Below, piece by piece: positions 1 to 64,000 of a stretch of DNA of 64,000 bases (position 1 is its first letter; the number at the start of each line of letters is the position of its first letter). Position numbers and translations under genes: made by a program. This DNA comes from Hymenobacter radiodurans. GTDB lineage: Bacteria; Bacteroidota; Bacteroidia; Cytophagales; Hymenobacteraceae. Where the stretch lies: NCBI RefSeq assembly GCF_004355185.1, contig NZ_CP037922.1, forward strand, positions 2,760,001-2,824,000, given 5' to 3'. The notes under the pieces were generated by a model. That model did not search any database, was not told where the DNA came from, and saw only the letters and a list, made by a program, of their open reading frames with translations.

Positions 1-538
1 TAGTGTACACGAGCATGGTGCTGGAGCCATAAATAACGTAGCCAGCCGCTACCTGGTGGGTGCCAGGCTGCAGACAATCCTGCTCTGTGCCATCGGTGCC
101 GGTGGGCGATATGCGCCGGTAAATACTGAAAATAGTCCCGATAGAAACGTTTACGTCAATATTGGAAGAGCCATCCAGCGGGTCGATTGCCACGACGTAC
201 TTACCCTGGGTGTTGCCCGTTTGGATCATCTCATCGTCTTCTTCCGACACGATGGTGCACACCTCGCCGCCATTGCGCAAGGCCCGGATAAAGCGGATAT
301 TAGCAATCACGTCCAGCTTCTGCTGATCTTCGCCCTGCACATTACGGTTGCCATAAGCCCCGGCGATATCAATGAGGCCGGAACGATTGATTTCGCGGTT
401 CACGATTTTGGCCGCTAAAGCAATGTCACGCAGCAGTTGAGAAAGCTCCCCCGTAGCGTAGGGAAAGTCCTCCTGCTTGCGCATAATGAAACGGTCGAGG
501 GTGGCGCCGACCGGAAGAGCGAGTTTATTATGATCCAT
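1..538 (-). CDS. fbp: Fructose-1,6-bisphosphatase class I, N-terminal part
   Basis: Hydrolyses fructose 1,6-bisphosphate to fructose 6-phosphate in gluconeogenesis (cytosol). Read on the minus strand from ATG at 538, the frame stays open to the window edge, so only about 179 N-terminal residues are present and the C-terminus is outside. The metal-binding motif DPLDGSSN lies at residues 119-126, preceded by the acidic SEEDDE stretch near 99-104, as in class I enzymes. It is divergent from lysC, with a good Bacteroidetes -10 element 34 bases upstream. Family assignment is secure; nothing can be said of the C-terminal half. Confidence 0.95.
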
Positions 539-571
539 ATGGGTGGGATAGAGAACCGTGGGTCTGGTATG

Positions 572-579
572 CAAAACTA
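572..579 (-). promoter_or_regulatory. Promoter -10 (-7) element for fbp
   Basis: On the minus strand the sequence is TAGTTTTG, an exact match to the Bacteroidetes housekeeping consensus TAnnTTTG, 34 bases before the fbp ATG. A weak TTCG about 18 bases further upstream may be the -33 box. Confidence 0.5.
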
Positions 580-663
580 AGCGATTTGAATTGTTTCCGA
601 AGTGCTGAGTTGCAGCGATTGTACCTTTTCGGGCACAATTCGCAACACTAAAGCCGAGTACGT

Positions 664-671
664 ACTTTTGG
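664..671 (+). promoter_or_regulatory. Possible -10 element almost touching the lysC start
   Basis: TACTTTTG matches TAnnTTTG and ends only three bases before the lysC ATG at 675. If used, transcription would begin at or next to the start codon, giving a leaderless message. It could equally be chance. Confidence 0.3.
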
Positions 672-674
672 CCC

Positions 675-1976
675 ATGCAGGAAAAGCATCGTTTGCTGAT
701 TTACAAATTTGGCGGCGCATCGGTGCGCGATGCTGAAGCTATTCGCAATTTGGCGCGCATTGTGGGCGCAAATGCCCCCCATACTCAACTACTCATTGTG
801 GTATCGGCGATGGGCAAGACAACCAATGCGCTAGAGGAGATTTTCCATCTGGCGCATTCGGGCCTGGATTACGCCGCTCCGCTCGCTGCATTGCGGGAAT
901 ACCATCAGAACGTAGCGTTGGAACTGCTGCCGGAAATCGGGGGGCAAATTGGTACTGATGGAGCAGTCGAAACGCAGCTCGGAATGCTGCTAAGTCAGCT
1001 CAGCGACCAGCTCACCGTCCTCACTCCCGGCGACTACGACCGACAGTACGACCAGATTGTGAGCTACGGCGAGCTGCTAGCAACCAGCATCGTGGCACAG
1101 GCGTTGGGCGCACATTGGCTTGATTGCCGGCCTCTTATTCGCACTGACTATACCTGGCGCGAAGGCCGCCTCGACTGGCCCACCACGGAGTATAATATTC
1201 GCGATGAAGTGCCCCGCCTCCTACTGACGGGCCCCGTCGTGACGCAGGGGTTTCTGGGTGGAACGGCTAGTGGTGCCACCACTACGCTTGGTCGCGAAGG
1301 CTCTGACTTTACCGCTGCCATTTTTGCGTATTGCCTACACGCAGAGTCAGTTACGATCTGGAAAGACGTGGCCGGCCTGCTCAATGCCGACCCCAAAATA
1401 TTTGCCGATACGGTGCGCTACCCGGAAATCAGCTACCAAGAGACAATTGAAATGGCGTATTATGGCGCCTCCGTCATTCATCCCAAAACCATTAAGCCAC
1501 TGGCGGTGCAACATATTCCGCTGTACGTGAAGTCGTTTCTGGACCCCACGGCCGAAGGAACCCGCATTGGTGATTGTCGACACGCGGCCTTGGCACCCGC
1601 CTTTATTCGCAAAACCAATCAGTGCCTTATTTCCTTCGAATCAAAAGATCTCACCTTTATTTCGGAGGAAAATCTGGAAGTCATTTTTGGCGCATTAGCC
1701 CAAGTGCGGCTCAAGATCAACCTGATGCAGAACTCCGCAATATCCTTCTCCGTCTGCACCGACTTTTCCGCCTACCGCTTAGAAAAACTGCTAGAGCATC
1801 TGCGCGACCAGTTCACCATTCATTACAACACGGAATTGGAGCTATACACCATCAAAAACTACGACTCGGCCAGTATCCAACGTCTCACTAATGGCCGCGA
1901 GCTACTGCTGGAACAACGCACCCGCCTTACTTTTCAGTTTGTATCGCGAGGCGGGTTAAATGAATTCGTAAAATAA
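675..1976 (+). CDS. lysC: Aspartate kinase
   Basis: Phosphorylates L-aspartate, the first step to lysine, threonine and methionine (cytosol). 433 residues, the usual length for a monofunctional enzyme. The kinase signature KFGGASV is at residues 11-17, and the substrate region [10 protein letters not shown] lies in the middle of the amino-acid kinase domain (about 8-290). The remaining ~140 residues fit the paired ACT regulatory domains, so feedback inhibition is likely but inferred. No fused homoserine dehydrogenase follows. It contains two copies of the iterated G6/C6 motif (775-780, 939-944), both in frame. Confidence 0.95.
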
Positions 1977-2047
1977 GTTTGGTTACTAATCAGCCTTCGA
2001 GCACTACACCAGCCTCTTAATCCAGCATCTTCTACCTCACCCACCAC

Positions 2048-2821
2048 ATGGAGTTTATAACTGTTACGCCCGCTGCGCGGCCTCAGGTAGCCCTCATTCA
2101 GCTCAATCGGCCCAAAGAGCTGAACGCTTTGAATTTGCAACTGATGCAGGAGGTGGCCGCGGCCCTGAAAGAATTGTGCGCCGACGATACCGTGCGCGTT
2201 ATTGTGCTTACCGGTAGTGAGCGAGCTTTCGCGGCCGGCGCCGATATCAAGCAAATGGCGGGGCGTACGGCCATCGATATGCTCACCATCGATCAGTTCA
2301 GCACCTGGGACCAGATTCGGAAAACGCATAAGCCGCTAATTGCGGCCGTTTCGGGCTTTGCGTTGGGGGGCGGCTGCGAGTTGGCCATGACCTGCGACAT
2401 GATTGTGGCCTCGGAAACGGCGCAGTTTGGGCAGCCTGAAATTCGTATCGGTACGATGCCGGGCGCGGGTGGTACACAACGGCTCACGCGGGCGTTGGGC
2501 AAAGCGCGCGCCATGGAAATGGTGCTTACCGGCCAGTCGATTTCGGCGCTGGAAGCTGAGCGCCACGGCCTTGTAAATAAAGTAGTGCCCGTGGGGCAAT
2601 ACTTGGAGGAAGCGTTTCGATTGGCAGCCAGCATTGCCCAGATGTCGCCGGTAGCGGCGCGCCTCGCTAAAGAATCGGTGAACCGGGCGTTTGAGACGCA
2701 TTTGGACGAAGGACTGCACTTTGAGCGCAAAAACTTCTATATGACGTTTGCTTCTGAAGATCAGAAAGAAGGAATGGCGGCGTTTGTGGAAAAGCGGCCC
2801 GCCGATTTTAAGGGGCGCTAG
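2048..2821 (+). CDS. Enoyl-CoA hydratase/isomerase family protein
   Basis: Crotonase-fold enzyme, 257 residues, probably hydrating trans-2-enoyl-CoA in fatty-acid or amino-acid breakdown. The oxyanion-hole segment FAAGADIKQM is near residue 60-70, and both catalytic glutamates of true hydratases are present: one in LGGGCE, the other in PEIRIGTMPGAGGTQ. That supports hydratase rather than only isomerase activity. It stands alone between lysC and the Fur-family gene, so the substrate is not given by context; crt/paaF-type is possible. Confidence 0.9.
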   Translation: MEFITVTPAARPQVALIQLNRPKELNALNLQLMQEVAAALKELCADDTVRVIVLTGSERAFAAGADIKQMAGRTAIDMLTIDQFSTWDQIRKTHKPLIAAVSGFALGGGCELAMTCDMIVASETAQFGQPEIRIGTMPGAGGTQRLTRALGKARAMEMVLTGQSISALEAERHGLVNKVVPVGQYLEEAFRLAASIAQMSPVAARLAKESVNRAFETHLDEGLHFERKNFYMTFASEDQKEGMAAFVEKRPADFKGR

Positions 2822-2968
2822 TATTTGGTATCCAGAGTGGGGCGACGTAGTCGAAGGCGTTGTTCCACTTTGGATCTTCTACTGCAACGCCACATTTTCG
2901 CTTCCCAGCGAACATTATTGTCCTCCTACGCCTTATTAAGGTACCGTTTAAGGAGAATCTATTTTTCT

Positions 2969-3451
2969 GTGAGCACTTCAACTAAACATTCTGACGCTTC
3001 ATTGCCAGCGGCTCCTACCCGCCAATGGCTGCGCGACCGGCTAACGCAGGCGGGTTTGAGGGCTACGCGCCAGCGGCTTGTTATTCTGGAGAGCGTGGTT
3101 GTGGAGAAGGGCCACCCGACAGCCGAACAGGTGCACCGCCAAGTGCTGATGCACGATGCGACGGTGTCGCTGGGCACGGTGTATAAGGCGCTTGACAGCT
3201 TTGTTACAACGGGGCTGTGCAAGCGGGTGCCTACGGCTGAAGGAGCGTGTCGCCGCTACGATGCCGACTGTTCAATCCATCACCATTTGTATTGCTCCAA
3301 CACGCAGGAAATAATTGACTACTGCGACCCGCAGCTGGACGCGCTGATTCAGGAATTTCTGGAAGCTCGTGGCTTTCAGAACTTTTGGCCCCGCTCCTTT
3401 TCGCTGCATATCACCGGCGAGCGGGCTGACGTAACAAACGAGCAGCAATAA
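2969..3451 (+). CDS. Fur/PerR-family transcriptional regulator
   Basis: About 160 residues: a winged-helix DNA-binding half (residues ~20-95) followed by the metal-binding dimerisation half with the HHHLYC segment. I chose GTG at 2969 because AAGGAG lies 13 bases upstream and the longer frame (to 2825) adds only low-complexity arginine-rich sequence. The two CxxC pairs that hold structural zinc in most Fur/PerR proteins are missing: the first is CSNT and there is no second. A 2-Cys peroxiredoxin follows 126 bases downstream on the same strand, so a PerR-like peroxide sensor is the best guess. Zur or Fur remains possible. Confidence 0.85.
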   Translation: MSTSTKHSDASLPAAPTRQWLRDRLTQAGLRATRQRLVILESVVVEKGHPTAEQVHRQVLMHDATVSLGTVYKALDSFVTTGLCKRVPTAEGACRRYDADCSIHHHLYCSNTQEIIDYCDPQLDALIQEFLEARGFQNFWPRSFSLHITGERADVTNEQQ

Positions 3452-3577
3452 TTGCCCCCCAGCTTCATCTTAGCGTATAGCAAAGCTGCCGAAGCTGCAC
3501 GTTAGGATACAATGCGACTTTAGGCAACGTACAAGTCATCTACGTTCACCTTATTTCACCCCTCAATCACCTTTTCC

Positions 3578-4219
3578 ATGGCAGTTTTAGTTGGCAAGCG
3601 TGCACCCTCTTTCAAGGCTACGGCCGTTGTTGATGGTGAATTCGAACAAGAGTTTTCCCTTGATCGGTACCTGGGCAAAAAACATGTAGTCTTTTTCTTT
3701 TATCCCGCCGACTTTACGTTCGTTTGTCCTACCGAAATTCTTGCCTTCCAGGATAAGCTGGCCGAGTTTGAGTCGAAGGGCGTTGCCTTAGTGGGCTGCT
3801 CTACCGATACGCATTTTTCGCATTTTGCTTGGCTCAGAACGCCACGCGCAGATGGTGGCATTGAAGGCGTGACGTATCCGCTAGTGGCCGATGTCACCAA
3901 AACTATTGCCGCTAATTACGACGTGCTTGGCGGCCACTACGACTACAACGAAACCGGCGAAATGACCTTTGTTGGGTCGCCTCTCGCGTATCGGGCCCTT
4001 TTCCTGATTGATAAAGATGGTATCGTACGCCATCAGCTTGTTAACGATGGCCCGCTGGGGCGTAACATTGACGAGGCCTTGCGTATGGTGAGCGCCCTTC
4101 AATATTATGAGGTGAAAGGCGAACAATGCCCTGCTAACTGGACTGAGGGTCAAGAAGGAGTATTCGCAACCCGCATCGACGTGTTTGACCACCTTTCCAA
4201 ACAGGGCGTTACCCAATAA
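3578..4219 (+). CDS. Peroxiredoxin (AhpC/TSA, typical 2-Cys)
   Basis: Thiol peroxidase that reduces hydrogen and organic peroxides in the cytosol. 213 residues, full length. The peroxidatic cysteine is Cys50 in FVCPTE and the resolving cysteine is in GEQCPANW near the C-terminus, so it is a typical 2-Cys enzyme working as a dimer or decamer. It follows the Fur/PerR-like gene, which suggests peroxide-responsive control. A hairpin terminator at 4248-4276 ends the unit. Could be named ahpC, but no ahpF lies nearby. Confidence 0.93.
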   Translation: MAVLVGKRAPSFKATAVVDGEFEQEFSLDRYLGKKHVVFFFYPADFTFVCPTEILAFQDKLAEFESKGVALVGCSTDTHFSHFAWLRTPRADGGIEGVTYPLVADVTKTIAANYDVLGGHYDYNETGEMTFVGSPLAYRALFLIDKDGIVRHQLVNDGPLGRNIDEALRMVSALQYYEVKGEQCPANWTEGQEGVFATRIDVFDHLSKQGVTQ

Positions 4220-4247
4220 TTTCACATTTCGTATCAACAACAAGCAG

Positions 4248-4276
4248 AAGCTCTGGCCACTTGGTCAGAGCTTTTT
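4248..4276 (+). terminator. Rho-independent terminator after peroxiredoxin
   Basis: AAGCTCTG and CAGAGCTT form an 8-base stem with a 10-base loop, followed by a T run. Confidence 0.8.
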
Positions 4277-4300
4277 TGCAAATGGCTAACCAGAAGGCTG

Positions 4301-4314
4301 TAATTTTGCCCCCC
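4301..4314 (+). promoter_or_regulatory. Promoter -10 element followed by a C6 tract, upstream of waaA
   Basis: TAATTTTG (4301-4308) matches TAnnTTTG exactly and runs straight into CCCCCC (4309-4314), where transcription would start. It is 59 bases before the waaA start. Confidence 0.5.
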
Positions 4315-4372
4315 AACTGCTGGCCGAACGCTACTGGACGGCGGCACAAAGCCATAACTGCCACCCCAGATA

Positions 4373-5680
4373 GTGAGCAGTTTGGCGTTGTTCTCTTACC
4401 CACTGACAATCAATTCATTGCTTTTTCTATATAATCTTGCTCTCCAAACCTATGCCTTGCTGCTGCGCTTGGTTGCATCGTTTGTGCCCAAGGCAGAGCA
4501 ATGGCTGAGTGGGCGGCGCGGGTTGCTGCCTCATATTCAGCAGACGCTCAAGGACGAAACGGCGCCGTTGGTGTGGTTTCACTGCGCTTCGCTAGGCGAG
4601 TTTGAACAGGGCCGTCCGCTAATGGAAGCGTTCATGCAGGAATATCCCCAGTTCAAGCTTGTGCTCACGTTCTTCTCGCCATCAGGTTATAACGTGCGCA
4701 AATCGTGGCCCGGCGCACACTATGTGTTCTACCTGCCGCTCGATACTGCGGCCAACGCCCGCACTTTTCTCGATGCCGTGCGCCCTCAGCTAGCTGTATT
4801 TGTGAAGTACGAGTTCTGGTATCATTTCCTGACCCATCTTCAGCGTCGCCGCGTACCGGTGGTGTGTGTTTCGGCTATTTTCCGGCCCCAGCAAATATTT
4901 TTCAAACCTTGGGGGGCTTTTTTCCGCAAAATTATTGGCCGTTTTACGCACATATTCACCCAAAACGAGACGTCAGTAGAGTTGTTGCGGACCATCGGCA
5001 TTCGGCAGGCCAGCGTGGCCGGCGACACCCGCTTTGATACGGTGGTGCGCACGGCCCTGGCCTCGCCCAAGCCGCTGCCATTGGTGGAGGCCTTCGTGGC
5101 CGATGGCGCCCCGGTGTTTATTGTAGGCAGCAATTGGCCCGAAGATTTGCCGGCCCTCACGCCCCTGTTGCGGCAGTATCAGGAGGAGATGCGCTTCATA
5201 GTTGCCCCCCACGAAATCACGGAAACCAATCTGGCCTTAGTAGAGGCGGCGCTGCCGGGCCGCGTGGCGCGCTACTCAACCGCTACTCAAGCTACGGTAG
5301 CCAAAGCACGTGTGTTACTCATGGACAATGTGGGGTTGCTAAGTCAGCTGTACCGCTTTGGCACCTACGCCTATATCGGTGGCGCATTTGGGAAAGGGCT
5401 GCACAATACGCTGGAAGCGGCGGCCTTTGGCTTGCCTCTGTTTTTCGGCCCTACCTACACTAAGTTCCAGGAAGCCGTTGATCTGGTGGAGATGGGGGCT
5501 GCGTTTCCTGTGCACACAGCCGAAGAGTTGAAAACGGCGTTTGGGCTCTTATGGTACCAGAATGAGGTTCGACTGCGCGTGCAGGATATGAGCTTGGAAT
5601 ATGTACACCAACAGGCCGGAGCCACCGCCAAGATTATGGCGGAGCTGGCAAAGATGCACGTGGTTCCTGTTGTTAATTAA
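4373..5680 (+). CDS. waaA: 3-deoxy-D-manno-octulosonic acid (Kdo) transferase
   Basis: Adds Kdo to the lipid A precursor at the inner face of the cytoplasmic membrane during lipopolysaccharide synthesis. 435 residues, usual family length, starting at GTG 4373. An N-terminal hydrophobic anchor (about residues 5-38) precedes a GT-B glycosyltransferase fold. The acceptor-domain motif SLGEFEQG carries the conserved catalytic glutamate. The C-terminal half has the nucleotide-sugar segment YIGGAFGKGLHNTLEAAAFG. rsgA follows after 17 bases, so the two are probably co-transcribed. Two iterated C6/G6 motifs lie within (4911, 5205), both in frame. Confidence 0.92.
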   Translation: MSSLALFSYPLTINSLLFLYNLALQTYALLLRLVASFVPKAEQWLSGRRGLLPHIQQTLKDETAPLVWFHCASLGEFEQGRPLMEAFMQEYPQFKLVLTFFSPSGYNVRKSWPGAHYVFYLPLDTAANARTFLDAVRPQLAVFVKYEFWYHFLTHLQRRRVPVVCVSAIFRPQQIFFKPWGAFFRKIIGRFTHIFTQNETSVELLRTIGIRQASVAGDTRFDTVVRTALASPKPLPLVEAFVADGAPVFIVGSNWPEDLPALTPLLRQYQEEMRFIVAPHEITETNLALVEAALPGRVARYSTATQATVAKARVLLMDNVGLLSQLYRFGTYAYIGGAFGKGLHNTLEAAAFGLPLFFGPTYTKFQEAVDLVEMGAAFPVHTAEELKTAFGLLWYQNEVRLRVQDMSLEYVHQQAGATAKIMAELAKMHVVPVVN

Positions 5681-5697
5681 TTCATAATCAAGCCCCC

Positions 5698-6624
5698 ATG
5701 ACTGGCACTGTCATCAAATCAACCGGCTCATGGTATCTGGTGCGCGAGCATGGCACGGGGGTATTGCACCGCTGCCGGCTACGCGGCAAATTCAAGCAGA
5801 AAGGCTTGAAAGTGAGTAATCCATTAGCCGTCGGCGACCAGGTGGAGTTTACGGTAGAGGAGCAAACCGAGGGCGCCGGTGTGATTCATCACATTGAGCC
5901 CCGCCGCAACTACATTATTCGCCGCTCGGTGCACAAAACCGAGCACGCCCACATTGTAGCCGCTAACCTCGATCAGGCCTTGCTGGTCGTGACGCTAGTG
6001 TCGCCGGCTACTTCGTTTGGTTTTATTGATCGGTTCTTGGTGACGGCTGAGGCTTATAGCATTCCGGTAACGCTAATCTTCAATAAAACCGACCTGTACG
6101 ACGACGATCTATCGGGCTATCAGGATCAGATTTCGACTATGTATGAGCGCACGGGCTACTCCAGTTTGCGCTGCTCCGCCGCGTCGGGCGAAGGGCTGGA
6201 GGCGGTAGATGCGTTGCTCGATGGCAAAGTAACGCTGCTGTCGGGGCACTCAGGCGTGGGTAAAAGCACGCTTATCAATGCACTGGTGCCGGATCTGGAT
6301 TTAAAAACCGCCGAAATCAGCGAGTTTTCGGATAAAGGCGTGCATACCACTACGTTTGCCGAGATGCTGGAAGTACGGGCGGGCACTTACCTGATTGATA
6401 CACCGGGCATTAAGGAGCTAGGCTTGGTCGATATTCCGCCGGCTCAACTAGCGCACTTCTTCCCCGAAATGCGGGCTTTACTAAATCAGTGCCGCTACCA
6501 CAACTGCCAGCACGTGCACGAGCCGGGTTGTGTAGTGCGCGAAGCCGTTGATAAAGGCCGTATCGCGCTGCCTCGCTACGACAGTTACCTGAGTATGCTG
6601 GCTGGGCAAGATAACCGGCATTAG
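5698..6624 (+). CDS. rsgA: Ribosome small-subunit biogenesis GTPase RsgA
   Basis: Circularly permuted GTPase that matures and checks the 30S ribosomal subunit. 308 residues: N-terminal OB-fold (about 1-75), then G4 motif NKTD, then the P-loop GHSGVGKST, then DTPG; the order G4-G1-G3 is diagnostic. The C-terminal zinc knuckle is visible as Cys and His residues in CRYHNCQHVHEPGC. It follows waaA closely, likely in one operon. The sequence AAGCCCCC directly abuts the ATG; no Shine-Dalgarno site is seen. Confidence 0.94.
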   Translation: MTGTVIKSTGSWYLVREHGTGVLHRCRLRGKFKQKGLKVSNPLAVGDQVEFTVEEQTEGAGVIHHIEPRRNYIIRRSVHKTEHAHIVAANLDQALLVVTLVSPATSFGFIDRFLVTAEAYSIPVTLIFNKTDLYDDDLSGYQDQISTMYERTGYSSLRCSAASGEGLEAVDALLDGKVTLLSGHSGVGKSTLINALVPDLDLKTAEISEFSDKGVHTTTFAEMLEVRAGTYLIDTPGIKELGLVDIPPAQLAHFFPEMRALLNQCRYHNCQHVHEPGCVVREAVDKGRIALPRYDSYLSMLAGQDNRH

Positions 6625-6700
6625 GCTTGCCTCCTGGGCTTGGGTAACAAAAGGCCGAACAATCCCGCTGTATCCTCGTTTTCCTTAGAAAACTGACTAC

Positions 6701-7402
6701 ATGCAGCTCCAAAACTCCACTTTCCTTATTACCGGCGGCACGCTGGGCATTGGTTATGCTACGGCCAAATTACTGATTCAGCACGGCGCCAAAGTCGCCA
6801 TTACGGGGCGTACGGCAGCTACTGTAAAGCGCGCCGCCACCGAGTTGGGTGCTCTTGGCATTACGGCCGACGTTAGTAAGCCCGCCGACGTGCAGCGCAC
6901 CTATCAGGAGTTTTTGGCAGAATTCGGCCACCTAGATTGCCTAATTAACAATGCAGGTGTTGGAACCAGCAAGAAACTGGTGGATCTAACGCCCGAAGAT
7001 TTCCAGCGGGTGCACGACACCAACATAGTGGGCGCGGCGCTGATGGCCCAGCAAGCAGCTAAACTGTTTATGGAGCAGAAATCCGGCAACATTATCAATA
7101 TCGGCTCTTCCGCCGCTACCAAAGGCTACGAAGGCGGTTCCATATACGTGGCATCCAAGTTTGCCCTGCGCGGCATGACTCAATGCTGGCAAAGCGAATT
7201 GCGCAAGTATAATGTGCGCGTTATCCTAGTGAACCCCAGCGAAGTAACGACGGCCTTCGGCAGCAAGGAGCGCCAAGAGCGGCCGGAGCAACCCAACAAG
7301 CTGCGCGGCGAAGAAATTGCTTCCGCCATCAAAGGCGCCCTCGAAATGGATGACCGCGGCTTTATTACCGAGTTGAATGTGTGGGCTACCAATCCTTTTT
7401 AG
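6701..7402 (+). CDS. Short-chain dehydrogenase/reductase (SDR)
   Basis: NAD(P)-dependent oxidoreductase of 233 residues with a Rossmann fold. The cofactor loop TGGTLGIG is near residues 11-18, NNAG follows in strand 4, and the catalytic Tyr and Lys are in YVASK with the upstream Ser in INIGSSAA. Closest in pattern to 3-ketoacyl-ACP reductase-like SDRs, but the substrate cannot be read from sequence. It ends at a strong terminator shared with the convergent fasciclin gene. Confidence 0.9.
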   Translation: MQLQNSTFLITGGTLGIGYATAKLLIQHGAKVAITGRTAATVKRAATELGALGITADVSKPADVQRTYQEFLAEFGHLDCLINNAGVGTSKKLVDLTPEDFQRVHDTNIVGAALMAQQAAKLFMEQKSGNIINIGSSAATKGYEGGSIYVASKFALRGMTQCWQSELRKYNVRVILVNPSEVTTAFGSKERQERPEQPNKLRGEEIASAIKGALEMDDRGFITELNVWATNPF

Positions 7403-7420
7403 CACTTAAATTATCTACAG

Positions 7421-7458
7421 AAAAAAGCCCCCCAGATTGAGTCTGGGGGCTTTTTTAA
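7421..7458. terminator. Bidirectional terminator between SDR and fasciclin genes
   Basis: A-tract, G, C6, then AGA-loop-TCT, G5, C, T-tract. The U-run exists on both strands, suiting the convergent genes. The two arms differ by one base (C6 against G5). Confidence 0.88.
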
Positions 7459-7478
7459 AATGGTTTTGTTGCCTGCGC

Positions 7479-8090
7479 TTATTTGGCAGCAGGCATCAAT
7501 ACCTGGTCAATAACGTGGGCTACACCATTGTTAGAGAGCACGTCGGCTTGTACTACATTGGCGCCGTTTACGGTTACTTTGCCGCCTGCTGTGCTTACTG
7601 TTAGCTTCTCGCCCTGCACCGTAGTCAACTGCTGTCCATCCTTCAGATCGGCAGCCATCAAACGACCTTTTACCACGTGGTAGGTCAACAAGCCAGCCAG
7701 CTTCTCTTTACTTTCTGGCTTCAACAGGCCATCGAGGGCTCCCTTAGGCAACGCCTCAAATGCAGCGTTCGTCGGAGCAAATACTGTGAACGGACCCGCG
7801 CTGGCTGCTTCGTCATCGAGGCCGGCAGCCTTCAGGGCCGTGGTAAGCGTGCTTATTTGCGATACAGCCATGGCGTTTTCGGCCAGGTTTTTACCCGAGG
7901 TATCCATGCGCGACGAGTCGTTCATTGCCATTGCCGGATCCATAGCCGTGGTATCGGTCATGGCTGCGTCGGTGGTTTCGGTGGTAGTGGTCGTCTCGGC
8001 AGTTTTGTTGTCGCCGCAGCTCGTAACGCCAAAAGCGAAGGCAGTGGCGGTAAGCAACGTAAACGAGGTGTTTCTCAGGGTCTTTTTCAT
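7479..8090 (-). CDS. Fasciclin-domain lipoprotein
   Basis: 203 residues. A signal peptide ends in a lipobox (GVTSC), so it is probably a lipid-anchored envelope protein. A threonine/aspartate/methionine-rich linker (about residues 28-65) precedes one fasciclin (FAS1) domain with the conserved FAPTNAAFEALP and the terminal H..D..L pattern in VIDQVLMP. FAS1 domains mediate adhesion or protein contact; no enzymatic role is expected. Divergent from the cyclophilin gene. Confidence 0.9.
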   Translation of the reverse strand: MKKTLRNTSFTLLTATAFAFGVTSCGDNKTAETTTTTETTDAAMTDTTAMDPAMAMNDSSRMDTSGKNLAENAMAVSQISTLTTALKAAGLDDEAASAGPFTVFAPTNAAFEALPKGALDGLLKPESKEKLAGLLTYHVVKGRLMAADLKDGQQLTTVQGEKLTVSTAGGKVTVNGANVVQADVLSNNGVAHVIDQVLMPAAK

Positions 8091-8232
8091 AAGACGCGAA
8101 TCAGGGTTTTGGTTGAAGAAAAAAAGAAAGTAAGGTGGTAAGGCAGAGGAAGGGAACGCAACTTTACTGGGTAATTATGGCTAAGCATACGCTCTGAACC
8201 GACCAATGGGCACGTGCGCCCTGGGTTTTGGC

Positions 8233-8240
8233 TACCTTTG
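8233..8240 (+). promoter_or_regulatory. Promoter -10 element for the cyclophilin gene
   Basis: TACCTTTG matches the TAnnTTTG consensus exactly, 68 bases before the chosen ATG at 8309. No clear -33 box. Confidence 0.5.
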
Positions 8241-8308
8241 CGCCGCTTAGTTGAGCTTAATAAGCGCCAACTTGCACTTTGTGTTTAAAAAATTTATTTA
8301 CTGCCCGC

Positions 8309-8767
8309 ATGAAAACTGCTGAAATTCACACCAATAGAGGTGTAATGAAGGTGGAGTTCTTTGAGAAAGATGCTCCCCAAACTGTCAAGAACTTCACCGA
8401 CCTCGCCCAGAAAGGCTTTTACGACGGTCTGAAATTCCACCGCGTTATCCCCAATTTCGTGGTACAGGGTGGCGACCCGAATACCCGCGAGGGCGCCAAA
8501 GGCATGCCTGGTACCGGCGGGCCCGGCTACAAAATCAAGTGCGAAACCTCCGGTGATAACCAGTACCACGACCGGGGTATCCTGAGCATGGCCCACGCTG
8601 GCAAAGACACGGGTGGCTCGCAGTTTTTTATCGTGCACTCGCGCGAAAACACTGCCCACCTCGACCGCGTGCACACCGTATTTGGCAAAGTAGTGGAGGG
8701 CCTGGACATCATCGACCAGATCAAAGCCAACGACGAAATTCAGAAAATCGTGGTGACGGAGGCGTAG
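8309..8767 (+). CDS. Cyclophilin-type peptidylprolyl isomerase
   Basis: 152 residues with no signal peptide from ATG 8309, so a cytosolic cyclophilin-type isomerase (PpiB-like). Core motifs [15 protein letters not shown] and GSQFFI are present, including the catalytic Arg and the Phe/Gln of the active site. I prefer 8309 to the upstream in-frame start at 8279, because the protein then begins with the typical [11 protein letters not shown] and the extra residues are not conserved-looking. A terminator follows directly. Confidence 0.93.
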
Positions 8768-8787
8768 TCCACTGTAACCCAATTCTC

Positions 8788-8823
8788 AAAAAAGCCCCCA
8801 GAAACATTTTGGGGGCTTTTTTT
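8788..8823 (+). terminator. Terminator after cyclophilin gene
   Basis: A6-G-C5-A paired with T-G5-C-T7, loop GAAACATT. Same AAAAAGCCCCC/GGGGGCTTTTT design as the other terminators here. Confidence 0.85.
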
Positions 8824-9027
8824 GGCATCTAGGTATTACACGCCAAGTGGTGCTAAAACAGATTACAAAGTCTGATTTAGCACCATTAATCTACTGTATC
8901 ACAACCACTTGATTCATAGTAAATATTCTATACAAAGTCAGATAAGGGCCACAATTGGTTTGACTTGGCCATTTACAATGGCCTACTTAGAGGTGAGCAC
9001 ACGCGCTTCGCATTTTACTCCTCTTGT

Positions 9028-10704
9028 ATGGCCTCTGCCTCTACCCCCACGTTTGCTGTTGTGCGGCTGTTTCGCCAAGGGCTCGTTTCCATTACGCTTA
9101 GCTGGCTTGCGCTGGCCGCCCACATCATCCTACTTTCAGGGTGCAATTATTACCGCACAAAGCCCCAGGAAATAACCCCGACGGCAGTTACTCAGCTAGC
9201 CGAATCCAAGATTTTCCTGATTCATCAGGGCAGCACGATCTGGCAGCTCAACAATCCGCAACTCAACGGCGAGGAGCTTACAGGCCAAAAAGCGAGCGTA
9301 CAGCCCAGCTTGGCTCCTTACGTTGGGCCAAACGCCCGGGTACCGCTGCGTTACAAATCGAAGGATAGGGAGCAGGTATTAAACCTGGTGCACATCTATA
9401 TCACCGATTTCCGAGCAGGTGAAGCAGACCAGGTCAACATTCCGCTAACGGCAATGAATCGCCTGGATTTGGTTGAAGCCAATACTGGCAAAACCACCCT
9501 CTCCTATCTGCTTGGGGCAACAGGCATTGGCGTGGGGATCTTCGTCTTGGTCGGGGTTATTGCGTTGCTCACCAAAAGCTCCTGCCCGTTTGTGTACGCG
9601 CACAATGGCGAGCAATATCAATTTGTGGGTGAGGCATATGGCGGGGCCATTTTTGCGCCATCCGAGCGCGACGACTATATGCCTCTTCCTGGTATCCAAG
9701 CCACTGGGGGGCAATTTCAGGTCAAAATAACGAATGAGCTGCGCGAGCGGCAGTATACCAACGTAGCCGAGCTGTGGGTGGCGCACCACGCCGAAAAGGT
9801 GCAGGTGCTGCTGGACAAAACCGGCAACGCACACACCATAACCCAGCCGCAAACGCCGACTAAAGCCATATCCATGAGCGGCGTAAACTATACGACTCAG
9901 CTTAGCGCCCCCGACCACAAGGTGTTTCTGTTCAATGAAACTACGCCGGGCACAACCCAAAACAGCGTGATCCTCAGCTTCGATAACCCGACCCAATCTA
10001 AAACGGGCAAACTGGTGCTTCATGCCCAGAACTCGCTATGGCTAGATTATCTCTACGGCGAGTTCACCAAGAAATTCGGGAGCGCCTTCAACAAATGGGC
10101 CCGCACCCAGAAAGATGTCCCAGCCGAGGAACTGAATCAATGGTCATTAGACCAAGGCATTCCGTTAAAAATCTCGCTCAAAACCGCGAAGGGCTGGGAA
10201 CTCATCGACAATATTCCCACCGTAGGTCCTCTCGCCTCCCGCGATTTGGTTATTCCCTTCGCTTTGCCCGCTGGGTTGGCTTCGCAGCCGCTGCAAGTGA
10301 AAATAGAAACGGGCTTTATGTTCTGGGAGCTAGACTATGCCGCCGTCGATTTCACGCCAAATCAGCATGTGCGCCTGGAAAAAAGCCCCCCGCAAACGGC
10401 CCGCGACGAAATCGGCCGCGACCAGCGTCAGGTTCTTTCAAAAGTGGATAACGACTATCTGAGCCAGCTTCAGCCCGGTACGGAGGTCACGCTCACCTAC
10501 CATGCCACGCCGCCAGCGGCCGGCCAACGCACCACCGCTTTTTTGCGCACTCGCGGCTATTATGAGCACATTCGTCAGTATGAGGGAGTGCCCAATCTGC
10601 CCCAACTGTATGCATTTCGCCGGCCGGGCCGCTTTATCGAGTTCTCGAAGGAAAAGTATCAGGAGTCGCAACAGGAAATGAATCTGGCCTTAGTTAATCC
10701 TTAG
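9028..10704 (+). CDS. Predicted lipoprotein paired with a radical SAM gene, function unknown
   Basis: 558 residues from ATG 9028, chosen because it puts the signal peptide (hydrophobic core about 19-36) directly before a lipobox, LLSGC, with Cys39. A longer frame begins at 8965. A second hydrophobic helix lies near residues 160-180, just before CPFVYAHNGEQYQFVGEAYGG; the remaining ~370 residues look beta-rich and contain no catalytic motif I know. The radical SAM gene starts 4 bases after the stop, so the two are almost certainly co-transcribed. I do not recognise a named family. Confidence 0.75.
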   Translation: MASASTPTFAVVRLFRQGLVSITLSWLALAAHIILLSGCNYYRTKPQEITPTAVTQLAESKIFLIHQGSTIWQLNNPQLNGEELTGQKASVQPSLAPYVGPNARVPLRYKSKDREQVLNLVHIYITDFRAGEADQVNIPLTAMNRLDLVEANTGKTTLSYLLGATGIGVGIFVLVGVIALLTKSSCPFVYAHNGEQYQFVGEAYGGAIFAPSERDDYMPLPGIQATGGQFQVKITNELRERQYTNVAELWVAHHAEKVQVLLDKTGNAHTITQPQTPTKAISMSGVNYTTQLSAPDHKVFLFNETTPGTTQNSVILSFDNPTQSKTGKLVLHAQNSLWLDYLYGEFTKKFGSAFNKWARTQKDVPAEELNQWSLDQGIPLKISLKTAKGWELIDNIPTVGPLASRDLVIPFALPAGLASQPLQVKIETGFMFWELDYAAVDFTPNQHVRLEKSPPQTARDEIGRDQRQVLSKVDNDYLSQLQPGTEVTLTYHATPPAAGQRTTAFLRTRGYYEHIRQYEGVPNLPQLYAFRRPGRFIEFSKEKYQESQQEMNLALVNP

Positions 10705-10708
10705 CACG

Positions 10709-11955
10709 ATGGAATCAACCCTCATTCCTGAACTCAACTATTTGGTTGCTGCTCCTGCTTCGTTAGCCACAGAGCCGATTTCAGTAGCCTTGCCAACTTT
10801 GCCCCCCACGGTAATTGCGTCGCCGCTCAAGCGGGCTATGCTGAATGGCGTGATTGATCTGGCGGGAAATAAGCTCGTATTTCAATTTATGCGCACGCCA
10901 GCCCGAATCATTTTAGCGGCCAAGCAGGTGCAGATGCTGCGGACCACCTACTATGGGGGCTTCAGGTACGAAAAATAGCGTGCGTGGCGGGGCGCTATTA
11001 CCAGGAGTTTCAAAAGCCGGGCTGGCCATCGGCCGCGTTCAACAGCTATATAGCAACCACCATCGACCGCTTAGTGCCCTTCCGCGCTAAGCAAGACACG
11101 TTGCAGATGGTGTTTATGGCTATCACCAAAAAATGTCCCCTGGCCTGTGAGCATTGCTTTGAGTGGGATTCCCTGAATCAGCGGGAGAAGCTTTCCTTGG
11201 CTGATTTGCGCTCGATGGTGGCAAACTTCCAGAATCGGGGCGTCACCCAGCTATTTTTCAGCGGCGGCGAGCCTATGGTCCGTATCCACGATATGCTGGA
11301 GGTGCTGCGCACGGCCAGTTCCGGTACCGACTTCTGGGTATTCACTTCCGGCTTCAACTTTACGCCCGCCAATGCCCAGCGACTCCGTGGGGCCGGCCTG
11401 ACGGGCGTTTCCATCAGCCTCGATCATCATGAGCCCGCGCGGCACAACACATTTCGCGGTTCGGCGGAGGCATATGAGCTCGCCATTCAGGCCGTGATTA
11501 ACGCAAAAGAAGCTGGCTTGGTCGTCGCCCTTACTTTGTGCGCCACACAGTCGTTTACTACTGCCGCCAACCTAATGGCGTACGCCGCAATGGCTAAGCA
11601 ACTGGGAGTCACGTTTATTCATGTGCTGGAGCCGCGGGCCGTGGGGCATTATGCTCAACAGGAAGTTGACCTGAGCCCGGCCCAAACGGCACTCTTAGAC
11701 GAGTTTTACCTGAAACTCAACTACAGCGGCGACTACCACGATTACCCCATAGTGCACTACTACGGCTACCACCAGCGGCGCATGGGCTGTAGCGGTGGCG
11801 CCGACCGCTTTCTATACGTGGACACCGACGGCGACATGCACGCTTGCCCTTTTTGTCAGAAGAAGTCGGGCAGCGCGCTTTCCGCTTCGTTTGATGAGGC
11901 GCTACAGGGAGTTAGGCAAGGCGGGTGTCATCAGTTTCCGGCGTCTCGTATATGA
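10709..11955 (+). CDS. Radical SAM protein (SPASM-like C-terminus), frameshifted at a G5 tract
   Basis: As written the gene is two frames: 10709-10978 and 10984-11955. One extra G in the G5 tract at 10955-10959 joins them into about 415 residues, reading YYGGLQVRK through the break. The 4Fe-4S/SAM motif CPLACEHC (CxxxCxxC) is near residue 150, followed by the FFSGGEP segment of the SAM site. The C-terminal CSGG...CPFCQ...GCH pattern suggests a short auxiliary-cluster (SPASM-like) region. Such enzymes modify peptides or proteins. No small precursor gene is seen; the upstream lipoprotein is the obvious partner. Function is inferred from family only. Confidence 0.85.
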
Positions 11956-11974
11956 GCTAAGAATCCGGAAGGTG

Positions 11975-12016
11975 AAAGCGGGCCTGTACTGTTACAGGCT
12001 CGCTTTTCTGTTTTTA
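11975..12016 (+). terminator. Terminator after radical SAM gene
   Basis: AAAGCGGGCCTGTA pairs with TACAGGCTCGCTTT (one mismatch), followed by TTCTGTTTTT. Confidence 0.8.
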
Positions 12017-12185
12017 ACGCGTTGGGTGTGCTGCAAGTAATTAGGCGCTAACGGGTTGAAGCGGTTGGCTACCTCTCCCTTTCTACGCAACTGAAGCAAA
12101 CCAAGAAAAAATGTAAAGTTTCCATAACAGTCCTAAGCCGAGGATTACCGTTCTTTACTTCTCACCCTCTAAACCAAACCCCTCT

Positions 12186-13343
12186 ATGAAACACCTTACT
12201 CGACTAGCAGCCTGTTGCTCGCTTGCCTTACTGGCAGCCTGCAACGACGACAACAACCCGTTTGTCATTAACAAGCCTATTCAGGTTACGTCGCTCCGCT
12301 TTATTGGCGAGCATATCGTGCCGTTTGGTCAAACGTACAATGGCACCACGCTGGGGGGCTTTTCCAGCATTGACTACCGTGCAGATAATGGTTCCTATTA
12401 CATTATGTGCGACGATGCCGCTACTCTGCAGCCGGTTCGGTATTACACCGCCAACCTCAATTTCAACCAGAATCAATTCCTGGGCGTCACCTTCACGAGC
12501 GTGACTACGCTGAAGCGGCCTGACGGCGGTAATTTTACCAGCCTCGCCGCCGACCGTAATAACGCCATTGACCCAGAAGGCATCCGCTATGACCCTACCA
12601 CGATGCGCGTTATCTGGTCGAGTGAGGGCATTCGGAATTTGACTTTCACGCCACCCGTGCTAAACCAGCCGTTCCTACGCGAGGCTAACCTCGATGGCTC
12701 CTACGTGGCTGATTTCAGCATTCCATCGTTGTTCCGCATTCAGGCCACCGAGAATGGCACCCGTTCCAATGGCGGCTTTGAGGGTTTTGACCTCACGGCC
12801 GATGGCCGTTACCTGTTTGCTGCCCAGGAAGAACCGCTGTACGAAGATGGCCCCCGCGCCGATGTAGGCGTAGCAAACTCACCCACCCGCATCTTGCAGT
12901 ACGATAAAGCTTCCCGTCAGCCCATTGCCCAGTATGCGTACCTACTCGACGAGGTGCATCAGGCGCCAAATCCTTCTAACCAATTCCGCCTCAATGGTAT
13001 TGTGGAAGTACTTACGCTCTCCGACAAGAAATTGCTGGTGATGGAAAGATCGTTTGCCGTGGGTGCCACGCCCGATTATTCGGTGAAGATCTACGAGGTT
13101 GAGCTGGCTGGGGCTACAAATATCTCGGGCCTCAATTCGCTGCAAGGTGCCAACTACAAGCCCGTGCGCAAGCGCCTGTTGCTCGACGTAGCTACCACTG
13201 GCATTCGCCGGATCGACAACCTGGAAGGCATGACATTCGGTCCGAAACTGCCCAATGGCAACCGTTCCCTAATTCTGGTAGCCGACGACAACTTCAGCAA
13301 CGGCCAGATTTCGCAGTTCCTGGCGTTTGAGGTTAAGCCATAA
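12186..13343 (+). CDS. Esterase-like phytase-family lipoprotein
   Basis: 385 residues. The signal peptide ends in lipobox LLAAC (Cys19). The rest fits the 'esterase-like activity of phytase' family, a six-bladed propeller: GGFSSIDYR near the start, DPEGIRYDP, EGFDLTADGRYLFAAQEEP and NLEGMTFGP are the repeated acidic blade motifs. It is likely a periplasmic or surface hydrolase of phosphate esters; the true substrate is not known for most members. Single-gene unit with its own terminator. Confidence 0.85.
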   Translation: MKHLTRLAACCSLALLAACNDDNNPFVINKPIQVTSLRFIGEHIVPFGQTYNGTTLGGFSSIDYRADNGSYYIMCDDAATLQPVRYYTANLNFNQNQFLGVTFTSVTTLKRPDGGNFTSLAADRNNAIDPEGIRYDPTTMRVIWSSEGIRNLTFTPPVLNQPFLREANLDGSYVADFSIPSLFRIQATENGTRSNGGFEGFDLTADGRYLFAAQEEPLYEDGPRADVGVANSPTRILQYDKASRQPIAQYAYLLDEVHQAPNPSNQFRLNGIVEVLTLSDKKLLVMERSFAVGATPDYSVKIYEVELAGATNISGLNSLQGANYKPVRKRLLLDVATTGIRRIDNLEGMTFGPKLPNGNRSLILVADDNFSNGQISQFLAFEVKP

Positions 13344-13366
13344 AGGAGTATCAAAACCCGCAGCGT

Positions 13367-13402
13367 AAAGGCAGTCTATGATCTTCATAGGCTGCCTTTT
13401 TT
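13367..13402 (+). terminator. Terminator after phytase-like gene
   Basis: AAAGGCAGTCTATGA pairs with TCATAGGCTGCCTTT (one bulge) and is followed by T6. Confidence 0.88.
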
Positions 13403-13523
13403 GTAGCCGCCCAGGCCGGCCTACTTACTGCTAGTCCCCATTTTCAATGCGCCGTAACAGGCGCAAGATGAACAATTTATAATGCTGACCCGTAAGCACA
13501 GAAGTACATAAGATATAGATACT

Positions 13524-13772
13524 ATGATGTTCAGGACCAACATACAGCGAGGAATCCTGCTTCTTTCCCTGCCCTTGACGATGAGTTGCGCTCTTATTGG
13601 AGGCGGCAATTCATCCGACCCGCAGGTGCAGGAGCTGGAGCAACGGGTAGCAGAACAAAAACGAATTTCGGAAGAAGCTGACTTGCGGGCGAAAAGCGAA
13701 AAGCAGGAGCTAAAGGCGCGTCAGTTGCGCTTGAAGGCCGCTAAAAACGAAGCCAAAGCCCGGAATATATAA
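13524..13772 (+). CDS. Small lipoprotein with a charged coiled-coil
   Basis: 82 residues. A signal peptide runs into a lipobox at TMSC (Cys22); a Gly/Ser/Asp linker precedes a 45-residue Lys/Glu/Ala-rich helix (EQRVAEQKRISEEADLRAK and onward) that should form a coiled coil. This is the design of small envelope lipoproteins, but I cannot name it. ATG at 13527 is an equally good start. It ends at a terminator shared with the convergent MoxR gene. Confidence 0.7.
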   Translation: MMFRTNIQRGILLLSLPLTMSCALIGGGNSSDPQVQELEQRVAEQKRISEEADLRAKSEKQELKARQLRLKAAKNEAKARNI

Positions 13773-13792
13773 TTAACATAGCTTCCACGCAT

Positions 13793-13828
13793 AAAAAAGC
13801 CCCCAGACATAATCTGGGGGGCTTTTTT
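13793..13828. terminator. Bidirectional terminator
   Basis: A6-G-C5-AGA, short loop, TCT-G6-C-T6, between convergent genes. Arms are unequal (C5 against G6). Confidence 0.88.
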
Positions 13829-13843
13829 GGTTAGCAATGCGTA

Positions 13844-15367
13844 CTATCGACGACGGCGCGGCTTCTCTTCTTCCTCGTCCTCATCTTCGTCTCCGCCGAA
13901 GCTGGGCATGGTAAACATAGAGCTAAGCAGGTCTTTAAACTGCGTACCAGCCGTAACGCGGTTGCGCGAAATCAGGCTATGCTCAGCTAGGCCGTGCAGG
14001 CAGAATTCCATCAGGAAGTAAGTTGTGTCTTTATCCTCATTAGGGTGCAGGAAGGTCACAATATCGCGCAGGCCGGGCACCTCGTCCAGCGACTTACGAT
14101 ACTCCTTATCGCCTGAATCGTTGAGTACATCGACGGTGTTGCCGGCCCCAAACCAGTCCTGAACGGTTTTATAGGGGTTCGGAATGGTCTTCTTTTTCTT
14201 CTGCTTATCTGGGTCGGGGAAGTAGTTGAGGAAGTAGGTGCGGATGGCTTTGCCCATGAGCTTCTCGGCCACCAAGCCAGCTCCCTCCTGCTCGCCTTCG
14301 TACACTAGCTCCACTTTACCCGTGAGGGCCGGCACGGCGGCCATAAAGTCGGCGATGCGCACGTAGGTTTTCTTCTCACCATTAATGAGCGCCCGACGCT
14401 CAGCCGCACTAATCAGGCTTTCGTAGGCCGCAATGGTTAAGCGGGCTGACACACCACTTTTAGCATCCACAAACTCGGAGCCACGGGCCTCAACTGCTAC
14501 TTGCTCTACCAAGTCGCGCACTAGCTCGTTGGTAGTCACCATGCCTTCCTGGGCGGGCTTAATGCGGGCTTCCTGACGCGTAATGCGCTTCCCAATTTCA
14601 ATCGACTTCGGGTAGTGCGTAATGATCTGGGAGTCGATACGGTCCTTAAGCGGCGTCACGATGGAGCCACGGTTGGTATAGTCCTCGGGGTTGGCGGTAA
14701 ACACAAACTGAATATCCAGCGGCAGGCGCACTTTGAAGCCGCGAATCTGAATGTCGCCTTCCTGTAGAATATTAAACAGCGAGACCTGAATACGAGCCTG
14801 CAAGTCAGGCAATTCGTTGATCACGAAAATGCCCCGGTGCGAACGTGGAATCAAGCCAAAGTGTATCACGCGCTCGTCGGAGTACGGTAACTTTAGCGTG
14901 GCCGCTTTAATCGGGTCGGCATCGCCGATCAGGTCGGCTACGGATACGTCGGGAGTGGCCAGCTTCTCAGTGTAGCGCTCCGAGCGGTGCAGCCACGAAA
15001 CGGGCGTATCATCGCCTTTCTCAGCAATCAGGTTTTTGGCAAAAATCGACAAGGGCTGCAACGGGTCGTCATTCAGCTCCGAGCCTTCCACTACCGGGAT
15101 GTACTCATCGAGCAAATCCACCATCAGGCGGGCAATGCGGGTTTTGGCTTGACCACGCAATCCGAGCAGATTGATATGGTGCATGCTCAAAATAGCGCGC
15201 TGCAAGTCTGGAATCACGGTTTCTTCGTAGCCGTAGATACCAGGAAACACATCTTCTTTGCTTTGAAGTTTAGCAATCAAATTATCGCGTAGCTCCTGCT
15301 TCACGGAGCGGGGCGTATAGCCGGATTTTTTCAGGGCACCAAGGGTGCGGATGTCGGTTTGGATCAT
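13844..15367 (-). CDS. MoxR-type AAA+ ATPase
   Basis: 507 residues. The Walker A motif GLRGQAKT is at 69-76 and a Walker B-like GIFVINELPDL lies near 205, in a magnesium-chelatase/MoxR AAA+ module. The C-terminus is a run of acidic residues then arginines (EDEDEEEEKPRRRR). MoxR ATPases work as chaperones with a VWA-domain partner; a matching VWA gene lies 2.9 kb upstream on the same strand, with a metal ATPase gene inserted between them. The activated target is unknown. Confidence 0.88.
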   Translation of the reverse strand: MIQTDIRTLGALKKSGYTPRSVKQELRDNLIAKLQSKEDVFPGIYGYEETVIPDLQRAILSMHHINLLGLRGQAKTRIARLMVDLLDEYIPVVEGSELNDDPLQPLSIFAKNLIAEKGDDTPVSWLHRSERYTEKLATPDVSVADLIGDADPIKAATLKLPYSDERVIHFGLIPRSHRGIFVINELPDLQARIQVSLFNILQEGDIQIRGFKVRLPLDIQFVFTANPEDYTNRGSIVTPLKDRIDSQIITHYPKSIEIGKRITRQEARIKPAQEGMVTTNELVRDLVEQVAVEARGSEFVDAKSGVSARLTIAAYESLISAAERRALINGEKKTYVRIADFMAAVPALTGKVELVYEGEQEGAGLVAEKLMGKAIRTYFLNYFPDPDKQKKKKTIPNPYKTVQDWFGAGNTVDVLNDSGDKEYRKSLDEVPGLRDIVTFLHPNEDKDTTYFLMEFCLHGLAEHSLISRNRVTAGTQFKDLLSSMFTMPSFGGDEDEDEEEEKPRRRR

Positions 15368-15785
15368 AGAGGGAGAGAGTTACCAGCCCAGATGCAAAAG
15401 CAGAACAAAGGGAAGTTCAACTTAGGGGCTAGTTGCTGATGAATATAACTAGCAAGGGGGCCGGTTGGTTCGGACAGAATCGGTTAAGCTTGCAGATACT
15501 CGCTCTACAAGACCACTTTTTATTACAAGGCACCATCTGGGACAGCCCTTACGCTTTGATTCTTGAAGTAGCTCAACTAGCCTGGGGGGCTTTTTTCGTC
15601 TTTATAAACCACCTTTGTCCGCGTAGCAGCACTCATTTACAGCGTGGATTTAATTCTGCAACACCCACACTAGGCGCTAGAGCGAGTGGCAGTGTTTACA
15701 GATAGAAAGACCTACTCTCATGAGAACTCAAACTGAGTAATCTGACAAGCCATTAGACCTTTTACCAAAGCGACGGGGGGCAAAT
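15368..15785. other. Intergenic region of about 420 bases
   Basis: Between the MoxR start and the P-type ATPase end. It has two G6 motif copies (15584-15589 and 15775-15780). On the minus strand TAAATTTG, overlapping the ATPase stop, matches the -10 consensus and runs straight into C6, so it could drive MoxR with a long leader. A 90-codon open frame (15433-15705) looks non-coding. No other feature seen. Confidence 0.5.
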
Positions 15786-17903
15786 TTATGGCTTGGTGAA
15801 GTTCATCCGCTGAATACGCACCGCATTCAGAATAGCCAGCAAGGCCACGCCTACATCGGCAAAGACGGCCTCCCACATGGTAGCTAGGCCACCAGCCCCG
15901 AGAGCCAGCACCACGGCTTTCACTCCAAACGCCAGCCAGATATTCTGCCACACCACCGAGTGCGTGGCCCGAGCAATGCGGCGGGCAGTAGCAATCTTAC
16001 TGGGGTGGTCGGTTTGAATTACCACGTCGGCGGTTTCGATGGTAGCATCGGAGCCCAGGCCGCCCATGGCAATGCCTACATCGGCCAACGCCACCACGGG
16101 CGCGTCGTTTACCCCATCACCCACAAAAGCCAGCTTGCGACCCTCGGTGAGATATTGCTGCACGTAGCGGGCTTTATCTTCGGGCAACAGACCACCGTGG
16201 GCCTCCTCAATACCTAGCTCTTTGGCTACGCGCTGAGTGATGCTGTCTTTGTCGCCCGAAAGCATCACGAGCTTGGTGATGCCATCGGCTTTCAGTTCTT
16301 GCACGGCCTGGGCCGCGTCGGGTTTGGGCGCATCAGCTACGGTCAGGTAACCAGCGTATTGGCCATCAATAGCGACTACCACAATGCTGTCTACCACCTG
16401 TTCCACTGCGGCTGGATATGGCACGTTGAAGCGAGTGAGCAACTTGGCATTACCGGCCAGCACCTCGTGGCCACTTACTCTGCCGCGCAATCCATGACCA
16501 GCAATTTCTTCTACCTGATCTACCACGGTATTCACTGCGGCTGAGCCTACGTGCGCTACTACAGCCTTGGCAATCGGGTGAGTAGACTTGGCTTCCAGAG
16601 CGCCTACCAGACGGAGCAGCTCAGTCGCGTCGGTACCTGGGGCGGGCTGCACCTGCTGCACGGCAAATACGCCCTGCGTGAGTGTGCCCGTTTTGTCCAT
16701 CACCACGGTATCAATCTCGCGCATGACGTCCAAGAAGTTAGAGCCCTTGAAGAGAATCCCCGCCTTCGAAGCTGCCCCTATGCCACCGAAATACCCTAGT
16801 GGAATACTCACCACCAGCGCACACGGACACGAAATCACGAGAAAGATGAGCGCGCGGTACAGCCAGGTGCGAAACACGTAGTCGTCTACAATAAAATAAG
16901 GCAGCACAATAACCAGCGTGGCCAGCGCCACCACAATGGGCGTGTACACTTGGGCAAAGCGGGTGATAAAAAGCTGGGTTTTGGCTTTGCGTCCAACCGC
17001 ATCCTGCACCATGGCCAGAATTTTGGCCAGTTTGGTATCTTGGTAAGTGGCCGTCACGGCTATCTGCACTAAGCGCTCCAGGTTGATCATGCCGGCCAGT
17101 ACCGTGTCGCCGGCCTGCTTGGTTTGGGGGGCCGATTCGCCCGTGAGGGCTGCCGTATTGAAGCTGGCTGCCGCCGTTTGCAGGGTGCCGTCAAGGGCTA
17201 CCTTCTCGCCCGGCTTCACCTCGATTACGTCGCCTAACTGCACCTGCTTAGGGTCCAGCACCAGATTTTGCCCCCCACGCACCAGCGTCACTTCTGTGGC
17301 CTGAATTTCAAGTAAGGCCCGAATGCTACGCTTAGCACGGTTCACGGCGGCGTCCTGAAACAACTCGCCTACGGTGTAAAATAGCATCACAGCTACACCT
17401 TCCGGGTACTCCCCAATGGCGAACGCTCCCAGCGTAGCCAAGCTCATCAGTAGAAACTCATTGAAAATATTGCCGGAAGGAATACTGCCCAGAGCCGAGC
17501 GAATCACCTTCCAGCCTACCAACACGAAGGCCAAACCATACCAACCCAGCCGTACTGGACCAGAAAAAAAGGCCACGGCGGCGTAATCAAGGGCCAGGCC
17601 GCTTAGCAACAGTACCAGACTAACGCCGGGCCACAGGTAAGGATTGGCGCCAGCAGCATCGTGGGTATGGTCGCCGTGGTCGCGGGTATTTGTGGGGGGC
17701 TTTTTAGCAGGCTGATCTACGCTGCAGCAATCATCAGCGGAGGTAGCGGTTGGGAGCGCGTGGTCGTGGCCGGGTACGTCGTGGCCTTGAGGTGAAATAG
17801 CGGCTTCGGGCGTGAGCTGGTTGCGGCTAATAGCGCCTGCGTTGGCCGGATCAGCTTGCTTGGCGGTGTTTAAAGGCTCGCTTATATCGGAGGATCCCTT
17901 CAT
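15786..17903 (-). CDS. Heavy-metal P-type ATPase (Zn/Cd/Pb/Co type)
   Basis: 705 residues, P1B-type efflux pump of the inner membrane. The ion-binding CPC is in SCPCALVVSIP, the phosphorylated Asp in DKTGTLTQG, and the hinge GDGVNDAPVVALADVG is present, with the usual eight membrane helices. CPC with this helix pattern fits the ZntA/CadA group. There is no HMA ferredoxin-like domain at the N-terminus; instead about 75 residues rich in His with a Cys pair (HDVPGHDH, DDCCSVDQ, DHGDHTHD) probably bind metal. It separates the MoxR and VWA genes. No metalloregulator is adjacent. Confidence 0.92.
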   Translation of the reverse strand: MKGSSDISEPLNTAKQADPANAGAISRNQLTPEAAISPQGHDVPGHDHALPTATSADDCCSVDQPAKKPPTNTRDHGDHTHDAAGANPYLWPGVSLVLLLSGLALDYAAVAFFSGPVRLGWYGLAFVLVGWKVIRSALGSIPSGNIFNEFLLMSLATLGAFAIGEYPEGVAVMLFYTVGELFQDAAVNRAKRSIRALLEIQATEVTLVRGGQNLVLDPKQVQLGDVIEVKPGEKVALDGTLQTAAASFNTAALTGESAPQTKQAGDTVLAGMINLERLVQIAVTATYQDTKLAKILAMVQDAVGRKAKTQLFITRFAQVYTPIVVALATLVIVLPYFIVDDYVFRTWLYRALIFLVISCPCALVVSIPLGYFGGIGAASKAGILFKGSNFLDVMREIDTVVMDKTGTLTQGVFAVQQVQPAPGTDATELLRLVGALEAKSTHPIAKAVVAHVGSAAVNTVVDQVEEIAGHGLRGRVSGHEVLAGNAKLLTRFNVPYPAAVEQVVDSIVVVAIDGQYAGYLTVADAPKPDAAQAVQELKADGITKLVMLSGDKDSITQRVAKELGIEEAHGGLLPEDKARYVQQYLTEGRKLAFVGDGVNDAPVVALADVGIAMGGLGSDATIETADVVIQTDHPSKIATARRIARATHSVVWQNIWLAFGVKAVVLALGAGGLATMWEAVFADVGVALLAILNAVRIQRMNFTKP

Positions 17904-18228
17904 AGTGCATGTATTCGAGCAAGGGAAAACAGGTGCTTTCTCTTCTGTCCAGTACGATTTTAGATTACTTCAGCCCTGCCTCAAGCGGGCGCCTTCATTG
18001 CTTAATTAGCTATGTTTCAGCACCTGCTAACCTTACTACGCAATTCAAAAAGAAAGCAGAGAGAAATTATGCTTGCGTTTGCTTTCGCAGCGACCTTTTT
18101 CGCAACCAACAACTTGTCACCAGCCACCCTTAGCCCTATGGATATAAGAAAGCCGCCGAGGTGTTGACCCCAGCGGCTTTCTTAAATACTGCCTCTAAAT
18201 AGGCTAAGCTTCTAACTCTGCAGCTGTC
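17904..18228. other. Intergenic region of about 325 bases
   Basis: Holds the terminator of the VWA gene (18145-18185) and must hold the promoter of the ATPase gene. I could not identify a convincing -10 element or operator, and no coding frame looks real. Confidence 0.5.
18145..18185 (-). terminator. Terminator of the VWA gene
   Basis: TAAGAAAGCCGC pairs with GCGGCTTTCTTA across a 16-base loop. Confidence 0.8.
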
Positions 18229-19332
18229 TTACAGCGTTTTACGCCGGTTCTTTTTGTAGTCTTCAAAAATCAGGTGGCCCAAACCTTTCAGTCCACTGAA
18301 ATAAGCTTTGCCTTGGTTCACCTCCGTAAATTCATTCACAAACTGCTGCAAATATGGATCTGAGGCAATCATGAACGTGGTAATCGGGATTTTGAGGCGA
18401 CGGGCCGCAGCGGCCAGATTCAGCGTTTTGTTGACCACTTTACGGTCGAGGCCGAAGCTGTTTTTGTAGTAGCCGTTGCCTTCTTTCAAGCAGGTCGGCT
18501 TCCCGTCGGTAATCATGAAAATCTGCTTGTTAGCGGTTTTGCGCTTGCGCAGCAAATCCATCGCCAGTTCCAACCCAGCCACCGTATTGGTATGGTACGG
18601 ACCGACTTCGAGGTAGGGCAAATCTTTCACCTTGATTTCCCAGGCGTCGTTGCCGAACACGATGACGTCGAGGAAATCTTTGGGGTACTTTTGCTTTACT
18701 AGCTCGGCCAAGGCCATTGCTACTTTCTTGGCGGGCGTGATGCGGTCCTCGCCGTACAGAATCATGGAGTGCGATATGTCGATCATCAGCACCGTGCTGG
18801 TTTGCGACTTATGCTCGTTTTCGCGCACCTCCAGGTCGCCTTCGGCCAGCATAAACTCATCGGTGAGGCCGTGGTTAAGCTGAGCATTGCGGATACTTTC
18901 GGTCATCGAAATCTGGTCGAGCGAGTCGCCGAAGCGGAATTCCCGCATATCGGTGCTTTGCTCGTCGCCTTGGCCGGTGTGGGGCGTGCGGTGGTTACCG
19001 GTGTTGCTTTTCTTAAGCTTGCCGAAAATCTCTTCCAGCGCCGACTTCCGAATACCCTGCTCCGTTTTGGGCGTGATCTTGAAAGCACCCCGTTCCTGCT
19101 CGTTTTCGTCGATGTAGCCTTTGGTTTTCAAGTCGTCGATAAAGTTACCGATGCCGTACTCGCCCTCGGTCAGGCCGTATTGCTTATCAAGCTGGGAAAG
19201 CCAGGAAAGAGCCTCTGCCACGTCGCCGGACGTGATAGTGACCAGTTGCATAAATATTTTGAATAAAGAATCGAAGCCTTTTTCAGGCGATTCATCGGGC
19301 ACGAAGTCCCGGAAGCGAAAACCAGCAGCCAT
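18229..19332 (-). CDS. VWA-domain protein, likely MoxR partner
   Basis: 367 residues. An N-terminal helical, charged half (about 1-175) is followed by a von Willebrand factor A domain whose MIDAS motif is DISHSM near residue 185, with the later ITDGKPT completing the metal site. No signal peptide or membrane helix, so cytosolic. VWA proteins of this type act as adaptors for MoxR ATPases; the MoxR gene is the next-but-one gene on the same strand. The pair's substrate is unknown. Confidence 0.85.
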   Translation of the reverse strand: MAAGFRFRDFVPDESPEKGFDSLFKIFMQLVTITSGDVAEALSWLSQLDKQYGLTEGEYGIGNFIDDLKTKGYIDENEQERGAFKITPKTEQGIRKSALEEIFGKLKKSNTGNHRTPHTGQGDEQSTDMREFRFGDSLDQISMTESIRNAQLNHGLTDEFMLAEGDLEVRENEHKSQTSTVLMIDISHSMILYGEDRITPAKKVAMALAELVKQKYPKDFLDVIVFGNDAWEIKVKDLPYLEVGPYHTNTVAGLELAMDLLRKRKTANKQIFMITDGKPTCLKEGNGYYKNSFGLDRKVVNKTLNLAAAARRLKIPITTFMIASDPYLQQFVNEFTEVNQGKAYFSGLKGLGHLIFEDYKKNRRKTL

Positions 19333-19543
19333 AGGAAGGGAGATTGAGGCTTAAGAACAACGGCACGGGCGGCAATGTTCATCCGAAGTGCCATAAGCAA
19401 GTTACGGCTTTGCCCAGACACCTTGCACCCGCATTTGCGCGTTGAACAATGCCAGCGCTTGTTTGTATTGTAAAGGCGTCACTAACAGCGTGTGAGGCGC
19501 GTACAAATATCTTCTGATTCATCCCTCCCCAACCTCTCCCCCT

Positions 19544-19825
19544 ATGAAAGCTATCTGGAATAACACCGTTCTGGCCGAAAGCAACGATACGGTTGTTGTT
19601 GAGAATAACCACTATTTCCCCGCCGACTCGATCAATCGCGAGTTTTTTGAGGACAGTATTGCCCACACCACCTGCCCTTGGAAAGGCCGGGCCAGCTATT
19701 ACTCGGTGCGCGTGAATGGAGAGCTAAACAAAGATGCCGCCTGGTATTACCCCGAACCGAAAGATGCTGCCAAGCAGATTGCAGGCCGCGTGGCGTTTTG
19801 GAAAGGCGTACAAGTACAGCCCTAA
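19544..19825 (+). CDS. DUF427 domain protein
   Basis: 93 residues covering a single DUF427 domain: the ESNDTVVVENNHYFP start, the CPWKGRASYYSV core and the AWYYPEPKDAAKQI segment are typical. The family forms a compact beta fold of unknown biochemical role. It ends near an isolated AAAAAGCCCCC tract at 19834-19843 that has no pairing arm. Confidence 0.88.
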   Translation: MKAIWNNTVLAESNDTVVVENNHYFPADSINREFFEDSIAHTTCPWKGRASYYSVRVNGELNKDAAWYYPEPKDAAKQIAGRVAFWKGVQVQP

Positions 19826-19926
19826 TCCCTCCAAAAAGCCCCCGCGTAACCTGTACTGCCCCAGACCGTTTGCACTAAGCGTTGGCCGCGGTAGGCTGAC
19901 GGCCGAAGTCAGTAACGGATTATGTT

Positions 19927-20562
19927 ATGAAGCAATACTCTTTCCATGTCCTTCTGGGGGGCTTTCTACTGGGCATTCTACTTCTGGGCAGCAGCTGTGA
20001 CAGTCAGCGCACGGCTACTGAGGGTGCCAACCCGGGAGCACCCAGCGCGGAGGCTACGGTTCCCATTAGCTTTCAGAAAGAAGTAGCCCGCGACGATTAC
20101 CGTTTCAGTGTGCAAACAACCGGCACTGGCACCAGCCGCACGCTTTCCTTAACCGCCGCCAAGGACAATCGAGAGCTGTTTAAGACGTCCGTTCCGATTG
20201 AGGGCCAAGTGCGCGACGCCATTGCCACCAACCTCAACGACGATAAATATCCGGAACTGTTCGTATTTGTAGCTGGTGCCGGAAGCGGCTCCTATGGCCG
20301 CCTTGTGGGTTATGAGTTCATGAATCAAGGCCATCGGCCCCTGACGTTGCCGGAGCTAAGCGGACCGGCCGCAGCCGGGTACATGGGTCACGATGAGTTT
20401 CGGGTGGAAGGCAGCCAACTGCTCCGCTCCTTCCCCGTCTATCGCCCCGACGACCCAAACAGCACGCCTTCCGGGGGCATTCGCACGGTGGCCTACACGA
20501 TGGAACCGGGCATGGCGCTGACAGTAGCTGGTTTCAGCGATGCGCCCGCGCAGACTCCATGA
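19927..20562 (+). CDS. PliI-like lysozyme-inhibitor lipoprotein
   Basis: 211 residues with a signal peptide and a lipobox at LGSSC. The mature part fits the PliI family (inhibitors of invertebrate-type lysozyme): FQKEVARDDYRFSVQT, the DDKYPELFVFV strand and GSGSYGRLVGYEF are its recurring elements. A periplasmic or surface anti-lysozyme or general envelope role is inferred. The signal peptide itself carries one iterated G6 motif (19956-19961). A terminator follows. Confidence 0.8.
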   Translation: MKQYSFHVLLGGFLLGILLLGSSCDSQRTATEGANPGAPSAEATVPISFQKEVARDDYRFSVQTTGTGTSRTLSLTAAKDNRELFKTSVPIEGQVRDAIATNLNDDKYPELFVFVAGAGSGSYGRLVGYEFMNQGHRPLTLPELSGPAAAGYMGHDEFRVEGSQLLRSFPVYRPDDPNSTPSGGIRTVAYTMEPGMALTVAGFSDAPAQTP

Positions 20563-20582
20563 GTTTAACATTTTGCATCATG

Positions 20583-20619
20583 AGAAGCCCCCAGGAGTCA
20601 GATGGCTGCGGGGGCTTTT
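20583..20619 (+). terminator. Terminator after the PliI-like gene
   Basis: AGAAGCCCCCAG pairs with CTGCGGGGGCTTTTT (one bulge). Confidence 0.75.
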
Positions 20620-20667
20620 TGTTGTAAAGACCGCAAGTTTCGGGTGGCAGCGCAGTGGGCGCGGTAG

Positions 20668-20675
20668 TACATTTG
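20668..20675 (+). promoter_or_regulatory. Promoter -10 element for the alkyl-DNA repair gene
   Basis: TACATTTG matches TAnnTTTG exactly, 23 bases before ATG 20699. It lies inside a longer in-frame extension and so supports the shorter start. Confidence 0.55.
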
Positions 20676-20698
20676 ACTATTATCTCAGCTATTTCCCG

Positions 20699-21556
20699 AT
20701 GACGGATTACGAACGTATTGCGGCCGCCATTGCTTACGCCCGCACCCACTTTAAGGCCCAGCCCGACCTAGATGAAATGGCCCGACAGGCGCACTGGAGC
20801 CCGTTTCATTTTCAGCGTAAGTTTCAGAAATGGGCTGGCGTATCGCCGAAGAAGTTTCTGCAATACCTCAGCCTCGACCACGCCAAAACCTTATTGCGAC
20901 AACAACTGTCCGTAGCCGACACCGCCTACGAGACTGGCCTGTCAGGGCCCGGTCGGCTCCACGACTTATTTGTGAATCTGGAAGCCATGACGCCCGGCGA
21001 ATACCGCCAAGGCGGCGCCGAATTAGCTATTGACTACAGCTTCGGCGACAGTCCTTTCGGGCGTTATTTGGTAGCTACGACTTCCAAAGGTATCTGCAAG
21101 CTAATATTCCCCGAAACCGATGAGGCGGCCGTAGCTGAGTTGCGACAGGAGTGGCCTCAAGCTACTCTCACCGCTCAACAAACGGCTATACACGAGCAAG
21201 TTGACCGGTTTTTTAACGGTAGTCTCTCCCCCACCGACCGCTTTACAATGCACCTGAAAGGCACGCCCTTTCAACTCAAAGTGTGGGCTGCGCTATTGCA
21301 AATCCCAGAAGGCCAGCTTACTACTTATTCTCAGCTAGCCCGCGTTGCAGGCCACGAGCGAGCCGTACGGGCCGTGGGTACGGCCGTGGGCGACAATCCA
21401 ATCAGTTACCTCATTCCCTGTCACCGCGTCATTCGCCAGACCGGCGAGTTGGGTCAATACCGCTGGGGCGCGACGCGGAAAGTAGCACTAGTTGGTTGGG
21501 AAGCAGCACGCGTACACCCAAATGCGCTGGTAGCCGCGCCGGGGCTGTTTGATTAA
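20699..21556 (+). CDS. AraC-type HTH fused to O6-methylguanine-DNA methyltransferase
   Basis: 285 residues from ATG 20699. An AraC-family helix-turn-helix domain (about 1-105) is followed by a methylguanine methyltransferase domain with the acceptor motif PCHRVI. This repairs O6-alkylguanine by suicidal alkyl transfer and may also act on transcription. Unlike E. coli Ada, the N-terminal zinc/cysteine sensor of methylphosphotriesters is absent. A longer frame starts at 20540 but overlaps the previous gene and terminator, and a -10 element lies just before 20699. Confidence 0.88.
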   Translation: MTDYERIAAAIAYARTHFKAQPDLDEMARQAHWSPFHFQRKFQKWAGVSPKKFLQYLSLDHAKTLLRQQLSVADTAYETGLSGPGRLHDLFVNLEAMTPGEYRQGGAELAIDYSFGDSPFGRYLVATTSKGICKLIFPETDEAAVAELRQEWPQATLTAQQTAIHEQVDRFFNGSLSPTDRFTMHLKGTPFQLKVWAALLQIPEGQLTTYSQLARVAGHERAVRAVGTAVGDNPISYLIPCHRVIRQTGELGQYRWGATRKVALVGWEAARVHPNALVAAPGLFD

Positions 21557-21571
21557 GGAACATAACTTCAC

Positions 21572-21607
21572 AAAAAAGCCCCCAGAAACGTTTCTGGGGG
21601 CTTTTTT
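21572..21607. terminator. Bidirectional terminator
   Basis: A6-G-C5-AGAAACGTTTCT-G5-C-T6; perfect palindrome between convergent genes, arms equal (5/5). Confidence 0.92.
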
Positions 21608-21623
21608 ATAGGGTCGAAGCTAT

Positions 21624-22601
21624 TTACTCAATCCACTTAAACTTGTATTCGAGCTTCGGTACAGGCATACGGTCGGCTACGCGGCGCAGGCGGTTAGGTA
21701 GCGCCATAATGTACTCACGAGCCTTTTCAGCCTGACCATTGAGGCCAGTAATTTGGTCAATTTTCCAGGTATTGATGAGGCCTTCCAGAATATCAGTGTA
21801 GTCTTGGCTGGTGTATACGCCGAGGCGCTGAGCGGCGTCGGTGAAGTGACCAAAGGTTTTGCCCATATCTACGCCCATCTCGCGCATGTAGTGGGCCGGC
21901 ATCACAATCTTTTTGCGCATCATATCCTCGAAGGCCAGCATCATTTCGGATGGATCGACTTCGAAGATCTTATCTACAAACGTCTGATAGACACGGGCGT
22001 GACGCGACTCGTCGCCAGCAATCATACCACAGAGCTTAGAAAGCTGATCATCACCGGCCTTGCGGGCCAGCGTACCTACACGACGGTGCGAGAGGTTGGT
22101 AGCAGCTTCCTGATAGCTTGTATAAATGAACGCGCGATAGGGGTCGTGAGCAGTGCCGAGGTCGAAGCCATCAGCAATCAGATACTGCGTGCTCACCTCA
22201 AACTCGCGCATATTCACGCGGCCCGAGAGGTAGAGGTAACGGTTGAGCAAGTCGCCATGCCGGTTCTCTTCTGCTGTCCAGCCCCGAATCCACTGCGCCC
22301 AGCCGTTATTGGGGTCGCGGTTGAGGTCATCGAGCTGGTGAAACCAAGCTTCGTAATTCGGGAGTGCTTCTTCCGTAATCGTATCGCCAATGAGTACCGC
22401 TAGCAGGTCGTAGCTGAGTTCTTTGGCGCGCTCACGCATGAGCTTTACTTCGTCAAAAAACGTATCAAGGCGGGAGTCGGGCAAGAAATCGGAGGGCTGC
22501 CAGCTGTCCTCCACTTTCTTGAGGAAGGAGCCCATGTTTTCCCGTAAAAAGGATTCCAGATGCTGAAGCACCTCCCCGCGGGAGGTTACGGTTGCGAGCA
22601 T
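21624..22601 (-). CDS. Acyl-ACP desaturase
   Basis: Soluble di-iron enzyme introducing a double bond into acyl-ACP, setting membrane fluidity. 325 residues from ATG 22601. Both iron-binding motifs of plant-type stearoyl-ACP desaturases are present: EENRHGDLL and DESRHARVY. I chose 22601 over the upstream start at 22655 because the sequence between carries an exact -10 element (22637-22644) and the protein then begins MLATVTSRGEVLQ. Plant-type desaturases are common in Hymenobacteraceae. Confidence 0.92.
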   Translation of the reverse strand: MLATVTSRGEVLQHLESFLRENMGSFLKKVEDSWQPSDFLPDSRLDTFFDEVKLMRERAKELSYDLLAVLIGDTITEEALPNYEAWFHQLDDLNRDPNNGWAQWIRGWTAEENRHGDLLNRYLYLSGRVNMREFEVSTQYLIADGFDLGTAHDPYRAFIYTSYQEAATNLSHRRVGTLARKAGDDQLSKLCGMIAGDESRHARVYQTFVDKIFEVDPSEMMLAFEDMMRKKIVMPAHYMREMGVDMGKTFGHFTDAAQRLGVYTSQDYTDILEGLINTWKIDQITGLNGQAEKAREYIMALPNRLRRVADRMPVPKLEYKFKWIE

Positions 22602-22636
22602 GACGTAGGGGAGATTAGTAGAAGGGAACGGAAGGC

Positions 22637-22644
22637 CAAATGTA
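22637..22644 (-). promoter_or_regulatory. Promoter -10 element for acyl-ACP desaturase
   Basis: Minus-strand TACATTTG, an exact TAnnTTTG, 35 bases before ATG 22601. Confidence 0.55.
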
Positions 22645-22706
22645 GGCATTCCCATTTCCCAAATACGTTATATAGCCATTTTAGGGCTATTACAAAATTT
22701 TGGCTT

Positions 22707-24346
22707 TTACGGCTTTTCTATAATTTCTAGCCGCACTTCATAAAGCTGTGACAGGGTGGAGTCCGGTGTTATCCTATTAAGCAGAGTAAAGGAAATACCA
22801 GCCTTATCAGCTGAACGGTGATATTGGGCGTAGCGTTGCAGAAACGGCACTATCTCGGGGGCTAAAACCCATCGCACGCCGGGCCGTTCGGCCAAACGAT
22901 ATAAGCTGGTGCTGAAGTCGCGGGTGCCAGTAAGCTGCTGCCGAAGCGTGGGCAGGGAAGGGTGAAGCGTGGCCCAACCCGTAAGCGGCATCTGCGGCTG
23001 CGGCAGGGCATATACATTGAAGGGCGACAACGACTTATATGCTACTTCCAGATTCGCTGTCACCAATATTTGCCCCCCAACCGTGGCACGGTTTAGCGCG
23101 GTCAGATAAGATTCATGGCGGGAGCGCTCAGCTGCCAGCAGTTGTTTTCTATGCAGCGTTTTATAGCCGTAAATACCTGTTGTCAAAATTAATAGGCTTA
23201 CCACTAAGCGTGGGAACGGTACGCGCGCTGGCGGTGGTAGTCGCAGCCAGTAAATGACATTGCCAAGGGTGAAAAGAGTGAACAGCGGCAGTCCAAGGCG
23301 TGGGGGCAGCTTTAGCCCTACTCCTATACCTAGAATCAGCAAGCTAAAGGCAACCTGAGTTAGCCAGAAGATAAGTCGGCCACGAGTGGGCGAACTCCGC
23401 ATTAGGCTCACGAAGATGAGCGCGTTCAGTAGGAGCAGCGGAAAGTAGTCACGCACCACCAAGCGCCCCAAAGTAGCCAGCTTCACAGGAGCCGATTCAC
23501 GCAGGAAAAAGTCAGCATTGGGGGGGCAGTTCGCTGAAAAAAAGCTTCGTTGACTAACGTGGAGTCGCTTAGAATCCAGTGACTGACGGCCTGCACACCA
23601 AGCGTATCGAAGGTAGTTTTTGGCTGTGGCTGGTATAATTGAAAGTCATTGAGGTTAGACTTAAGCACATCGAGCACGCGAAAGCGGGTGGCCTCAGGTG
23701 AACGGGTAACGGTGAGAAAAAAGCCCCCCACCCCTGCCAGCAGCAACGCCGAGGCCAATAGGTAGGTCCCGCGGCGCTGGCCCAGCCACAGTCCACCCGG
23801 CACCGCCACCAAGAGTCCGAGCACGGCTGCGCTGGGCCGAATTAGCCATGCCGCTCCAAACGCTACCAAGCCAACTACTATAGCCCAGCCTCGGTCGGTG
23901 CGTTGGGCGGCAAAAAGCCCCCAGCGCCGGCCAGCAGCAATGGTACCCGCATATAGTTGAACCACAGGCTATTCTCAATGAAGACTAAGCCAAAGAACAG
24001 GGTCAGCGCTAAGGTAATTTGCCCCCGGTCAGCCAGCCGACCAACAAGCGGTTGAGCACGGCGAAAAGCAAAACCAGCGCCACGTAGAGCAGAGCATACA
24101 GCGACAGCCCATACCAAGGTACCGCTGGAAATTGGGCGTATAAGGCAGCCAACCCGGAGGCAAAGCCGTGGAAATACAGGTACAGATCTGTGACGGGCGC
24201 GGCAGCCGTAATACCCCGCAGCAATTGCGTGATGATGAGGTCGTCGTTAGTTTCATAGTAGGCCCCCAGCCCGCCGATAGACAGCAGCAGCAAGAGCAGT
24301 GGCAGCAGCATTACCCGAAAATAGCCCCCAGGGTAGCGGTGTTCAT
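22707..24346 (-). CDS. Polytopic membrane protein of the glycan locus, broken in four places
   Basis: As given this is a string of frames (24311-24009, a middle piece, 23965-23483, 23486-22707). Adding one base at each of the C5 tracts 24325-24329, 24022-24026 and 23918-23922 and at the G7 tract 23520-23526 gives one 547-residue protein with no internal stop. It has about 9-10 membrane helices and a ~150-residue soluble C-terminus. The layout resembles GT-C type glycosyltransferases or other surface-polysaccharide membrane proteins, but no diagnostic motif was found. The 24325 correction only affects the first 12 residues, so ATG at 24311 is an alternative start. Divergent from a GT39-like gene. 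Confidence 0.7.
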
Positions 24347-24387
24347 GCCTGCAAGGTAGGGAGCGGTGCGAGTTAAGTTAGCAGGGC

Positions 24388-26110
24388 ATGCGCAGTGCTG
24401 CCTACCTTGTAGCCGTGAATACTCGTTCGTTCGTTCGTTTGGCTTTCCTCGCCCTGCTGTTTGTGGGGCTGTTTACCGTTGCGTACTTCTTCCTGACGCA
24501 TGAGGGCTTATATGCCCTCGACGATTATTACTATTCTCGCTACGCGCAGCAAGTAGCCACCGGCACCTTCCGCCTGGCTCCCGATCCTCAGGGTTTACTT
24601 GTTGACCCGTTGCGCGAAAGGCCACTTATTTTCGGGCCTGTTGCCCTCTTGTATAAAGCTTTCGGCGTCAACATTATTACCACCACTTTGTGGCCGCTCT
24701 TGGCCACGCTGGGGTGCGCCGTAGTGCTTTGGCTTTTGTATGGAAAGCGCGAGCCAGTAGTGGCGGCAGGGGCTATCCTACTGTTGGGGCTCCATTATTT
24801 CACTCTTAACCTAACCAATTATCTATACCCCGATAATATTCTGATGTTCTGGTGTATATGCTGTGCAGCATCACTACTTATCGGGCGACGTGATGGGCAG
24901 CTTGCAGGAGCCTTGTGGGGGCTTTTTTTGCTCTGCTCAACTTCGCCGCCCTGCTCAGCAAAGAGACGATTATCTACTACCTACCTTTTTACTTAGGGTA
25001 CTTCTGCTCGATGGATGGCGGCGGCGCAACCGCCGATTTTGGCTAACTACTTTCGGAGTAGGCACGGTGCTGCTATTGGGTTATCTGGCCTTGTATCAGG
25101 TGTACACCGATGATGCACTGTACCGTATCCACTTAATTGAGCGCACCAATGAGTTCTTGAAAGAAGGCAATTACATTCTAGGTAAGCGGGGAGCGTTGTT
25201 CTATCGGCTTACTATGGCACCCCTCGATTTTTTTATCGGCACAGGGCTGGGTGGCGTCATTCTTTTTGCCTTGTTAGCCTTATTAAATCAACGGCGCTGG
25301 CCCGACTCAGACGCCAAGTTCTGGCTGGCGCTGGCCGGTTCCACGTTGGTCTTCTACTGGTTTGGCAGCACCTCGCTCACCCAATACAACCCAATCACGT
25401 TATTGCCGCGCATGACTACCCCCCTGCTGCCACCGCTGTGCTTGGCAGCAGGCTTCGGGCTCCGCGACTTTAGCCGATCTGGTCGTGGGGCAGGTTGGCT
25501 AGCACTGGCTTTGCTGGCTTGTACAGCCTGGGCGCGAAGCTCCGTTTCACTGATTTACGGCGGGCTAAGTTTGTACTTCGGATTGATGGCCATCCTGGCA
25601 GGTCCTTCCACCCGCGCCGGCTGGCGGCGGCCGGGCACTTACGCCTTTGCGGCGCTTCTCCTATTGGTAGTGGCCGGTACTACGGCAGTTAGGCCTGCCT
25701 ACTTTATGACCAAACCAAGTGTATCATCGCATTTTGAGCAGAATCAGCTGATTGACGGCTACTTACAACCACCAGCGCGAGGCGTAGTGTTCGTGGACGA
25801 CTACCTGGTGAGTAACTACGATTATTATTACGATCATAAAAAGCCCCCCGGCATCTATTTCCGGCGCTATGCCGCCCGCGATTCCATTCGCTTAGAGCCC
25901 GGCCAACAGGCTTGGTTGCTCCTGAACCGCAGCACCCTGACCAACGATGAATTGACGAGAAAGCTTATCCGCTATTCAGAGACGGATGTATTAGCTTGCT
26001 ATCCGGGTCGGCAACTGGTGGCCGAAGTGGGCAAGGTTAGCTTATATAAGCTTGATTGGGGCCGAATGGCAACTGCTCTGCCAGTAACTACGCTGCGCAG
26101 AAGTGAATAA
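24388..26110 (+). CDS. GT39-like membrane glycosyltransferase, copy 1, frameshifted twice
   Basis: About 574 residues once two single-base deficits are mended: one in G5 at 24917-24921 and one in GGG at 24996-24998. Alignment by eye to the paralog at 27518 fixes both sites (LLNFAALLSKETIIYYLPFYLG reads through only after correction). Features: an N-terminal helix, then HEGLYALDDYYYSRYAQQ, whose acidic DD pair sits in the first periplasmic loop as in GT39/ArnT-type enzymes, about ten membrane helices, and a soluble C-terminal domain. Such enzymes transfer a sugar from a polyprenyl-phosphate donor to lipid or protein outside the membrane. GTG at 24415 is an alternative start. Confidence 0.75.
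24424..24439 (+). repeat. (CGTT)4 tetranucleotide repeat at the 5' end of the GT39-like gene
   Basis: Four perfect CGTT units in a row within the first codons of copy 1. A change of one unit would shift the frame. Confidence 0.8.
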
Positions 26111-26161
26111 GAATGAATAGTACGCCTAGAAGGATCTGCATTCAAACAGATTCACTATCAA

Positions 26162-26251
26162 CTAATTGGTGATTAGCATCAGCAAGCAACTCACAGCCAG
26201 CAATAAGGTAACCATATAAGTTTGGCGACGGTAGTAGAGAGATGTTTTCAT
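26162..26251 (-). CDS. Possible 29-residue membrane micropeptide
   Basis: In a 407-base gap, the minus strand has ATG 26251 to TAG 26162. The frame begins MKTSLYYRRQTY and ends in a hydrophobic stretch (MVTLLLAVSCLLMLITN), a plausible single-pass membrane peptide with a positive N-terminus. No ribosome site, no homolog known to me. The rest of the gap (26111-26517) is AT-rich and shows nothing else. Confidence 0.3.
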   Translation of the reverse strand: MKTSLYYRRQTYMVTLLLAVSCLLMLITN

Positions 26252-26517
26252 AAGCGCGTCACTAGCATTTAATTAATATCCAAATCTCCCGATAAAGCAG
26301 TTGCCTAACAAGGAAAAATAGGGGCCATTTGTGACATGACTTACAACTGAATAATAGGCAATTACAAATAAAAAATACAAGTATTTGAAGGAATTTATGC
26401 CGTGTAGCGCATGCTTCTATTTCAGCTTAACTATAAGATTAAAATAAGAAGAGTTGCTTAGATGCGGCAGCGCCCAATCTGGCTTTTATATTAGAGAACA
26501 CCCTTGATTTCGCAGCG

Positions 26518-27339
26518 TTAACCAATCGTTTCTACTGGCCAAAATCGCATTTCCAAGGATAAGCGGGTGGCATCTGCGTTAAGATTTACTGCGCCACCGT
26601 GTAGTAGGTAGGGCGAAAAGAGTAATACTTCCGCTGGACCTGGATTAGGACGAATAAGCTCCAAAGGTTCAGCTGTTTGCTTGACGGCCGGCACCGTGTA
26701 GGCAACGCCATTGTATACAGCCCCATTCTGGGTTCGCTCTACCCGGTTTTCGGGCCACCAATGACTTCCCGGAACCAGGCTCAGGGATGAGTCGGCAGTG
26801 CTACCTGTTACCGGCACATAGATGTTAATGCAATCATCATAGTCAGGCAGCCACACATCACGGTGGAGCGGATTATTATCGGAGCGGCCGGGCCTTACCA
26901 GACGCAGATGAAACAGACGCATCTGATCAAAAGGGTTATACGCCTGAACGGGGTGGCCGCATAGCTCCGAAACCCGGGCCTCCAGCAGCGCCGCCGGCAC
27001 TGGCAGTCGGTCAATTATGTATTCCTTCGTCAAATTTACGACTGCTAGATGCCGCTGTTGGTCATCGCCAATCACCTTGTGGTAGTCAGCCACCGGAAAA
27101 TCCGCCGCGACCAGCAGGCCTGCCGCTACCAAAGCTTCGCGTACTAATGCTTCAAGGCCAGCCTGTAGTTGCCGCTGCTCAGGCGCCGACAGAAATTCCG
27201 CCACCGTATAGCCATCATCAGCCCAAGAGGTACCACGGGTAAGGTCGATGCTATCAGCCAGAAGCACTTTGTTTTCGGCCTGGCCACTTTCGCCCTCAAT
27301 TTGGTACGTTACCTCACGTGCGTTAATGCTAGCTTTCAT
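26518..27339 (-). CDS. Phytanoyl-CoA dioxygenase-like 2OG-Fe(II) oxygenase
   Basis: 273 residues. The iron triad reads as HRD in NPLHRDVWLPD, the distal His in LLHGGAVNL, and the 2-oxoglutarate Arg in TRLSLEMRFW, all in the order and spacing of the PhyH family. The protein probably hydroxylates a small molecule or sugar-linked group. It lies on the opposite strand between two paralogous GT39-like genes, so a role in decorating the surface glycan is plausible but only contextual. Confidence 0.8.
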   Translation of the reverse strand: MKASINAREVTYQIEGESGQAENKVLLADSIDLTRGTSWADDGYTVAEFLSAPEQRQLQAGLEALVREALVAAGLLVAADFPVADYHKVIGDDQQRHLAVVNLTKEYIIDRLPVPAALLEARVSELCGHPVQAYNPFDQMRLFHLRLVRPGRSDNNPLHRDVWLPDYDDCINIYVPVTGSTADSSLSLVPGSHWWPENRVERTQNGAVYNGVAYTVPAVKQTAEPLELIRPNPGPAEVLLFSPYLLHGGAVNLNADATRLSLEMRFWPVETIG

Positions 27340-27517
27340 AGAAGTGGAAAGAAGTGGAAAAGTTTGATTTTGACTAAGTAAGCGCTACAAATACGGCGAT
27401 GATTCAGGGTAGCGAGGTATAATAGTCGCGCAAAGTAGGGCAAAGCGGTAGTCAGGCGCAAAATTCATTCCTCCGACTGCCCCTTATTAACGCATCAACA
27501 TTGGATAACTTGCCCCC

Positions 27518-29192
27518 GTGTCAGCGCCTACCCTCCGTCTACTACCCCACGCTACGCTTGTCTTCGTTGGGCTTTTCACGATTGCCTTTTTCCTTTTCGC
27601 ACATGAGGGCCTTTATGATTACGATGACTACAATTATGCCCGCTATGCCCACCAGCTAGCCACTGGCACCTTCGACCTAGCCCCCGAACCCGGCCATCGT
27701 GATTATACCCCGCTCCACCAACGCCTACTGGTTTTTGGGCCGGTAGCCCTATTCTATAAGTTGCTGGGCGTCGGAATATTTACAACTACCTTCTGGCCCT
27801 TGCTCTGCACGCTCGGCACCAGCCTAATTTTTTATCTGCTTTATCGACAGCGGGTTCCAGTGGTTGCCAGTGCGGCGATTTTATTACTGGGTCTGCATTA
27901 CTTCACCCTCAACCTCAGCATCTACCTCTATCCCGATAATGTACTGATGTTTTTTGCGGCGGGCAGCGCGGCAGCGCTCCTGCACGGCCGCCGCCCCGAG
28001 CGGAAGCACCCCGTTTGGTGGGGCTTTGGTTTTGCCCTGCTGAACTTTGCGGCCTTCCTGAGCAAGGAAACCATCGTTTACTACCTTCCTTTTTACCTGG
28101 GCATCCTGCTGCTCGATTTATGGCATCGCCGCCACGGCAGGTTTTGGCTAGCTGCACTATGCACCGGAATTACCTTACTGGCCATTTATTTGGCTGTATA
28201 TCAGGCGGCTGCACATGATTGGTTGTATCGCTTCGACGTTATTGAATCGATTAACGAGGTGCGAAAAGTAGGTAACACGTCCGCTGGCTACGGCGGTCTA
28301 GTAGCCCGCATAACTTATATGCCACTTCAGCTACTTCTAGGTACCGGGCTTGGAGTCGTGTTGCTGCTTGTGTTGGTAGCCACAACCTGGCGCAACCGCT
28401 TGAGCAACGACGCTCGCTTTTGGTTAGCATTAGCGGGCAGTTCGCTGGCCTTTTACTGGCTGGGAAGCACGTCATTCAGCTACTACAATCCTAATTCGCT
28501 GCTGCCTCGCATGCTCACCCCACTCCTGCCACCGCTGTGCTTGGCGGCGGGCTTTGGCTTAGAATATTTTGCGCGCACAGGCCGGGGCGGCTGGGTGCTA
28601 GCCCTGGGGTTGTTGGCGGAGCTGCATGGCTGCGAAGTAGCATCAGTATTGTTTATGGCCTATTGGGGGCTTTTTTGCATTAACGGCCGCACTAATATCA
28701 ACGGAGTTTGGTCGCAAAATAGCTGGGCGAGTGGGTCCGGGAACCGCATTTTTTGCTGCTGCCACGCTGGCTGTATTAGGCATAGTCTTGGCCATTCGTC
28801 CTACTTACTTTCTGATGCAGCCGAGCAAATCGGGCTACTTTGCCCAGCAGCGTATCATGCAGCAGGAATTACGTGGGCCGGCTGGGGGCGTCGTCTTGAT
28901 GGATAACTTCTCGCTGCATAAGTGCGAGATAATGGTTGGATTTCAGGTACCAGCGGGCCTACGTTTTCACTCCTATGCTGCCTACGACACACTTCGCAAG
29001 GTAGCGGACCGGCCGATCTGGCTGCTGATTAACCGGCCTATTCTCAGCAACGACGAGCTAATTCCACAGGTAATCACTGCTTCAGCGGAGCAGATATTGG
29101 CTCGCTTTCCTCACCGCAAGCTACAGGTTAGGGATAATGGCGTGGAGTTGTACTTGTTAACGAACCAAACAGAGACCGATATTCGCAATTAA
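27518..29192 (+). CDS. GT39-like membrane glycosyltransferase, copy 2, frameshifted twice
   Basis: Paralog of the gene at 24388, about 558 residues after two single-G corrections: near GG at 28618-28619 and in G5 at 28665-28669. With them the middle reads AAWLRSSISIVYGLLGGFFALT, matching copy 1 (TAWARSSVSLIYGGLS). HEGLYDYDDYNYARYAHQ carries the acidic pair of the first outer loop. Start is GTG 27518, preceded directly by TTGCCCCC. The C-terminal piece (from 28731) holds the soluble domain. Both copies keep selection-like similarity past the breaks, which argues against old pseudogenes. Confidence 0.75.
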
Positions 29193-29222
29193 GTTTGCGT
29201 AGCCGGTGGCAATAAGCGTGAA

Positions 29223-30171
29223 TTAACCGCGCAGGCGACTCCAGCGGGCCAATAGCCAATCGAGGAAGCCCGCATTATTTGTTTGACGTAATAACGCATA
29301 AAAGGCCAGTGAGTGCCTGAAATTGCCCCAGCGTACCGTTTGCCGCATCTCCCAGCGCAGGCGCACCGCTAAAGCTGCCAACTCCCTCGGGTTTTTACAC
29401 AAACCTAGCGCCTTATGGCAAGTCTGGATGGTGGAATCCAGATGAGGATCGGAGGGTAAGTAGGCGGTGCGCGACATAGCCTGCGGATGCTTGCGCTTGC
29501 GGGTAGTTACCTCGTCCAGAAAGTAAAAATGCCAGTTGCGCGCCGCCCGAACCCAGAAATCGAAATCCTCATAATAGAGGGTTTCATCGTAGCCCCCCAG
29601 CTCGTCGAAGGTGGCGCGGCGCATCATCATGGTAGGGGTACTGATAAAGTAGCGCTCCAATACATCCACAAATACGTCGCCGGAGGCCGGGCGCGGCTGT
29701 AGGCCATTCGCAGTACGCCGGAAATGGTGGCGCATGAAGCGCGACTGCTCATCAATCAACTCGGCATCGGAATATACTACGCCATAGCTGGCCGGAAGGC
29801 GCTGAAAAGCAGCTACCTGCTGCGCTACGCGCTCGGGCAGCAGCACATCATCGGTGGCAAAATCAATTAAAAAAGCCCCCGCGACTGTCGGTAAGCCTGA
29901 TTGAAGCCAGCGCATAAACCCAGGTTTTGGGTATGCAGCGTGAGCTTCCAGCTTGGATTGGCAGCCGCATACTCGCCCAAAATCTGGGGACTGGCATCGG
30001 TGCTGCCGTTATCAACCAGAAAAACCTCAAGCGCCGGGTAAGTTTGGGCTAAAATAGAATCCAGCGCTTCACGCAGAAAAGGCGCGTGGTTGTGACATAG
30101 CGCTACAATCGTGACTAGCGGAGCGGAGGCACCTAAGTCCGGCTGGGGGCTTTTTTCTCCTTATCGTTCAT
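29223..30171 (-). CDS. GT2 family glycosyltransferase, frameshifted twice
   Basis: As given only 29223-29915 is open. Adding one base to C5 at 29876-29880 and to G5 at 30145-30149 extends it upstream to ATG 30171, about 316 residues. The restored N-terminus reads VTIVALCHNHAPFLREALDS, then VFLVDNGSTDAS and GAFLIDFATDD (the DxD-like metal site), a standard GT-A fold. It overlaps the end of the flippase gene by 11 bases. Likely adds a sugar to the locus's polysaccharide on the cytoplasmic side. Confidence 0.85.
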
Positions 30172-31420
30172 CGGGGCCGCGCTGTACATAAGACCGAAAG
30201 TATACCACACAAATCAGCAGCAGCACCCCGAAACGTGCCGCATGCGCCAGTGGCACCCCCAGCAGACCATAATGAGGCAACAATCCTTGCAATAAAGCCA
30301 CATACAACATTGCCGAACCCGCCTGCACGGCCACGTAGCGCCCTACCTGTGCCTTGGCCGTAAGCAGAAACAGCAAAATCCAGGTCAGAAATTTAACCCA
30401 ATCGCCCAGGAGCTGGGGTGCAAAAAGATAGCTGGCAGCCGCAAAACGCGCATCGAAAAGCAACGGCAGTAACCAGTCGCGCAGCAGATAGATCATCCCA
30501 AGCCCCACCGCTAGCACCGGCGCCAACAGCAGCAGCACCGTTCGCACATAAGCGCGCTGCGCGGTTGGCTGGGTGCTGAGGGCGGCCAGTCGGGGGTAGT
30601 ACACGCTGCTCATCAGGCCGGTAAATACCATTGTGTAGTTGTCTGAAACTTTAGCCACGGCTTGCCAGAGGTCAGTTTGGGCCAAGCCGAAGCGCGCAAT
30701 CAGCACTTCGCGGAGCGCGAAATTCACGGCCGTCCCAAACAAAAGCAAACTGCCCGCCATTAGCAGGAAGCGACCTAAGCCCCGTAAGGCGGCCTGGCTC
30801 ACCTTGCCACGTATGCGCGGCAACAGACCTGCCCGCCAACATACGGCCACCGTCGGCAGCAGCGTAAGGCCCTGGGCCAGCAGATAAATAAGTAGCACTT
30901 GCTCAATAGGCAATCGGAACGTCAAGGCAAATCCTACTCCACTCACGCTTAGCATAGTAAGCGTCACCGTTAGCCAGACATAGGCCCTCAGCCGCCCGGC
31001 GGCCAGCAAGACGGAGCCAAGCAGGGCATGCGCCGAGAGCATACTAATTCCCAAAGCAAACCACAAGAACCAGCCAGCGGTGAGTCGGAATACGCCGACC
31101 AAGGGTCCCGGCGCCAGCACCAATGCTAAGCCACCCAGCAGCAGGCCTACTATATTCAGGATGATACCTGCCCCAAACCAAGCTCGGTAGCGGCCGGAGC
31201 CAACGCGCAATGGCGCCAGGTACTTTACCACCCCCACATGCACCCCATCGTTAGGCAAGGTGGTGAACAGCGCCAGTAAATTCTGAAAGTGCGCCAACAG
31301 GGTAAGCCCACCGGGACCACCGTACAGCGCCAGCATTTTGTTCAGAAGCAGAGCCCCACCCGTCCGCGCTCCAATGCCTAGTGTGGAACCCAATGAGCCG
31401 CGCAAAAACCGCCCAACCAT
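30161..31420 (-). CDS. Polysaccharide flippase (Wzx/MATE-like)
   Basis: 419 residues and about 12 membrane helices, with the MVF/PST superfamily look: LLNKMLALYGGPGGLTLLAHFQNLL near the start is typical of O-antigen translocases that flip lipid-linked oligosaccharides. It lies upstream of and overlaps the GT2 gene, consistent with one operon. An isolated AAAAAGCCCCCAG tract is 15 bases before the ATG. The exact glycan is not known. Confidence 0.8.
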   Translation of the reverse strand: MVGRFLRGSLGSTLGIGARTGGALLLNKMLALYGGPGGLTLLAHFQNLLALFTTLPNDGVHVGVVKYLAPLRVGSGRYRAWFGAGIILNIVGLLLGGLALVLAPGPLVGVFRLTAGWFLWFALGISMLSAHALLGSVLLAAGRLRAYVWLTVTLTMLSVSGVGFALTFRLPIEQVLLIYLLAQGLTLLPTVAVCWRAGLLPRIRGKVSQAALRGLGRFLLMAGSLLLFGTAVNFALREVLIARFGLAQTDLWQAVAKVSDNYTMVFTGLMSSVYYPRLAALSTQPTAQRAYVRTVLLLLAPVLAVGLGMIYLLRDWLLPLLFDARFAAASYLFAPQLLGDWVKFLTWILLFLLTAKAQVGRYVAVQAGSAMLYVALLQGLLPHYGLLGVPLAHAARFGVLLLICVVYFRSYVQRGPDER

Positions 31421-31610
31421 CTTGGCTTCAATCTGGGGGCTTTTTGGACAGTGCCGAGGGGCTTTCTGAAACGCACGAATCGGGGTTTTACAGCTCCACC
31501 ATCCAGCAGCAGCCTAGATGAGAAATAACAGTAGCGCGGGTGGTTATCCGAGTGCAATATTACCCGCTGAGCCTGTATTTTTTTCAAAGCCAGCCGACTC
31601 GACGCGGCCG

Positions 31611-32537
31611 CTATGCGGCGGACCACTCAAGAGTCAACTTCAAGCTCAAAACGCCCCCCAGGTGCCGCTTGAACTGCAAAAGCGACTGATTTAAGCCAGT
31701 AGGCAGCGTGGAAGTACCCAGATCGAGGAGTGATAAGCCGCTGGCCCGGCCAAACGCGTGCAGCCCTTCATTGAGCAACACCACCGGGCTAAATGCATTA
31801 TAAGCCAGTGGACTAGCGGGATAAAAGTTATACAGGACCCTCTCATTTACCTGAATAGCGACCGTAAGCGCAGCCCACTCCCCCATTGGGTCGCGCACCG
31901 AGAACAGGAAATGGTTGTTGGGAAACGCCCGAAACAGCTCGGTTAGCCTCTCCTCGCTAAGCGACAGGTGCTGGCCTTTTTCTTCACGGCAGCGCCGTAA
32001 AAACTCGTACGCTTTCGGCAGGAAAAACAGCGGTTCCTGCTCAAAGTGAAAGCCGTGGCGCCGACATTTGGCCAAGCGTCGCCGCTCCGATGGGTGCAGC
32101 CGCGCCTCAAAATCCTGCTCCAGTGGAAGGTGATTATTCAATTCGGCCAGTGTCACCTGATAGCCTAACTGGCTCAACACTTGGGTCATGAGCGCGCTTC
32201 CTACTGGGTCGTAGGCGAAGGGATAGGCACGGATGCGTAGCCGCCGCACTCCTAAATCCTCAAGCGTTGCGTGCACTACCAGCATGAACGCCTTCAGCGC
32301 CGCGTTCGGCACCCCCGAGGCCAACTGGATTCCCCCGAATGGAGCCTGATATGGGCTGTAGGCTAGCCCATGCGTGCCAGCGTCTATAACAATGTGCAGT
32401 TGGGCTACGGTCTGGCCACGGGCTTGGTCCTCCAGGTAAAACGCCAACTGCTGGCCCGCCGACCTTTGTAGGCCTAGATGAGCGGGCTGCATATACAGAA
32501 ATGACTCGAACGCCAGCGGCAAAACAGGTTCGCTCAT
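31611..32537 (-). CDS. GNAT/FemAB-like acyl- or aminoacyl-transferase
   Basis: 308 residues from ATG 32537 (a longer frame to 32630 adds unlikely sequence). The RLRIRAYPFAYDP segment, LHPSERRRLAKCRRHGFHFE and the C-terminal YNFYPASPLAYNAFSPVVLLNEG resemble the GNAT fold found in FemAB/LPG-synthase-type proteins. In glycan loci such enzymes attach acyl or amino-acid groups to sugars. It precedes the flippase in the same direction with a 190-base gap. Family level only. Confidence 0.7.
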   Translation of the reverse strand: MSEPVLPLAFESFLYMQPAHLGLQRSAGQQLAFYLEDQARGQTVAQLHIVIDAGTHGLAYSPYQAPFGGIQLASGVPNAALKAFMLVVHATLEDLGVRRLRIRAYPFAYDPVGSALMTQVLSQLGYQVTLAELNNHLPLEQDFEARLHPSERRRLAKCRRHGFHFEQEPLFFLPKAYEFLRRCREEKGQHLSLSEERLTELFRAFPNNHFLFSVRDPMGEWAALTVAIQVNERVLYNFYPASPLAYNAFSPVVLLNEGLHAFGRASGLSLLDLGTSTLPTGLNQSLLQFKRHLGGVLSLKLTLEWSAA

Positions 32538-32787
32538 CGGCCCACACCGCACCACGTACGGTGTCTCAGGTGTAGAGCAAGTAAGCAGTGAGGCAACGCC
32601 TGTGGTGGAGTTCACTAAGAAAAACGTCAAATTCGAACTGCGAAATTACAAGTAAAACCGGGTGGTTCGGTTTACTTACTAAAGAATGATGCCCCGAAGC
32701 CAAGCCGTTCCATACGCAAGCTAAGGTCCATCTGATTCTAACCCTGCTTACCTTAGATACCGCAAACGCCCTTTTTCTTTTTGCTGC

Positions 32788-33981
32788 ATGGAACCTACTT
32801 CATCGCAACCTACTGCAACCCCGGCGACCGACAGCCCGGAAATGGAGCATCCAAATGGCGTAGCCGACCGCGCCGCTACCCGGCAGGCCAGGGAGCAATC
32901 CGTGGGTCAACGGCCAGGCACGCTTACCCTCCGCTCCGATGCGATGGTCCCGCGCTTATTCATGATTTCGTACACCAATGATTTCTTCCTAGAGAAAGAG
33001 TACAGCAGCTATAGTGAGCTAATGCAGTATTTCCAGGCCAACCAGCATCTGAAGCACTGGATTGACGTGCGCGGCTACAACGACTTGGCCCTGTTACAGC
33101 GTCTGATGACCGATTTCGCAATTCACCCGCTCCTGATGGAAGATGTGCTCAGCGACTATCAGCGAGCCAAAGTGGATATTCTTGATGATGGACGGCTGTT
33201 TATGGTTTCGCGCATGACGGAGTTCACACCGCTTCTTGAAATTGACGACGACCAGCTTTCCATCTTCACGGGGCCCAACTACATCCTCAGCTTTCAGGAT
33301 GACTACGATGATTGTCTGGATGCCGTTCGCAACCGGCTGCGCTCCGGCTTTAGCCAGATTAAAACTCGCTCTTCGCTTTATCTGGCCTATGCACTCACTG
33401 ATGTAGTGCTCGATCACTACTACCCGACCATGGCCGCCATTGGCGACTATATCGAAACCCTCGAACATCGGATCTTGACTGGGCGGCGGGGCGACCGGCG
33501 CTTGCTCAACCGGATTTTGCACGTTAAGAAAGACATCATCCGCTTCCGGCGCTTGGTGTACCCGGAGCGCGAGAAAATCGCGGAAATTCTGCGCCAGCCC
33601 GACGACGTGATTCCTGATGATATCAAGCTATTCTTCCGCGACTGCTACGACCACGCTATCCAAAGCCTTGACCTGGCCGAGAGCTACCGTGAATCCGTTA
33701 CCAGCCTCGTCGATCTGTTTATGTCGGACCAAAGCAACCGCATGAATGAGGTAATGAAGGTGCTTACCATCATCAGTAGCATCTTCATTCCGCTGAGCTT
33801 TGTAGTAGGCTTGTACGGGATGAATTTTCAGCGTGAAGCGCCCGATGGCCGCATCAACCACCTCAATATGCCAGAACTCTACGAGCCCTGGGGCTACCCC
33901 GTCCTGCTGGGTGCCCTGGCTATTATTGTAACTGGTCAGCTTATCTACTTCTATCGCAAAGGCTGGCTTACTAGCCGATGA
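32788..33981 (+). CDS. corA: Magnesium/cobalt transporter CorA
   Basis: 397 residues. A long cytosolic N-terminal domain is followed by two C-terminal membrane helices separated by the signature YGMNF loop, which selects Mg2+. The first ~45 residues are a polar, probably disordered extension (MEPTSSQPTATPATD...). Pentameric inner-membrane channel. It stands alone, convergent with the TPR gene, with a shared terminator. Confidence 0.93.
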   Translation: MEPTSSQPTATPATDSPEMEHPNGVADRAATRQAREQSVGQRPGTLTLRSDAMVPRLFMISYTNDFFLEKEYSSYSELMQYFQANQHLKHWIDVRGYNDLALLQRLMTDFAIHPLLMEDVLSDYQRAKVDILDDGRLFMVSRMTEFTPLLEIDDDQLSIFTGPNYILSFQDDYDDCLDAVRNRLRSGFSQIKTRSSLYLAYALTDVVLDHYYPTMAAIGDYIETLEHRILTGRRGDRRLLNRILHVKKDIIRFRRLVYPEREKIAEILRQPDDVIPDDIKLFFRDCYDHAIQSLDLAESYRESVTSLVDLFMSDQSNRMNEVMKVLTIISSIFIPLSFVVGLYGMNFQREAPDGRINHLNMPELYEPWGYPVLLGALAIIVTGQLIYFYRKGWLTSR

Positions 33982-34002
33982 GTAACTCAGTTACTACAAC
34001 GC

Positions 34003-34048
34003 AAAAAAGCCCCCAGAGCCCGCATACGAGCGTCTGGGGGGCTTTTTT
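34003..34048. terminator. Bidirectional terminator
   Basis: A6-G-C5-AGA(G), 15-base loop, GTCT-G6-C-T6 between convergent corA and TPR genes; arms unequal (C5/G6). Confidence 0.88.
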
Positions 34049-34059
34049 CGGGCGTGAGA

Positions 34060-35370
34060 TTAGCGCCGGGTCTGTAGGGACGTAGCTGGGGCACGTGGTG
34101 CGGGCGAGCTACCGGAGTTAAGCTGGTTGTTTTTATGCTTTTTGTAATAAGCAGTAGCCTCCCGATACGACTCCGATTTACGGTCGGCCTTGTCGCGCAC
34201 CACGCTATAGTAGCGAAGAGCCGTTTTGATATCACGCTGGGCCGCAGCCATTTGCGCCAAACTTTGGTTGGCGTATACATAGAATCCAACCGTTGTCTCG
34301 CCGGCCGCTTCCGCAAACACGATACAACGCTCATAGTAGTCTTTTGCCTTTGCTTGGTCTTTGTAGCGCAGTTGCATCAGTGAGCCAAGCATATAAGTGG
34401 CATACTTACCGCTTACACCCTCGTAGCCAGGCATTCCCCGGTTGAGCTTTGCCAAAATATCGCGAGACACCCGCTCGCATTCTTGGTTTTGCTGCTCCCG
34501 GAAGCAAGTGAGGGCGTATATGCGCTGGAAGTAGCCGTTGTCGGGGTAAGTGGTGGCCAAATAACGCGCTACCGGCAGGCATTGGGCCGGATTATCTTCC
34601 TCATTCAGCAGGATTTTCATTAGGAAGAATTTGGCTTCCATGCCCGTATAAAAGCCATTATCGGCTACGGTACGCAGTTGCTGCAATCCTAGCTTTTGGT
34701 TTCCTTTAGGAAAGAATAGCAACACCGGCCGTAGCAGTGGGTAGTTCTCCGAAATCCAGACGGCATAATAATTCATGAGTGCCTCCCCCAGTAGAAAGTC
34801 AGCGCTCAAACCATTCGCTTCTCTGCTCTTAGCTAAGTAGTCGAGGGCGCGCTTGCTGCTTACGGTAGCTTTGCGCCAGTTAGACCGTTCGGCGTTCAGG
34901 CGAGCATCAAAGCCGTAGGCAGCGGAGAGGAAAAAGCAGGCTTCGTAGTTTTTATTATCAGCCTTGTAAAGCTTCTCGCCATAAGTGATAGCCGTATCCA
35001 TGTAGGCATAAAGCATCTTATCATACTTTTTCTCCTGCATATTGGTAGGCAGAATCTTCCACCACGTGCTCAGGCCCAGCAGAAAATATGGCATTGGGTG
35101 CTCAGGATAGCGCCGCCGCAACGAGCGAAACTGCTTCTCCGCCTTATCGAATTTAAAGTTGTAGAGATTATGCACAGCTCCCTCCAATTCCGTTTGGATA
35201 TCTTGGTCGAGCAGCAGCCAGCCTTTTGTATCTACAGCACCAGGAAGTACCTCTACATCAGCTACCTCAACACCAGGCATAACTGGTACCGGCGGCACGG
35301 CATTAGAGCCTTGAGCTAGTGTTAAGAAAGGAAGGAAGCCAAAAAATAAGAGTAAAAGTTTTCTATACAT
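34060..35370 (-). CDS. Exported tetratricopeptide-repeat protein
   Basis: 436 residues. A signal peptide (MYRKLLLLFFGFLPFLTLAQG) leads into helical repeats: HNLYNFKFDKAEKQFRSLRRRYPEHPMPYFLLG is a clear TPR unit, and further repeats occur throughout. No enzyme motif. Probably a periplasmic or outer-membrane scaffold protein; Bacteroidetes have many of unknown role. Confidence 0.8.
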   Translation of the reverse strand: MYRKLLLLFFGFLPFLTLAQGSNAVPPVPVMPGVEVADVEVLPGAVDTKGWLLLDQDIQTELEGAVHNLYNFKFDKAEKQFRSLRRRYPEHPMPYFLLGLSTWWKILPTNMQEKKYDKMLYAYMDTAITYGEKLYKADNKNYEACFFLSAAYGFDARLNAERSNWRKATVSSKRALDYLAKSREANGLSADFLLGEALMNYYAVWISENYPLLRPVLLFFPKGNQKLGLQQLRTVADNGFYTGMEAKFFLMKILLNEEDNPAQCLPVARYLATTYPDNGYFQRIYALTCFREQQNQECERVSRDILAKLNRGMPGYEGVSGKYATYMLGSLMQLRYKDQAKAKDYYERCIVFAEAAGETTVGFYVYANQSLAQMAAAQRDIKTALRYYSVVRDKADRKSESYREATAYYKKHKNNQLNSGSSPAPRAPATSLQTRR

Positions 35371-35474
35371 AGTACAACTTTAAAGTCTGCTTTCCTTTCA
35401 TTACTCGAAGTTAGAAACTTGCAAGTAAAATCGACTTTTATGGCTATTTATCTTTGATTATTATAATAAAAAAT

Positions 35475-35505
35475 AAACCCCGTTATCTTCGCCAGACAAC
35501 GGGGT
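35475..35505 (-). terminator. Terminator of the 913-residue gene
   Basis: On the minus strand ACCCCGTT and AACGGGGT pair across a short loop and are followed by TTATTTTTTATT. Confidence 0.75.
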
Positions 35506-35555
35506 AATGCAAGCAATTAGTGTACCTAAGCTATTGGATAGTCCTGCTAAAGGCC

Positions 35556-38297
35556 CTAATTCATTTTTAAATCAGTGCGCCTCAACTCAGCTTCAACCGT
35601 GCGGAATAAGTAGTAGGTGCCCGTTACAGCTTCGTAGTGTAGTCCTACTTCAGGGGCGGTGCTTACAAAAGGCTGACCACCTACCAAACGTCCTTGGGCA
35701 TCATATATATAAGTGCGCTGAGGAGCCGGCTCCGTGATTACAATTACCCGCCGACCGCTCCCAAAGTCAAAGTACTGTACAGGCTTGCGGCCTGAGGTCA
35801 AGAAGTTTTGAGTTAGCAGTTGCCGGCCCGATGAATCAAAGATACTTACCCGTCCTCCCTCCTCCCTTACTACCACATAGCTATGGCGGGCAGGGTCAGC
35901 TACAAGGCGAAAAACTGAGCTACGGCTCCAGGTGGCTACCCTGCCGCGACTCACCACATCGCCGCTTAGATTAAAGGTAATTCTCTCCCCGTGCTGGTTT
36001 ACCACCGTCAGGCGGGTGCGGCCCAAGGTAGTACCGGCCTCCACGAAAGCGCCCGTATTAAGCCGAGCGCCTACGCTCAGTGGGAATCCTGAATACAGAT
36101 TGCCTTGCTGATTATAGGCATATACGTAGCCATTCTCCAGCAGCGCTACAATCACTGTACGTCCGCCAACGACTAGATAGTGCGGAGGAGCAGCCAAGTT
36201 GAAGTCTAGCCGTTTGGGTTGCCAACTAGGGAAAACCCGACCGTTTGTGTCAAATAAAAACAGATTGCCCCCTCCTCCACCGACCAGCAAGCCGGGGGGC
36301 GTTTTCCCGATGGCTGGTCCGGCTGTAAGAGAGGTGGCGCGTACTGTATCGGGCAGGTTCAAGGGAAAGTTTGGCGCCCAGCGACCCTGCAGATCGAGCA
36401 AGTGCAGCTGGGTTGGAGTAGCCAGCAAATAGCCCAAATTGCCCCCCACCGGTAATCGGCTGATAGGCCCAACTAGTGGCCCTGGTAGTGTGTCAGACCA
36501 AGCTACCACATTATCGGGAGTTACATAGTGGAGCACCTGGGCTTTGTCCTGCACGAGCACAGCGGGTAGCCTCGCCCCCTGTACGGTTACTAAAGTAGGC
36601 GAGCTAGATAAAGGCGTTTTAAAGGTAAGTAAGCCGCCCGTGGCAGTGGTGCCTTGCAGACCTGCAACAGCCGGGCCTACTGCCGGATGACGCAGCAGCA
36701 GCTGGGTATAGTATTGGGCATCAGCATCGGCTTCATTGGCTGGAGGCACAAACTGCAATGCTAGCTGAGGAAAGCGCTTAAACAGGGCCTCATTGCGCAG
36801 CAAGCCCGCCCGGCGCTCCTCTACTAATGCACGCAGCAACACATTCCAGCTGTTCCGGGTATCCATTATTAAGCTTACTCGGGCCTGCGGCTGCGTTTCT
36901 TGCAAAAAAGCCACCTGAGCGGGCGAGCTGCTCCAGGTAGCCTTGTCAATAACATCGTCGAGCCAGGTACGTAGCGTAGCAGCATCCTTTGCAAACACCA
37001 GATAATCCCCGACCTGCGCCAGCATAGGGGCATCATCGAAGCCTGTAAAAAAGCCCCCCAACAGGCGGCTGGGCAATTCGGGCACGCCGCCCTGATATAT
37101 CCGGAAAGGCCCCACACGTTCAAAGGAAGGACTAGTACCAGTAAGACGGCGCAACTGGCCCAATAAGGTAGCCGTGCGGAGCGGATCGGGGCAATAAACC
37201 AGCGCGAGCTTAGCCGGAATCTGCCGCGGTGACGACGAGCCCAGATAACACAAAGCCGCCTCCCGGCTGAACGATGCGGTCAGACTGTCAAGCAGCGCGC
37301 CGGTGCGGTCCGCGAGCGTATCGACTGGGGCTGACAGCCGCGCCACCGGGAGCTTACTCATGTCCTGCAGGCCGAGGTGCAATAGCAAAGCGGTGCGCAG
37401 CGGGAGCACATCGGCCATACGAAGGCGCTGGGCGTGCTGGCCACGCAGGCGCTGGTGCAGGGCATCGCGGGTAGTTTCGGGGTTGGTGAAGCCGTTGAAT
37501 AAAATCTTGTTGCCCACGAGTTTCATCCCCAGTAGGCCATTGCGGCTCAAACCGGTGATGCTTTCCAAGCTGGGTCGAAGCTCCGGACGAAAGAATACGC
37601 CTAGAAACCGCGGAAACTGCCGGTAATTGAGTAGCAACATCGCATCTACATCCTTATGCTGGAGGTAGTCAGTATTCTTAAAATCGGCAGCAATTGAAGG
37701 CAGTTCTGGTTGTTCCAAGCGCCTGACCACCGTCTCTACGAGGCCCGCATTGGTACTCATTACGAGTTGGTTGCGGTAATTCAAAAATGTAATTCCATGC
37801 CCTGTACCCCGAAGTCGCAAATCCGTAATCTGCTGGCCCCGGTATTCCCGTGTCGTCACGCGGTAGCGCGCATCCTGCCCTAAACCATCTACGAGTCCGC
37901 GTAGCTGCCGGTATTCGCGCACGCTGCCAATGGGCACTTGAAACAGGAGGTCGAAAGTAGTAGGGCCGGTTACATGCACGGAGGTGAGCACCAGCTTCGT
38001 GCCCAAAAACTTCATCACTACACTTGGGCTACCGGCCACGCTATCAATCAGAGCCGAGTTTTCCTCAATCTGCTGAAAGTAACGCACTCCAGTCAGGTTA
38101 TCCCAGATTTGCGTTTCCTTCAGGTGGCGCACTAGCGTAGGATGGTCGCGGGTGGCAACAACCAGCACGGCATCGTCGGGCACCAGCGCCCAAGGATCCA
38201 CAGGAGTACTGGCCACCGAGCGGCGGTAATACAGGTAAGAGCCGAGGGCCGAAACCAGCAGCAGTCCTACCAAAAACACCAGAAGCTTCTGCGACAT
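35556..38297 (-). CDS. Large membrane-anchored protein with a DUF3352-like half and a propeller-like half
   Basis: 913 residues. One N-terminal helix (about 5-25) anchors it; residues ~36-530 resemble DUF3352 proteins (VPDDAVLVVATRDHPTLVRHL start; repeated 'FLxxKLVLTSVH' type strands). Residues ~560-900 look like repeated beta blades (LLVGGGGGNLFLFDTNGRV, VIVALLENGYVYAYNQQGN, ISTVVREEGGRVSIFDSSG-like units), so probably a WD/PQQ-like propeller. No catalytic residues recognised. Function unknown; an envelope or surface role is inferred. Three iterated motifs lie inside, all in frame. Confidence 0.65.
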   Translation of the reverse strand: MSQKLLVFLVGLLLVSALGSYLYYRRSVASTPVDPWALVPDDAVLVVATRDHPTLVRHLKETQIWDNLTGVRYFQQIEENSALIDSVAGSPSVVMKFLGTKLVLTSVHVTGPTTFDLLFQVPIGSVREYRQLRGLVDGLGQDARYRVTTREYRGQQITDLRLRGTGHGITFLNYRNQLVMSTNAGLVETVVRRLEQPELPSIAADFKNTDYLQHKDVDAMLLLNYRQFPRFLGVFFRPELRPSLESITGLSRNGLLGMKLVGNKILFNGFTNPETTRDALHQRLRGQHAQRLRMADVLPLRTALLLHLGLQDMSKLPVARLSAPVDTLADRTGALLDSLTASFSREAALCYLGSSSPRQIPAKLALVYCPDPLRTATLLGQLRRLTGTSPSFERVGPFRIYQGGVPELPSRLLGGFFTGFDDAPMLAQVGDYLVFAKDAATLRTWLDDVIDKATWSSSPAQVAFLQETQPQARVSLIMDTRNSWNVLLRALVEERRAGLLRNEALFKRFPQLALQFVPPANEADADAQYYTQLLLRHPAVGPAVAGLQGTTATGGLLTFKTPLSSSPTLVTVQGARLPAVLVQDKAQVLHYVTPDNVVAWSDTLPGPLVGPISRLPVGGNLGYLLATPTQLHLLDLQGRWAPNFPLNLPDTVRATSLTAGPAIGKTPPGLLVGGGGGNLFLFDTNGRVFPSWQPKRLDFNLAAPPHYLVVGGRTVIVALLENGYVYAYNQQGNLYSGFPLSVGARLNTGAFVEAGTTLGRTRLTVVNQHGERITFNLSGDVVSRGRVATWSRSSVFRLVADPARHSYVVVREEGGRVSIFDSSGRQLLTQNFLTSGRKPVQYFDFGSGRRVIVITEPAPQRTYIYDAQGRLVGGQPFVSTAPEVGLHYEAVTGTYYLFRTVEAELRRTDLKMN

Positions 38298-38320
38298 TAG
38301 GTGGCCGGGGTGCGTGACAA

Positions 38321-38334
38321 GGGGGGCAAAGGTA
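38321..38334 (-). promoter_or_regulatory. Promoter -10 element followed by C6
   Basis: Minus-strand TACCTTTG (38327-38334) is an exact TAnnTTTG and runs straight into CCCCCC (38321-38326), 30 bases before the 913-residue gene's ATG. Confidence 0.6.
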
Positions 38335-38397
38335 ACTATTCGATTAAGCGCCCCGGAAGGTTGTACGCAGATGGGCTATACATGACGAAGAACTGCA

Positions 38398-39270
38398 TTA
38401 CTCAATGAAATCCACCTGCTTGGGTGGGAACAGCTTGTGCACAAGGTTTTCGAGGCGGCGCTGCGTATTACGCACCTTCTTTTTGATTGGCAGCTTCTGA
38501 TAGTCAAAGGCGCTCAACGCCGCCAATTCAGACGCTACCGTGCGTTTTTTAAGGTGAGATTCCAGAAAAAAAGCGCTGATACTCGCGTTCCAATCGTCTT
38601 TGGTGCTCCAGTAGTGCCCAATGTATGTTCGCGCTGCCTGGAGGGAATACGTTTCGGCTAAAGCCACTGACAGAGCAAACTGCTCAATCAGGCGGGGCGT
38701 GACTTGTTGCTCGCATAGGTCGTCACAAATGCGAAGCGCTAACTCAATAGCTTCCAGATTCCTGGAAGCCGGAATACCAACTACGCCAGCATTCCACATA
38801 AGGCGTTGTTCGTGCATAGTCACGCCACCAAAGCTTCGGTCTTTCACCTGCTGCCACATGCGGCGCTCAGTTTTACTGCGCAAGGTGGCTAAGGCGCCCT
38901 CTGCTTCGTGCATAAAGGCTATGCCAGCCGCTAATTCCTGGCTCATTTGAGCTAGCGAACCGTGTAAGAAGGTGTCGGTATCGAGGTAGAGCAGCGGTGC
39001 TTCGGGGTACTGACGAACGGCGTACTCCAGGGCCTTAATTTTGGCTCGCCAGAAGAACTCATGCTTCCCTTGCCATTCCTGTAAAGTATTCGCGCTGAGT
39101 GTATGTACAGTTATTTCCTGGGCCAGATGCTGATAGAAATCAGGGGCATCAGTAACGACGGTAATGCCAGCTAAGCCGCTGTTCTTTTGCCGCAAAAAGG
39201 ATAAGATAGAGAAGTGAGCCTGAAAGTGATTTTGCAGGTTATTACCAAACACCAAATAAAGAAGTCGCAT
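38398..39270 (-). CDS. Glycosyltransferase-like protein (nucleotide-sugar fold)
   Basis: 290 residues from ATG 39270 (MRLLYLVFGNN). LLYLDTDTFLHG contains a DxD metal motif like those of GT-A/GT8-type enzymes, preceded by ITVVTDAPDFY and followed by MWNAGVVGIP, a pattern seen in GT8 and nucleotide-diphospho-sugar transferases. The C-terminus is basic. No signal peptide. Donor and acceptor unknown; it is outside the main glycan locus. Confidence 0.75.
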   Translation of the reverse strand: MRLLYLVFGNNLQNHFQAHFSILSFLRQKNSGLAGITVVTDAPDFYQHLAQEITVHTLSANTLQEWQGKHEFFWRAKIKALEYAVRQYPEAPLLYLDTDTFLHGSLAQMSQELAAGIAFMHEAEGALATLRSKTERRMWQQVKDRSFGGVTMHEQRLMWNAGVVGIPASRNLEAIELALRICDDLCEQQVTPRLIEQFALSVALAETYSLQAARTYIGHYWSTKDDWNASISAFFLESHLKKRTVASELAALSAFDYQKLPIKKKVRNTQRRLENLVHKLFPPKQVDFIE

Positions 39271-39473
39271 GGCGTAATGTAGGATTTCTGGCACAATTCA
39301 ACTCAGAATCGGCTTTTCTTTGATTTAAGATGTTTTTGCGCTACAAAGCTGAAGGTTTAGCATCCTCATTTATACCTTTTCGGCTATAATTTACCCCCCA
39401 GCTCTATCCTATCGAACTGGACAGGACTTTTCTTTTCTATCTTCCGCCCCTGAATCTACTTCTACCCTCTCTC

Positions 39474-40946
39474 ATGCCTGAAAAACAAGGTCAGTTTCAA
39501 CGCGCCATTACGCTCTTCGATGCCATCATGATTGTGACTGGCAGCATGATTGGTTCTGGTATTTTCATTGTTTCCGCGGATATCTCGCGGAAAGTGGGTT
39601 CACCAGGCTGGCTGTTGGTCGTATGGCTGGTTACGGGCTTTATTACGCTGGCCGGGGCAGTAAGCTATGGCGAACTGGCCTCGATGTTTCCGAAGGTGGG
39701 CGGGCAATATGTATATCTGCGCGAGGCATATAACAAGCTCGTGGCCTTTCTATATGGCTGGTCGCTGTTTCTGGTTATCCAGACTGGAGTAATTGCGGCG
39801 GTGGCAGTAGCCTTTGCGCGATTTGTGGGCGTGCTTATGCCGTGGTTTAGCGAGGATCATATTTTGTTCTCCGTTTTGGGCTTCCGGTTTAACACTGTTA
39901 TGCTGCTGGCCGTGATTATGCTGGTGGGCCTGACGTGGGTAAATGCCCAGGGAGTGCGCGGTGGTAAGCTCATCTCGAACATATTTGGTACTACCAAACT
40001 GGTAGCGCTGGCCCTACTGATCATGTTTGGCTTGGCGCTGGGTATCAATCAGGAAGCCCTCGATGTCAACTTTAGCGATATGTGGCAGGCGGCTAGCTTC
40101 TCCCCTACGGGCGAGGCAGTGCCTTTGAGCATCTGGGGACTAGTTGGAGCCATTGGTTTAGCCATGACTGGCTCTCTATTCAGCTCCGACGCTTGGAATA
40201 ATATCGGCTTTTCCGGCGACGAAATTGTGCGGCCCGAGCGCACGATTGTGCTCAGCATGGCTATTGGCACGGCCATCGTTACGGGCTTGTATCTGCTTAT
40301 TAATCTGGTGTATCTGCTAGTGCTCCCCTTGCAAGGCAGCCCCGACGCTACCGATATTCTGGGGCGCGGCATCATGTACACGAAAGGCGATTTGGTAGCT
40401 ACTGCTGTTGCCGAAAGCATTCTGGGCCGGGCCGGAGCCTACGTCATGGCCGTGCTGATCATGATTAGCACGTTTGGAGCCAACAACAGCATCATCTTGA
40501 GTGGGGCGCGCGCTTATTATGCCATGGCCAAAGACGGCTTGTTTTTCCCCCGAATGGCGCGGCTCAACAAGGCCGGCGTGCCCGGTGTAGCGCTGTGGGC
40601 TCAATGCCTATGGGCTTGCGGGTTGTGCCTGACGGGCTCTTACGGGCAACTGCTTAACTACGTGATGTTTTCGGTGATTCTGTTTTATGTTATCACCATC
40701 ATTGGCATCTTCATCCTGCGCCGCACGCGCCCCGATGCGCCCCGGCCCTACAAGGCACTGGGCTATCCAGTTATTCCGTTGCTCTACATTATTCTGGCCT
40801 CAGCCTTTTGCGTTATCCTCCTCGTATCGCCCGCCACGGCCCGCGACTCCGGCTTGGGGCTGCTGCTAGTAGCCGTGGGAGTACCAGTGTACTTCTTCTT
40901 TGGCAAGCGCTTCGCTGCTCGTCCTGAGTCCAAAGTGAAAGTTTAA
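39474..40946 (+). CDS. APC-superfamily amino-acid permease
   Basis: 490 residues with 12 predicted membrane helices. The first helix has GSMIGSGIFI, the substrate-binding GSG motif of APC/LAT transporters, and the helix-2 segment AVSYGELASMFPKVGGQYVYLREAY is typical. Imports or exchanges an amino acid across the inner membrane; specificity cannot be read. A strong terminator follows. Confidence 0.9.
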   Translation: MPEKQGQFQRAITLFDAIMIVTGSMIGSGIFIVSADISRKVGSPGWLLVVWLVTGFITLAGAVSYGELASMFPKVGGQYVYLREAYNKLVAFLYGWSLFLVIQTGVIAAVAVAFARFVGVLMPWFSEDHILFSVLGFRFNTVMLLAVIMLVGLTWVNAQGVRGGKLISNIFGTTKLVALALLIMFGLALGINQEALDVNFSDMWQAASFSPTGEAVPLSIWGLVGAIGLAMTGSLFSSDAWNNIGFSGDEIVRPERTIVLSMAIGTAIVTGLYLLINLVYLLVLPLQGSPDATDILGRGIMYTKGDLVATAVAESILGRAGAYVMAVLIMISTFGANNSIILSGARAYYAMAKDGLFFPRMARLNKAGVPGVALWAQCLWACGLCLTGSYGQLLNYVMFSVILFYVITIIGIFILRRTRPDAPRPYKALGYPVIPLLYIILASAFCVILLVSPATARDSGLGLLLVAVGVPVYFFFGKRFAARPESKVKV

Positions 40947-40960
40947 GGGGTACTGCCCAC

Positions 40961-40997
40961 AAAAAAGCCCCCCAGCTATGTGGCTGGGGGCTTTTTT
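40961..40997. terminator. Bidirectional terminator
   Basis: A6-G-C6-AGC-TATGTG-GCT-G5-C-T6 between convergent genes; arms unequal (C6/G5). Confidence 0.9.
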
Positions 40998-41068
40998 GTG
41001 GGCAATACAGATAGCTTATTTGTCTTTGCGCTGCTCAATAGTCTCGGTGCTGGGATGCAGACTCATGG

Positions 41069-41455
41069 TTAGGGGGCACTGCTGCTCACAACTACGTCGC
41101 GGTCTTGGTAACCGCCATAGCCATAACGCAACGTCTTCTTACCGGCGGCTGGCACTTCCAAAGAGAAAATGCCTTGTTCATCGGTGGTAACGGCTACTGC
41201 GCTTCCCTGCAAATAAACCGTGGCACCAGCTAAAGGCTGGCCTTCTTCGTTGCGAATTCGGCCCGTAAGTACCACTGTAGCGGCAGTACCGCTAACCGAA
41301 GCGACTTCATTGACTGCGGGAGCAATTACTTTCCCTTTTTTATCCTTAGCTGTAGGATCATTTGCGTGAGCGAAATTGGAAATAAGGCAACTGCCGACGA
41401 TTAGCAGAGCCAGCATTGGCCGATTAAGGGCCTTGAGAGTAATAAGTAACATCAT
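41069..41455 (-). CDS. Small exported protein with a carboxypeptidase-like regulatory domain
   Basis: 128 residues. An N-terminal signal peptide ends near FAHA; the C-terminal ~65 residues (LTGRIRNEEGQPLAGATVYLQGS, then TTDEQGIFSLEVP) form a CarboxypepD_reg-like beta domain. This domain is found at the start of TonB-dependent receptors, but here stands alone. Short length suggests a free periplasmic protein; I cannot assign a partner. Confidence 0.78.
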   Translation of the reverse strand: MMLLITLKALNRPMLALLIVGSCLISNFAHANDPTAKDKKGKVIAPAVNEVASVSGTAATVVLTGRIRNEEGQPLAGATVYLQGSAVAVTTDEQGIFSLEVPAAGKKTLRYGYGGYQDRDVVVSSSAP

Positions 41456-41830
41456 AGCGGCAATAGGTAGTGAGGAGGGGCGACTGAAAACTTAGACCGA
41501 TTTACTTGTCTTCCTAAGTTTCATAGTGTAAATATATACGAATCGTCACATATCAAACAATGTTTTTATAAATATTTAGCCATAAGAAATAACACAATCA
41601 TGATTAAGGGGCTTTTAACGTCGTTAAAGCACTTTTTCAAGAAATATTTTTTTATGTGGCAGCATCAAATATCTATCATTCACTATGCACATGTCTTTCT
41701 ACTACACTAATTATTATAAAACGAATTAGGCTGAATAGCTCGACACAGCTAGAGTATCACTGGCACAACGTAGCTGATAAAATAGGCCGGTCAGTATCAG
41801 CACGGAAAAGAATACGGATGTGTTCCACAC
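41456..41830. other. AT-rich intergenic region of about 375 bases
   Basis: Noticeably AT-rich compared with the flanks, with runs of A and T. It should hold the promoter of the 41069 gene. No coding frame, hairpin or exact -10 element was convincing. Confidence 0.5.
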
Positions 41831-41860
41831 AAAAAAACCCACGCTGAGAGCATGGGTTTT
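41831..41860 (-). terminator. Terminator of the acidic hydrophilic gene
   Basis: AAAACCCA and TGGGTTTT form the stem; on the minus strand a T7 run follows. Confidence 0.8.
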
Positions 41861-41880
41861 CGGGATACTATAGCGGCTAG

Positions 41881-42297
41881 TTATTGAGAGACAGTGCCAT
41901 CCTGAGACGGCTCACCAGAAGTGCTGGCCTTCTTTTCACCAAAGGCTTGGTCTCCGGAACGTACTTTGTGATCAAGCTCATAGGTTCCTTCGGCCTCAAA
42001 ACCAGGACCTTGGGCCTGCTCGCCGGCATTCTTATGGTCGTTGCCGCCTTGTGGGTTGGTTTCGTCGCCGCCGATGTGCAGATTGTCGAGTTGGTCTTTC
42101 TGGTCGCTGCGTTGGGTATAGCCGTTTGCGCCCGTGTTGCGCTGGGCCGACGGGTCGTTGGATTCCTTGCCGTTGCTTTCCGTTTGCTGCACCTTCTTGT
42201 GGGCCTCAAACTCCTCGTTTTTTGAAACGCCTTTGCCTTCGGTAATGTCGCCGTTCTCGTTGTTATCGTCGTCGCCGAAAAGTTTATCTAAGATCAT
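41881..42297 (-). CDS. Acidic, hydrophilic, probably disordered protein
   Basis: 138 residues from ATG 42297 (MILDKLFGDDDNNENGD), chosen over a start at 42354 that adds basic, unlikely sequence. Almost no hydrophobic residues beyond the first six; rich in Asn, Gln, Glu, Asp, Gly and Lys. This composition suggests a stress-related hydrophilin-like or disordered protein. No family recognised. Confidence 0.6.
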   Translation of the reverse strand: MILDKLFGDDDNNENGDITEGKGVSKNEEFEAHKKVQQTESNGKESNDPSAQRNTGANGYTQRSDQKDQLDNLHIGGDETNPQGGNDHKNAGEQAQGPGFEAEGTYELDHKVRSGDQAFGEKKASTSGEPSQDGTVSQ

Positions 42298-42399
42298 TGT
42301 CGTAAGTTTTCTGGGTGGAATAGCTGATTTCCTTATGCTTACGGCTGATAGCAAGCCACAGTTATGGCTACGGCAGAGGCTGCGGCACTTCCTGCGGCG

Positions 42400-43157
42400 T
42401 CACAAGGCATTCAGGGACCAATCGTAGGAATAGTAGTCTACAGTATAGGAGGTCGGAATGGGCTGACCGGGGCGGTACTGATTCAGGTAAGCAATGAGGG
42501 CCTGACCGGGCGCTTTAAAATCGTCGGCGTACCATTTGAATATTTCCGAAACCAGCACTTTCTTACCCCCGTAGTAACCCGAATAAAGCTTGGGTCAGTG
42601 AGCACCCGCTTCGTCTGGGCGGTGAGTTGTGCATCGAGCGTGGCGGCGGAGTAGGCTTCGCGGCTAAGTCGAGGGCACCCTTTAGCTGCGCACACTAAGG
42701 CAAAATGAATACGCGCGTCGCTGTAGGGTTTCCGCAGCTTATTTGTTTCTAACTCGTTCAGCGTCATTTTTTCACCCGCTATGGTAAAAGCCAGCTTGTC
42801 AAAAAAGCCCGGCACCTTCATCACCGACGTTAGGGGCAAGCGCTCCACTACCGCCCCGATCACGACAAGGTTGTACGCATTGAGATAGAATGCTTTACGC
42901 TCGGCGGCCGACATATTTTTGGTATCGAGACTCCGCACAGTTTGCAGCAGAGTGTTCAGCTCAGCAGGTTGTTTCTTGATGACGGCGTAGTTTACATTGC
43001 CATCAGCATTTACATTCTTCTGCAAGAAGGCCGACGTGGCGGCGGAGAAAGAAGGCGCTAGTGGAGCGGCCAAAATGCCCCCCAGTGGTAGCCAGAGGAT
43101 AAGTAGTAAAGTTAAAAGCCGCAATGGTCGAGCAGGCAAAAATCCGGAGGGAGACAT
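42400..43157 (-). CDS. DUF547 protein, frameshifted at C5
   Basis: As given the frame drifts after residue ~196 and ends at 42483. One extra C in 42566-42570 restores the family's C-terminus (KVLVSEIFKWYADDF ... YDWSLNAL) and moves the stop to 42400, giving 252 residues. Features: signal peptide, then AFYLNAYNLVVIGAVVERLP, the NAYN core of DUF547, and IHFALVCAAKGCPRLSREAY with its conserved Cys. Exported; biochemical role unknown. Confidence 0.85.
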
Positions 43158-43427
43158 AAATGAGTACGTTTAGGGGAAATACGGCCAACTGATCCGCTGT
43201 GGAGTGGCAAACCTGACACCACCAACCAATGTTGTGCTCTGCATGTTGCGCACAATGCTTGTCGGGAGGCTTTTTTAGATGTGTTAATCGCCAAAAGGTG
43301 GTTATACAGGGCTAAGAATTTAGGTCGTAATTGCTAGTACAGTGGCTGTCATGCCGGAATCTAGTGGCCACTTATCGAAGCAAGACGTTTCAGTAATTAA
43401 CTAGTTATCCATTCCAAAAACTCATCC

Positions 43428-44719
43428 ATGCACCTGGTTATTATCGGCAATGGCATTACGGGCGTGACGGCGGCCCAGACCGTGCGACGCCTTCAGCCAG
43501 CGGCGCGCATCACGCTCGTGTCGGATGAGAGTGAGCATCACTACTCCCGCACGGCGCTGATGTACGTGTATATGGGCCACTTGCGGTATCAAGATATTAA
43601 GCCGTATGAAGACTGGTTTTGGAAGGAAAACCGGCTGGAGTTGTCGCACGCCACCGCCACCGCCCTTGATGCTGACCAACGCCAAGTTCAGCTAAGCAAC
43701 GGCCAGAGCCTTACATATGATAAGCTGTTGCTGGCTACGGGCTCGGTGTCGCGGCGCGCTGGCTGGCCCGGCCAGAACCTGCTGGGGGTGCAAGGGCTCT
43801 ACGGCCTCCCCGATTTGGCCCAGATGGAACGCGATACGCACGGTATCAGCCGGGGTGTGGTGGTGGGTGGTGGCCTGATTGGCGTGGAGCTGGCCGAGAT
43901 GCTACACACCCGCCGTATAGCCGCCACCGTACTCGTGCGCGACCAGCACTACTGGGGATCGGTTTTGCCCCCGAAGAAGCCGAGCTGGTTGATCAGCAGT
44001 TTCGTCAGCACGACGTGGACGTGCGCTACCGCACAGAACTGCGCGAAATCCTAGGCGATGCGAGTGGCCGCGTGCGCGCCATTGTGACCAGTCAGGGCGA
44101 GGAAATAACGTGTCAATGGGTGGGCTTAGGCATCGGGGTTGCGCCAAATCTGAGCTTAGCCCAACGCTCAGCCGTGGAAACCGACCGCGGCATTTTAGTA
44201 GATGAGCTGCTACAAACTAATCTGCCCGACGTGTATGCGGCCGGCGACTGTGCCCAGCACCGCCAGCGCGGCACGGGCGAGGTGCCCATTGAACAGCTTT
44301 GGTACACCGGCCGCATGCAGGGCGAAACGGTAGCCCACACTATTTGTGGCCGGCCTACCCCCTACCGGCGTGGCGTATGGTTCAACTCCGCCAAATTCTT
44401 TAACCTCGAATATCAGACCTATGGCCAAGTACCAGCCCGCCTTCCCGACGGTATAGAGAGCTTCTACTGGCAACACCCCACCGCCAACTGCGCGCTACGG
44501 ATCAATTTTGCCCCCCAGGCGAATGATGCCGTACTTGGGTTTAACGCGATGGGCCTGCGTCTGCGGCAAGCCGTATGCGAAAACTGGATTAAGACCAAAA
44601 CACCGATCCAGACGGTTATTGGGCAGCTAAAAACCGCCAACTTTGACCCCGAGTTTTACCGTCGCCATGAGCCAGCTATTCAGCGACAGTTTGCTGAAAT
44701 GATGCCCGTAAAACGATGA
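43428..44719 (+). CDS. FAD/NAD(P)-dependent oxidoreductase, frameshifted at C5
   Basis: Given as two frames (43428-44054, 44015-44719); one extra C in 43968-43972 makes a single 430-residue protein reading LPPEEAELVDQQFRQHD. The N-terminal FAD loop is GNGITGVTAA (residues 7-16), the NAD(P) loop VVGGGLIGVELAEML, and the second FAD motif is VYAAGDCAQH. It resembles nitrite-reductase-small-partner and rubredoxin/ferredoxin-reductase types. It opens a three-gene redox set with a small membrane protein and a membrane 4Fe-4S protein. Confidence 0.88.
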
Positions 44720-44805
44720 TAACTGAATTAAAAGAGCGCCTATACTAGTTACCGTTCTTACCAACTTCGCCTGAGTATCAGGTATCTAACATTTAACTGT
44801 TCGCC

Positions 44806-45039
44806 GTGGATCTTTCCAAACTTTACCGCCCCAGCTCGCTCAACAGCTACCAGTTCATCGCCATCACCGGCCTGATTATGAGCATTGGTGCGCACCTGAT
44901 TCTGCACTTTTTTGCCCCCCAGCACCGACCAGACGGCTTCAATTGGCTATACGTGTGCTGGACAGGACTTTATATCGTCGGCTCGCTGATAAACCTTTTC
45001 GGCAAGCCCGATGAGGGCCACCATCACCACCACCATTGA
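44806..45039 (+). CDS. Small two-helix membrane protein ending in six histidines
   Basis: 77 residues from GTG 44806. Two membrane helices (about 18-35 and 46-65) follow a basic N-terminus; the protein ends KPDEGHHHHHH. The His6 tail is encoded by CAC/CAT codons, and its position right before the stop looks genuine. It sits between the oxidoreductase and the 4Fe-4S membrane protein, suggesting a subunit or metal-binding partner. No family recognised. Confidence 0.7.
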   Translation: MDLSKLYRPSSLNSYQFIAITGLIMSIGAHLILHFFAPQHRPDGFNWLYVCWTGLYIVGSLINLFGKPDEGHHHHHH

Positions 45040-45132
45040 GGTAGCAGATTCCGCCAGTGGGCGAGGTCAGGCTGCGTTTCGCGCAGAGCGCTATTTCATC
45101 AGTAACAATAAAAATTACGTTCCTCTGCCCCT

Positions 45133-46484
45133 ATGGAAGTCACTTCCAATCAGTCCTTTGCGCTTGCGCAAGCGCCCGTACCCGTCACTGATGCAACGGA
45201 AAAAGCTACACTGGTGGCTGTGGCACTGGGGCTACTAGCGCTGCTTGGGGCTGCCTTCGATGCAGATGCGGCGCGGGCACGGCTAAGCATGTACGCGGCG
45301 CTGGCCCTCGTTAGCGGCGGTACGCTTGCTTGGGCTTGGCACAAGTTTGGGCGAGGTGAGGCGGGCGTAAAGCAAAATAATCTATGGCTGCGGGCTAGTA
45401 CCAGTCGTGGGGCCATTGCCTGGGTTACGGGCCTGGTGCTCACGGGCTTCTATATGCTGATCTATTGGTTTCCGCAGTACCTCGAAAACCTGATCCGCAC
45501 CCTCGACCCGTTTAGCCAAGCGTTGCGCAACCGCCCCGCCGACCAATGGTTTTTGTACGGCACCTTCTACACGCTGGCCGTGCTGGTGATGGGTGGCCGG
45601 GCGTTGTGGAAGTACCGCCATTCCCGCTACCAGCTTATTCGTACGGCATCGGTGATGTTTTTCCAGCTGGGTTTCGCCTTTTTGTTGCCGGGTGTGCTGT
45701 TATTTTTTCAACAGCCGGAGTTTTACTTCTCTTACTTCTGGCCATTGAAATACGATTACCTTTTTCCGGGCGGAGTAGCCGACTTAGTAAAGAATGGCGG
45801 TTTGGGCGTGTTTATGGTGTTCTGGGGGGCAATTATGTCGCTGGTTGCTACGCCCGTTCTCACCTACTTTTATGGCAAGCGCTGGTACTGTTCCTGGGTA
45901 TGCGGCTGCGGTGGCCTGGCCGAAACTGCCGGCGACCCCTACCGCCACCTCTCCGACAAAAGCCGCGCTGCTTGGCGCTGGGAAGTACGCCTTGTTTATC
46001 CCATCCTTGCCCTCATCGTATTGATTACCATATTACTGTGGGTAAATCAGCTGTATGGCAGCTTTCTGGGTGAAATAGGCAATAGCCTAAATAAGTTCTA
46101 TGGTTTCGCCATCGGGGCAGTGTTCTCCGGTGTGGTGGGCGTAGGCTTTTACCCTATCATGGGCAGCAGGGTGTGGTGCCGGTTTGGCTGTCCGATGGCG
46201 GCATATTTGGGCCTCCTGCAAAAGCACTTTTCCCGCTTCCGCATCACTACCAACGGCGGACAGTGCATTAGCTGCGGCAATTGCTCCAACGTCTGCGAAA
46301 TGGGCATCGATGTAAAGCAGTACGCCCAGCGCGGCGAGCCCATCATCCGGGCCTCCTGCGTGGGCTGCGGCATGTGCTCCACGGCCTGCCCGCGCGGCGT
46401 ACTCAACCTAGAAAATGCCCCCGCGAAGGTCGCTACCAAGCCTCTCAACTCATTCATGCTGATACGCTGCGGATATTAAGCTAG
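45133..46484 (+). CDS. Membrane-bound 4Fe-4S protein (NapH/NosR/CcoG type), C-terminal frameshift at C5
   Basis: About 450 residues. Six membrane helices surround the CSWVCGCGG and CRFGCP segments. Two 4Fe-4S clusters follow near the C-terminus: CISCGNCSNVCEMG and CVGCGMCSTACPRG. As given the last frame ends at 46479; one extra C in 46418-46422 gives NAPREGRYQASQLIHADTLRILS and a stop at 46484, which looks more natural. Probably passes electrons across the membrane together with the FAD protein upstream. A CcoG role (copper insertion in cbb3 oxidase) is possible but no cco genes are near. Confidence 0.82.
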
Positions 46485-46507
46485 ACTCTTTAACCCGATA
46501 ACACGAC

Positions 46508-46543
46508 AAAAGGCCTCCAGACTTTCAAGTCTGGAGGTCTTTT
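46508..46543. terminator. Bidirectional terminator
   Basis: AAAAGGCCTCCAGACTT and AAGTCTGGAGGTCTTTT form a near-perfect stem between convergent genes; this one does not use the G6 motif. Confidence 0.9.
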
Positions 46544-46627
46544 GCTCTGTAATTCATTTCGGCATTTAGGTGGTCATGCAGAGCGGCGCGCAGCAGACCG
46601 CTTAAAGAGCCGACTAACTATGGTTTG

Positions 46628-47614
46628 TTACTTCAAGAACGCCAGTAATGCCGCCTGAAACTCCTTCGGCGCTTCCAAGTGCGGAATGTGCCCAACCTTC
46701 TCCAGCGCCACCAATTTTGCCCCCCGAATCTGCTCGGTGGTGCGCTTGCCTAGCGCCGGATACTGCCCCATCGTAGCCAATACTTTCGGATCTTTCACCA
46801 AGCCCTTACCTACAACGGTGCGGTCTTGCTGGCCGATGATCAGCAGCGTGGGCACAGCTATACGGGTGAATTCATACGCCACCGGCTGCTGATAAATCAT
46901 TTGATAAGTGAGGGCACTAGCTAGGGCGACCTTCGGGAAATCGGGGTGAGTGGTTTGTGCGGCCAGTGGGCGCACCCACTCGTCGTGGGCGGCGGGGTAA
47001 CCGCCGGGGTAATAGGTTGCGTGGTACTTGCGGATGCTCGCCTCCGTCGTCTTCAGTTCCGTGGCCAATGACTCATCTACGGACTGAAACGGCACCCCGA
47101 CGCGGTAATCCTCTAAGCCAATAGGGTTTTCAAGCACGAGCCGCTCCGTAGTTTCGGGGTAGAGCAGGGCAAAGCGCGTAGCCAGCATGCCGCCCATACT
47201 ATGACCCACAATTATGGCTTTCCGAACACCCAGCGTATCGAGCAGGTGCTTGGTGTTGCGGGCTAATTGATGAAACGAGTACTGCAGCGCCGGCTTATCC
47301 GACTTGCCAAAGCCCACCTGATCAGGCGCGACTACCCGGAATCCTGCCTGAGTTAATGCTTTAATCGTTTCGCGCCAGTAAGCGGCAAAGAAGTTTTTGC
47401 CGTGAAGCAACACCACAGTGCGGCCATTGGCGCGGGCCGTAGGCGCTACGTCCATGTAAGCCATGCGCACCGCCTGCCCTTCCAGCTTCAGCGGTAGCGT
47501 CTTGACGGGATACGGATACTCGTAGCCGTCGAGGGTAGCGTTGAGGCTGGGGGGTGTTTGGGCCAATAGCTGAAGTGGCAGCAGAAGCAGCAAGAACGGA
47601 AGAAGCGTTTTCAT
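46628..47614 (-). CDS. Exported alpha/beta-fold hydrolase
   Basis: 328 residues from ATG 47614, which places a signal peptide (KTLLPFLLLLLPLQLLAQ) at the N-terminus; a longer frame starts at 47680. The oxyanion loop LLHGKNF, the nucleophile elbow GHSMGG and the terminal catalytic His in KVGHIPHLEAP are all present. Acts in the periplasm or outside; substrate unknown. The next gene upstream (47643) ends 28 bases before. Confidence 0.88.
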   Translation of the reverse strand: MKTLLPFLLLLLPLQLLAQTPPSLNATLDGYEYPYPVKTLPLKLEGQAVRMAYMDVAPTARANGRTVVLLHGKNFFAAYWRETIKALTQAGFRVVAPDQVGFGKSDKPALQYSFHQLARNTKHLLDTLGVRKAIIVGHSMGGMLATRFALLYPETTERLVLENPIGLEDYRVGVPFQSVDESLATELKTTEASIRKYHATYYPGGYPAAHDEWVRPLAAQTTHPDFPKVALASALTYQMIYQQPVAYEFTRIAVPTLLIIGQQDRTVVGKGLVKDPKVLATMGQYPALGKRTTEQIRGAKLVALEKVGHIPHLEAPKEFQAALLAFLK

Positions 47615-47642
47615 GAAGTAGCAGCCAATGGTTTTGCAGGCC

Positions 47643-48209
47643 TCAAGAAGCCTGTTGCCTTTCCCGAAAACGTAATTCAATCGCTCTAGTGTCTTCGTCA
47701 GACCAGATAATTGATTTTACGTCATCAATTCTAAACACGGAAATTCCATCATTCTCGCCGTACTCGTTGAAGCACTCCACCAGCATTTCGTCCTCTGCCA
47801 CATGCTTGACGACCACATAATAACCCGGTCCGTGATAGGAAATGAAGTACACTAAATGCTGTAGCTGCTGGGACTTATGCAACAACTCAGGAATGCTGAT
47901 ATATCCTTCATCATAGAGCGAAGGGGTCTTCAAGCGCCCGTAAATTTTATCAAGATTGTTCTCCTTTAACTCGACATTCCTGATGTAGCGGTCGTCGTAA
48001 TCCACCTGAAAAACATCAGCGGTCCGAACGGTTCGTATGCCTTGCACGAGGCCATTCGTGTTGATGGTTCGTAAGGTTATGGTTTCGTCGTTGTGCACGA
48101 TAATGTAGCCTAGCACAAAGCCGCTGGGCTCACTTGCATTAGTCCGGAGCGCAATAAGGCGCTTTTCTGCCTGAGCCTTTTCTATTAATTCAGAAATTAA
48201 AGTACCCAT
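47643..48209 (-). CDS. Hypothetical 188-residue protein, function unknown
   Basis: Cytosolic, no signal peptide or helix. It reads as two similar beta-rich halves: residues ~25-70 (GFVLGYIIVHNDETITLRTIN) and ~115-175 (YHGPGYYVVVKHVAEDEMLV, then FRIDDVKSIIWSDE), each an SH3/PRC-barrel-like series with a final 'D-V' turn. Could be an RNA- or protein-binding fold; I do not recognise a family. Codon use looks like its neighbours. Confidence 0.6.
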   Translation of the reverse strand: MGTLISELIEKAQAEKRLIALRTNASEPSGFVLGYIIVHNDETITLRTINTNGLVQGIRTVRTADVFQVDYDDRYIRNVELKENNLDKIYGRLKTPSLYDEGYISIPELLHKSQQLQHLVYFISYHGPGYYVVVKHVAEDEMLVECFNEYGENDGISVFRIDDVKSIIWSDEDTRAIELRFRERQQAS

Positions 48210-48246
48210 AAGTATACTTCTGACAATTATGAGTTTATATAAAATA

Positions 48247-48708
48247 TTATTTCGTCGCTAGGCCCGCCAGTACTTCCTTGGCCTTAGCTACGTGGTCGGT
48301 GGCGCGTTGCATAGAATTGAAGATGTACTGAATCACGCCTTCTTTGTCGATCACAAACGTGACGCGACCGGGCAGAATGCCGAGCATTGCGCGAGGCACT
48401 TCATACAGCTTGCGCACTTTGCCACTTTCATCGGCCAGCAGCGGGAAAGGCAGGCGGTGCTTCTGCGTGAATTTCTGGTGGGAAGCCTCACTGTCGGAGC
48501 TGATGCCGATTACTTCGGCGCCGAGGTCCTGGAAGTCCTCATATTGGTCGCGAAAGGAGCAGGCTTGGGCCGTGCAGCCGGGGGTATCGTCTTTGGGATA
48601 GAAGTAAAGCACGATAGCGCGCTGCCCACGCTGCTCGGCGAGGCGAAAGGTGGCGCCGGTGGTAGTGGGCAAAGTAAAGTCGGGGGCTTGGTCGCCAATC
48701 TGGAGCAT
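48247..48708 (-). CDS. bcp: Thioredoxin-dependent peroxiredoxin BCP
   Basis: 153 residues from ATG 48708. PGCTAQACSFRD carries the peroxidatic Cys and the second Cys four residues later (1-Cys/atypical 2-Cys PrxQ pattern), with the YFYPKDDT run before it. The longer frame (to 49017) is antisense to the next gene and not used. Reduces peroxides using thioredoxin. A TATCTTTC near 48734 may be its -10. Divergent from a glycosyltransferase gene. Confidence 0.93.
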   Translation of the reverse strand: MLQIGDQAPDFTLPTTTGATFRLAEQRGQRAIVLYFYPKDDTPGCTAQACSFRDQYEDFQDLGAEVIGISSDSEASHQKFTQKHRLPFPLLADESGKVRKLYEVPRAMLGILPGRVTFVIDKEGVIQYIFNSMQRATDHVAKAKEVLAGLATK

Positions 48709-48783
48709 AGGGTTCGGATGTAAATGGGCTGGAAAGATAGCCCCAAAAAGATTCGGCATCTTTGTGCAACTCCCCGCTCGTGT

Positions 48784-49493
48784 ATGCCAGATTTGCCCCC
48801 CACTCCCATCATCGACGTTATTATTCCCGCCTACAACGAGGTGCATTCCATTTCGCACGTCATCATGGAAATTCCGAAGGATCTGGTGCGGGAGATAATA
48901 GTGGTCGATAATAACTCCACCGATGATACCGGGCTGATAGCTCGTGCCTCGGGCGCTACGGTACTGCAGGAACGCCGTCCTGGCTATGGCTACGCGTGCC
49001 TGCGAGGCATGGCCCACTGCTATGGCCGCCCCCTGAGGAGCAGCCCGATATCATCGTGTTCCTTGATGGCGATTACTCCGATTATCCCAAGGATATGCCC
49101 TTAGTGCTGGCTCCAATTCTGCGCGGCGAGGCCGATATGGTGATTGGCTCGCGGGCCTTGGGCAAGCGCGAGAAAGGCTCGATGCTGCCCCAGCAGATAT
49201 TCGGCAATTGGCTGGCTACTACGTTGCTGCACTCCTTTTACGGCGCCCGCTTCACCGACCTGGGGCCCTTTCGGGCTATCCGCGCTTCGGCATTGAAGCG
49301 CCTCAACATGCAGGATAAAACCTACGGCTGGACTGTAGAGATGCAGCTTAAAGCCGCCAAACTCAAGCTGCGTACCACCGAAGTACCGGTGCGCTACCGC
49401 CGCCGCATCGGCAAATCGAAGGTATCTGGGACGGTGGCCGGCACGCTGGGCGCGGGCTACAAGATTCTGTGGACCATTTTTAAGTATTTGTAA
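48784..49493 (+). CDS. GT2 (dolichol-phosphate-mannose-synthase-like) glycosyltransferase, frameshifted at C5
   Basis: Given as two frames (48724-49104 and 48996-49493); one extra C in 49029-49033 gives 236 residues from ATG 48784. VIIPAYNEVHSI, EIIVVDNNSTDDT and the DxD in FLDGDYSDYP mark a GT-A fold; VGKSKVSGTVAG-like sequence near the end is typical of the polyprenyl-phosphate glycosyltransferase group. Probably forms a polyprenyl-phosphate sugar, the donor for GT39/GT87-like enzymes, and a GT87-like gene lies 2 kb downstream. Confidence 0.87.
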
Positions 49494-49597
49494 GCAAACG
49501 ATACCCAACAAGGCTTTCCGGAACGGGTTACTGGGGAAGGCATACTTTCCACGGCCATTTTTGCAATGCTCTCTTTAAGGCCATTTTTACTGCATAC

Positions 49598-51060
49598 ATG
49601 AAAGAGCTGGAAATATTTCTTCTGGTTCTTTATGGTTTATGTCTCACGTTCATTCTGGGCTTTAGCCTAAGTCAGCTGCAGCTCACGCGGCTGGCCCGAC
49701 GCGCCTACCGCCGCCCGGCATTGCCCGCACCTTCTCTGCCTGCTGACTGGCCTTCGGTAACCGTGCAGCTGCCTGTGTTCAACGAGGTAAATGTGATAGA
49801 GCGGGTGATAGATGCGGCGGCGGCGCTGGCTTACCCGCACGATAAGCTCCACATTCAGGTACTCGACGATTCCACCGACGAAACAGTTGCGCTGGCCGCC
49901 GCCCGCATAGCGTGGCATCGGGCACAAGGCATCCATATTGATCATGTTCTGAGATCTGATCGTGAGGGCTTTAAAGCTGGTGCATTAAAGCATGCCTTAA
50001 TCTGCACCAACGCGGAGCTAGTCGCTATTTTTGATGCCGATTTCGTACCCGAACCCGACTTTCTGATGCGCACCGTCCCTTACTTTTCTGATGCAGCAGT
50101 TGGGGTAGTGCAAACGCGTTGGGCTCATCTCAATGAGGACTATTCGTTGCTAACGGAGCTGCAGGCGTTTGCCTTGAATGCGCACTTTTACGTGGAGCAA
50201 GTGGGGCGGCTAGCTGGGGGGCATTTTATCAACTTCAACGGTACGGGCGGCGTGTGGCGGCGGCGTTGCATCGAGGAATCGGGTGGGTGGCAGAGCGATA
50301 CGCTCACGGAAGATCTGGACCTGAGCTACCGGGCGCAACTGCGCAATTGGCAATTCGTGTACTTGCCTCAGGTTGTGGCACCCGCTGAGCTACCGGCCGC
50401 AATGGATGCGCTGAAGTCGCAGCAGTTTCGCTGGACCAAAGGCGGCGCCGAAACTGCCCGCAAGCACTTGGGCAGCGTGTTAAGGTCGGGGCTTCCCTTT
50501 TCCACCAAGCTACAGGCCACTTTTCATTTGCTCAACAGCACTGTTTTTCTGGCCATTCTGATCCTCTCCGTGCTCAGCGTACCCTTAGTGTTTGTGCGGC
50601 AACACTCCCCCGAGTTAGAGCTAATATTTGAGTTGGCCAGCGTGTTTTTGCTTACTCTACTGCCGTTGGTGTTCTACTATTACTCAGCTTGGCGCTACGC
50701 TAACCCTGAAGCTCGGTGGGGGCCTTTTTGCCTAAGTTTTTGTTGTTCCTGGCTGTATCCATGGGGTTGGCGCTGCACAACTCAAGGGCAGTGCTGCTGG
50801 GGCTGATGGGCCGACGCTCGGCCTTTATCCGCACTCCCAAAATGGGCTTGGTCCGGCGTCAAGGAACCTGGCAGGGTCGCCGCTACCGCACCGGTCGCTT
50901 CGATGGCCTTACTGTGCTAGAAGGACTGCTCACCATTTACTTTTTGTTTGGCATTGGGGCCGGCTTGTCCATTGGTGACTACGGCCTGCTGCCATTTCAT
51001 CTGCTGTTGGCGGTCGGCTACGGCCTTGTTTTCTATTACTCAGTCCGCCACTCCACATAG
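49598..51060 (+). CDS. Processive-type GT2 glycosyltransferase (cellulose-synthase-like), frameshifted at G5
   Basis: Given as two frames; one extra G in 50718-50722 gives 487 residues (ARWGAFLPKFLLFLAVSMGL through the join). One N-terminal helix, then the catalytic D residues in VLDDSTD and FDADFVP, TEDLDLSYRAQL (the general base Asp), and QQFRWTKGG (QxxRW), the four hallmarks of processive GT2 enzymes, followed by four or five C-terminal helices. May polymerise an exopolysaccharide or make glucosyl-lipids. Next gene starts 12 bases downstream. Confidence 0.88.
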
Positions 51061-51072
51061 GCAGCTTTTGCA

Positions 51073-52428
51073 ATGTTTCGCCTCTCTCTTCGTCAGCTCA
51101 TCGCCCTTGTGCTTAGTGCGGCGGCATATGTCGGGGTAGCTTATGCTACGCCACGAGCAAATTTCGGGCAGCTACTGGGGCTGATGGCCGTGGCGTTTTT
51201 CGCTTATATCTGGCTGGTACGCAACCAGTTGTCGCTGCGGTTAGCCTTGGTTGCCGGTCTGCTCTTTCGCCTACTGTGGCTGCCCGCTACTCCCGCCCTC
51301 TCCGACGACTATCACCGTTTCCGTTGGGATGGCCTGCTGGTGGCTGGGGGGCAAAATCCGTACTTGCACCGCCCCGCTGAGTTGCTGGCATCCCCCACCC
51401 AGCCTAGCAACATACAGCTAGCGCAGCAACTCACCGACCTCTATCCCAAACTCAACTCTCCTCATTATTACTCTGTCTATCCACCCGTTTGTCAAGCCAT
51501 TTTTGGGGTGGCCGCGTGGCTGTTCCCCGATAGCGAACAGGGCTTTATAGTTCTCTTGCGGGTAGTGCTGATAGGCGCAGAACTGGCAACGTTTCTCTTG
51601 CTAGTGAGCCTGCTGCGCCATTTTGGTCAGCTAAAGCACCAAGCGCTATGGTACGTGCTAAATCCGCTGGTTATCGTAGAGCTGACGGGCAACCTCCACT
51701 TTGAAGCCTTACTCATCTTCGGACTGCTGGCGGCATGGTGGGCGCTGGTGCGAGGGCGCTGGGCGTGGTCGGCGGGAGCACTGGGGCTGGCTGTGGCCAC
51801 CAAACTGCTGCCGCTGCTGGTGCTCCCTTTTCTAATTCGACGCTTGGGCTGGGGGGCTTTTTTGCGCTATGCCGCCGTCCTGAGCGTGGTCGTAGGGGCC
51901 CTTTTTGTGCCATTTCTATCCCTAGATCTATTCAGCAACTTTGGCCGGAGCCTCGATCTATATTTTCACACCTTTGAGTTCAATGCCAGCTTCTACTATC
52001 TACTACGAGCGGCCGGCTACTGGCTGAAAGGCTATAACCTGATAGCCACCATCGGTACCGGCCTTGCTCTGACCACTGGCCTGTTGTTGTTGCTGTATGC
52101 TTGGCGTGAGCACCACTCTACGTTGGCCTCGCTGGGCCAAACGCTGTTGCTGGCTCTTACACTCTACTACTTGCTGGCTACCACTGTACATCCTTGGTAT
52201 CTGACGCCGCTTGTTGCCTTGGCCTGCTTCACGCCTTACCGCTATAGTGTGGTTTGGTCGGGCGTAGTTTTACTTTCCTACGCCGCCTATCAAACGCCCA
52301 TTTATGCCGAGAATCTTCTGTTGGTGGGCTTAGAGTATATAGTAGTCGTTGGAAGCCTGGTGTGGGAAGTATTACTGTCGAAGCCTGTAAGTTTGTTTAC
52401 AGTGAACCCACCGACTCAAATCAGGTAG
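51073..52428 (+). CDS. Polytopic GT87/mannosyltransferase-like membrane protein
   Basis: 451 residues and about 11 helices. SDDYHRFRWDGLLVAGGQNPY carries the acidic pair of the first outer loop, as in GT-C enzymes; HFEALLIFGLLAAWWALV and TVHPWYLTPLVALACF match the GT87/Alg-type layout. It follows the GT2 gene by 12 bases and probably uses a polyprenyl-phosphate sugar from the 48784 product. Sugar identity unknown. Two iterated G6 motifs inside (51346, 51851), both in frame. Confidence 0.78.
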   Translation: MFRLSLRQLIALVLSAAAYVGVAYATPRANFGQLLGLMAVAFFAYIWLVRNQLSLRLALVAGLLFRLLWLPATPALSDDYHRFRWDGLLVAGGQNPYLHRPAELLASPTQPSNIQLAQQLTDLYPKLNSPHYYSVYPPVCQAIFGVAAWLFPDSEQGFIVLLRVVLIGAELATFLLLVSLLRHFGQLKHQALWYVLNPLVIVELTGNLHFEALLIFGLLAAWWALVRGRWAWSAGALGLAVATKLLPLLVLPFLIRRLGWGAFLRYAAVLSVVVGALFVPFLSLDLFSNFGRSLDLYFHTFEFNASFYYLLRAAGYWLKGYNLIATIGTGLALTTGLLLLLYAWREHHSTLASLGQTLLLALTLYYLLATTVHPWYLTPLVALACFTPYRYSVVWSGVVLLSYAAYQTPIYAENLLLVGLEYIVVVGSLVWEVLLSKPVSLFTVNPPTQIR

Positions 52429-52654
52429 TGTTCACGCATTATTCTACAAATCAAATACTTGCTTCATAAGTGTTTAAATATTGTTATATAATAATTAATG
52501 TGTTAATAATGTTAATTTTAGATTAATCTGGGTCAATTGGTTTTTATTAATACACTAAACACCTAGGTTTAACCCATCAAACCCAGCAAATAGCTGGTTT
52601 TGATGCGCATTCTATATCGCTTATCAGGAAAAGCCTTCCCGGAATAATCTGTTA

Positions 52655-53083
52655 ATGCCTGGTTTAGAAGTACTACTGAATACGCCCTCGATTTGCATTG
52701 CCTACGACCATTGTAATCAATGGCTCTATGTGGATTGGAAAGGGGAGCAGTGTGAGTTGTCTATTCGCGCAGGGTGCCAAGCGTTGTTGGAGTGTCTGCA
52801 GCGCACCAAGTGCCAGAAGATGTTAAACGACAACTCTAACTTGGAGGGTCCTTGGCAGGAAGCTTCGCGGTGGCTGGATGAAGCATTTTTCCACAAACTC
52901 GCTGACGCTGGTCTGCATTATCTGGCTTGGGTGTACTCCCCCAACTATCTCAGCCGAGGTATTATTGATGACGCACTTTCCTGCGTAAGCAAGCCGATGG
53001 TAGTGAGCTTTGAAGACCTAGCCTCAGCGTATACCTGGCTCAGCGAAAGCGTCAGACCACATTATCTTAATCGTTTGGCGTAA
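52655..53083 (+). CDS. Hypothetical protein with a STAS-like pattern
   Basis: 142 residues, cytosolic. ICIAYDHCNQWLYVDWKG starts a beta-rich half, and a helix-strand alternation with VVSFEDLASAYTWLSE at the end fits the STAS/SEC14-like proteins common in Hymenobacteraceae (two-beta, alternating helices). No catalytic motif. Preceded by an AT-rich 226-base gap with long T and A stretches, likely its promoter region. Function unknown. Confidence 0.6.
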   Translation: MPGLEVLLNTPSICIAYDHCNQWLYVDWKGEQCELSIRAGCQALLECLQRTKCQKMLNDNSNLEGPWQEASRWLDEAFFHKLADAGLHYLAWVYSPNYLSRGIIDDALSCVSKPMVVSFEDLASAYTWLSESVRPHYLNRLA

Positions 53084-53104
53084 AGCGTATTAACTTATTA
53101 GGCC

Positions 53105-54009
53105 TTAAGCTTTCCAATAAGCATAGCGCCGCACCGATTTGAGGCGCATATTGCGGCCATCCCAGGTAGTTTGACGCAGCAAAACGTTGGGATATTTCTT
53201 GGCAAACCAATACACATTCTGCTTATTCTCGGCCAAGGCGACCGTCACCCGCCACGCGGGCTCGGGAGTGTCGGCGGCCAAACTACTCTCCACCTTTACT
53301 TGGGCATTGTAATAGATGGGCCGGGTAGCTTTGCTAGTTTGCTGCAACTCCGTAATGACTACTCGAAAGGTAGGTTTGCGGGTAAAGCGGAGGCTGCGCA
53401 ACGTGTAAGGCAACGCATCTTCAATGAGGGCGTCGCGTCGAAGTTGCCGCTCTCCGCTTCCTTGCCCGTCCCAATACGAATTATACGTTTGCAGATAGTG
53501 CAGCCCTTCGTCGGTGATGGCCTTAAACGTATTGCCGCACCACTCCTGAGATGATGTCGTCAACTTATGCAGGGCGATGGGCTCATCGCGCCGAAAAAAC
53601 AGGGATGTGAGGTAGTGGTAAGGATACTGGTCAGTTTCGATGCGGCAAAACTGATTGACCTTCATCACCGGAAATAAATCGGGCCGCTGTAGGGTGTCAG
53701 CTTTCACATTATACTGGGGCGTAAACTCTTCCTTCACGGTAATAAGCGTGTACTCGAAGCGTCGCACTTTGTCGTATACCACGCGTTCGGCGTTGTAGGT
53801 AGCCACTTCGGCTAGCCCATCTTCCCACCATTTGGCCATCGCCCACTGCTGATTGAAGTGAGGTGCCAGCTTAAGCAACGCCGCGTTATCATCCATCACG
53901 GGCTTGCTTTTGCCCCCGATGCTACTTCCTCATCAGAGGAGCAGGCGGCAAGACCATTGCCCAAGGCCACGAAACTCAACCCAATTACAAAACGACGGAA
54001 ATAGTGCAT
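53105..54009 (-). CDS. Hypothetical lipoprotein, frameshifted at C5
   Basis: As given only 53105-53899 is open and starts without a signal. One extra C in 53913-53917 joins it to ATG 54009, giving 301 residues with a signal peptide and lipobox (LAAC, Cys23), then SSDEEVASGGKSKPVMDDNAALLK. The mature part has alternating beta strands and a central YLQTYNSYWDGQGSG turn; I do not recognise the family. It is the last gene of the minus-strand run that includes the arsenosugar set, 57 bases after it. Confidence 0.7.
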
Positions 54010-54066
54010 ACGAACTAGCTTAATCAAGTAGAATGATGCTAGTACGACGAAACGGAACGGTAGTGG

Positions 54067-54702
54067 CTATTTGGCTTGTTTTTCTGCCGTGCGCCATACG
54101 GCCAGATCGTCGGCCGTATCGACATCGTGCAAAGTAGGCAGGTGGGCAACTTGCAGGCCCAGACGAGCAGCATCGGCTAGGGTATCGGGTAGGACGGAAG
54201 CGGTGCTCCAGGTTTTATTCTGAAATAAATCCTGGTGTAACGCATTCATACCTAGCAGATAATAGCCACCATCAGCGGCTGGCCCCACTACTACATCGTG
54301 CGTGGCTAACAACTCAAAAGCTTGGCTTAAAAGTGCAGTGCTAAGGTCAGGGCAATCGGTGCCAATGATTACAACGGAGGCGGCGCCAGCGGTAAATGAA
54401 TGCTTAAATGCGAACTGCATTTTGCCCCCCAAGTCGCCGGACGGCTGCCGTTGCCAGGTGTAGTCAGGCCATTCAGCAGCTACGGTCTCAGGGGTTAAGG
54501 CCACACTGGCCGGCGGCGTCAGCCACACTATTTTTTGCCCCCCAAAGCCATCAGCGGCGGTACGGGTACGGACCAGCAGTTCACGGTACACGGCCAAAGC
54601 CGCTTCGTCGCCGATGCTTTGCGCGAGTCGAGTTTTTACCTGCCCTAATTCCGGCAGGCGAGCAAAAATGAGCAAATGCTGTTGCTGATTACTGGTGGCC
54701 AC
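54067..54702 (-). CDS. TIGR04282-type arsenosugar biosynthesis glycosyltransferase
   Basis: 211 residues of the DUF2064 family: FARLPELGQVKTRLAQSIG at the start (nucleotide-binding), VIIGTDCPDLS and GPAADGGYYLLG with the DGGY site. In arsenosugar clusters this protein is thought to add sugar to the arsenic-ribose product; here arsS lies two genes upstream in the same direction. Two C6 motifs inside (54425, 54538). Nucleotide-sugar specificity is unknown. Confidence 0.88.
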   Translation of the reverse strand: MATSNQQQHLLIFARLPELGQVKTRLAQSIGDEAALAVYRELLVRTRTAADGFGGQKIVWLTPPASVALTPETVAAEWPDYTWQRQPSGDLGGKMQFAFKHSFTAGAASVVIIGTDCPDLSTALLSQAFELLATHDVVVGPAADGGYYLLGMNALHQDLFQNKTWSTASVLPDTLADAARLGLQVAHLPTLHDVDTADDLAVWRTAEKQAK

Positions 54703-54720
54703 GCCCTACTCTGTTTGTCG

Positions 54721-55266
54721 TTACTTATATACCTGTTCGCCCTGGCGCAGCCACACGCTCCACAGCGCCGAATACGGATGAATCTGGCGCGTAGGTCCGG
54801 CAGCATTGTATATGGGCCGGCCTTCATTTACCCACTGAAAAACACCCCCGTACAAGTTGCGTACGTCGCGGAAGCCCAATGCCTTAAGACGCTCTCCTAC
54901 TCGCTCACTTCGGGCCCCCACAGAGCAGTACACGACTACCGTTTGGTCACGTGATAAGCCGGTGAATTCGTTCTTTTCAAAAGAGTCAAAATTCACAAAT
55001 TTGGCTCCCGTCAAGTGGCTGACCTTGTACTCAGCGGGAGTGCGGGTATCCAGCAATACTACTTTTTGGGACTTGGCCCGCAGCAGGTCGGCCAGGGCGG
55101 CCGGCTGAATGGTAGGCACCGTCTCACGGTACAGCGTCTTGAGCATCTGACGGTAGGCCGGGCTTACCGTTTCTGGCACGGATGTATCTTGTCCGCAGGC
55201 GGGCAGAGCCAGCAGCCCAAGCACCACCACTAATGCGCGCCAGCCGTTCGTCATTTCTATAGTCAA
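54721..55266 (-). CDS. Rhodanese-like lipoprotein of the arsenosugar cluster
   Basis: 181 residues. A signal peptide leads to lipobox LPAC; the rhodanese domain has the active-site loop CSVGARSERV with the catalytic Cys, and DTRTPAEYKVSHLTGA ahead of it. Rhodaneses move sulfane sulfur. Located 12 bases downstream of arsS and 18 bases before the glycosyltransferase, so it belongs to the operon. Its role there is not established. Confidence 0.85.
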   Translation of the reverse strand: MTIEMTNGWRALVVVLGLLALPACGQDTSVPETVSPAYRQMLKTLYRETVPTIQPAALADLLRAKSQKVVLLDTRTPAEYKVSHLTGAKFVNFDSFEKNEFTGLSRDQTVVVYCSVGARSERVGERLKALGFRDVRNLYGGVFQWVNEGRPIYNAAGPTRQIHPYSALWSVWLRQGEQVYK

Positions 55267-55278
55267 AAGTATAAGTCG

Positions 55279-56328
55279 CTATGCCGTAGCGCCGCCACAG
55301 CTGGAGCCAGCGCCGGCGGTGCAGCCGTAGCAGTGTTGATTAATAACAATGGCTCGCTCCTGCAAAGCAGCTGCATCGAAGGATCGGATGTGCTGGGGGG
55401 CATTTTGCGCTACGTTCAGGTCGAGCTGCTGATTGAAGTCGCAGTCGTACAGCTGCCCGTCCCAGCCAATGGAAAGCGTACTGCGGCACATTACATTAGC
55501 CGCCGCCACGGGGTTGTAAGCGGCTACCAGCTTTTGCATGTAGCTTTCGTAATTGCCGCTTTCCAGCAGATATTCCATAAACCGGCTTATCGGCAAATTG
55601 GTAATGGCCAGTAGATTATTGAACACTACCTCGTGCTCACGTAGTAAGCGTTGCTTGAATTCCCGCTCCAACCCGGCCTGACTGCCCGGCAAAAAGGCCC
55701 CCGCCGGATTAAATACCAAGTCGAGTAATAATCCCGAGCCCTCCACACCATAGCCCACCGCATTCAGCATACGCAGGGCCCGGATAGAGCGCGCAAATAC
55801 ACCTTCACCCCGTTGGGCATCAGTACGGCCGGCTGAGAAGTGCGGCAGCGACGACACTACCCGCACACCGTGGCGGGCAAAGAACTCGGGCAGGTTGTAG
55901 TACTTCGGGTTGGCTACAATAATCGTCAGGTTGCAGCGCACGATAATCTGGCGACCCAAGGCCGAAATCTGCTCCACAAACCAGCGAAAATCCGGATTCA
56001 TTTCCGGCGCGCCACCCGTTAAGTCAACCACTGGAATCGTAGTTTGGGCCAGCGCATCGAGGCAGAGCTGCATGGTAGCGCGCGTCATAATCTCGGTGCG
56101 GTCGGGGCCGGCGTCTACGTGGCAATGGCGGCAAGTCTGATTGCACATTTTCCCCACGTTCACCTGCATTACGGCCAGTTCGGTAGGACGCAGCGGTAGC
56201 AGGCCCGATTCGCGCAGCTTGTGGGCAAAGGCAGGCAGCCGGGCACCCGCCGCTTCCGCCTCACTCAGCACCGTAAGCTGGTAGCTGCTATCGGCAAGGG
56301 CATGGTGTTGGGCGTGCAGTGATTTCAT
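55279..56328 (-). CDS. arsS: Arsenosugar biosynthesis radical SAM protein ArsS
   Basis: 349 residues. The radical SAM motif CNQTCRHCHVDAGPDR (CxxxCxxC) is near residue 62, and the C-terminal half ends in CYGCTAGAGSSCGGATA, a second cysteine-rich, cluster-binding region. NPAGAFLPGSQAGLE and DLTGGAPEMNPDFRWF are typical of the ArsS family, which links an adenosyl unit to methylated arsenic. The methyltransferase arsM is not seen in this window. Confidence 0.9.
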   Translation of the reverse strand: MKSLHAQHHALADSSYQLTVLSEAEAAGARLPAFAHKLRESGLLPLRPTELAVMQVNVGKMCNQTCRHCHVDAGPDRTEIMTRATMQLCLDALAQTTIPVVDLTGGAPEMNPDFRWFVEQISALGRQIIVRCNLTIIVANPKYYNLPEFFARHGVRVVSSLPHFSAGRTDAQRGEGVFARSIRALRMLNAVGYGVEGSGLLLDLVFNPAGAFLPGSQAGLEREFKQRLLREHEVVFNNLLAITNLPISRFMEYLLESGNYESYMQKLVAAYNPVAAANVMCRSTLSIGWDGQLYDCDFNQQLDLNVAQNAPQHIRSFDAAALQERAIVINQHCYGCTAGAGSSCGGATA

Positions 56329-56432
56329 GGTACTCGGTTATTCAGAGAGTAAGTTGGATGGCTGAAGAATGGCTTACGTTGGAGCTTGCGCAAGCGAACA
56401 ACTATTCACCCTCCAGCCAATCAACCATTTAT

Positions 56433-56771
56433 CTACATCGACAGTTCTTTGGCTTTGTTCATCATCTGCACGCTGTGTACCAAGGCCGCCCCTCCTTTGA
56501 TAGCCACGGCTACGTGTACGGCTTCCATCATTTGGGCTTCATCGGCGCCTTTTTGAAGCGAATCTGAGGTGTAGGCGTCGATGCAGTATGGGCACTGCAC
56601 AGCATGGGCCACGGCTAAAGCGATGAGAGCCTTCTCCCGCTCTGATAAAGCGCCTTCCTTAAATACTTCACCATAATAGTCGAAAAACTTGCGGCCCATT
56701 TCGGGCTGCCAGTCCGCAACATTCCCAAATTTGGCTAGGTCGGCGGGGTTGTAATACGTTGATTTTTCCAT
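56433..56771 (-). CDS. Arsenosugar-cluster peroxidase-like (AhpD/CMD) protein
   Basis: 112 residues of the carboxymuconolactone decarboxylase/AhpD fold. The CPYC active-site pair in VQCPYCIDAYT and the nearby HAV motif match the TIGR04169 arsenosugar-associated group. It is the first gene of the minus-strand arsenosugar run, 104 bases before arsS. Probable thiol peroxidase or scaffold; exact role unknown. Confidence 0.85.
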   Translation of the reverse strand: MEKSTYYNPADLAKFGNVADWQPEMGRKFFDYYGEVFKEGALSEREKALIALAVAHAVQCPYCIDAYTSDSLQKGADEAQMMEAVHVAVAIKGGAALVHSVQMMNKAKELSM

Positions 56772-56907
56772 GGTTGCGAGGGGGTTATAAGTATAAGTGC
56801 GCTAATAACAGCTTCGGCGCGGGTTGGTGTTTGATTAATTGGTCATCAGTAATCTTGTCATTTCAATTACTCCAACAAAAAAGCCCCCCAGACAGCTACT
56901 ATAACAA

Positions 56908-56960
56908 GCAGGACCTACTTATCGAGGCAGTACGTGCTGCGTTCGGTAAATAGGTCCTGC
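56908..56960. terminator. Strong inverted repeat between the CMD and anti-sigma genes
   Basis: GCAGGACCTACTTAT pairs (13 of 15) with GTAAATAGGTCCTGC across a 23-base loop. Next to it is a lone AAAAAAGCCCCCCAGACAG tract at 56878 without its partner arm. It could end the anti-sigma gene (minus strand). Confidence 0.45.
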
Positions 56961-56992
56961 CAACTGCACACTGGCAGTAAGATGAGGAAAGA

Positions 56993-57871
56993 TTAAATAT
57001 TCCCAACTACCGTCAGCGTCGACAACGTAGGATTGATGCTGCCGCCTGCAGGCTCCACCGTCATGGCAAATGCTTGGGCGCTGGCAATATCTTTCATCTG
57101 CTGAAGGCTGTCGCCGGAAGTGGTAGCGGCGGCCAATACACCTGCATCTACGGGCTTACCGTTGTCCAAGGCCCACAGCTGATACTGTTTGCCCGAAGGA
57201 GGTGCAGGCAGTTTGCGTACGTCGAGATACACCGCCTTTGTTTTAGGGTTGTACAGTACCCGGGCGCTGGCCGAAGGAGCCGCCGCCGTCCCGGCCAATG
57301 CCACTGTCCGGAAATCGTCGCTGCGTAGCACTTCCAGCTCCTGCTGACGCACCGCCAACGTTCGCTCCGACGCCTGCATTACGCTTGCTACCCGGCTCTG
57401 CTCGGTGCGGGCAATAGCCAAGTCAGCAGTTGCATCGCGCCAGCGGGTGTACAGCACGAAGTTAGCCAAGCCGCTGGCCAGCAATAGGGCCACTGAGGCA
57501 GCCAGCATCCAGCGGAAAGCGGGACCAGAGGCAGTATTAGCCGTTTCAGGCTCCAATGGTGTCAGTTGGCGAACAACTGGCTCCGTAGCAGCAGCGGGTG
57601 CAGCTGCATTGCCGGTCTGGGGGGCTTTTTGGGCTTCCGACCGGATAGCAGCTTGCCACCCTGCTAGCACCCGCTCCCGCATGGCAGCGGGGGGCGTTTC
57701 GGCATGAGCCTGGGCATACACGCCAAGGGCTTGCTGCACCTGATCCAGTTCGTGTGCAATTTCGGGATGCGCTGCGGCCTGTGCTTCGACAGCCGCGCGC
57801 TCCGCCTCGTTCAGCTCGCCAAGGGCGTACTGTTCGAGGATGCCTGATTCGATATATTCCTGAATATCCAC
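56993..57871 (-). CDS. Anti-sigma factor (RskA-like), partner of the ECF sigma
   Basis: 292 residues from GTG 57871. An N-terminal helical zinc-finger-free anti-sigma domain (LEQYALGELNEAERAAVEA) is followed by one membrane helix (about 122-142) and a C-terminal RskA domain ending in a beta-rich stretch (KQYQLWALDNGKPVDAG). It starts 2 bases after the sigma gene's stop and is translated with it. The signal it senses is unknown. Two G6 motifs inside (57619, 57689). Confidence 0.88.
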   Translation of the reverse strand: MDIQEYIESGILEQYALGELNEAERAAVEAQAAAHPEIAHELDQVQQALGVYAQAHAETPPAAMRERVLAGWQAAIRSEAQKAPQTGNAAAPAAATEPVVRQLTPLEPETANTASGPAFRWMLAASVALLLASGLANFVLYTRWRDATADLAIARTEQSRVASVMQASERTLAVRQQELEVLRSDDFRTVALAGTAAAPSASARVLYNPKTKAVYLDVRKLPAPPSGKQYQLWALDNGKPVDAGVLAAATTSGDSLQQMKDIASAQAFAMTVEPAGGSINPTLSTLTVVGNI

Positions 57872-57873
57872 GA

Positions 57874-58431
57874 TTACCGAACCAATTTTGCGAGTACTTT
57901 GATAGCCGCCCGGGCACGGGTTTTTACCGTACCAAGGGGCAGGTTTAATTCGTCTGCCACTTCACTTTGTGTAAATCCGCCAAAGTACAGCAGGTCAATA
58001 ACTTGCTTCTGCTCAGGATTGAGCTTCTGGGTTATTTCCTGCAGGCCGATATGGTCGGGCTGAAACCCGGTAGGGGCTGCCTGACGCACCGCGGCGCTGT
58101 CCTCCAGCGGTTGTGTACGACTACCTACGCGGTACTGTCGAGACCGGATTTTATCAATAGCTAAATTCCGGCATACGTTCACTACCCACGTAAACAAACG
58201 CCCCTTAGAAGCGTCGTAGGAAGCAAAAGAGTGCCATATCTTAACTAAACTTTCCTGCAGGACATCTTCCGCTATTTCTTCTTTTTTGACAATTCGGAGA
58301 ATAACCCCGTACAGGGCGGCCGAATATTTATCGTAAAAGACAGTCATAGCCGCCTCATCGCGGTCGCGCAGTCGCTGCACCAGCAATTCCTCGGGGGCAG
58401 GTATTAACGATTCTGGGTGGTTGACAGACAC
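57874..58431 (-). CDS. ECF RNA polymerase sigma factor (SigK-like)
   Basis: 185 residues. Region 2 is FYDKYSAALYGVILRI..EDVLQESLVKIW with the -10 recognition NLAIDKIRSRQYR, and region 4 is QKQVIDLLYFGGFTQSEVADELNLPLGTVKTRARAAI, a clear helix-turn-helix. Directs transcription of an unknown regulon when released from the membrane anti-sigma encoded next. No target promoter identified. Confidence 0.92.
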   Translation of the reverse strand: MSVNHPESLIPAPEELLVQRLRDRDEAAMTVFYDKYSAALYGVILRIVKKEEIAEDVLQESLVKIWHSFASYDASKGRLFTWVVNVCRNLAIDKIRSRQYRVGSRTQPLEDSAAVRQAAPTGFQPDHIGLQEITQKLNPEQKQVIDLLYFGGFTQSEVADELNLPLGTVKTRARAAIKVLAKLVR

Positions 58432-58672
58432 TAGGAACGGACCGTAATTATATGAGGCTTGCTTGAAACTGCGTTAGCCGCCGAGCGAATGTAAAGCATA
58501 ATGCTCGTATTTCGTTGGCTCGGTGGGTAGCTAAGAAACCAGTGGTGCTTGTGTGCACGGCTAAGTTTCCGTGCATATACCGGCAAAGCACATTTTTGTT
58601 ATCGTTTTCGCCAACTCTCTACCGGCTGCGTACCCTTGTAAACCTATTCGTCCCTCACTCCCTACTTCTGCT

Positions 58673-60073
58673 ATGGCTATCGAATCCTTCAATCCTTACA
58701 CTGGCCGTGTCGTGCGGCGTTTTCGGGCATTTTCGTGGGCTAAAACAGAACGCATTCTGGCGCAGGCGGCCCGCGAGGCGCTTACTTGGCGCACTACCAG
58801 CTTCGCGCACCGTACTGAGCGTATGCACCGAGCCGCTACTTTGCTCCGCGAACGTCAGGATGAGCTGGCCCGACTGATGGCTATAGAAATGGGTAAGCCC
58901 ATAGCCGACGGACGCGCGGAAGTAGAAAAGTGCGCTCTTACCTGCGACTACTACGCCGACCACGCCGAGGAATTCCTGCGTGATGAGCTGATAAAGACAC
59001 AAGCCCAACGCAGCTTCATTTCCCACGAGCCCTTGGGCGTTGTACTGGCCGTAATGCCCTGGAATTTTCCCTTTTGGCAAGTAGTACGCTTTGCTGCGCC
59101 GGCCCTGATGGCGGGCAATGTGGGCTTGCTAAAGCATGCCTCTAATGTACCCCAATGCGCGCTGGCGCTAGAAGCCATTTTCCATGATGCAGGCTTCCCT
59201 CCTGCTACCTTTCGGACTTTGCTGATTGGCAGCGACTTAGTGGAAAAGCTTATTGCTGATGATCGGTTGAAGGCGGTTACGCTGACGGGCAGCGAACTGG
59301 CCGGCTCCAAGGTGGCCGCAACCGCAGGGGCGCATATCAAAAAGACTGTGCTGGAGCTGGGCGGCTCCGACGCTTTTATTGTGCTGGCGGATGCTGATCT
59401 GGAGTTGGCCGCTAAAACCGCCGCTCAGGCCCGAATGATTAATGCGGGCCAGAGTTGTATTGCGGCCAAGCGGTTTATTGTAGAAAAGCCAGTCGTCAAG
59501 GAGTTTATCAACCAACTAAAAACCCATCTGCTCGCTTTTCGCACTGGCGACCCGCTGGATGAAGCCACGCAGTACGGCCCGCTGGCCCGCCCCGATCTGG
59601 CCGATGAGCTAACAACGCAAGTGGATGACTCGGTACGCCAGGGGGCAAAAGTAGAACTGTACGGGGGGCAATCGGAAAAGGGCAATGCCTTATTTCGGCC
59701 AATGATACTGTCCCGCGTGAAGCCTGGTCAGCGAGCTTACCATGAGGAGTTATTTGGACCCGTAGCGCTCATCTTGGAAGCTCGTGACGCCGACGACGCT
59801 ATTCGCCTTGCCAACGATTCTCCCTTCGGCCTGGGTGGCGCCATCTGGACCCGCGATGTGAAGCGAGGTGAAGCGCTGGCCCGCCGTGTGGAGGCAGGAG
59901 CCGTTTTTGTGAACTCCATGGTAAAGTCTTCCCCCGAAATGCCCTTTGGCGGCGTCAAGAAATCGGGCTACGGGCGCGAACTGTCGCACCTGGGTATCCG
60001 GGAGTTCGTCAACCAGAAAAGCATCTGGATTAGCGGGGCTACCCCGCTGAAAGACAGCAAGAAAACAGAGTAG
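58673..60073 (+). CDS. NAD(P)-dependent (succinate-)semialdehyde dehydrogenase
   Basis: 466 residues from ATG 58673 (MAIESFNPYTGRVV). The catalytic Cys is in NAGQSCIAAKRF and the base Glu in LELGGSD; the cofactor loop FTGSELAGSKVA-like (VTLTGSELAGSKVA) and the EEL..P segment are present. The N-terminal extension to 58571 is not supported. Fits the GabD/Sad subfamily oxidising succinate semialdehyde; other aldehydes are possible. Two iterated motifs inside at 59641 (G5) and 59663 (G6). Confidence 0.88.
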   Translation: MAIESFNPYTGRVVRRFRAFSWAKTERILAQAAREALTWRTTSFAHRTERMHRAATLLRERQDELARLMAIEMGKPIADGRAEVEKCALTCDYYADHAEEFLRDELIKTQAQRSFISHEPLGVVLAVMPWNFPFWQVVRFAAPALMAGNVGLLKHASNVPQCALALEAIFHDAGFPPATFRTLLIGSDLVEKLIADDRLKAVTLTGSELAGSKVAATAGAHIKKTVLELGGSDAFIVLADADLELAAKTAAQARMINAGQSCIAAKRFIVEKPVVKEFINQLKTHLLAFRTGDPLDEATQYGPLARPDLADELTTQVDDSVRQGAKVELYGGQSEKGNALFRPMILSRVKPGQRAYHEELFGPVALILEARDADDAIRLANDSPFGLGGAIWTRDVKRGEALARRVEAGAVFVNSMVKSSPEMPFGGVKKSGYGRELSHLGIREFVNQKSIWISGATPLKDSKKTE

Positions 60074-60172
60074 TTTGCCCAACCAAACTAATTTTCATTT
60101 CCAAGTGAAGCCACATAATAAGTAGCCAGGAAGGGAAAAGTACGGGCAGAAGTAGGCCCCAACTGCTAAAGT

Positions 60173-60532
60173 TCAGGTCGCTTTTAGAGGCATAAAATTT
60201 CGCAATCGGGTGAGCATCGCGCGCACTTCCTCTTCGAGGTATAGCGTGTCGCACTCCAGCAAATGCCCTTGGCAATAGGAAACGAAGAAGGGAGCAACCT
60301 TTTCCTTCATGATCTTTTGGGCCACCGGATTTTCGTCGGAGTTCAGGCGCAGGAAACGGATGGGCGCAAACAACTCCTGTTCAGCGAATTGGGCAAAGTG
60401 TGGCGCAAGCCTCTCGCAGATTTCGCAGCTGGGTGAGGTAAACTTGACGAATACTTTCAGCTGTTCATGCGTAATGCGGCGCAGGCCTTCATCGTTGGTA
60501 TCCAGAATGCCTTTAGGGGTAGAGTCTTTCAT
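60173..60532 (-). CDS. Thioredoxin-fold protein
   Basis: 119 residues from ATG 60532. SPSCEICERLAPHFAQF has the CxxC pair (CEIC) at the start of the helix, followed by a short thioredoxin-like strand-helix pattern. No signal peptide. Could act as a cytosolic thiol-disulfide reductase or a subunit; the CEIC pair is not the usual CGPC, so redox potential is likely different. Function not assigned. Confidence 0.75.
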   Translation of the reverse strand: MKDSTPKGILDTNDEGLRRITHEQLKVFVKFTSPSCEICERLAPHFAQFAEQELFAPIRFLRLNSDENPVAQKIMKEKVAPFFVSYCQGHLLECDTLYLEEEVRAMLTRLRNFMPLKAT

Positions 60533-60588
60533 AACAGCAGCTAATACAAACGAAACCAACTCCAAGCTCAACTGCACGGCGCGCTTAC

Positions 60589-60630
60589 AAGAAAGCCGCC
60601 CAAAAGATTCCCAATTGGCGCGGCTTTCTT
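60589..60630 (-). terminator. Terminator of the DUF885 gene
   Basis: AAGAAAGCCGC pairs with GCGGCTTTCTT across a 20-base loop; a short T run follows on the minus strand. Its stem sequence is the same as in the VWA terminator at 18145. Confidence 0.75.
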
Positions 60631-60654
60631 GCTACATAGCTTTACTTCAGTTAC

Positions 60655-62442
60655 TTAAACTGCTTTCAGCATCATGGCCCGAATGTATTTGACGGGCGCA
60701 CTGCCGTAGCTCAGGAACTGCTCATTGAAGGATTTGAGGTCAAATTTGTCCCCCTGCTCTTTTTTGAGTTCTTCGCGCAGGTCGTAAATGGCGGTGTAGC
60801 CGCTGAAGTAGCTGCTAAGCTGCACCTGCGAAAGCGTGGCTCGCCGCCATTTGTTAGTCGTTTCATTTTCTTCCTGGAAGCCGTCGCGCTGAAGTAGCTT
60901 CAGGGCCGCTTCGCGGGAGATGTTGCCTACGTGCACCTCGTGGTCGAGAATGGTATTGAGGGTTACACGCATGTTCCACTTGTCCCACATCAGCCAAATT
61001 TCGTCGCTGTTTTGGCCGTAGCCACTCTCCAGCATCATCCGCTCGGCATATACGGCCCAGCCTTCCATCATAGCACCGTTACCGAAAATGGCTTTTACCA
61101 GCGAAGGCGAGCGGTTAGCATACACGAGTTGGGTGTAATGGCCCGGAATTGCCTCGTGGATGTTCAGAATCTGGAGCGTATAGTCGTTGTACTCACGCAG
61201 GTAGCTTTCGGCCTGAGCGGGCGTAAGGTTGGCCGGCGGCTCTACATTGTAATACGTGTTGGCGGCTTTATCGTAGGGGCCAGGGGCTGAAATACTGGCC
61301 CCCGCGCCACTACCACGCATATAGAGCGGCGTTTCGCGCACAACTAGGGGCTTGCTTGGATCTTGGGTTAGCAGCTTTTTGTCGTTCACGAACTGTACGA
61401 GCTGCGGAATCTGAGCCTTGACAGCATCCACAAACCCGGCCTGCGTGGCGTGCTTTTCCGACAAGCGGCTGATAACGCGCTGAATCATGGCTACCGAATC
61501 GGTGGGCATGGGCTGAGCGGCAAAGTACTTAGGCCAGAGACGGGCGGCACGGCGGCCCATATCACGCAACAGATAAGCCCGGTTGTCCTGCGCTTTCTGA
61601 AATACCTGATCGGCGGAGTAGGCCGACTGAATATCGAGGGCAAATTTGCGGTCAAACAACTCTTTGCCTAAGCGGAAGCTGCGAAATTTGCCCCCCGCCA
61701 GCACTTCACCTTTCAAAAACTTTAGGTAATTCTCAATAACCAAGCGCGTGGTGGCAATGCGGTCTTGCAGCTCTTTCTTCTCCCGCGCGTCTAGGCCAGA
61801 GCGTTTGATGGAATCTTGCAGCGCTGCACCAAATACCTGCAAGCCACCCTCATTCTGCAAAATGGCCAGCTCGGTATGCTCGCGGGTGGGCTGTTTGATG
61901 TTCGACTCGGCCGCGTCGTAGTAGTCGGAGGCGTGGTCTATTTTGATAGAAATTGCCCGCAAACGACGGTCGAGTGGAAAGTAGCGGCCATTCAGAATTT
62001 CGGCGACCGACGCGCCCAGATTATAACTGGAGGGGTCCCAGGACCAACTCTTCAGCGTATCGGTATAAAAACGCGACTTATCCAAGTAGTTGAGCAGCAG
62101 CTGATAATCAGTTTGATTATTTACCGATAAGTCATTGACCGCAAACCCCGTCAGGCGCTTGCGCATGCGAGCTTGGGCGGCAGCTTCTACCTCCCGCCGC
62201 GCGGCCGTTGGGATTACGAGCAGAGAATCGTAGCGGTGGTTGCCTTTGGAGGAAGCTAGCCGTGGATTGTAATACCAAAGCGAGTCGATAAACTGACTTT
62301 TGAAGCGCTCAAAGCTTTCGTCAGCTTCAGCCGAGGTATTCGTTGCGGCGGTTTTGTCGGAGTTGCCGCAGCTGCCGAGAAGTGAAGCAGCCGCTAACGC
62401 ACTGACGGCCAACAGTGCTTTTAGAGTAGTAGTTGAGAGCAT
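60655..62442 (-). CDS. DUF885 family lipoprotein (predicted metallopeptidase-like)
   Basis: 595 residues. A signal peptide leads to lipobox LLGSC. The C-terminal half contains NIHEAIPGHYTQL, an HExxxGH-like zinc motif, and EGWAVYAERMML with the third ligand Glu, as in DUF885 proteins. Such proteins are thought to be peptidases of the envelope, but the substrate is unknown. Single gene with own terminator. Confidence 0.85.
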   Translation of the reverse strand: MLSTTTLKALLAVSALAAASLLGSCGNSDKTAATNTSAEADESFERFKSQFIDSLWYYNPRLASSKGNHRYDSLLVIPTAARREVEAAAQARMRKRLTGFAVNDLSVNNQTDYQLLLNYLDKSRFYTDTLKSWSWDPSSYNLGASVAEILNGRYFPLDRRLRAISIKIDHASDYYDAAESNIKQPTREHTELAILQNEGGLQVFGAALQDSIKRSGLDAREKKELQDRIATTRLVIENYLKFLKGEVLAGGKFRSFRLGKELFDRKFALDIQSAYSADQVFQKAQDNRAYLLRDMGRRAARLWPKYFAAQPMPTDSVAMIQRVISRLSEKHATQAGFVDAVKAQIPQLVQFVNDKKLLTQDPSKPLVVRETPLYMRGSGAGASISAPGPYDKAANTYYNVEPPANLTPAQAESYLREYNDYTLQILNIHEAIPGHYTQLVYANRSPSLVKAIFGNGAMMEGWAVYAERMMLESGYGQNSDEIWLMWDKWNMRVTLNTILDHEVHVGNISREAALKLLQRDGFQEENETTNKWRRATLSQVQLSSYFSGYTAIYDLREELKKEQGDKFDLKSFNEQFLSYGSAPVKYIRAMMLKAV

Positions 62443-62504
62443 AGGACGGGTGGTTAGGCAAGCAAGGTAAGGGACGGAGGCAGGGTTTAGTGCGGCTTAT
62501 TTTG

Positions 62505-62954
62505 TTATTGGACCCGGTTTGTAGACACAGCATAGCTTATTCGCCCACCCATATCACGTGCAATAGCTTCTAGCTCCAGCCATTCCACATTGTCGCCCCC
62601 GCGGCGGCGGATACGCTCGGTAAGAAATTTTCCTGGCTCACTACCACGGCTCTGATACATGCGTAGCATTATGGCCTTATCTGTAAGTAAACCCACCACG
62701 CGGATAGGGAAGCCAAATCCTTCCAATGGATACGTTGCAAGCGTAAGCAGGTCTTTGTCGCTGTGCTCTATTCCGTAGCCCCGCTGCATAAGCACCTGCG
62801 CCAGTCGTCGCCAGGTGGCTTCGGGTGAGTCCGTCAGTTCAATTAGAATGATTTCGTGGTTTCGGTCGGCGGGAGCCCGTGGCGTTGTCGCGGTTTGCGC
62901 CTGCGCAAAGTGAATTGACAGGAATAACAGACTGAGGAGAAGCAGTTTTTTCAT
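62505..62954 (-). CDS. Exported protein, tandem paralog A
   Basis: 149 residues from ATG 62954 (MKKLLLLSLLFLSIHFAQAQT), a signal peptide. The mature part starts with a short acidic linker, then a domain with SPEATWRRLAQVLMQRGYGIEHSDKDLLTL, strongly like the same position of paralog B at 63205. No known family. A short -10-like TACTTTG ends six bases before the ATG, as in paralog B. Confidence 0.7.
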   Translation of the reverse strand: MKKLLLLSLLFLSIHFAQAQTATTPRAPADRNHEIILIELTDSPEATWRRLAQVLMQRGYGIEHSDKDLLTLATYPLEGFGFPIRVVGLLTDKAIMLRMYQSRGSEPGKFLTERIRRRGGDNVEWLELEAIARDMGGRISYAVSTNRVQ

Positions 62955-63119
62955 AGGCTCAAAGTATCGATTAATCCGCACAGCATAGCATTGTTAGGGA
63001 GCACAAGAATGTAATTCTAACTTGCAGCCTTATAGCCGTTGCTCAGGCAAACTCATCTGCTAAATGTGATGCTTAATAGTCATAGCATTTACCCTGAAAT
63101 ACTGTCGATTATCTAGCCC

Positions 63120-63163
63120 CAACACAACAACCCAGGCCAGTATTGACCGGGGTTGTTGTGTTG
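63120..63163. terminator. Inverted repeat between the tandem paralogs
   Basis: CAACACAACAACCC pairs perfectly with GGGTTGTTGTGTTG across a 16-base loop; a single G6-CTTTTT motif lies beside it (63172). Probably ends paralog B's transcript, though a clear T run is missing on that strand. Confidence 0.5.
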
Positions 63164-63204
63164 ACAGCACTGGGGGGCTTTTTGGCGCGGAGCTGGCAGG
63201 GGCT

Positions 63205-63654
63205 CTAGTCTAATACAGAAGTCATGTAGCTTATGGGTCCGCCAAATGCCTGCCCAATGGATACTAACTCCGCCCATCTATCCTCCTGCTTGCGGCGGGC
63301 AGGCAGGGGCGAACCACCGCCGGTTTCCGAAGAACCGCCCCAATACAAACGCACTTGTATCGTCTCATTTACCACGGTACCCGCTACGGTTACTGTACCA
63401 GTACGACGCTTATACAGCCCATTCGTGGTAAGCGTAAACAGAGAATTATCGCTGTGCGCGATGCTGTAGCCGCGCTGCACGAGTACCTGCGCCAGCCGCT
63501 GCCAACTCTCCGCAGGCGTACCGCTAAGAGCCAGCACCATCGTGTCGTCCTCTCTATTAGCGCCGGCCTGCGCTCCCGCTGGAGCCGGTGTGGTTTGCGC
63601 CTGCGCTACTTGAATTGATAAAAATAATAAGCCGAGGTAGAGTAGTTTTTTCAT
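63205..63654 (-). CDS. Exported protein, tandem paralog B
   Basis: 149 residues, signal peptide MKKLLYLGLLFLSIQVAQAQT, then a Gly/Ala linker and the domain TPAESWQRLAQVLVQRGYSIAHSDNSLFTL shared with paralog A. Slightly different C-terminus (GQAFGGPISYM against IARDMGGRISYA). A recent tandem duplication is likely. Function unknown. Adjacent gene on the other strand begins 122 bases away. Confidence 0.7.
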   Translation of the reverse strand: MKKLLYLGLLFLSIQVAQAQTTPAPAGAQAGANREDDTMVLALSGTPAESWQRLAQVLVQRGYSIAHSDNSLFTLTTNGLYKRRTGTVTVAGTVVNETIQVRLYWGGSSETGGGSPLPARRKQEDRWAELVSIGQAFGGPISYMTSVLD

Positions 63655-63776
63655 GCTCTCAAAGTATCGCTTTATCCGAATAAGTAAACCTGTTTGCTCG
63701 TTATACTTTGTCGAGACGCGAGCAGCAACCTACCCGGCTTCTTTGTATTGTTGTAACTTCAAAAAAGCCCCCCGCC

Positions 63777-64000
63777 ATGCGTCATTCCGCTTCCCTCCTA
63801 TTTTCTGGTTTGCTGCTGGCCTTGGCGCCGCTGGCCTGCTCCCAGCAAACTCCCGAAACATCTACTTCTGCGCGAACAAGCGGTCCGCCCGCCATCCCCG
63901 TGCAGTCGGCCACGCCCGCCCTGCTCGAAACCTTCGAAACGGGCAGCAAAGGAGCTTACGCGGAGGCCGACGAGGTATTGCCTTCTGGTTCCTGGCACTT
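63777..64000 (+). CDS. Exported lipoprotein, 5' part (possible endonuclease-type)
   Basis: ATG 63777 opens a frame that runs off the window (74 residues seen). The signal peptide ends in lipobox LAPLAC; then SQQTPETSTSARTSGPPAIPVQSATP and LLETFETGSKGAYAEADEVLPSGSW. The last segment recalls N-terminal domains of DNA/RNA non-specific endonucleases of Bacteroidetes, from memory only. Just upstream is AAAAAAGCCCCCCGCC directly before the ATG. Confidence 0.6.
   Translation, partial: MRHSASLLFSGLLLALAPLACSQQTPETSTSARTSGPPAIPVQSATPALLETFETGSKGAYAEADEVLPSGSWH

Follow-up and report, generated by a model that had tools for sequence, protein, structure and literature searches.

The window analysed here, a 64-kb stretch of the Hymenobacter radiodurans chromosome, carries exactly 38 copies of the octamer TGGGGGGC, 17 on the plus strand and 21 on the minus strand, in full agreement with the hand count of the original prediction. 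The true unit is approximately 13 bp long and consists of TGGGGGGC with, directly after it, an A-tract that contains no TpA steps. An "A/T-rich flank" had been proposed earlier; the flank is present, and it is more exactly an A-tract of approximately 5 bp directly touching the 3' side of the C of TGGGGGGC. Within the G run, six residues are strongly preferred.

Placement relative to genes follows our own longest-ORF calls. Inside coding sequences (CDS), the word with its A-tract lies at 9705..9717 (+), 17265..17277 (-), 23067..23079 (-), 36436..36448 (-), 43072..43084 (-), 45823..45835 (+), 48790..48802 (-), 50215..50227 (+), 51345..51357 (+), 54419..54431 (-), and 54532..54544 (-), and antisense in CDS at 769..781 (-, in CDS 675-1976), 44505..44517 (-), and 55394..55406 (+). 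Together with a T-tract, it is found in CDS at 4910..4922 (+, with GCCCC upstream), 12352..12364 (+), 23718..23730 (-), 37048..37060 (-), and 51850..51862 (+), and antisense at 17693..17705 (+) and 57618..57630 (+); another such copy, at 15583..15595 (+), falls in a short ORF call and may be intergenic. The word is also present in CDS at 19955..19967 (+) and 31648..31660 (-) and antisense at 5199..5211 (-). Intergenic copies occupy 3449..3461, 4303..4315, and 44909..44921 (all -, with A-tract), 56878..56890 (-) and 63171..63183 (+) with T-tract, and 10796..10808 (-). The octamer without the A-tract appears in CDS at 2364..2376 (+, TGGGGGGCGGCTG) and 29587..29599 (-), and, antisense, at 17125..17137 (+) in a gene that encodes E1-E2_ATPase and Hydrolase domains.

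Terminators built from inverted pairs of the word had been predicted, and the repeat finder, given four window regions, confirmed pairs of terminator type in each (at 7.4, 13.8, 34.0, and 41.0 kb). The pair at 7421..7456 (-) joins a G6 arm and a G5 arm, with 12-nt arms and a 12-nt spacer; the pair at 13793..13828 (+) is formed by AAAAAAGCCCCC and GGGGGCTTTTTT; the spacer at 34003..34048 (+) measures 22 nt, and the arms at 40950..41008 (-) measure 23 nt. The window also holds seven near-variants consisting of CGGGGGGC and an A-tract, one at 63763..63774 (-) and six more starting at 938, 10381, 15774, 25839, 46715, and 61686. An Rfam search of the window gave no matches at gathering scores.

Abundance and placement of the word

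In 100 dinucleotide shuffles of the window, TGGGGGGC occurred 3.94 times on average (sd 1.81, maximum 8), and a third-order Markov model expects 4.19 copies, so that the observed number is a 9-fold excess. The excess claimed by the original prediction is thus real, whereas its chance figure of about 2 was too low. The whole genome (4,918,966 bp) contains 2,564 copies, again balanced between the strands (1,273 + and 1,291 -), which is 58-fold above a control word with the letters of TGGGGGGC reversed (44 copies; 20 + and 24 -). The prediction was to be given up if genome-wide counts stayed at the level of a low-order Markov model; they lie far above both this model and the control words. The exact octamer has a density of 0.545 per kb, which fits the order of one per 1-2 kb of DUS- and USS-type words, and a halo of near-variants surrounds TGGGGGGC plus A-tract in an 844-kb sample. 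The 13-base word is present in approximately 2,200 chromosomal copies, in H. radiodurans and its closest relatives alike. A scan of viral contigs for CTGGGGGGCTTTTTT gave at least 120 stretches, from which we draw no conclusion.

Of the 460 TGGGGGGC sites in the same 844-kb sample, 351 lie inside coding sequence by our longest-ORF calls. All three frames and both orientations are used, as had been expected from the window. Convergent intergenic regions are enriched in sites (29 observed versus 15.1 expected), with stems in 21 of the 29. The sites are spread over the length of genes, with no 3' excess. To look for replichore polarity we split the chromosome at 2.36 Mb, assuming an origin near base 1, as supported by the sampled GC skew. 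The strands of the sampled sites numbered 108/104 (p 0.84) in one half and 110/138 (p 0.09) in the other, showing no polarity of TGGGGGGC, which agrees with the earlier argument against a KOPS- or Chi-type signal.

The 190-kb plasmid C1 carries 5 TGGGGGGCWWWW and 25 octamers among the matches listed, close to chance for its composition; its GC content of 0.62 is richer than that of the chromosome, with a chance expectation of about 2 per 20 kb. Depletion in newly acquired DNA, as is typical of DUS and USS, is seen on C1, the recent acquisition of this plasmid being an assumption. Word density is 0-0.33 per kb in low-GC genes versus 0.55-0.63 otherwise, a difference that is partly expected for a G-rich word.

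Clade limits and sister words

Counting in related genomes showed that the excess is not shared by most of the family: TGGGGGGCWWWW occurs 1,955-2,721 times in 4 of 204 family genomes and 0-22 times in the other 200; of the 296 genomes sampled from the phylum, all but one (295) held at most 25 copies. The four rich genomes are close relatives within Hymenobacter; three form one clade in our tree and the fourth is equally close. The tree was built on 28 of 45 named loci (the 17 left out being mostly duplicate rows), with a few duplicates remaining and leaving out H. qilianensis (broken frames), H. terrestris, and the far G088 clade. The element was originally ascribed to Hymenobacteraceae; it belongs to some Hymenobacter clades and is not a trait of the whole family.

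Alignment of clade members with outgroups indicates that the word was gained in place by substitution. At 45823..45835, all four clade members carry it, while all five aligned outgroups have a word-less sequence of the same length (for example, GGGGCGCGGTAATG). The copy at 36436..36448 is kept in three of three clade relatives and that at 37048..37060 in two of three, and both are absent from all nine aligned outgroups, as is the octamer at 29587..29599. The copy at 31648..31660 is absent from eight of eight aligned outgroups, several of which aligned only partly, and the octamer at 2364..2376 is not retained in either of the two relatives aligning there. Retention of the octamer reached 23 of 34 aligned sites in BT188, compared with 31% of comparable octamers, and 16 of 25 in H. 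roseosalivarius, compared with 30%; the block conserved between species is 13 bp long. The occurrence on both strands and in all frames, the conservation above background, and the clade-specific words together support the earlier claim that selection or drive acts on DNA and not on protein.

Other Hymenobacter clades have words of their own, TGGCCTA, ACCTAGGT, and CCTACCCC, with 1,290-3,262 copies in the richest genomes, a finding new in this analysis. Among 120 genomes, GTGGCCTAG reaches 1,290-2,235 copies in four, CCCTACCCCC 1,404-2,318 in five, and ACCTAGGT 1,815-3,262 in three. These dialects are congruent with clades, as in DUS and USS, except for CCTACCCC, which is carried by two clades of the tree and by one more that the tree does not include; the CCTACCCC label on the tree rests on genomes with intermediate counts (113-495). 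Three of the four words share CCTA and the words are otherwise largely unrelated. We rejected TGCGCGAC as a further motif, since it proved to be a codon pair read in frame whose flanks have a 3-bp period.

Helical phasing of flanking A-tracts

A-tracts around TGGGGGGC and TGGCCTA are phased at 10.5 bp over approximately -42 to +63, and for either word this holds only in the clade that owns it. The phasing peaks beside the word (-26..-5 and +14..+35) and is weakest at -42 to -21; the peaks do not fix the centre of a putative protein-DNA complex for comparison with the non-periodic 36 bp between the periodic arms of a gyrase site. In genome G000 the -42..-21 stretch has an unchanged phase, with 28/400 controls equally strong, and at -63..-42 the phasing was not significant (72/400 controls as strong); the corresponding figures for G036 were 8/400 and 117/400. 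Of the control words, GGGGGC in G000 is also phased (887 sites, 0/500 controls as strong), but it contains the word. No significant phasing was detected in G121 (46 sites) or around CCTACCCC in windows of G088 (107 sites), and foreign words used as controls were unphased in larger sets.

Several side observations accompany these tests. A far stretch in G000 (-126..-84) was matched by 0/400 controls, but with another phase. A smaller set of 44 sites in G088 looked suggestive, being equalled by 11/500 controls at 10.5 bp and by 6/500 at 10.75 bp. Among controls with few sites, TGGACTA gave 10/500 in G000 (32 sites) and 17/500 in G036 (13 sites), and in G036 GTGCCTA gave 5/500 (28 sites) and the foreign CTACCCC 20/500 (61 sites).

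The phased A-tracts lead to the prediction that the putative reader of the words is probably a protein that bends or wraps approximately 100 bp. At least two words lie in regularly bent DNA and therefore resemble the self-recognition tags of choosy DNA uptake.

Candidate readers and known systems

We tentatively regard TGGGGGGC with its A-tract as a dialect of a DNA-uptake-like self-recognition word, quite possibly with a reading machinery that lacks type IV pili. The unit would be recognised as double-stranded DNA by the bending or wrapping protein, and DNA bearing it would be favoured for uptake or recombination. Through such a bias the word could multiply by molecular drive within interbreeding clades and come to differ between them as dialects. 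Entry would have to use the pilus-independent route known in Bacteroidota, with ComEC, DprA, and surface parts; Riemerella, of the same phylum, is transformable even though its genome yielded no pilus homologs (PMC8459023). With somewhat more caution, we suggest that Hymenobacter could hold a whole family of uptake dialects outside the pilus-based systems, the word of each sister clade being read together with approximately 100 bp of phased curved DNA, by which species may recognise and spread their own DNA.

Of the competence genes named in the original prediction, ComEC, DprA, and a pilus ATPase gave a divided answer. All 24 genomes searched for ComEC have it, and DprA was detected in 20 of 21, the exception being an 82%-complete genome; both genes are present in relatives with no known word as well and are not specific to word carriers. 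Across 25 genomes whose word counts are high or intermediate, no match to the type II/IV pilus-type ATPase (PF00437) exceeded the cut-off, G012 having one match below it, so that this search of the 25 genomes did not reveal the type IV pilus machinery of DUS and USS systems. A Riemerella-type surface operon was considered as the receptor and dropped. Full-length matches to its DUF5689 gene (E at most 6.4e-17) turned up in 17 of 120 genomes; all five ACCTAGGT genomes were among them and G000 was not. The neighbour of this gene is SusD-like in both scanned loci, and the other neighbour is a phosphoesterase in one of the two. A literature search found no reports of transformation in Hymenobacter. 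The uptake analogy itself is strengthened by the dialect-like sister words, the AT tracts in helical phase, and the chance-level plasmid counts, and weakened by the missing pilus ATPase matches, the flank of approximately 100 bp, and the non-specific ComEC and DprA.

Among other explanations, a DNA-wrapping enzyme or nucleoid protein such as gyrase, guided in wrapping by the phased A-tracts and positioned by the word under selection for chromosome topology, appears unlikely but has several points in its favour. The E. coli gyrase motif spans 130 bp with a 10.75-bp GC periodicity in two arms (PMC6379681), and the phasing of 10.5 bp over about -42..+63 fits the 10.5-11 bp over approximately 130 bp of gyrase sites. 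A topoisomerase would fit well with sites that number several thousand and are evenly spread; the enrichment in convergent intergenic regions is a further point. However, the E. coli motif is degenerate, with no fixed word, and is not known to be clade-specific, while here a precise central word has the strongest phasing beside it. Gyrase is a conserved protein; the words differ between sister clades and were not found in most of the genus, foreign words are unphased in larger sets, and the sites show no 3' excess along genes. We consider it rather improbable that a modification or repair system (an orphan methyltransferase or mismatch repair) or another recombination role favours the words without uptake, as in the HIP1 of cyanobacteria. 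HIP words likewise reach a density of about 1 per kb, with entirely different words in exceptional genomes (PMC4390886); ACCTAGGT and TGGCCTAGGCCA are palindromic, and 400 kb of G036 contain 50 copies of GGCCTAGGCC. In contrast, TGGGGGGC plus A-tract and CCTACCCC, two of the four words, are not palindromes, unlike the HIP1 palindrome with its ties to methyltransferases, and the relevant parts of PMC4390886 describe no helical phasing around HIP1.

Chi sites are lineage-specific octamers that are polar with replication. A role as a polar signal of the chromosome, such as Chi or KOPS, would fit a lineage-specific octamer in thousands of copies; it is very improbable here, since the chromosome halves (844-kb sample, assumed origin) show no strand bias, and double-stranded helical phasing and palindromic sister words are ill-suited to a polar single-strand signal. 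The counts refute the view that the word merely follows from base composition, G runs, or codon use, even though codon-driven words such as TGCGCGAC do exist in some members of the genus: the 58-fold and 9-fold excesses, the 0-22 copies with W4 to which the remaining 200 genomes of the family are limited, the chance level on a GC-richer plasmid, the occurrence in all frames and on both strands, the conserved 13-bp block, and the preference for six G all stand against it.

Four or more words in different clades of one Bacteroidota genus amount to a natural experiment in which the origin, spread, and change of such words can be followed. They could show whether uptake words make species boundaries and, if the favoured reading of uptake-like dialects is right, would serve as bait for the outer DNA receptor of Bacteroidota competence. 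If it is wrong, the words would lead to a new sequence-specific DNA-wrapping protein.

To our knowledge, Neisseriaceae and Pasteurellaceae are the only families for which uptake words spread over the whole genome have been reported. DUS occur on both strands, within genes, and as inverted pairs forming terminators, and the Hymenobacter word does likewise. These two families are the ones named for uptake words in PMC1939737. The DUS of Neisseriaceae further resemble the present words in their thousands of copies, one dialect per clade, and many one-mismatch copies (PMC3630211). They differ in their dialects, which all vary a single word around a shared CTG core, the Hymenobacter dialects being far more divergent, in the receptor ComP, a type IV minor pilin, and in the phased flanking A-tracts over approximately 100 bp in Hymenobacter. 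The USS of Pasteurellaceae, whose receptor is likewise predicted to be a type IV minor pilin, is up to 32 nt long with AT regions downstream only, whereas the Hymenobacter A-tract touches the core and more A-tracts are phased on both sides, well beyond that length; yet in both, a core is accompanied by AT-rich regions at helical-turn spacing, which in the USS are thought to aid DNA kinking (PMC12616744).

Abundance, make-up and placement of the octamer

The octamer TGGGGGGC (TG6C) occurs 38 times in the window (C2:2760001-2824000, C2 being the chromosome), 17 times on the forward and 21 times on the reverse strand, as had been counted by hand. The accompanying chance expectation of about 2 was too low; 100 dinucleotide shuffles gave 3.94 (sd 1.81, maximum 8) and a third-order Markov model 4.19. 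Counted over both contigs of the genome (4,728,901 and 190,065 bp), as the original prediction proposed, the word is found 1,273 times forward and 1,291 times reverse, whereas the reversed word reaches 20 and 24; the excess is real and bigger than first claimed.

Site statistics come from an 844-kb sample made up of the window and 39 20-kb stretches (460 sites), and flank profiles from the 457 sites with full flanks. C precedes the octamer at -1 in 55%, and A/T follows in 92-97% at +8 to +11 and in 82% at +12; four A/T bases come directly after the octamer at 389 of 460 sites. A TpA step interrupts 51 of 321 five-base A/T tracts at the word versus 65% of 4,280 background sites (GC plus five A/T), and the A/T stretch 3' of the word is an A-tract. 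Window counts show a strong preference for a run of six G (TG6C 38, CG6C 10, TG6T 2, AG6C 1, TG7C 1). TGGGGGC is common there as well (23 copies); TTTT follows every one of the 13 copies that have an A-tract, and four of these form the second arms of the four terminator-type pairs. Near-variants with an A-tract number 162 (TGGGGGC) and 107 (CGGGGGGC) in the 844 kb, whereas three word-less genomes have neither in 200 kb.

According to our own longest-ORF gene calls, coding sequence contains 351 of the 460 sites in the 844 kb, against 404.6 expected, and the other 109 are intergenic; the coding sites, 199 sense and 152 antisense, use every frame, in line with the prediction. Their distribution along genes is fairly even and leans mildly towards the 5' end (328 sites). 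Sites are scarce in low-GC genes, which is partly expected of a G-rich word, and site spacing is slightly more regular than random (CV 0.887 vs 0.984, sd 0.043). GCCCC lies within 30 bp upstream of 38 of the 109 intergenic sites, 36 of which continue into TTTT and are of terminator type; this arm also occurs at 8 coding sites. The proposed inverted pairs were borne out by four pairs of terminator type in the regions given to the repeat finder. The objection to a polar signal, raised from balanced strands, also held, as no polarity between chromosome halves was seen in the 844-kb sample (108/104 and 110/138).

The 190-kb plasmid (C1) carries 25 octamers, only 5 of them followed by four A/T (the C1 list being taken as complete), so the chromosome is approximately 18 times denser in TGGGGGGCWWWW, the octamer with that tail. 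A 20-kb plasmid stretch, richer in GC than the chromosome sample (0.62 vs 0.546), held 4 octamers versus 2 by the Markov model, which places the plasmid near chance. Separately, an AAA+ type ATPase gene lies at window:13844-15367, with weak Pfam matches to Mg-chelatase, AAA_5 and Sigma54-activator.

Words of separate lineages

The suggested check in relatives gave high counts of TGGGGGGCWWWW in four of 204 family genomes, namely the source (G000; 2,191), H. qilianensis JCM 19763 (1,955), H. roseosalivarius DSM 11622 (2,142) and Hymenobacter sp. BT188 (2,721), and 0-22 in the other 200. In a phylum sample of 296 genomes, only the source has the word (others ≤25). A 913-aa window protein shows 93% identity to the source in BT188, 91% in H. 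roseosalivarius, and 95% and 93% in its main pieces in H. qilianensis, where a short stop-bearing piece has 66%; elsewhere identity is ≤69%.

At position 45823, all four clade members have TTCTGGGGGGCAATTATGT, and five aligned outgroups are word-less at the same length (e.g., TTCTGGGGCGCGGTAATGT); by alignment, the word was gained in place, with indels involved at some other sites aligned to homologous stretches. BT188 retains the octamer at 23 of 34 aligned sites and H. roseosalivarius at 16 of 25, against 31% and 30% of other equal-GC octamers. The conserved block spans 13 bp (identity 0.85-1.0 and 0.8-1.0, respectively; flanks 0.80-0.81). H. qilianensis retains only 13 of 33 (control 33%), many losses being one-G deletions. 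In its complete genome CP060784.1 (loci L206-L209, L321), many G6 runs read as G5, and the reading frame of the 913-aa gene is broken; assembly errors are therefore suspected there, probably of the homopolymer kind.

When 40-80 kb samples of 14 genomes lacking TG6C (13 from the genus, one from elsewhere in the family) were scanned for k-mers, other words emerged in some, and six (G042, G025, G078, G110, G002, G086) had none of comparable strength. TGGCCTA is the word of G121 and G036, with 630 copies versus 97 expected in 400 kb of G036 (consensus ASTGGCCTAS). Counts of GTGGCCTAG are high in G034 (H. fodinae; 2,226), G036 (2,235), G129 (H. wooponensis; 2,103) and G121 (1,290), and 3-122 in the other 116 genomes. 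CCCTACCCCC is high (1,404-2,318) in G037, G068, G088, G090 and G118, intermediate (91-562) in G012, G027, G040, G046, G066, G079, G091, G098 and G119, where it could be an emerging, decaying or variant word, and ≤66 in the rest. ACCTAGGT has 3,262, 1,815 and 1,867 sites in G023 and G029 (H. cavernae, H. crusticola) and G115, 492 in G080, 450 in G096, and 0-60 in the remaining genomes. In Solirubrum, 22.7 kb show a word resembling GCCCTAGGT. In a 58-sequence tree, TG6C (3 rows), TGGCCTA (4) and ACCTAGGT (3) form one clade each, while CCTACCCC falls in two (6 rows, intermediate counts; the far G088 clade was left out). CCTA is common to three of the four words and absent from TGGGGGGC.

Several other repeats were seen. 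G080 and G096 have approximately 100 GTGGCCTAG besides ACCTAGGT, and their 913-aa protein is 47-48% identical to that of the source versus 66-68% in the other ACCTAGGT genomes. The palindrome GGGGCCCC in G058 (50 sites in 60 kb vs approximately 7 expected; L265, L266, L286) is perhaps a further iterated word. TCAGCATGAC and GAGATGCTTCG, recurrent in G020, G048, G077 and G101 (L262-L264, L276-L283), are probably pieces of a longer dispersed genus repeat. TGCGCGA/TGCGCGAC, over-represented in several genus genomes (window and relatives), resembles in G015 a codon pair read in frame (CGC GAC).

Helical phasing of A-tracts

A-tract triplets repeat every 10.5 bp around coding TG6C sites. When 1000 subsets were drawn from 2,632 control GC+A-tract coding sites, none reached the amplitude seen at 251 word sites, nor did any of 500 phase-matched controls reach that seen at 317. 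The phase is constant from -42 to +63; controls as strong numbered 0/400 at -26..-5, 14..35 and 21..42, 1/400 at 42..63, and 28/400 in the weak stretch -42..-21. At 159 independent near-variant coding sites the phase is the same (8, 0, 0, 4 and 13 of 400 controls as strong at -42..-21, -26..-5, 14..35, 21..42 and 42..63). The phasing was replicated at 78 sites pooled from BT188, H. roseosalivarius and H. qilianensis (0/500 at 10.25 and 10.5 bp), and TGGCCTA sites of G036 have the same period (0/500). Foreign words are unphased, as seen for TGGCCTA in the source (78 sites, 474/500 controls as strong) and GGGGGC in G036 (216 sites, 306/500). Therefore, two unrelated words lie in phased DNA of the same kind, each in its own lineage only; phasing was not significant in G121 and G088. 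From this we infer a reader, a protein recognizing the word, that bends or wraps approximately 100 bp. A second 10.5-bp A-tract signal of another phase occurs in the source at -126 to -84 (0/400 controls as strong).

Competence genes and possible readers

In the suggested search for competence genes, ComEC turned up in all 24 genomes tried and DprA in 20 of 21. PF00437, the family to which the ATPases of type II secretion, type IV pili, Tad and VirB11 belong, had no match above cut-off in any of the 25 genomes (7 + 18) whose word counts are high or intermediate. The sole such match among 42 genomes (G047:C6:66301-67419, L219) is in H. lucidus, a genome without a known word. Riemerella, of the same phylum, is transformable with ComEC, DprA, ComF and RecA together with four functionally uncharacterized proteins, and its genome is reported to have yielded no pilus homologs (PMC8459023). 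By this analogy, pilus-independent uptake would be possible in Hymenobacter. Of 120 Hymenobacter genomes, 17 carry a DUF5689 gene that matches over its full length (L357-L373); in L363 it is flanked on one side by a SusD-like gene and on the other by one for a phosphoesterase.

The reading that accounts for most of the findings together is uptake-like dialects, which would cover drive into genes, the clade-wise words, their conservation, the chance level on the plasmid and the AT tracts in helical phase. Even so, uptake-like recognition of the word is held tentatively, at somewhat under an even chance; that a sequence-specific DNA-bending reader exists appears more probable. An enzyme that reads the sites by wrapping them would account for the phasing but leaves the dialects unexplained, whereas a process like that behind HIP1, the iterated cyanobacterial word, would account for lineage words but not for the phasing; both cover less than uptake-like dialects.

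Among the open-licence papers listed, judged by title and abstract, none dealt with uptake sequences or over-represented words in Hymenobacter, Bacteroidetes, Bacteroidota or Cytophagales. The known systems compared here are gyrase (PMC6379681), the DUS dialects of Neisseriaceae (PMC3630211), the USS receptor of Pasteurellaceae (PMC12616744) and HIP1 (PMC4390886).
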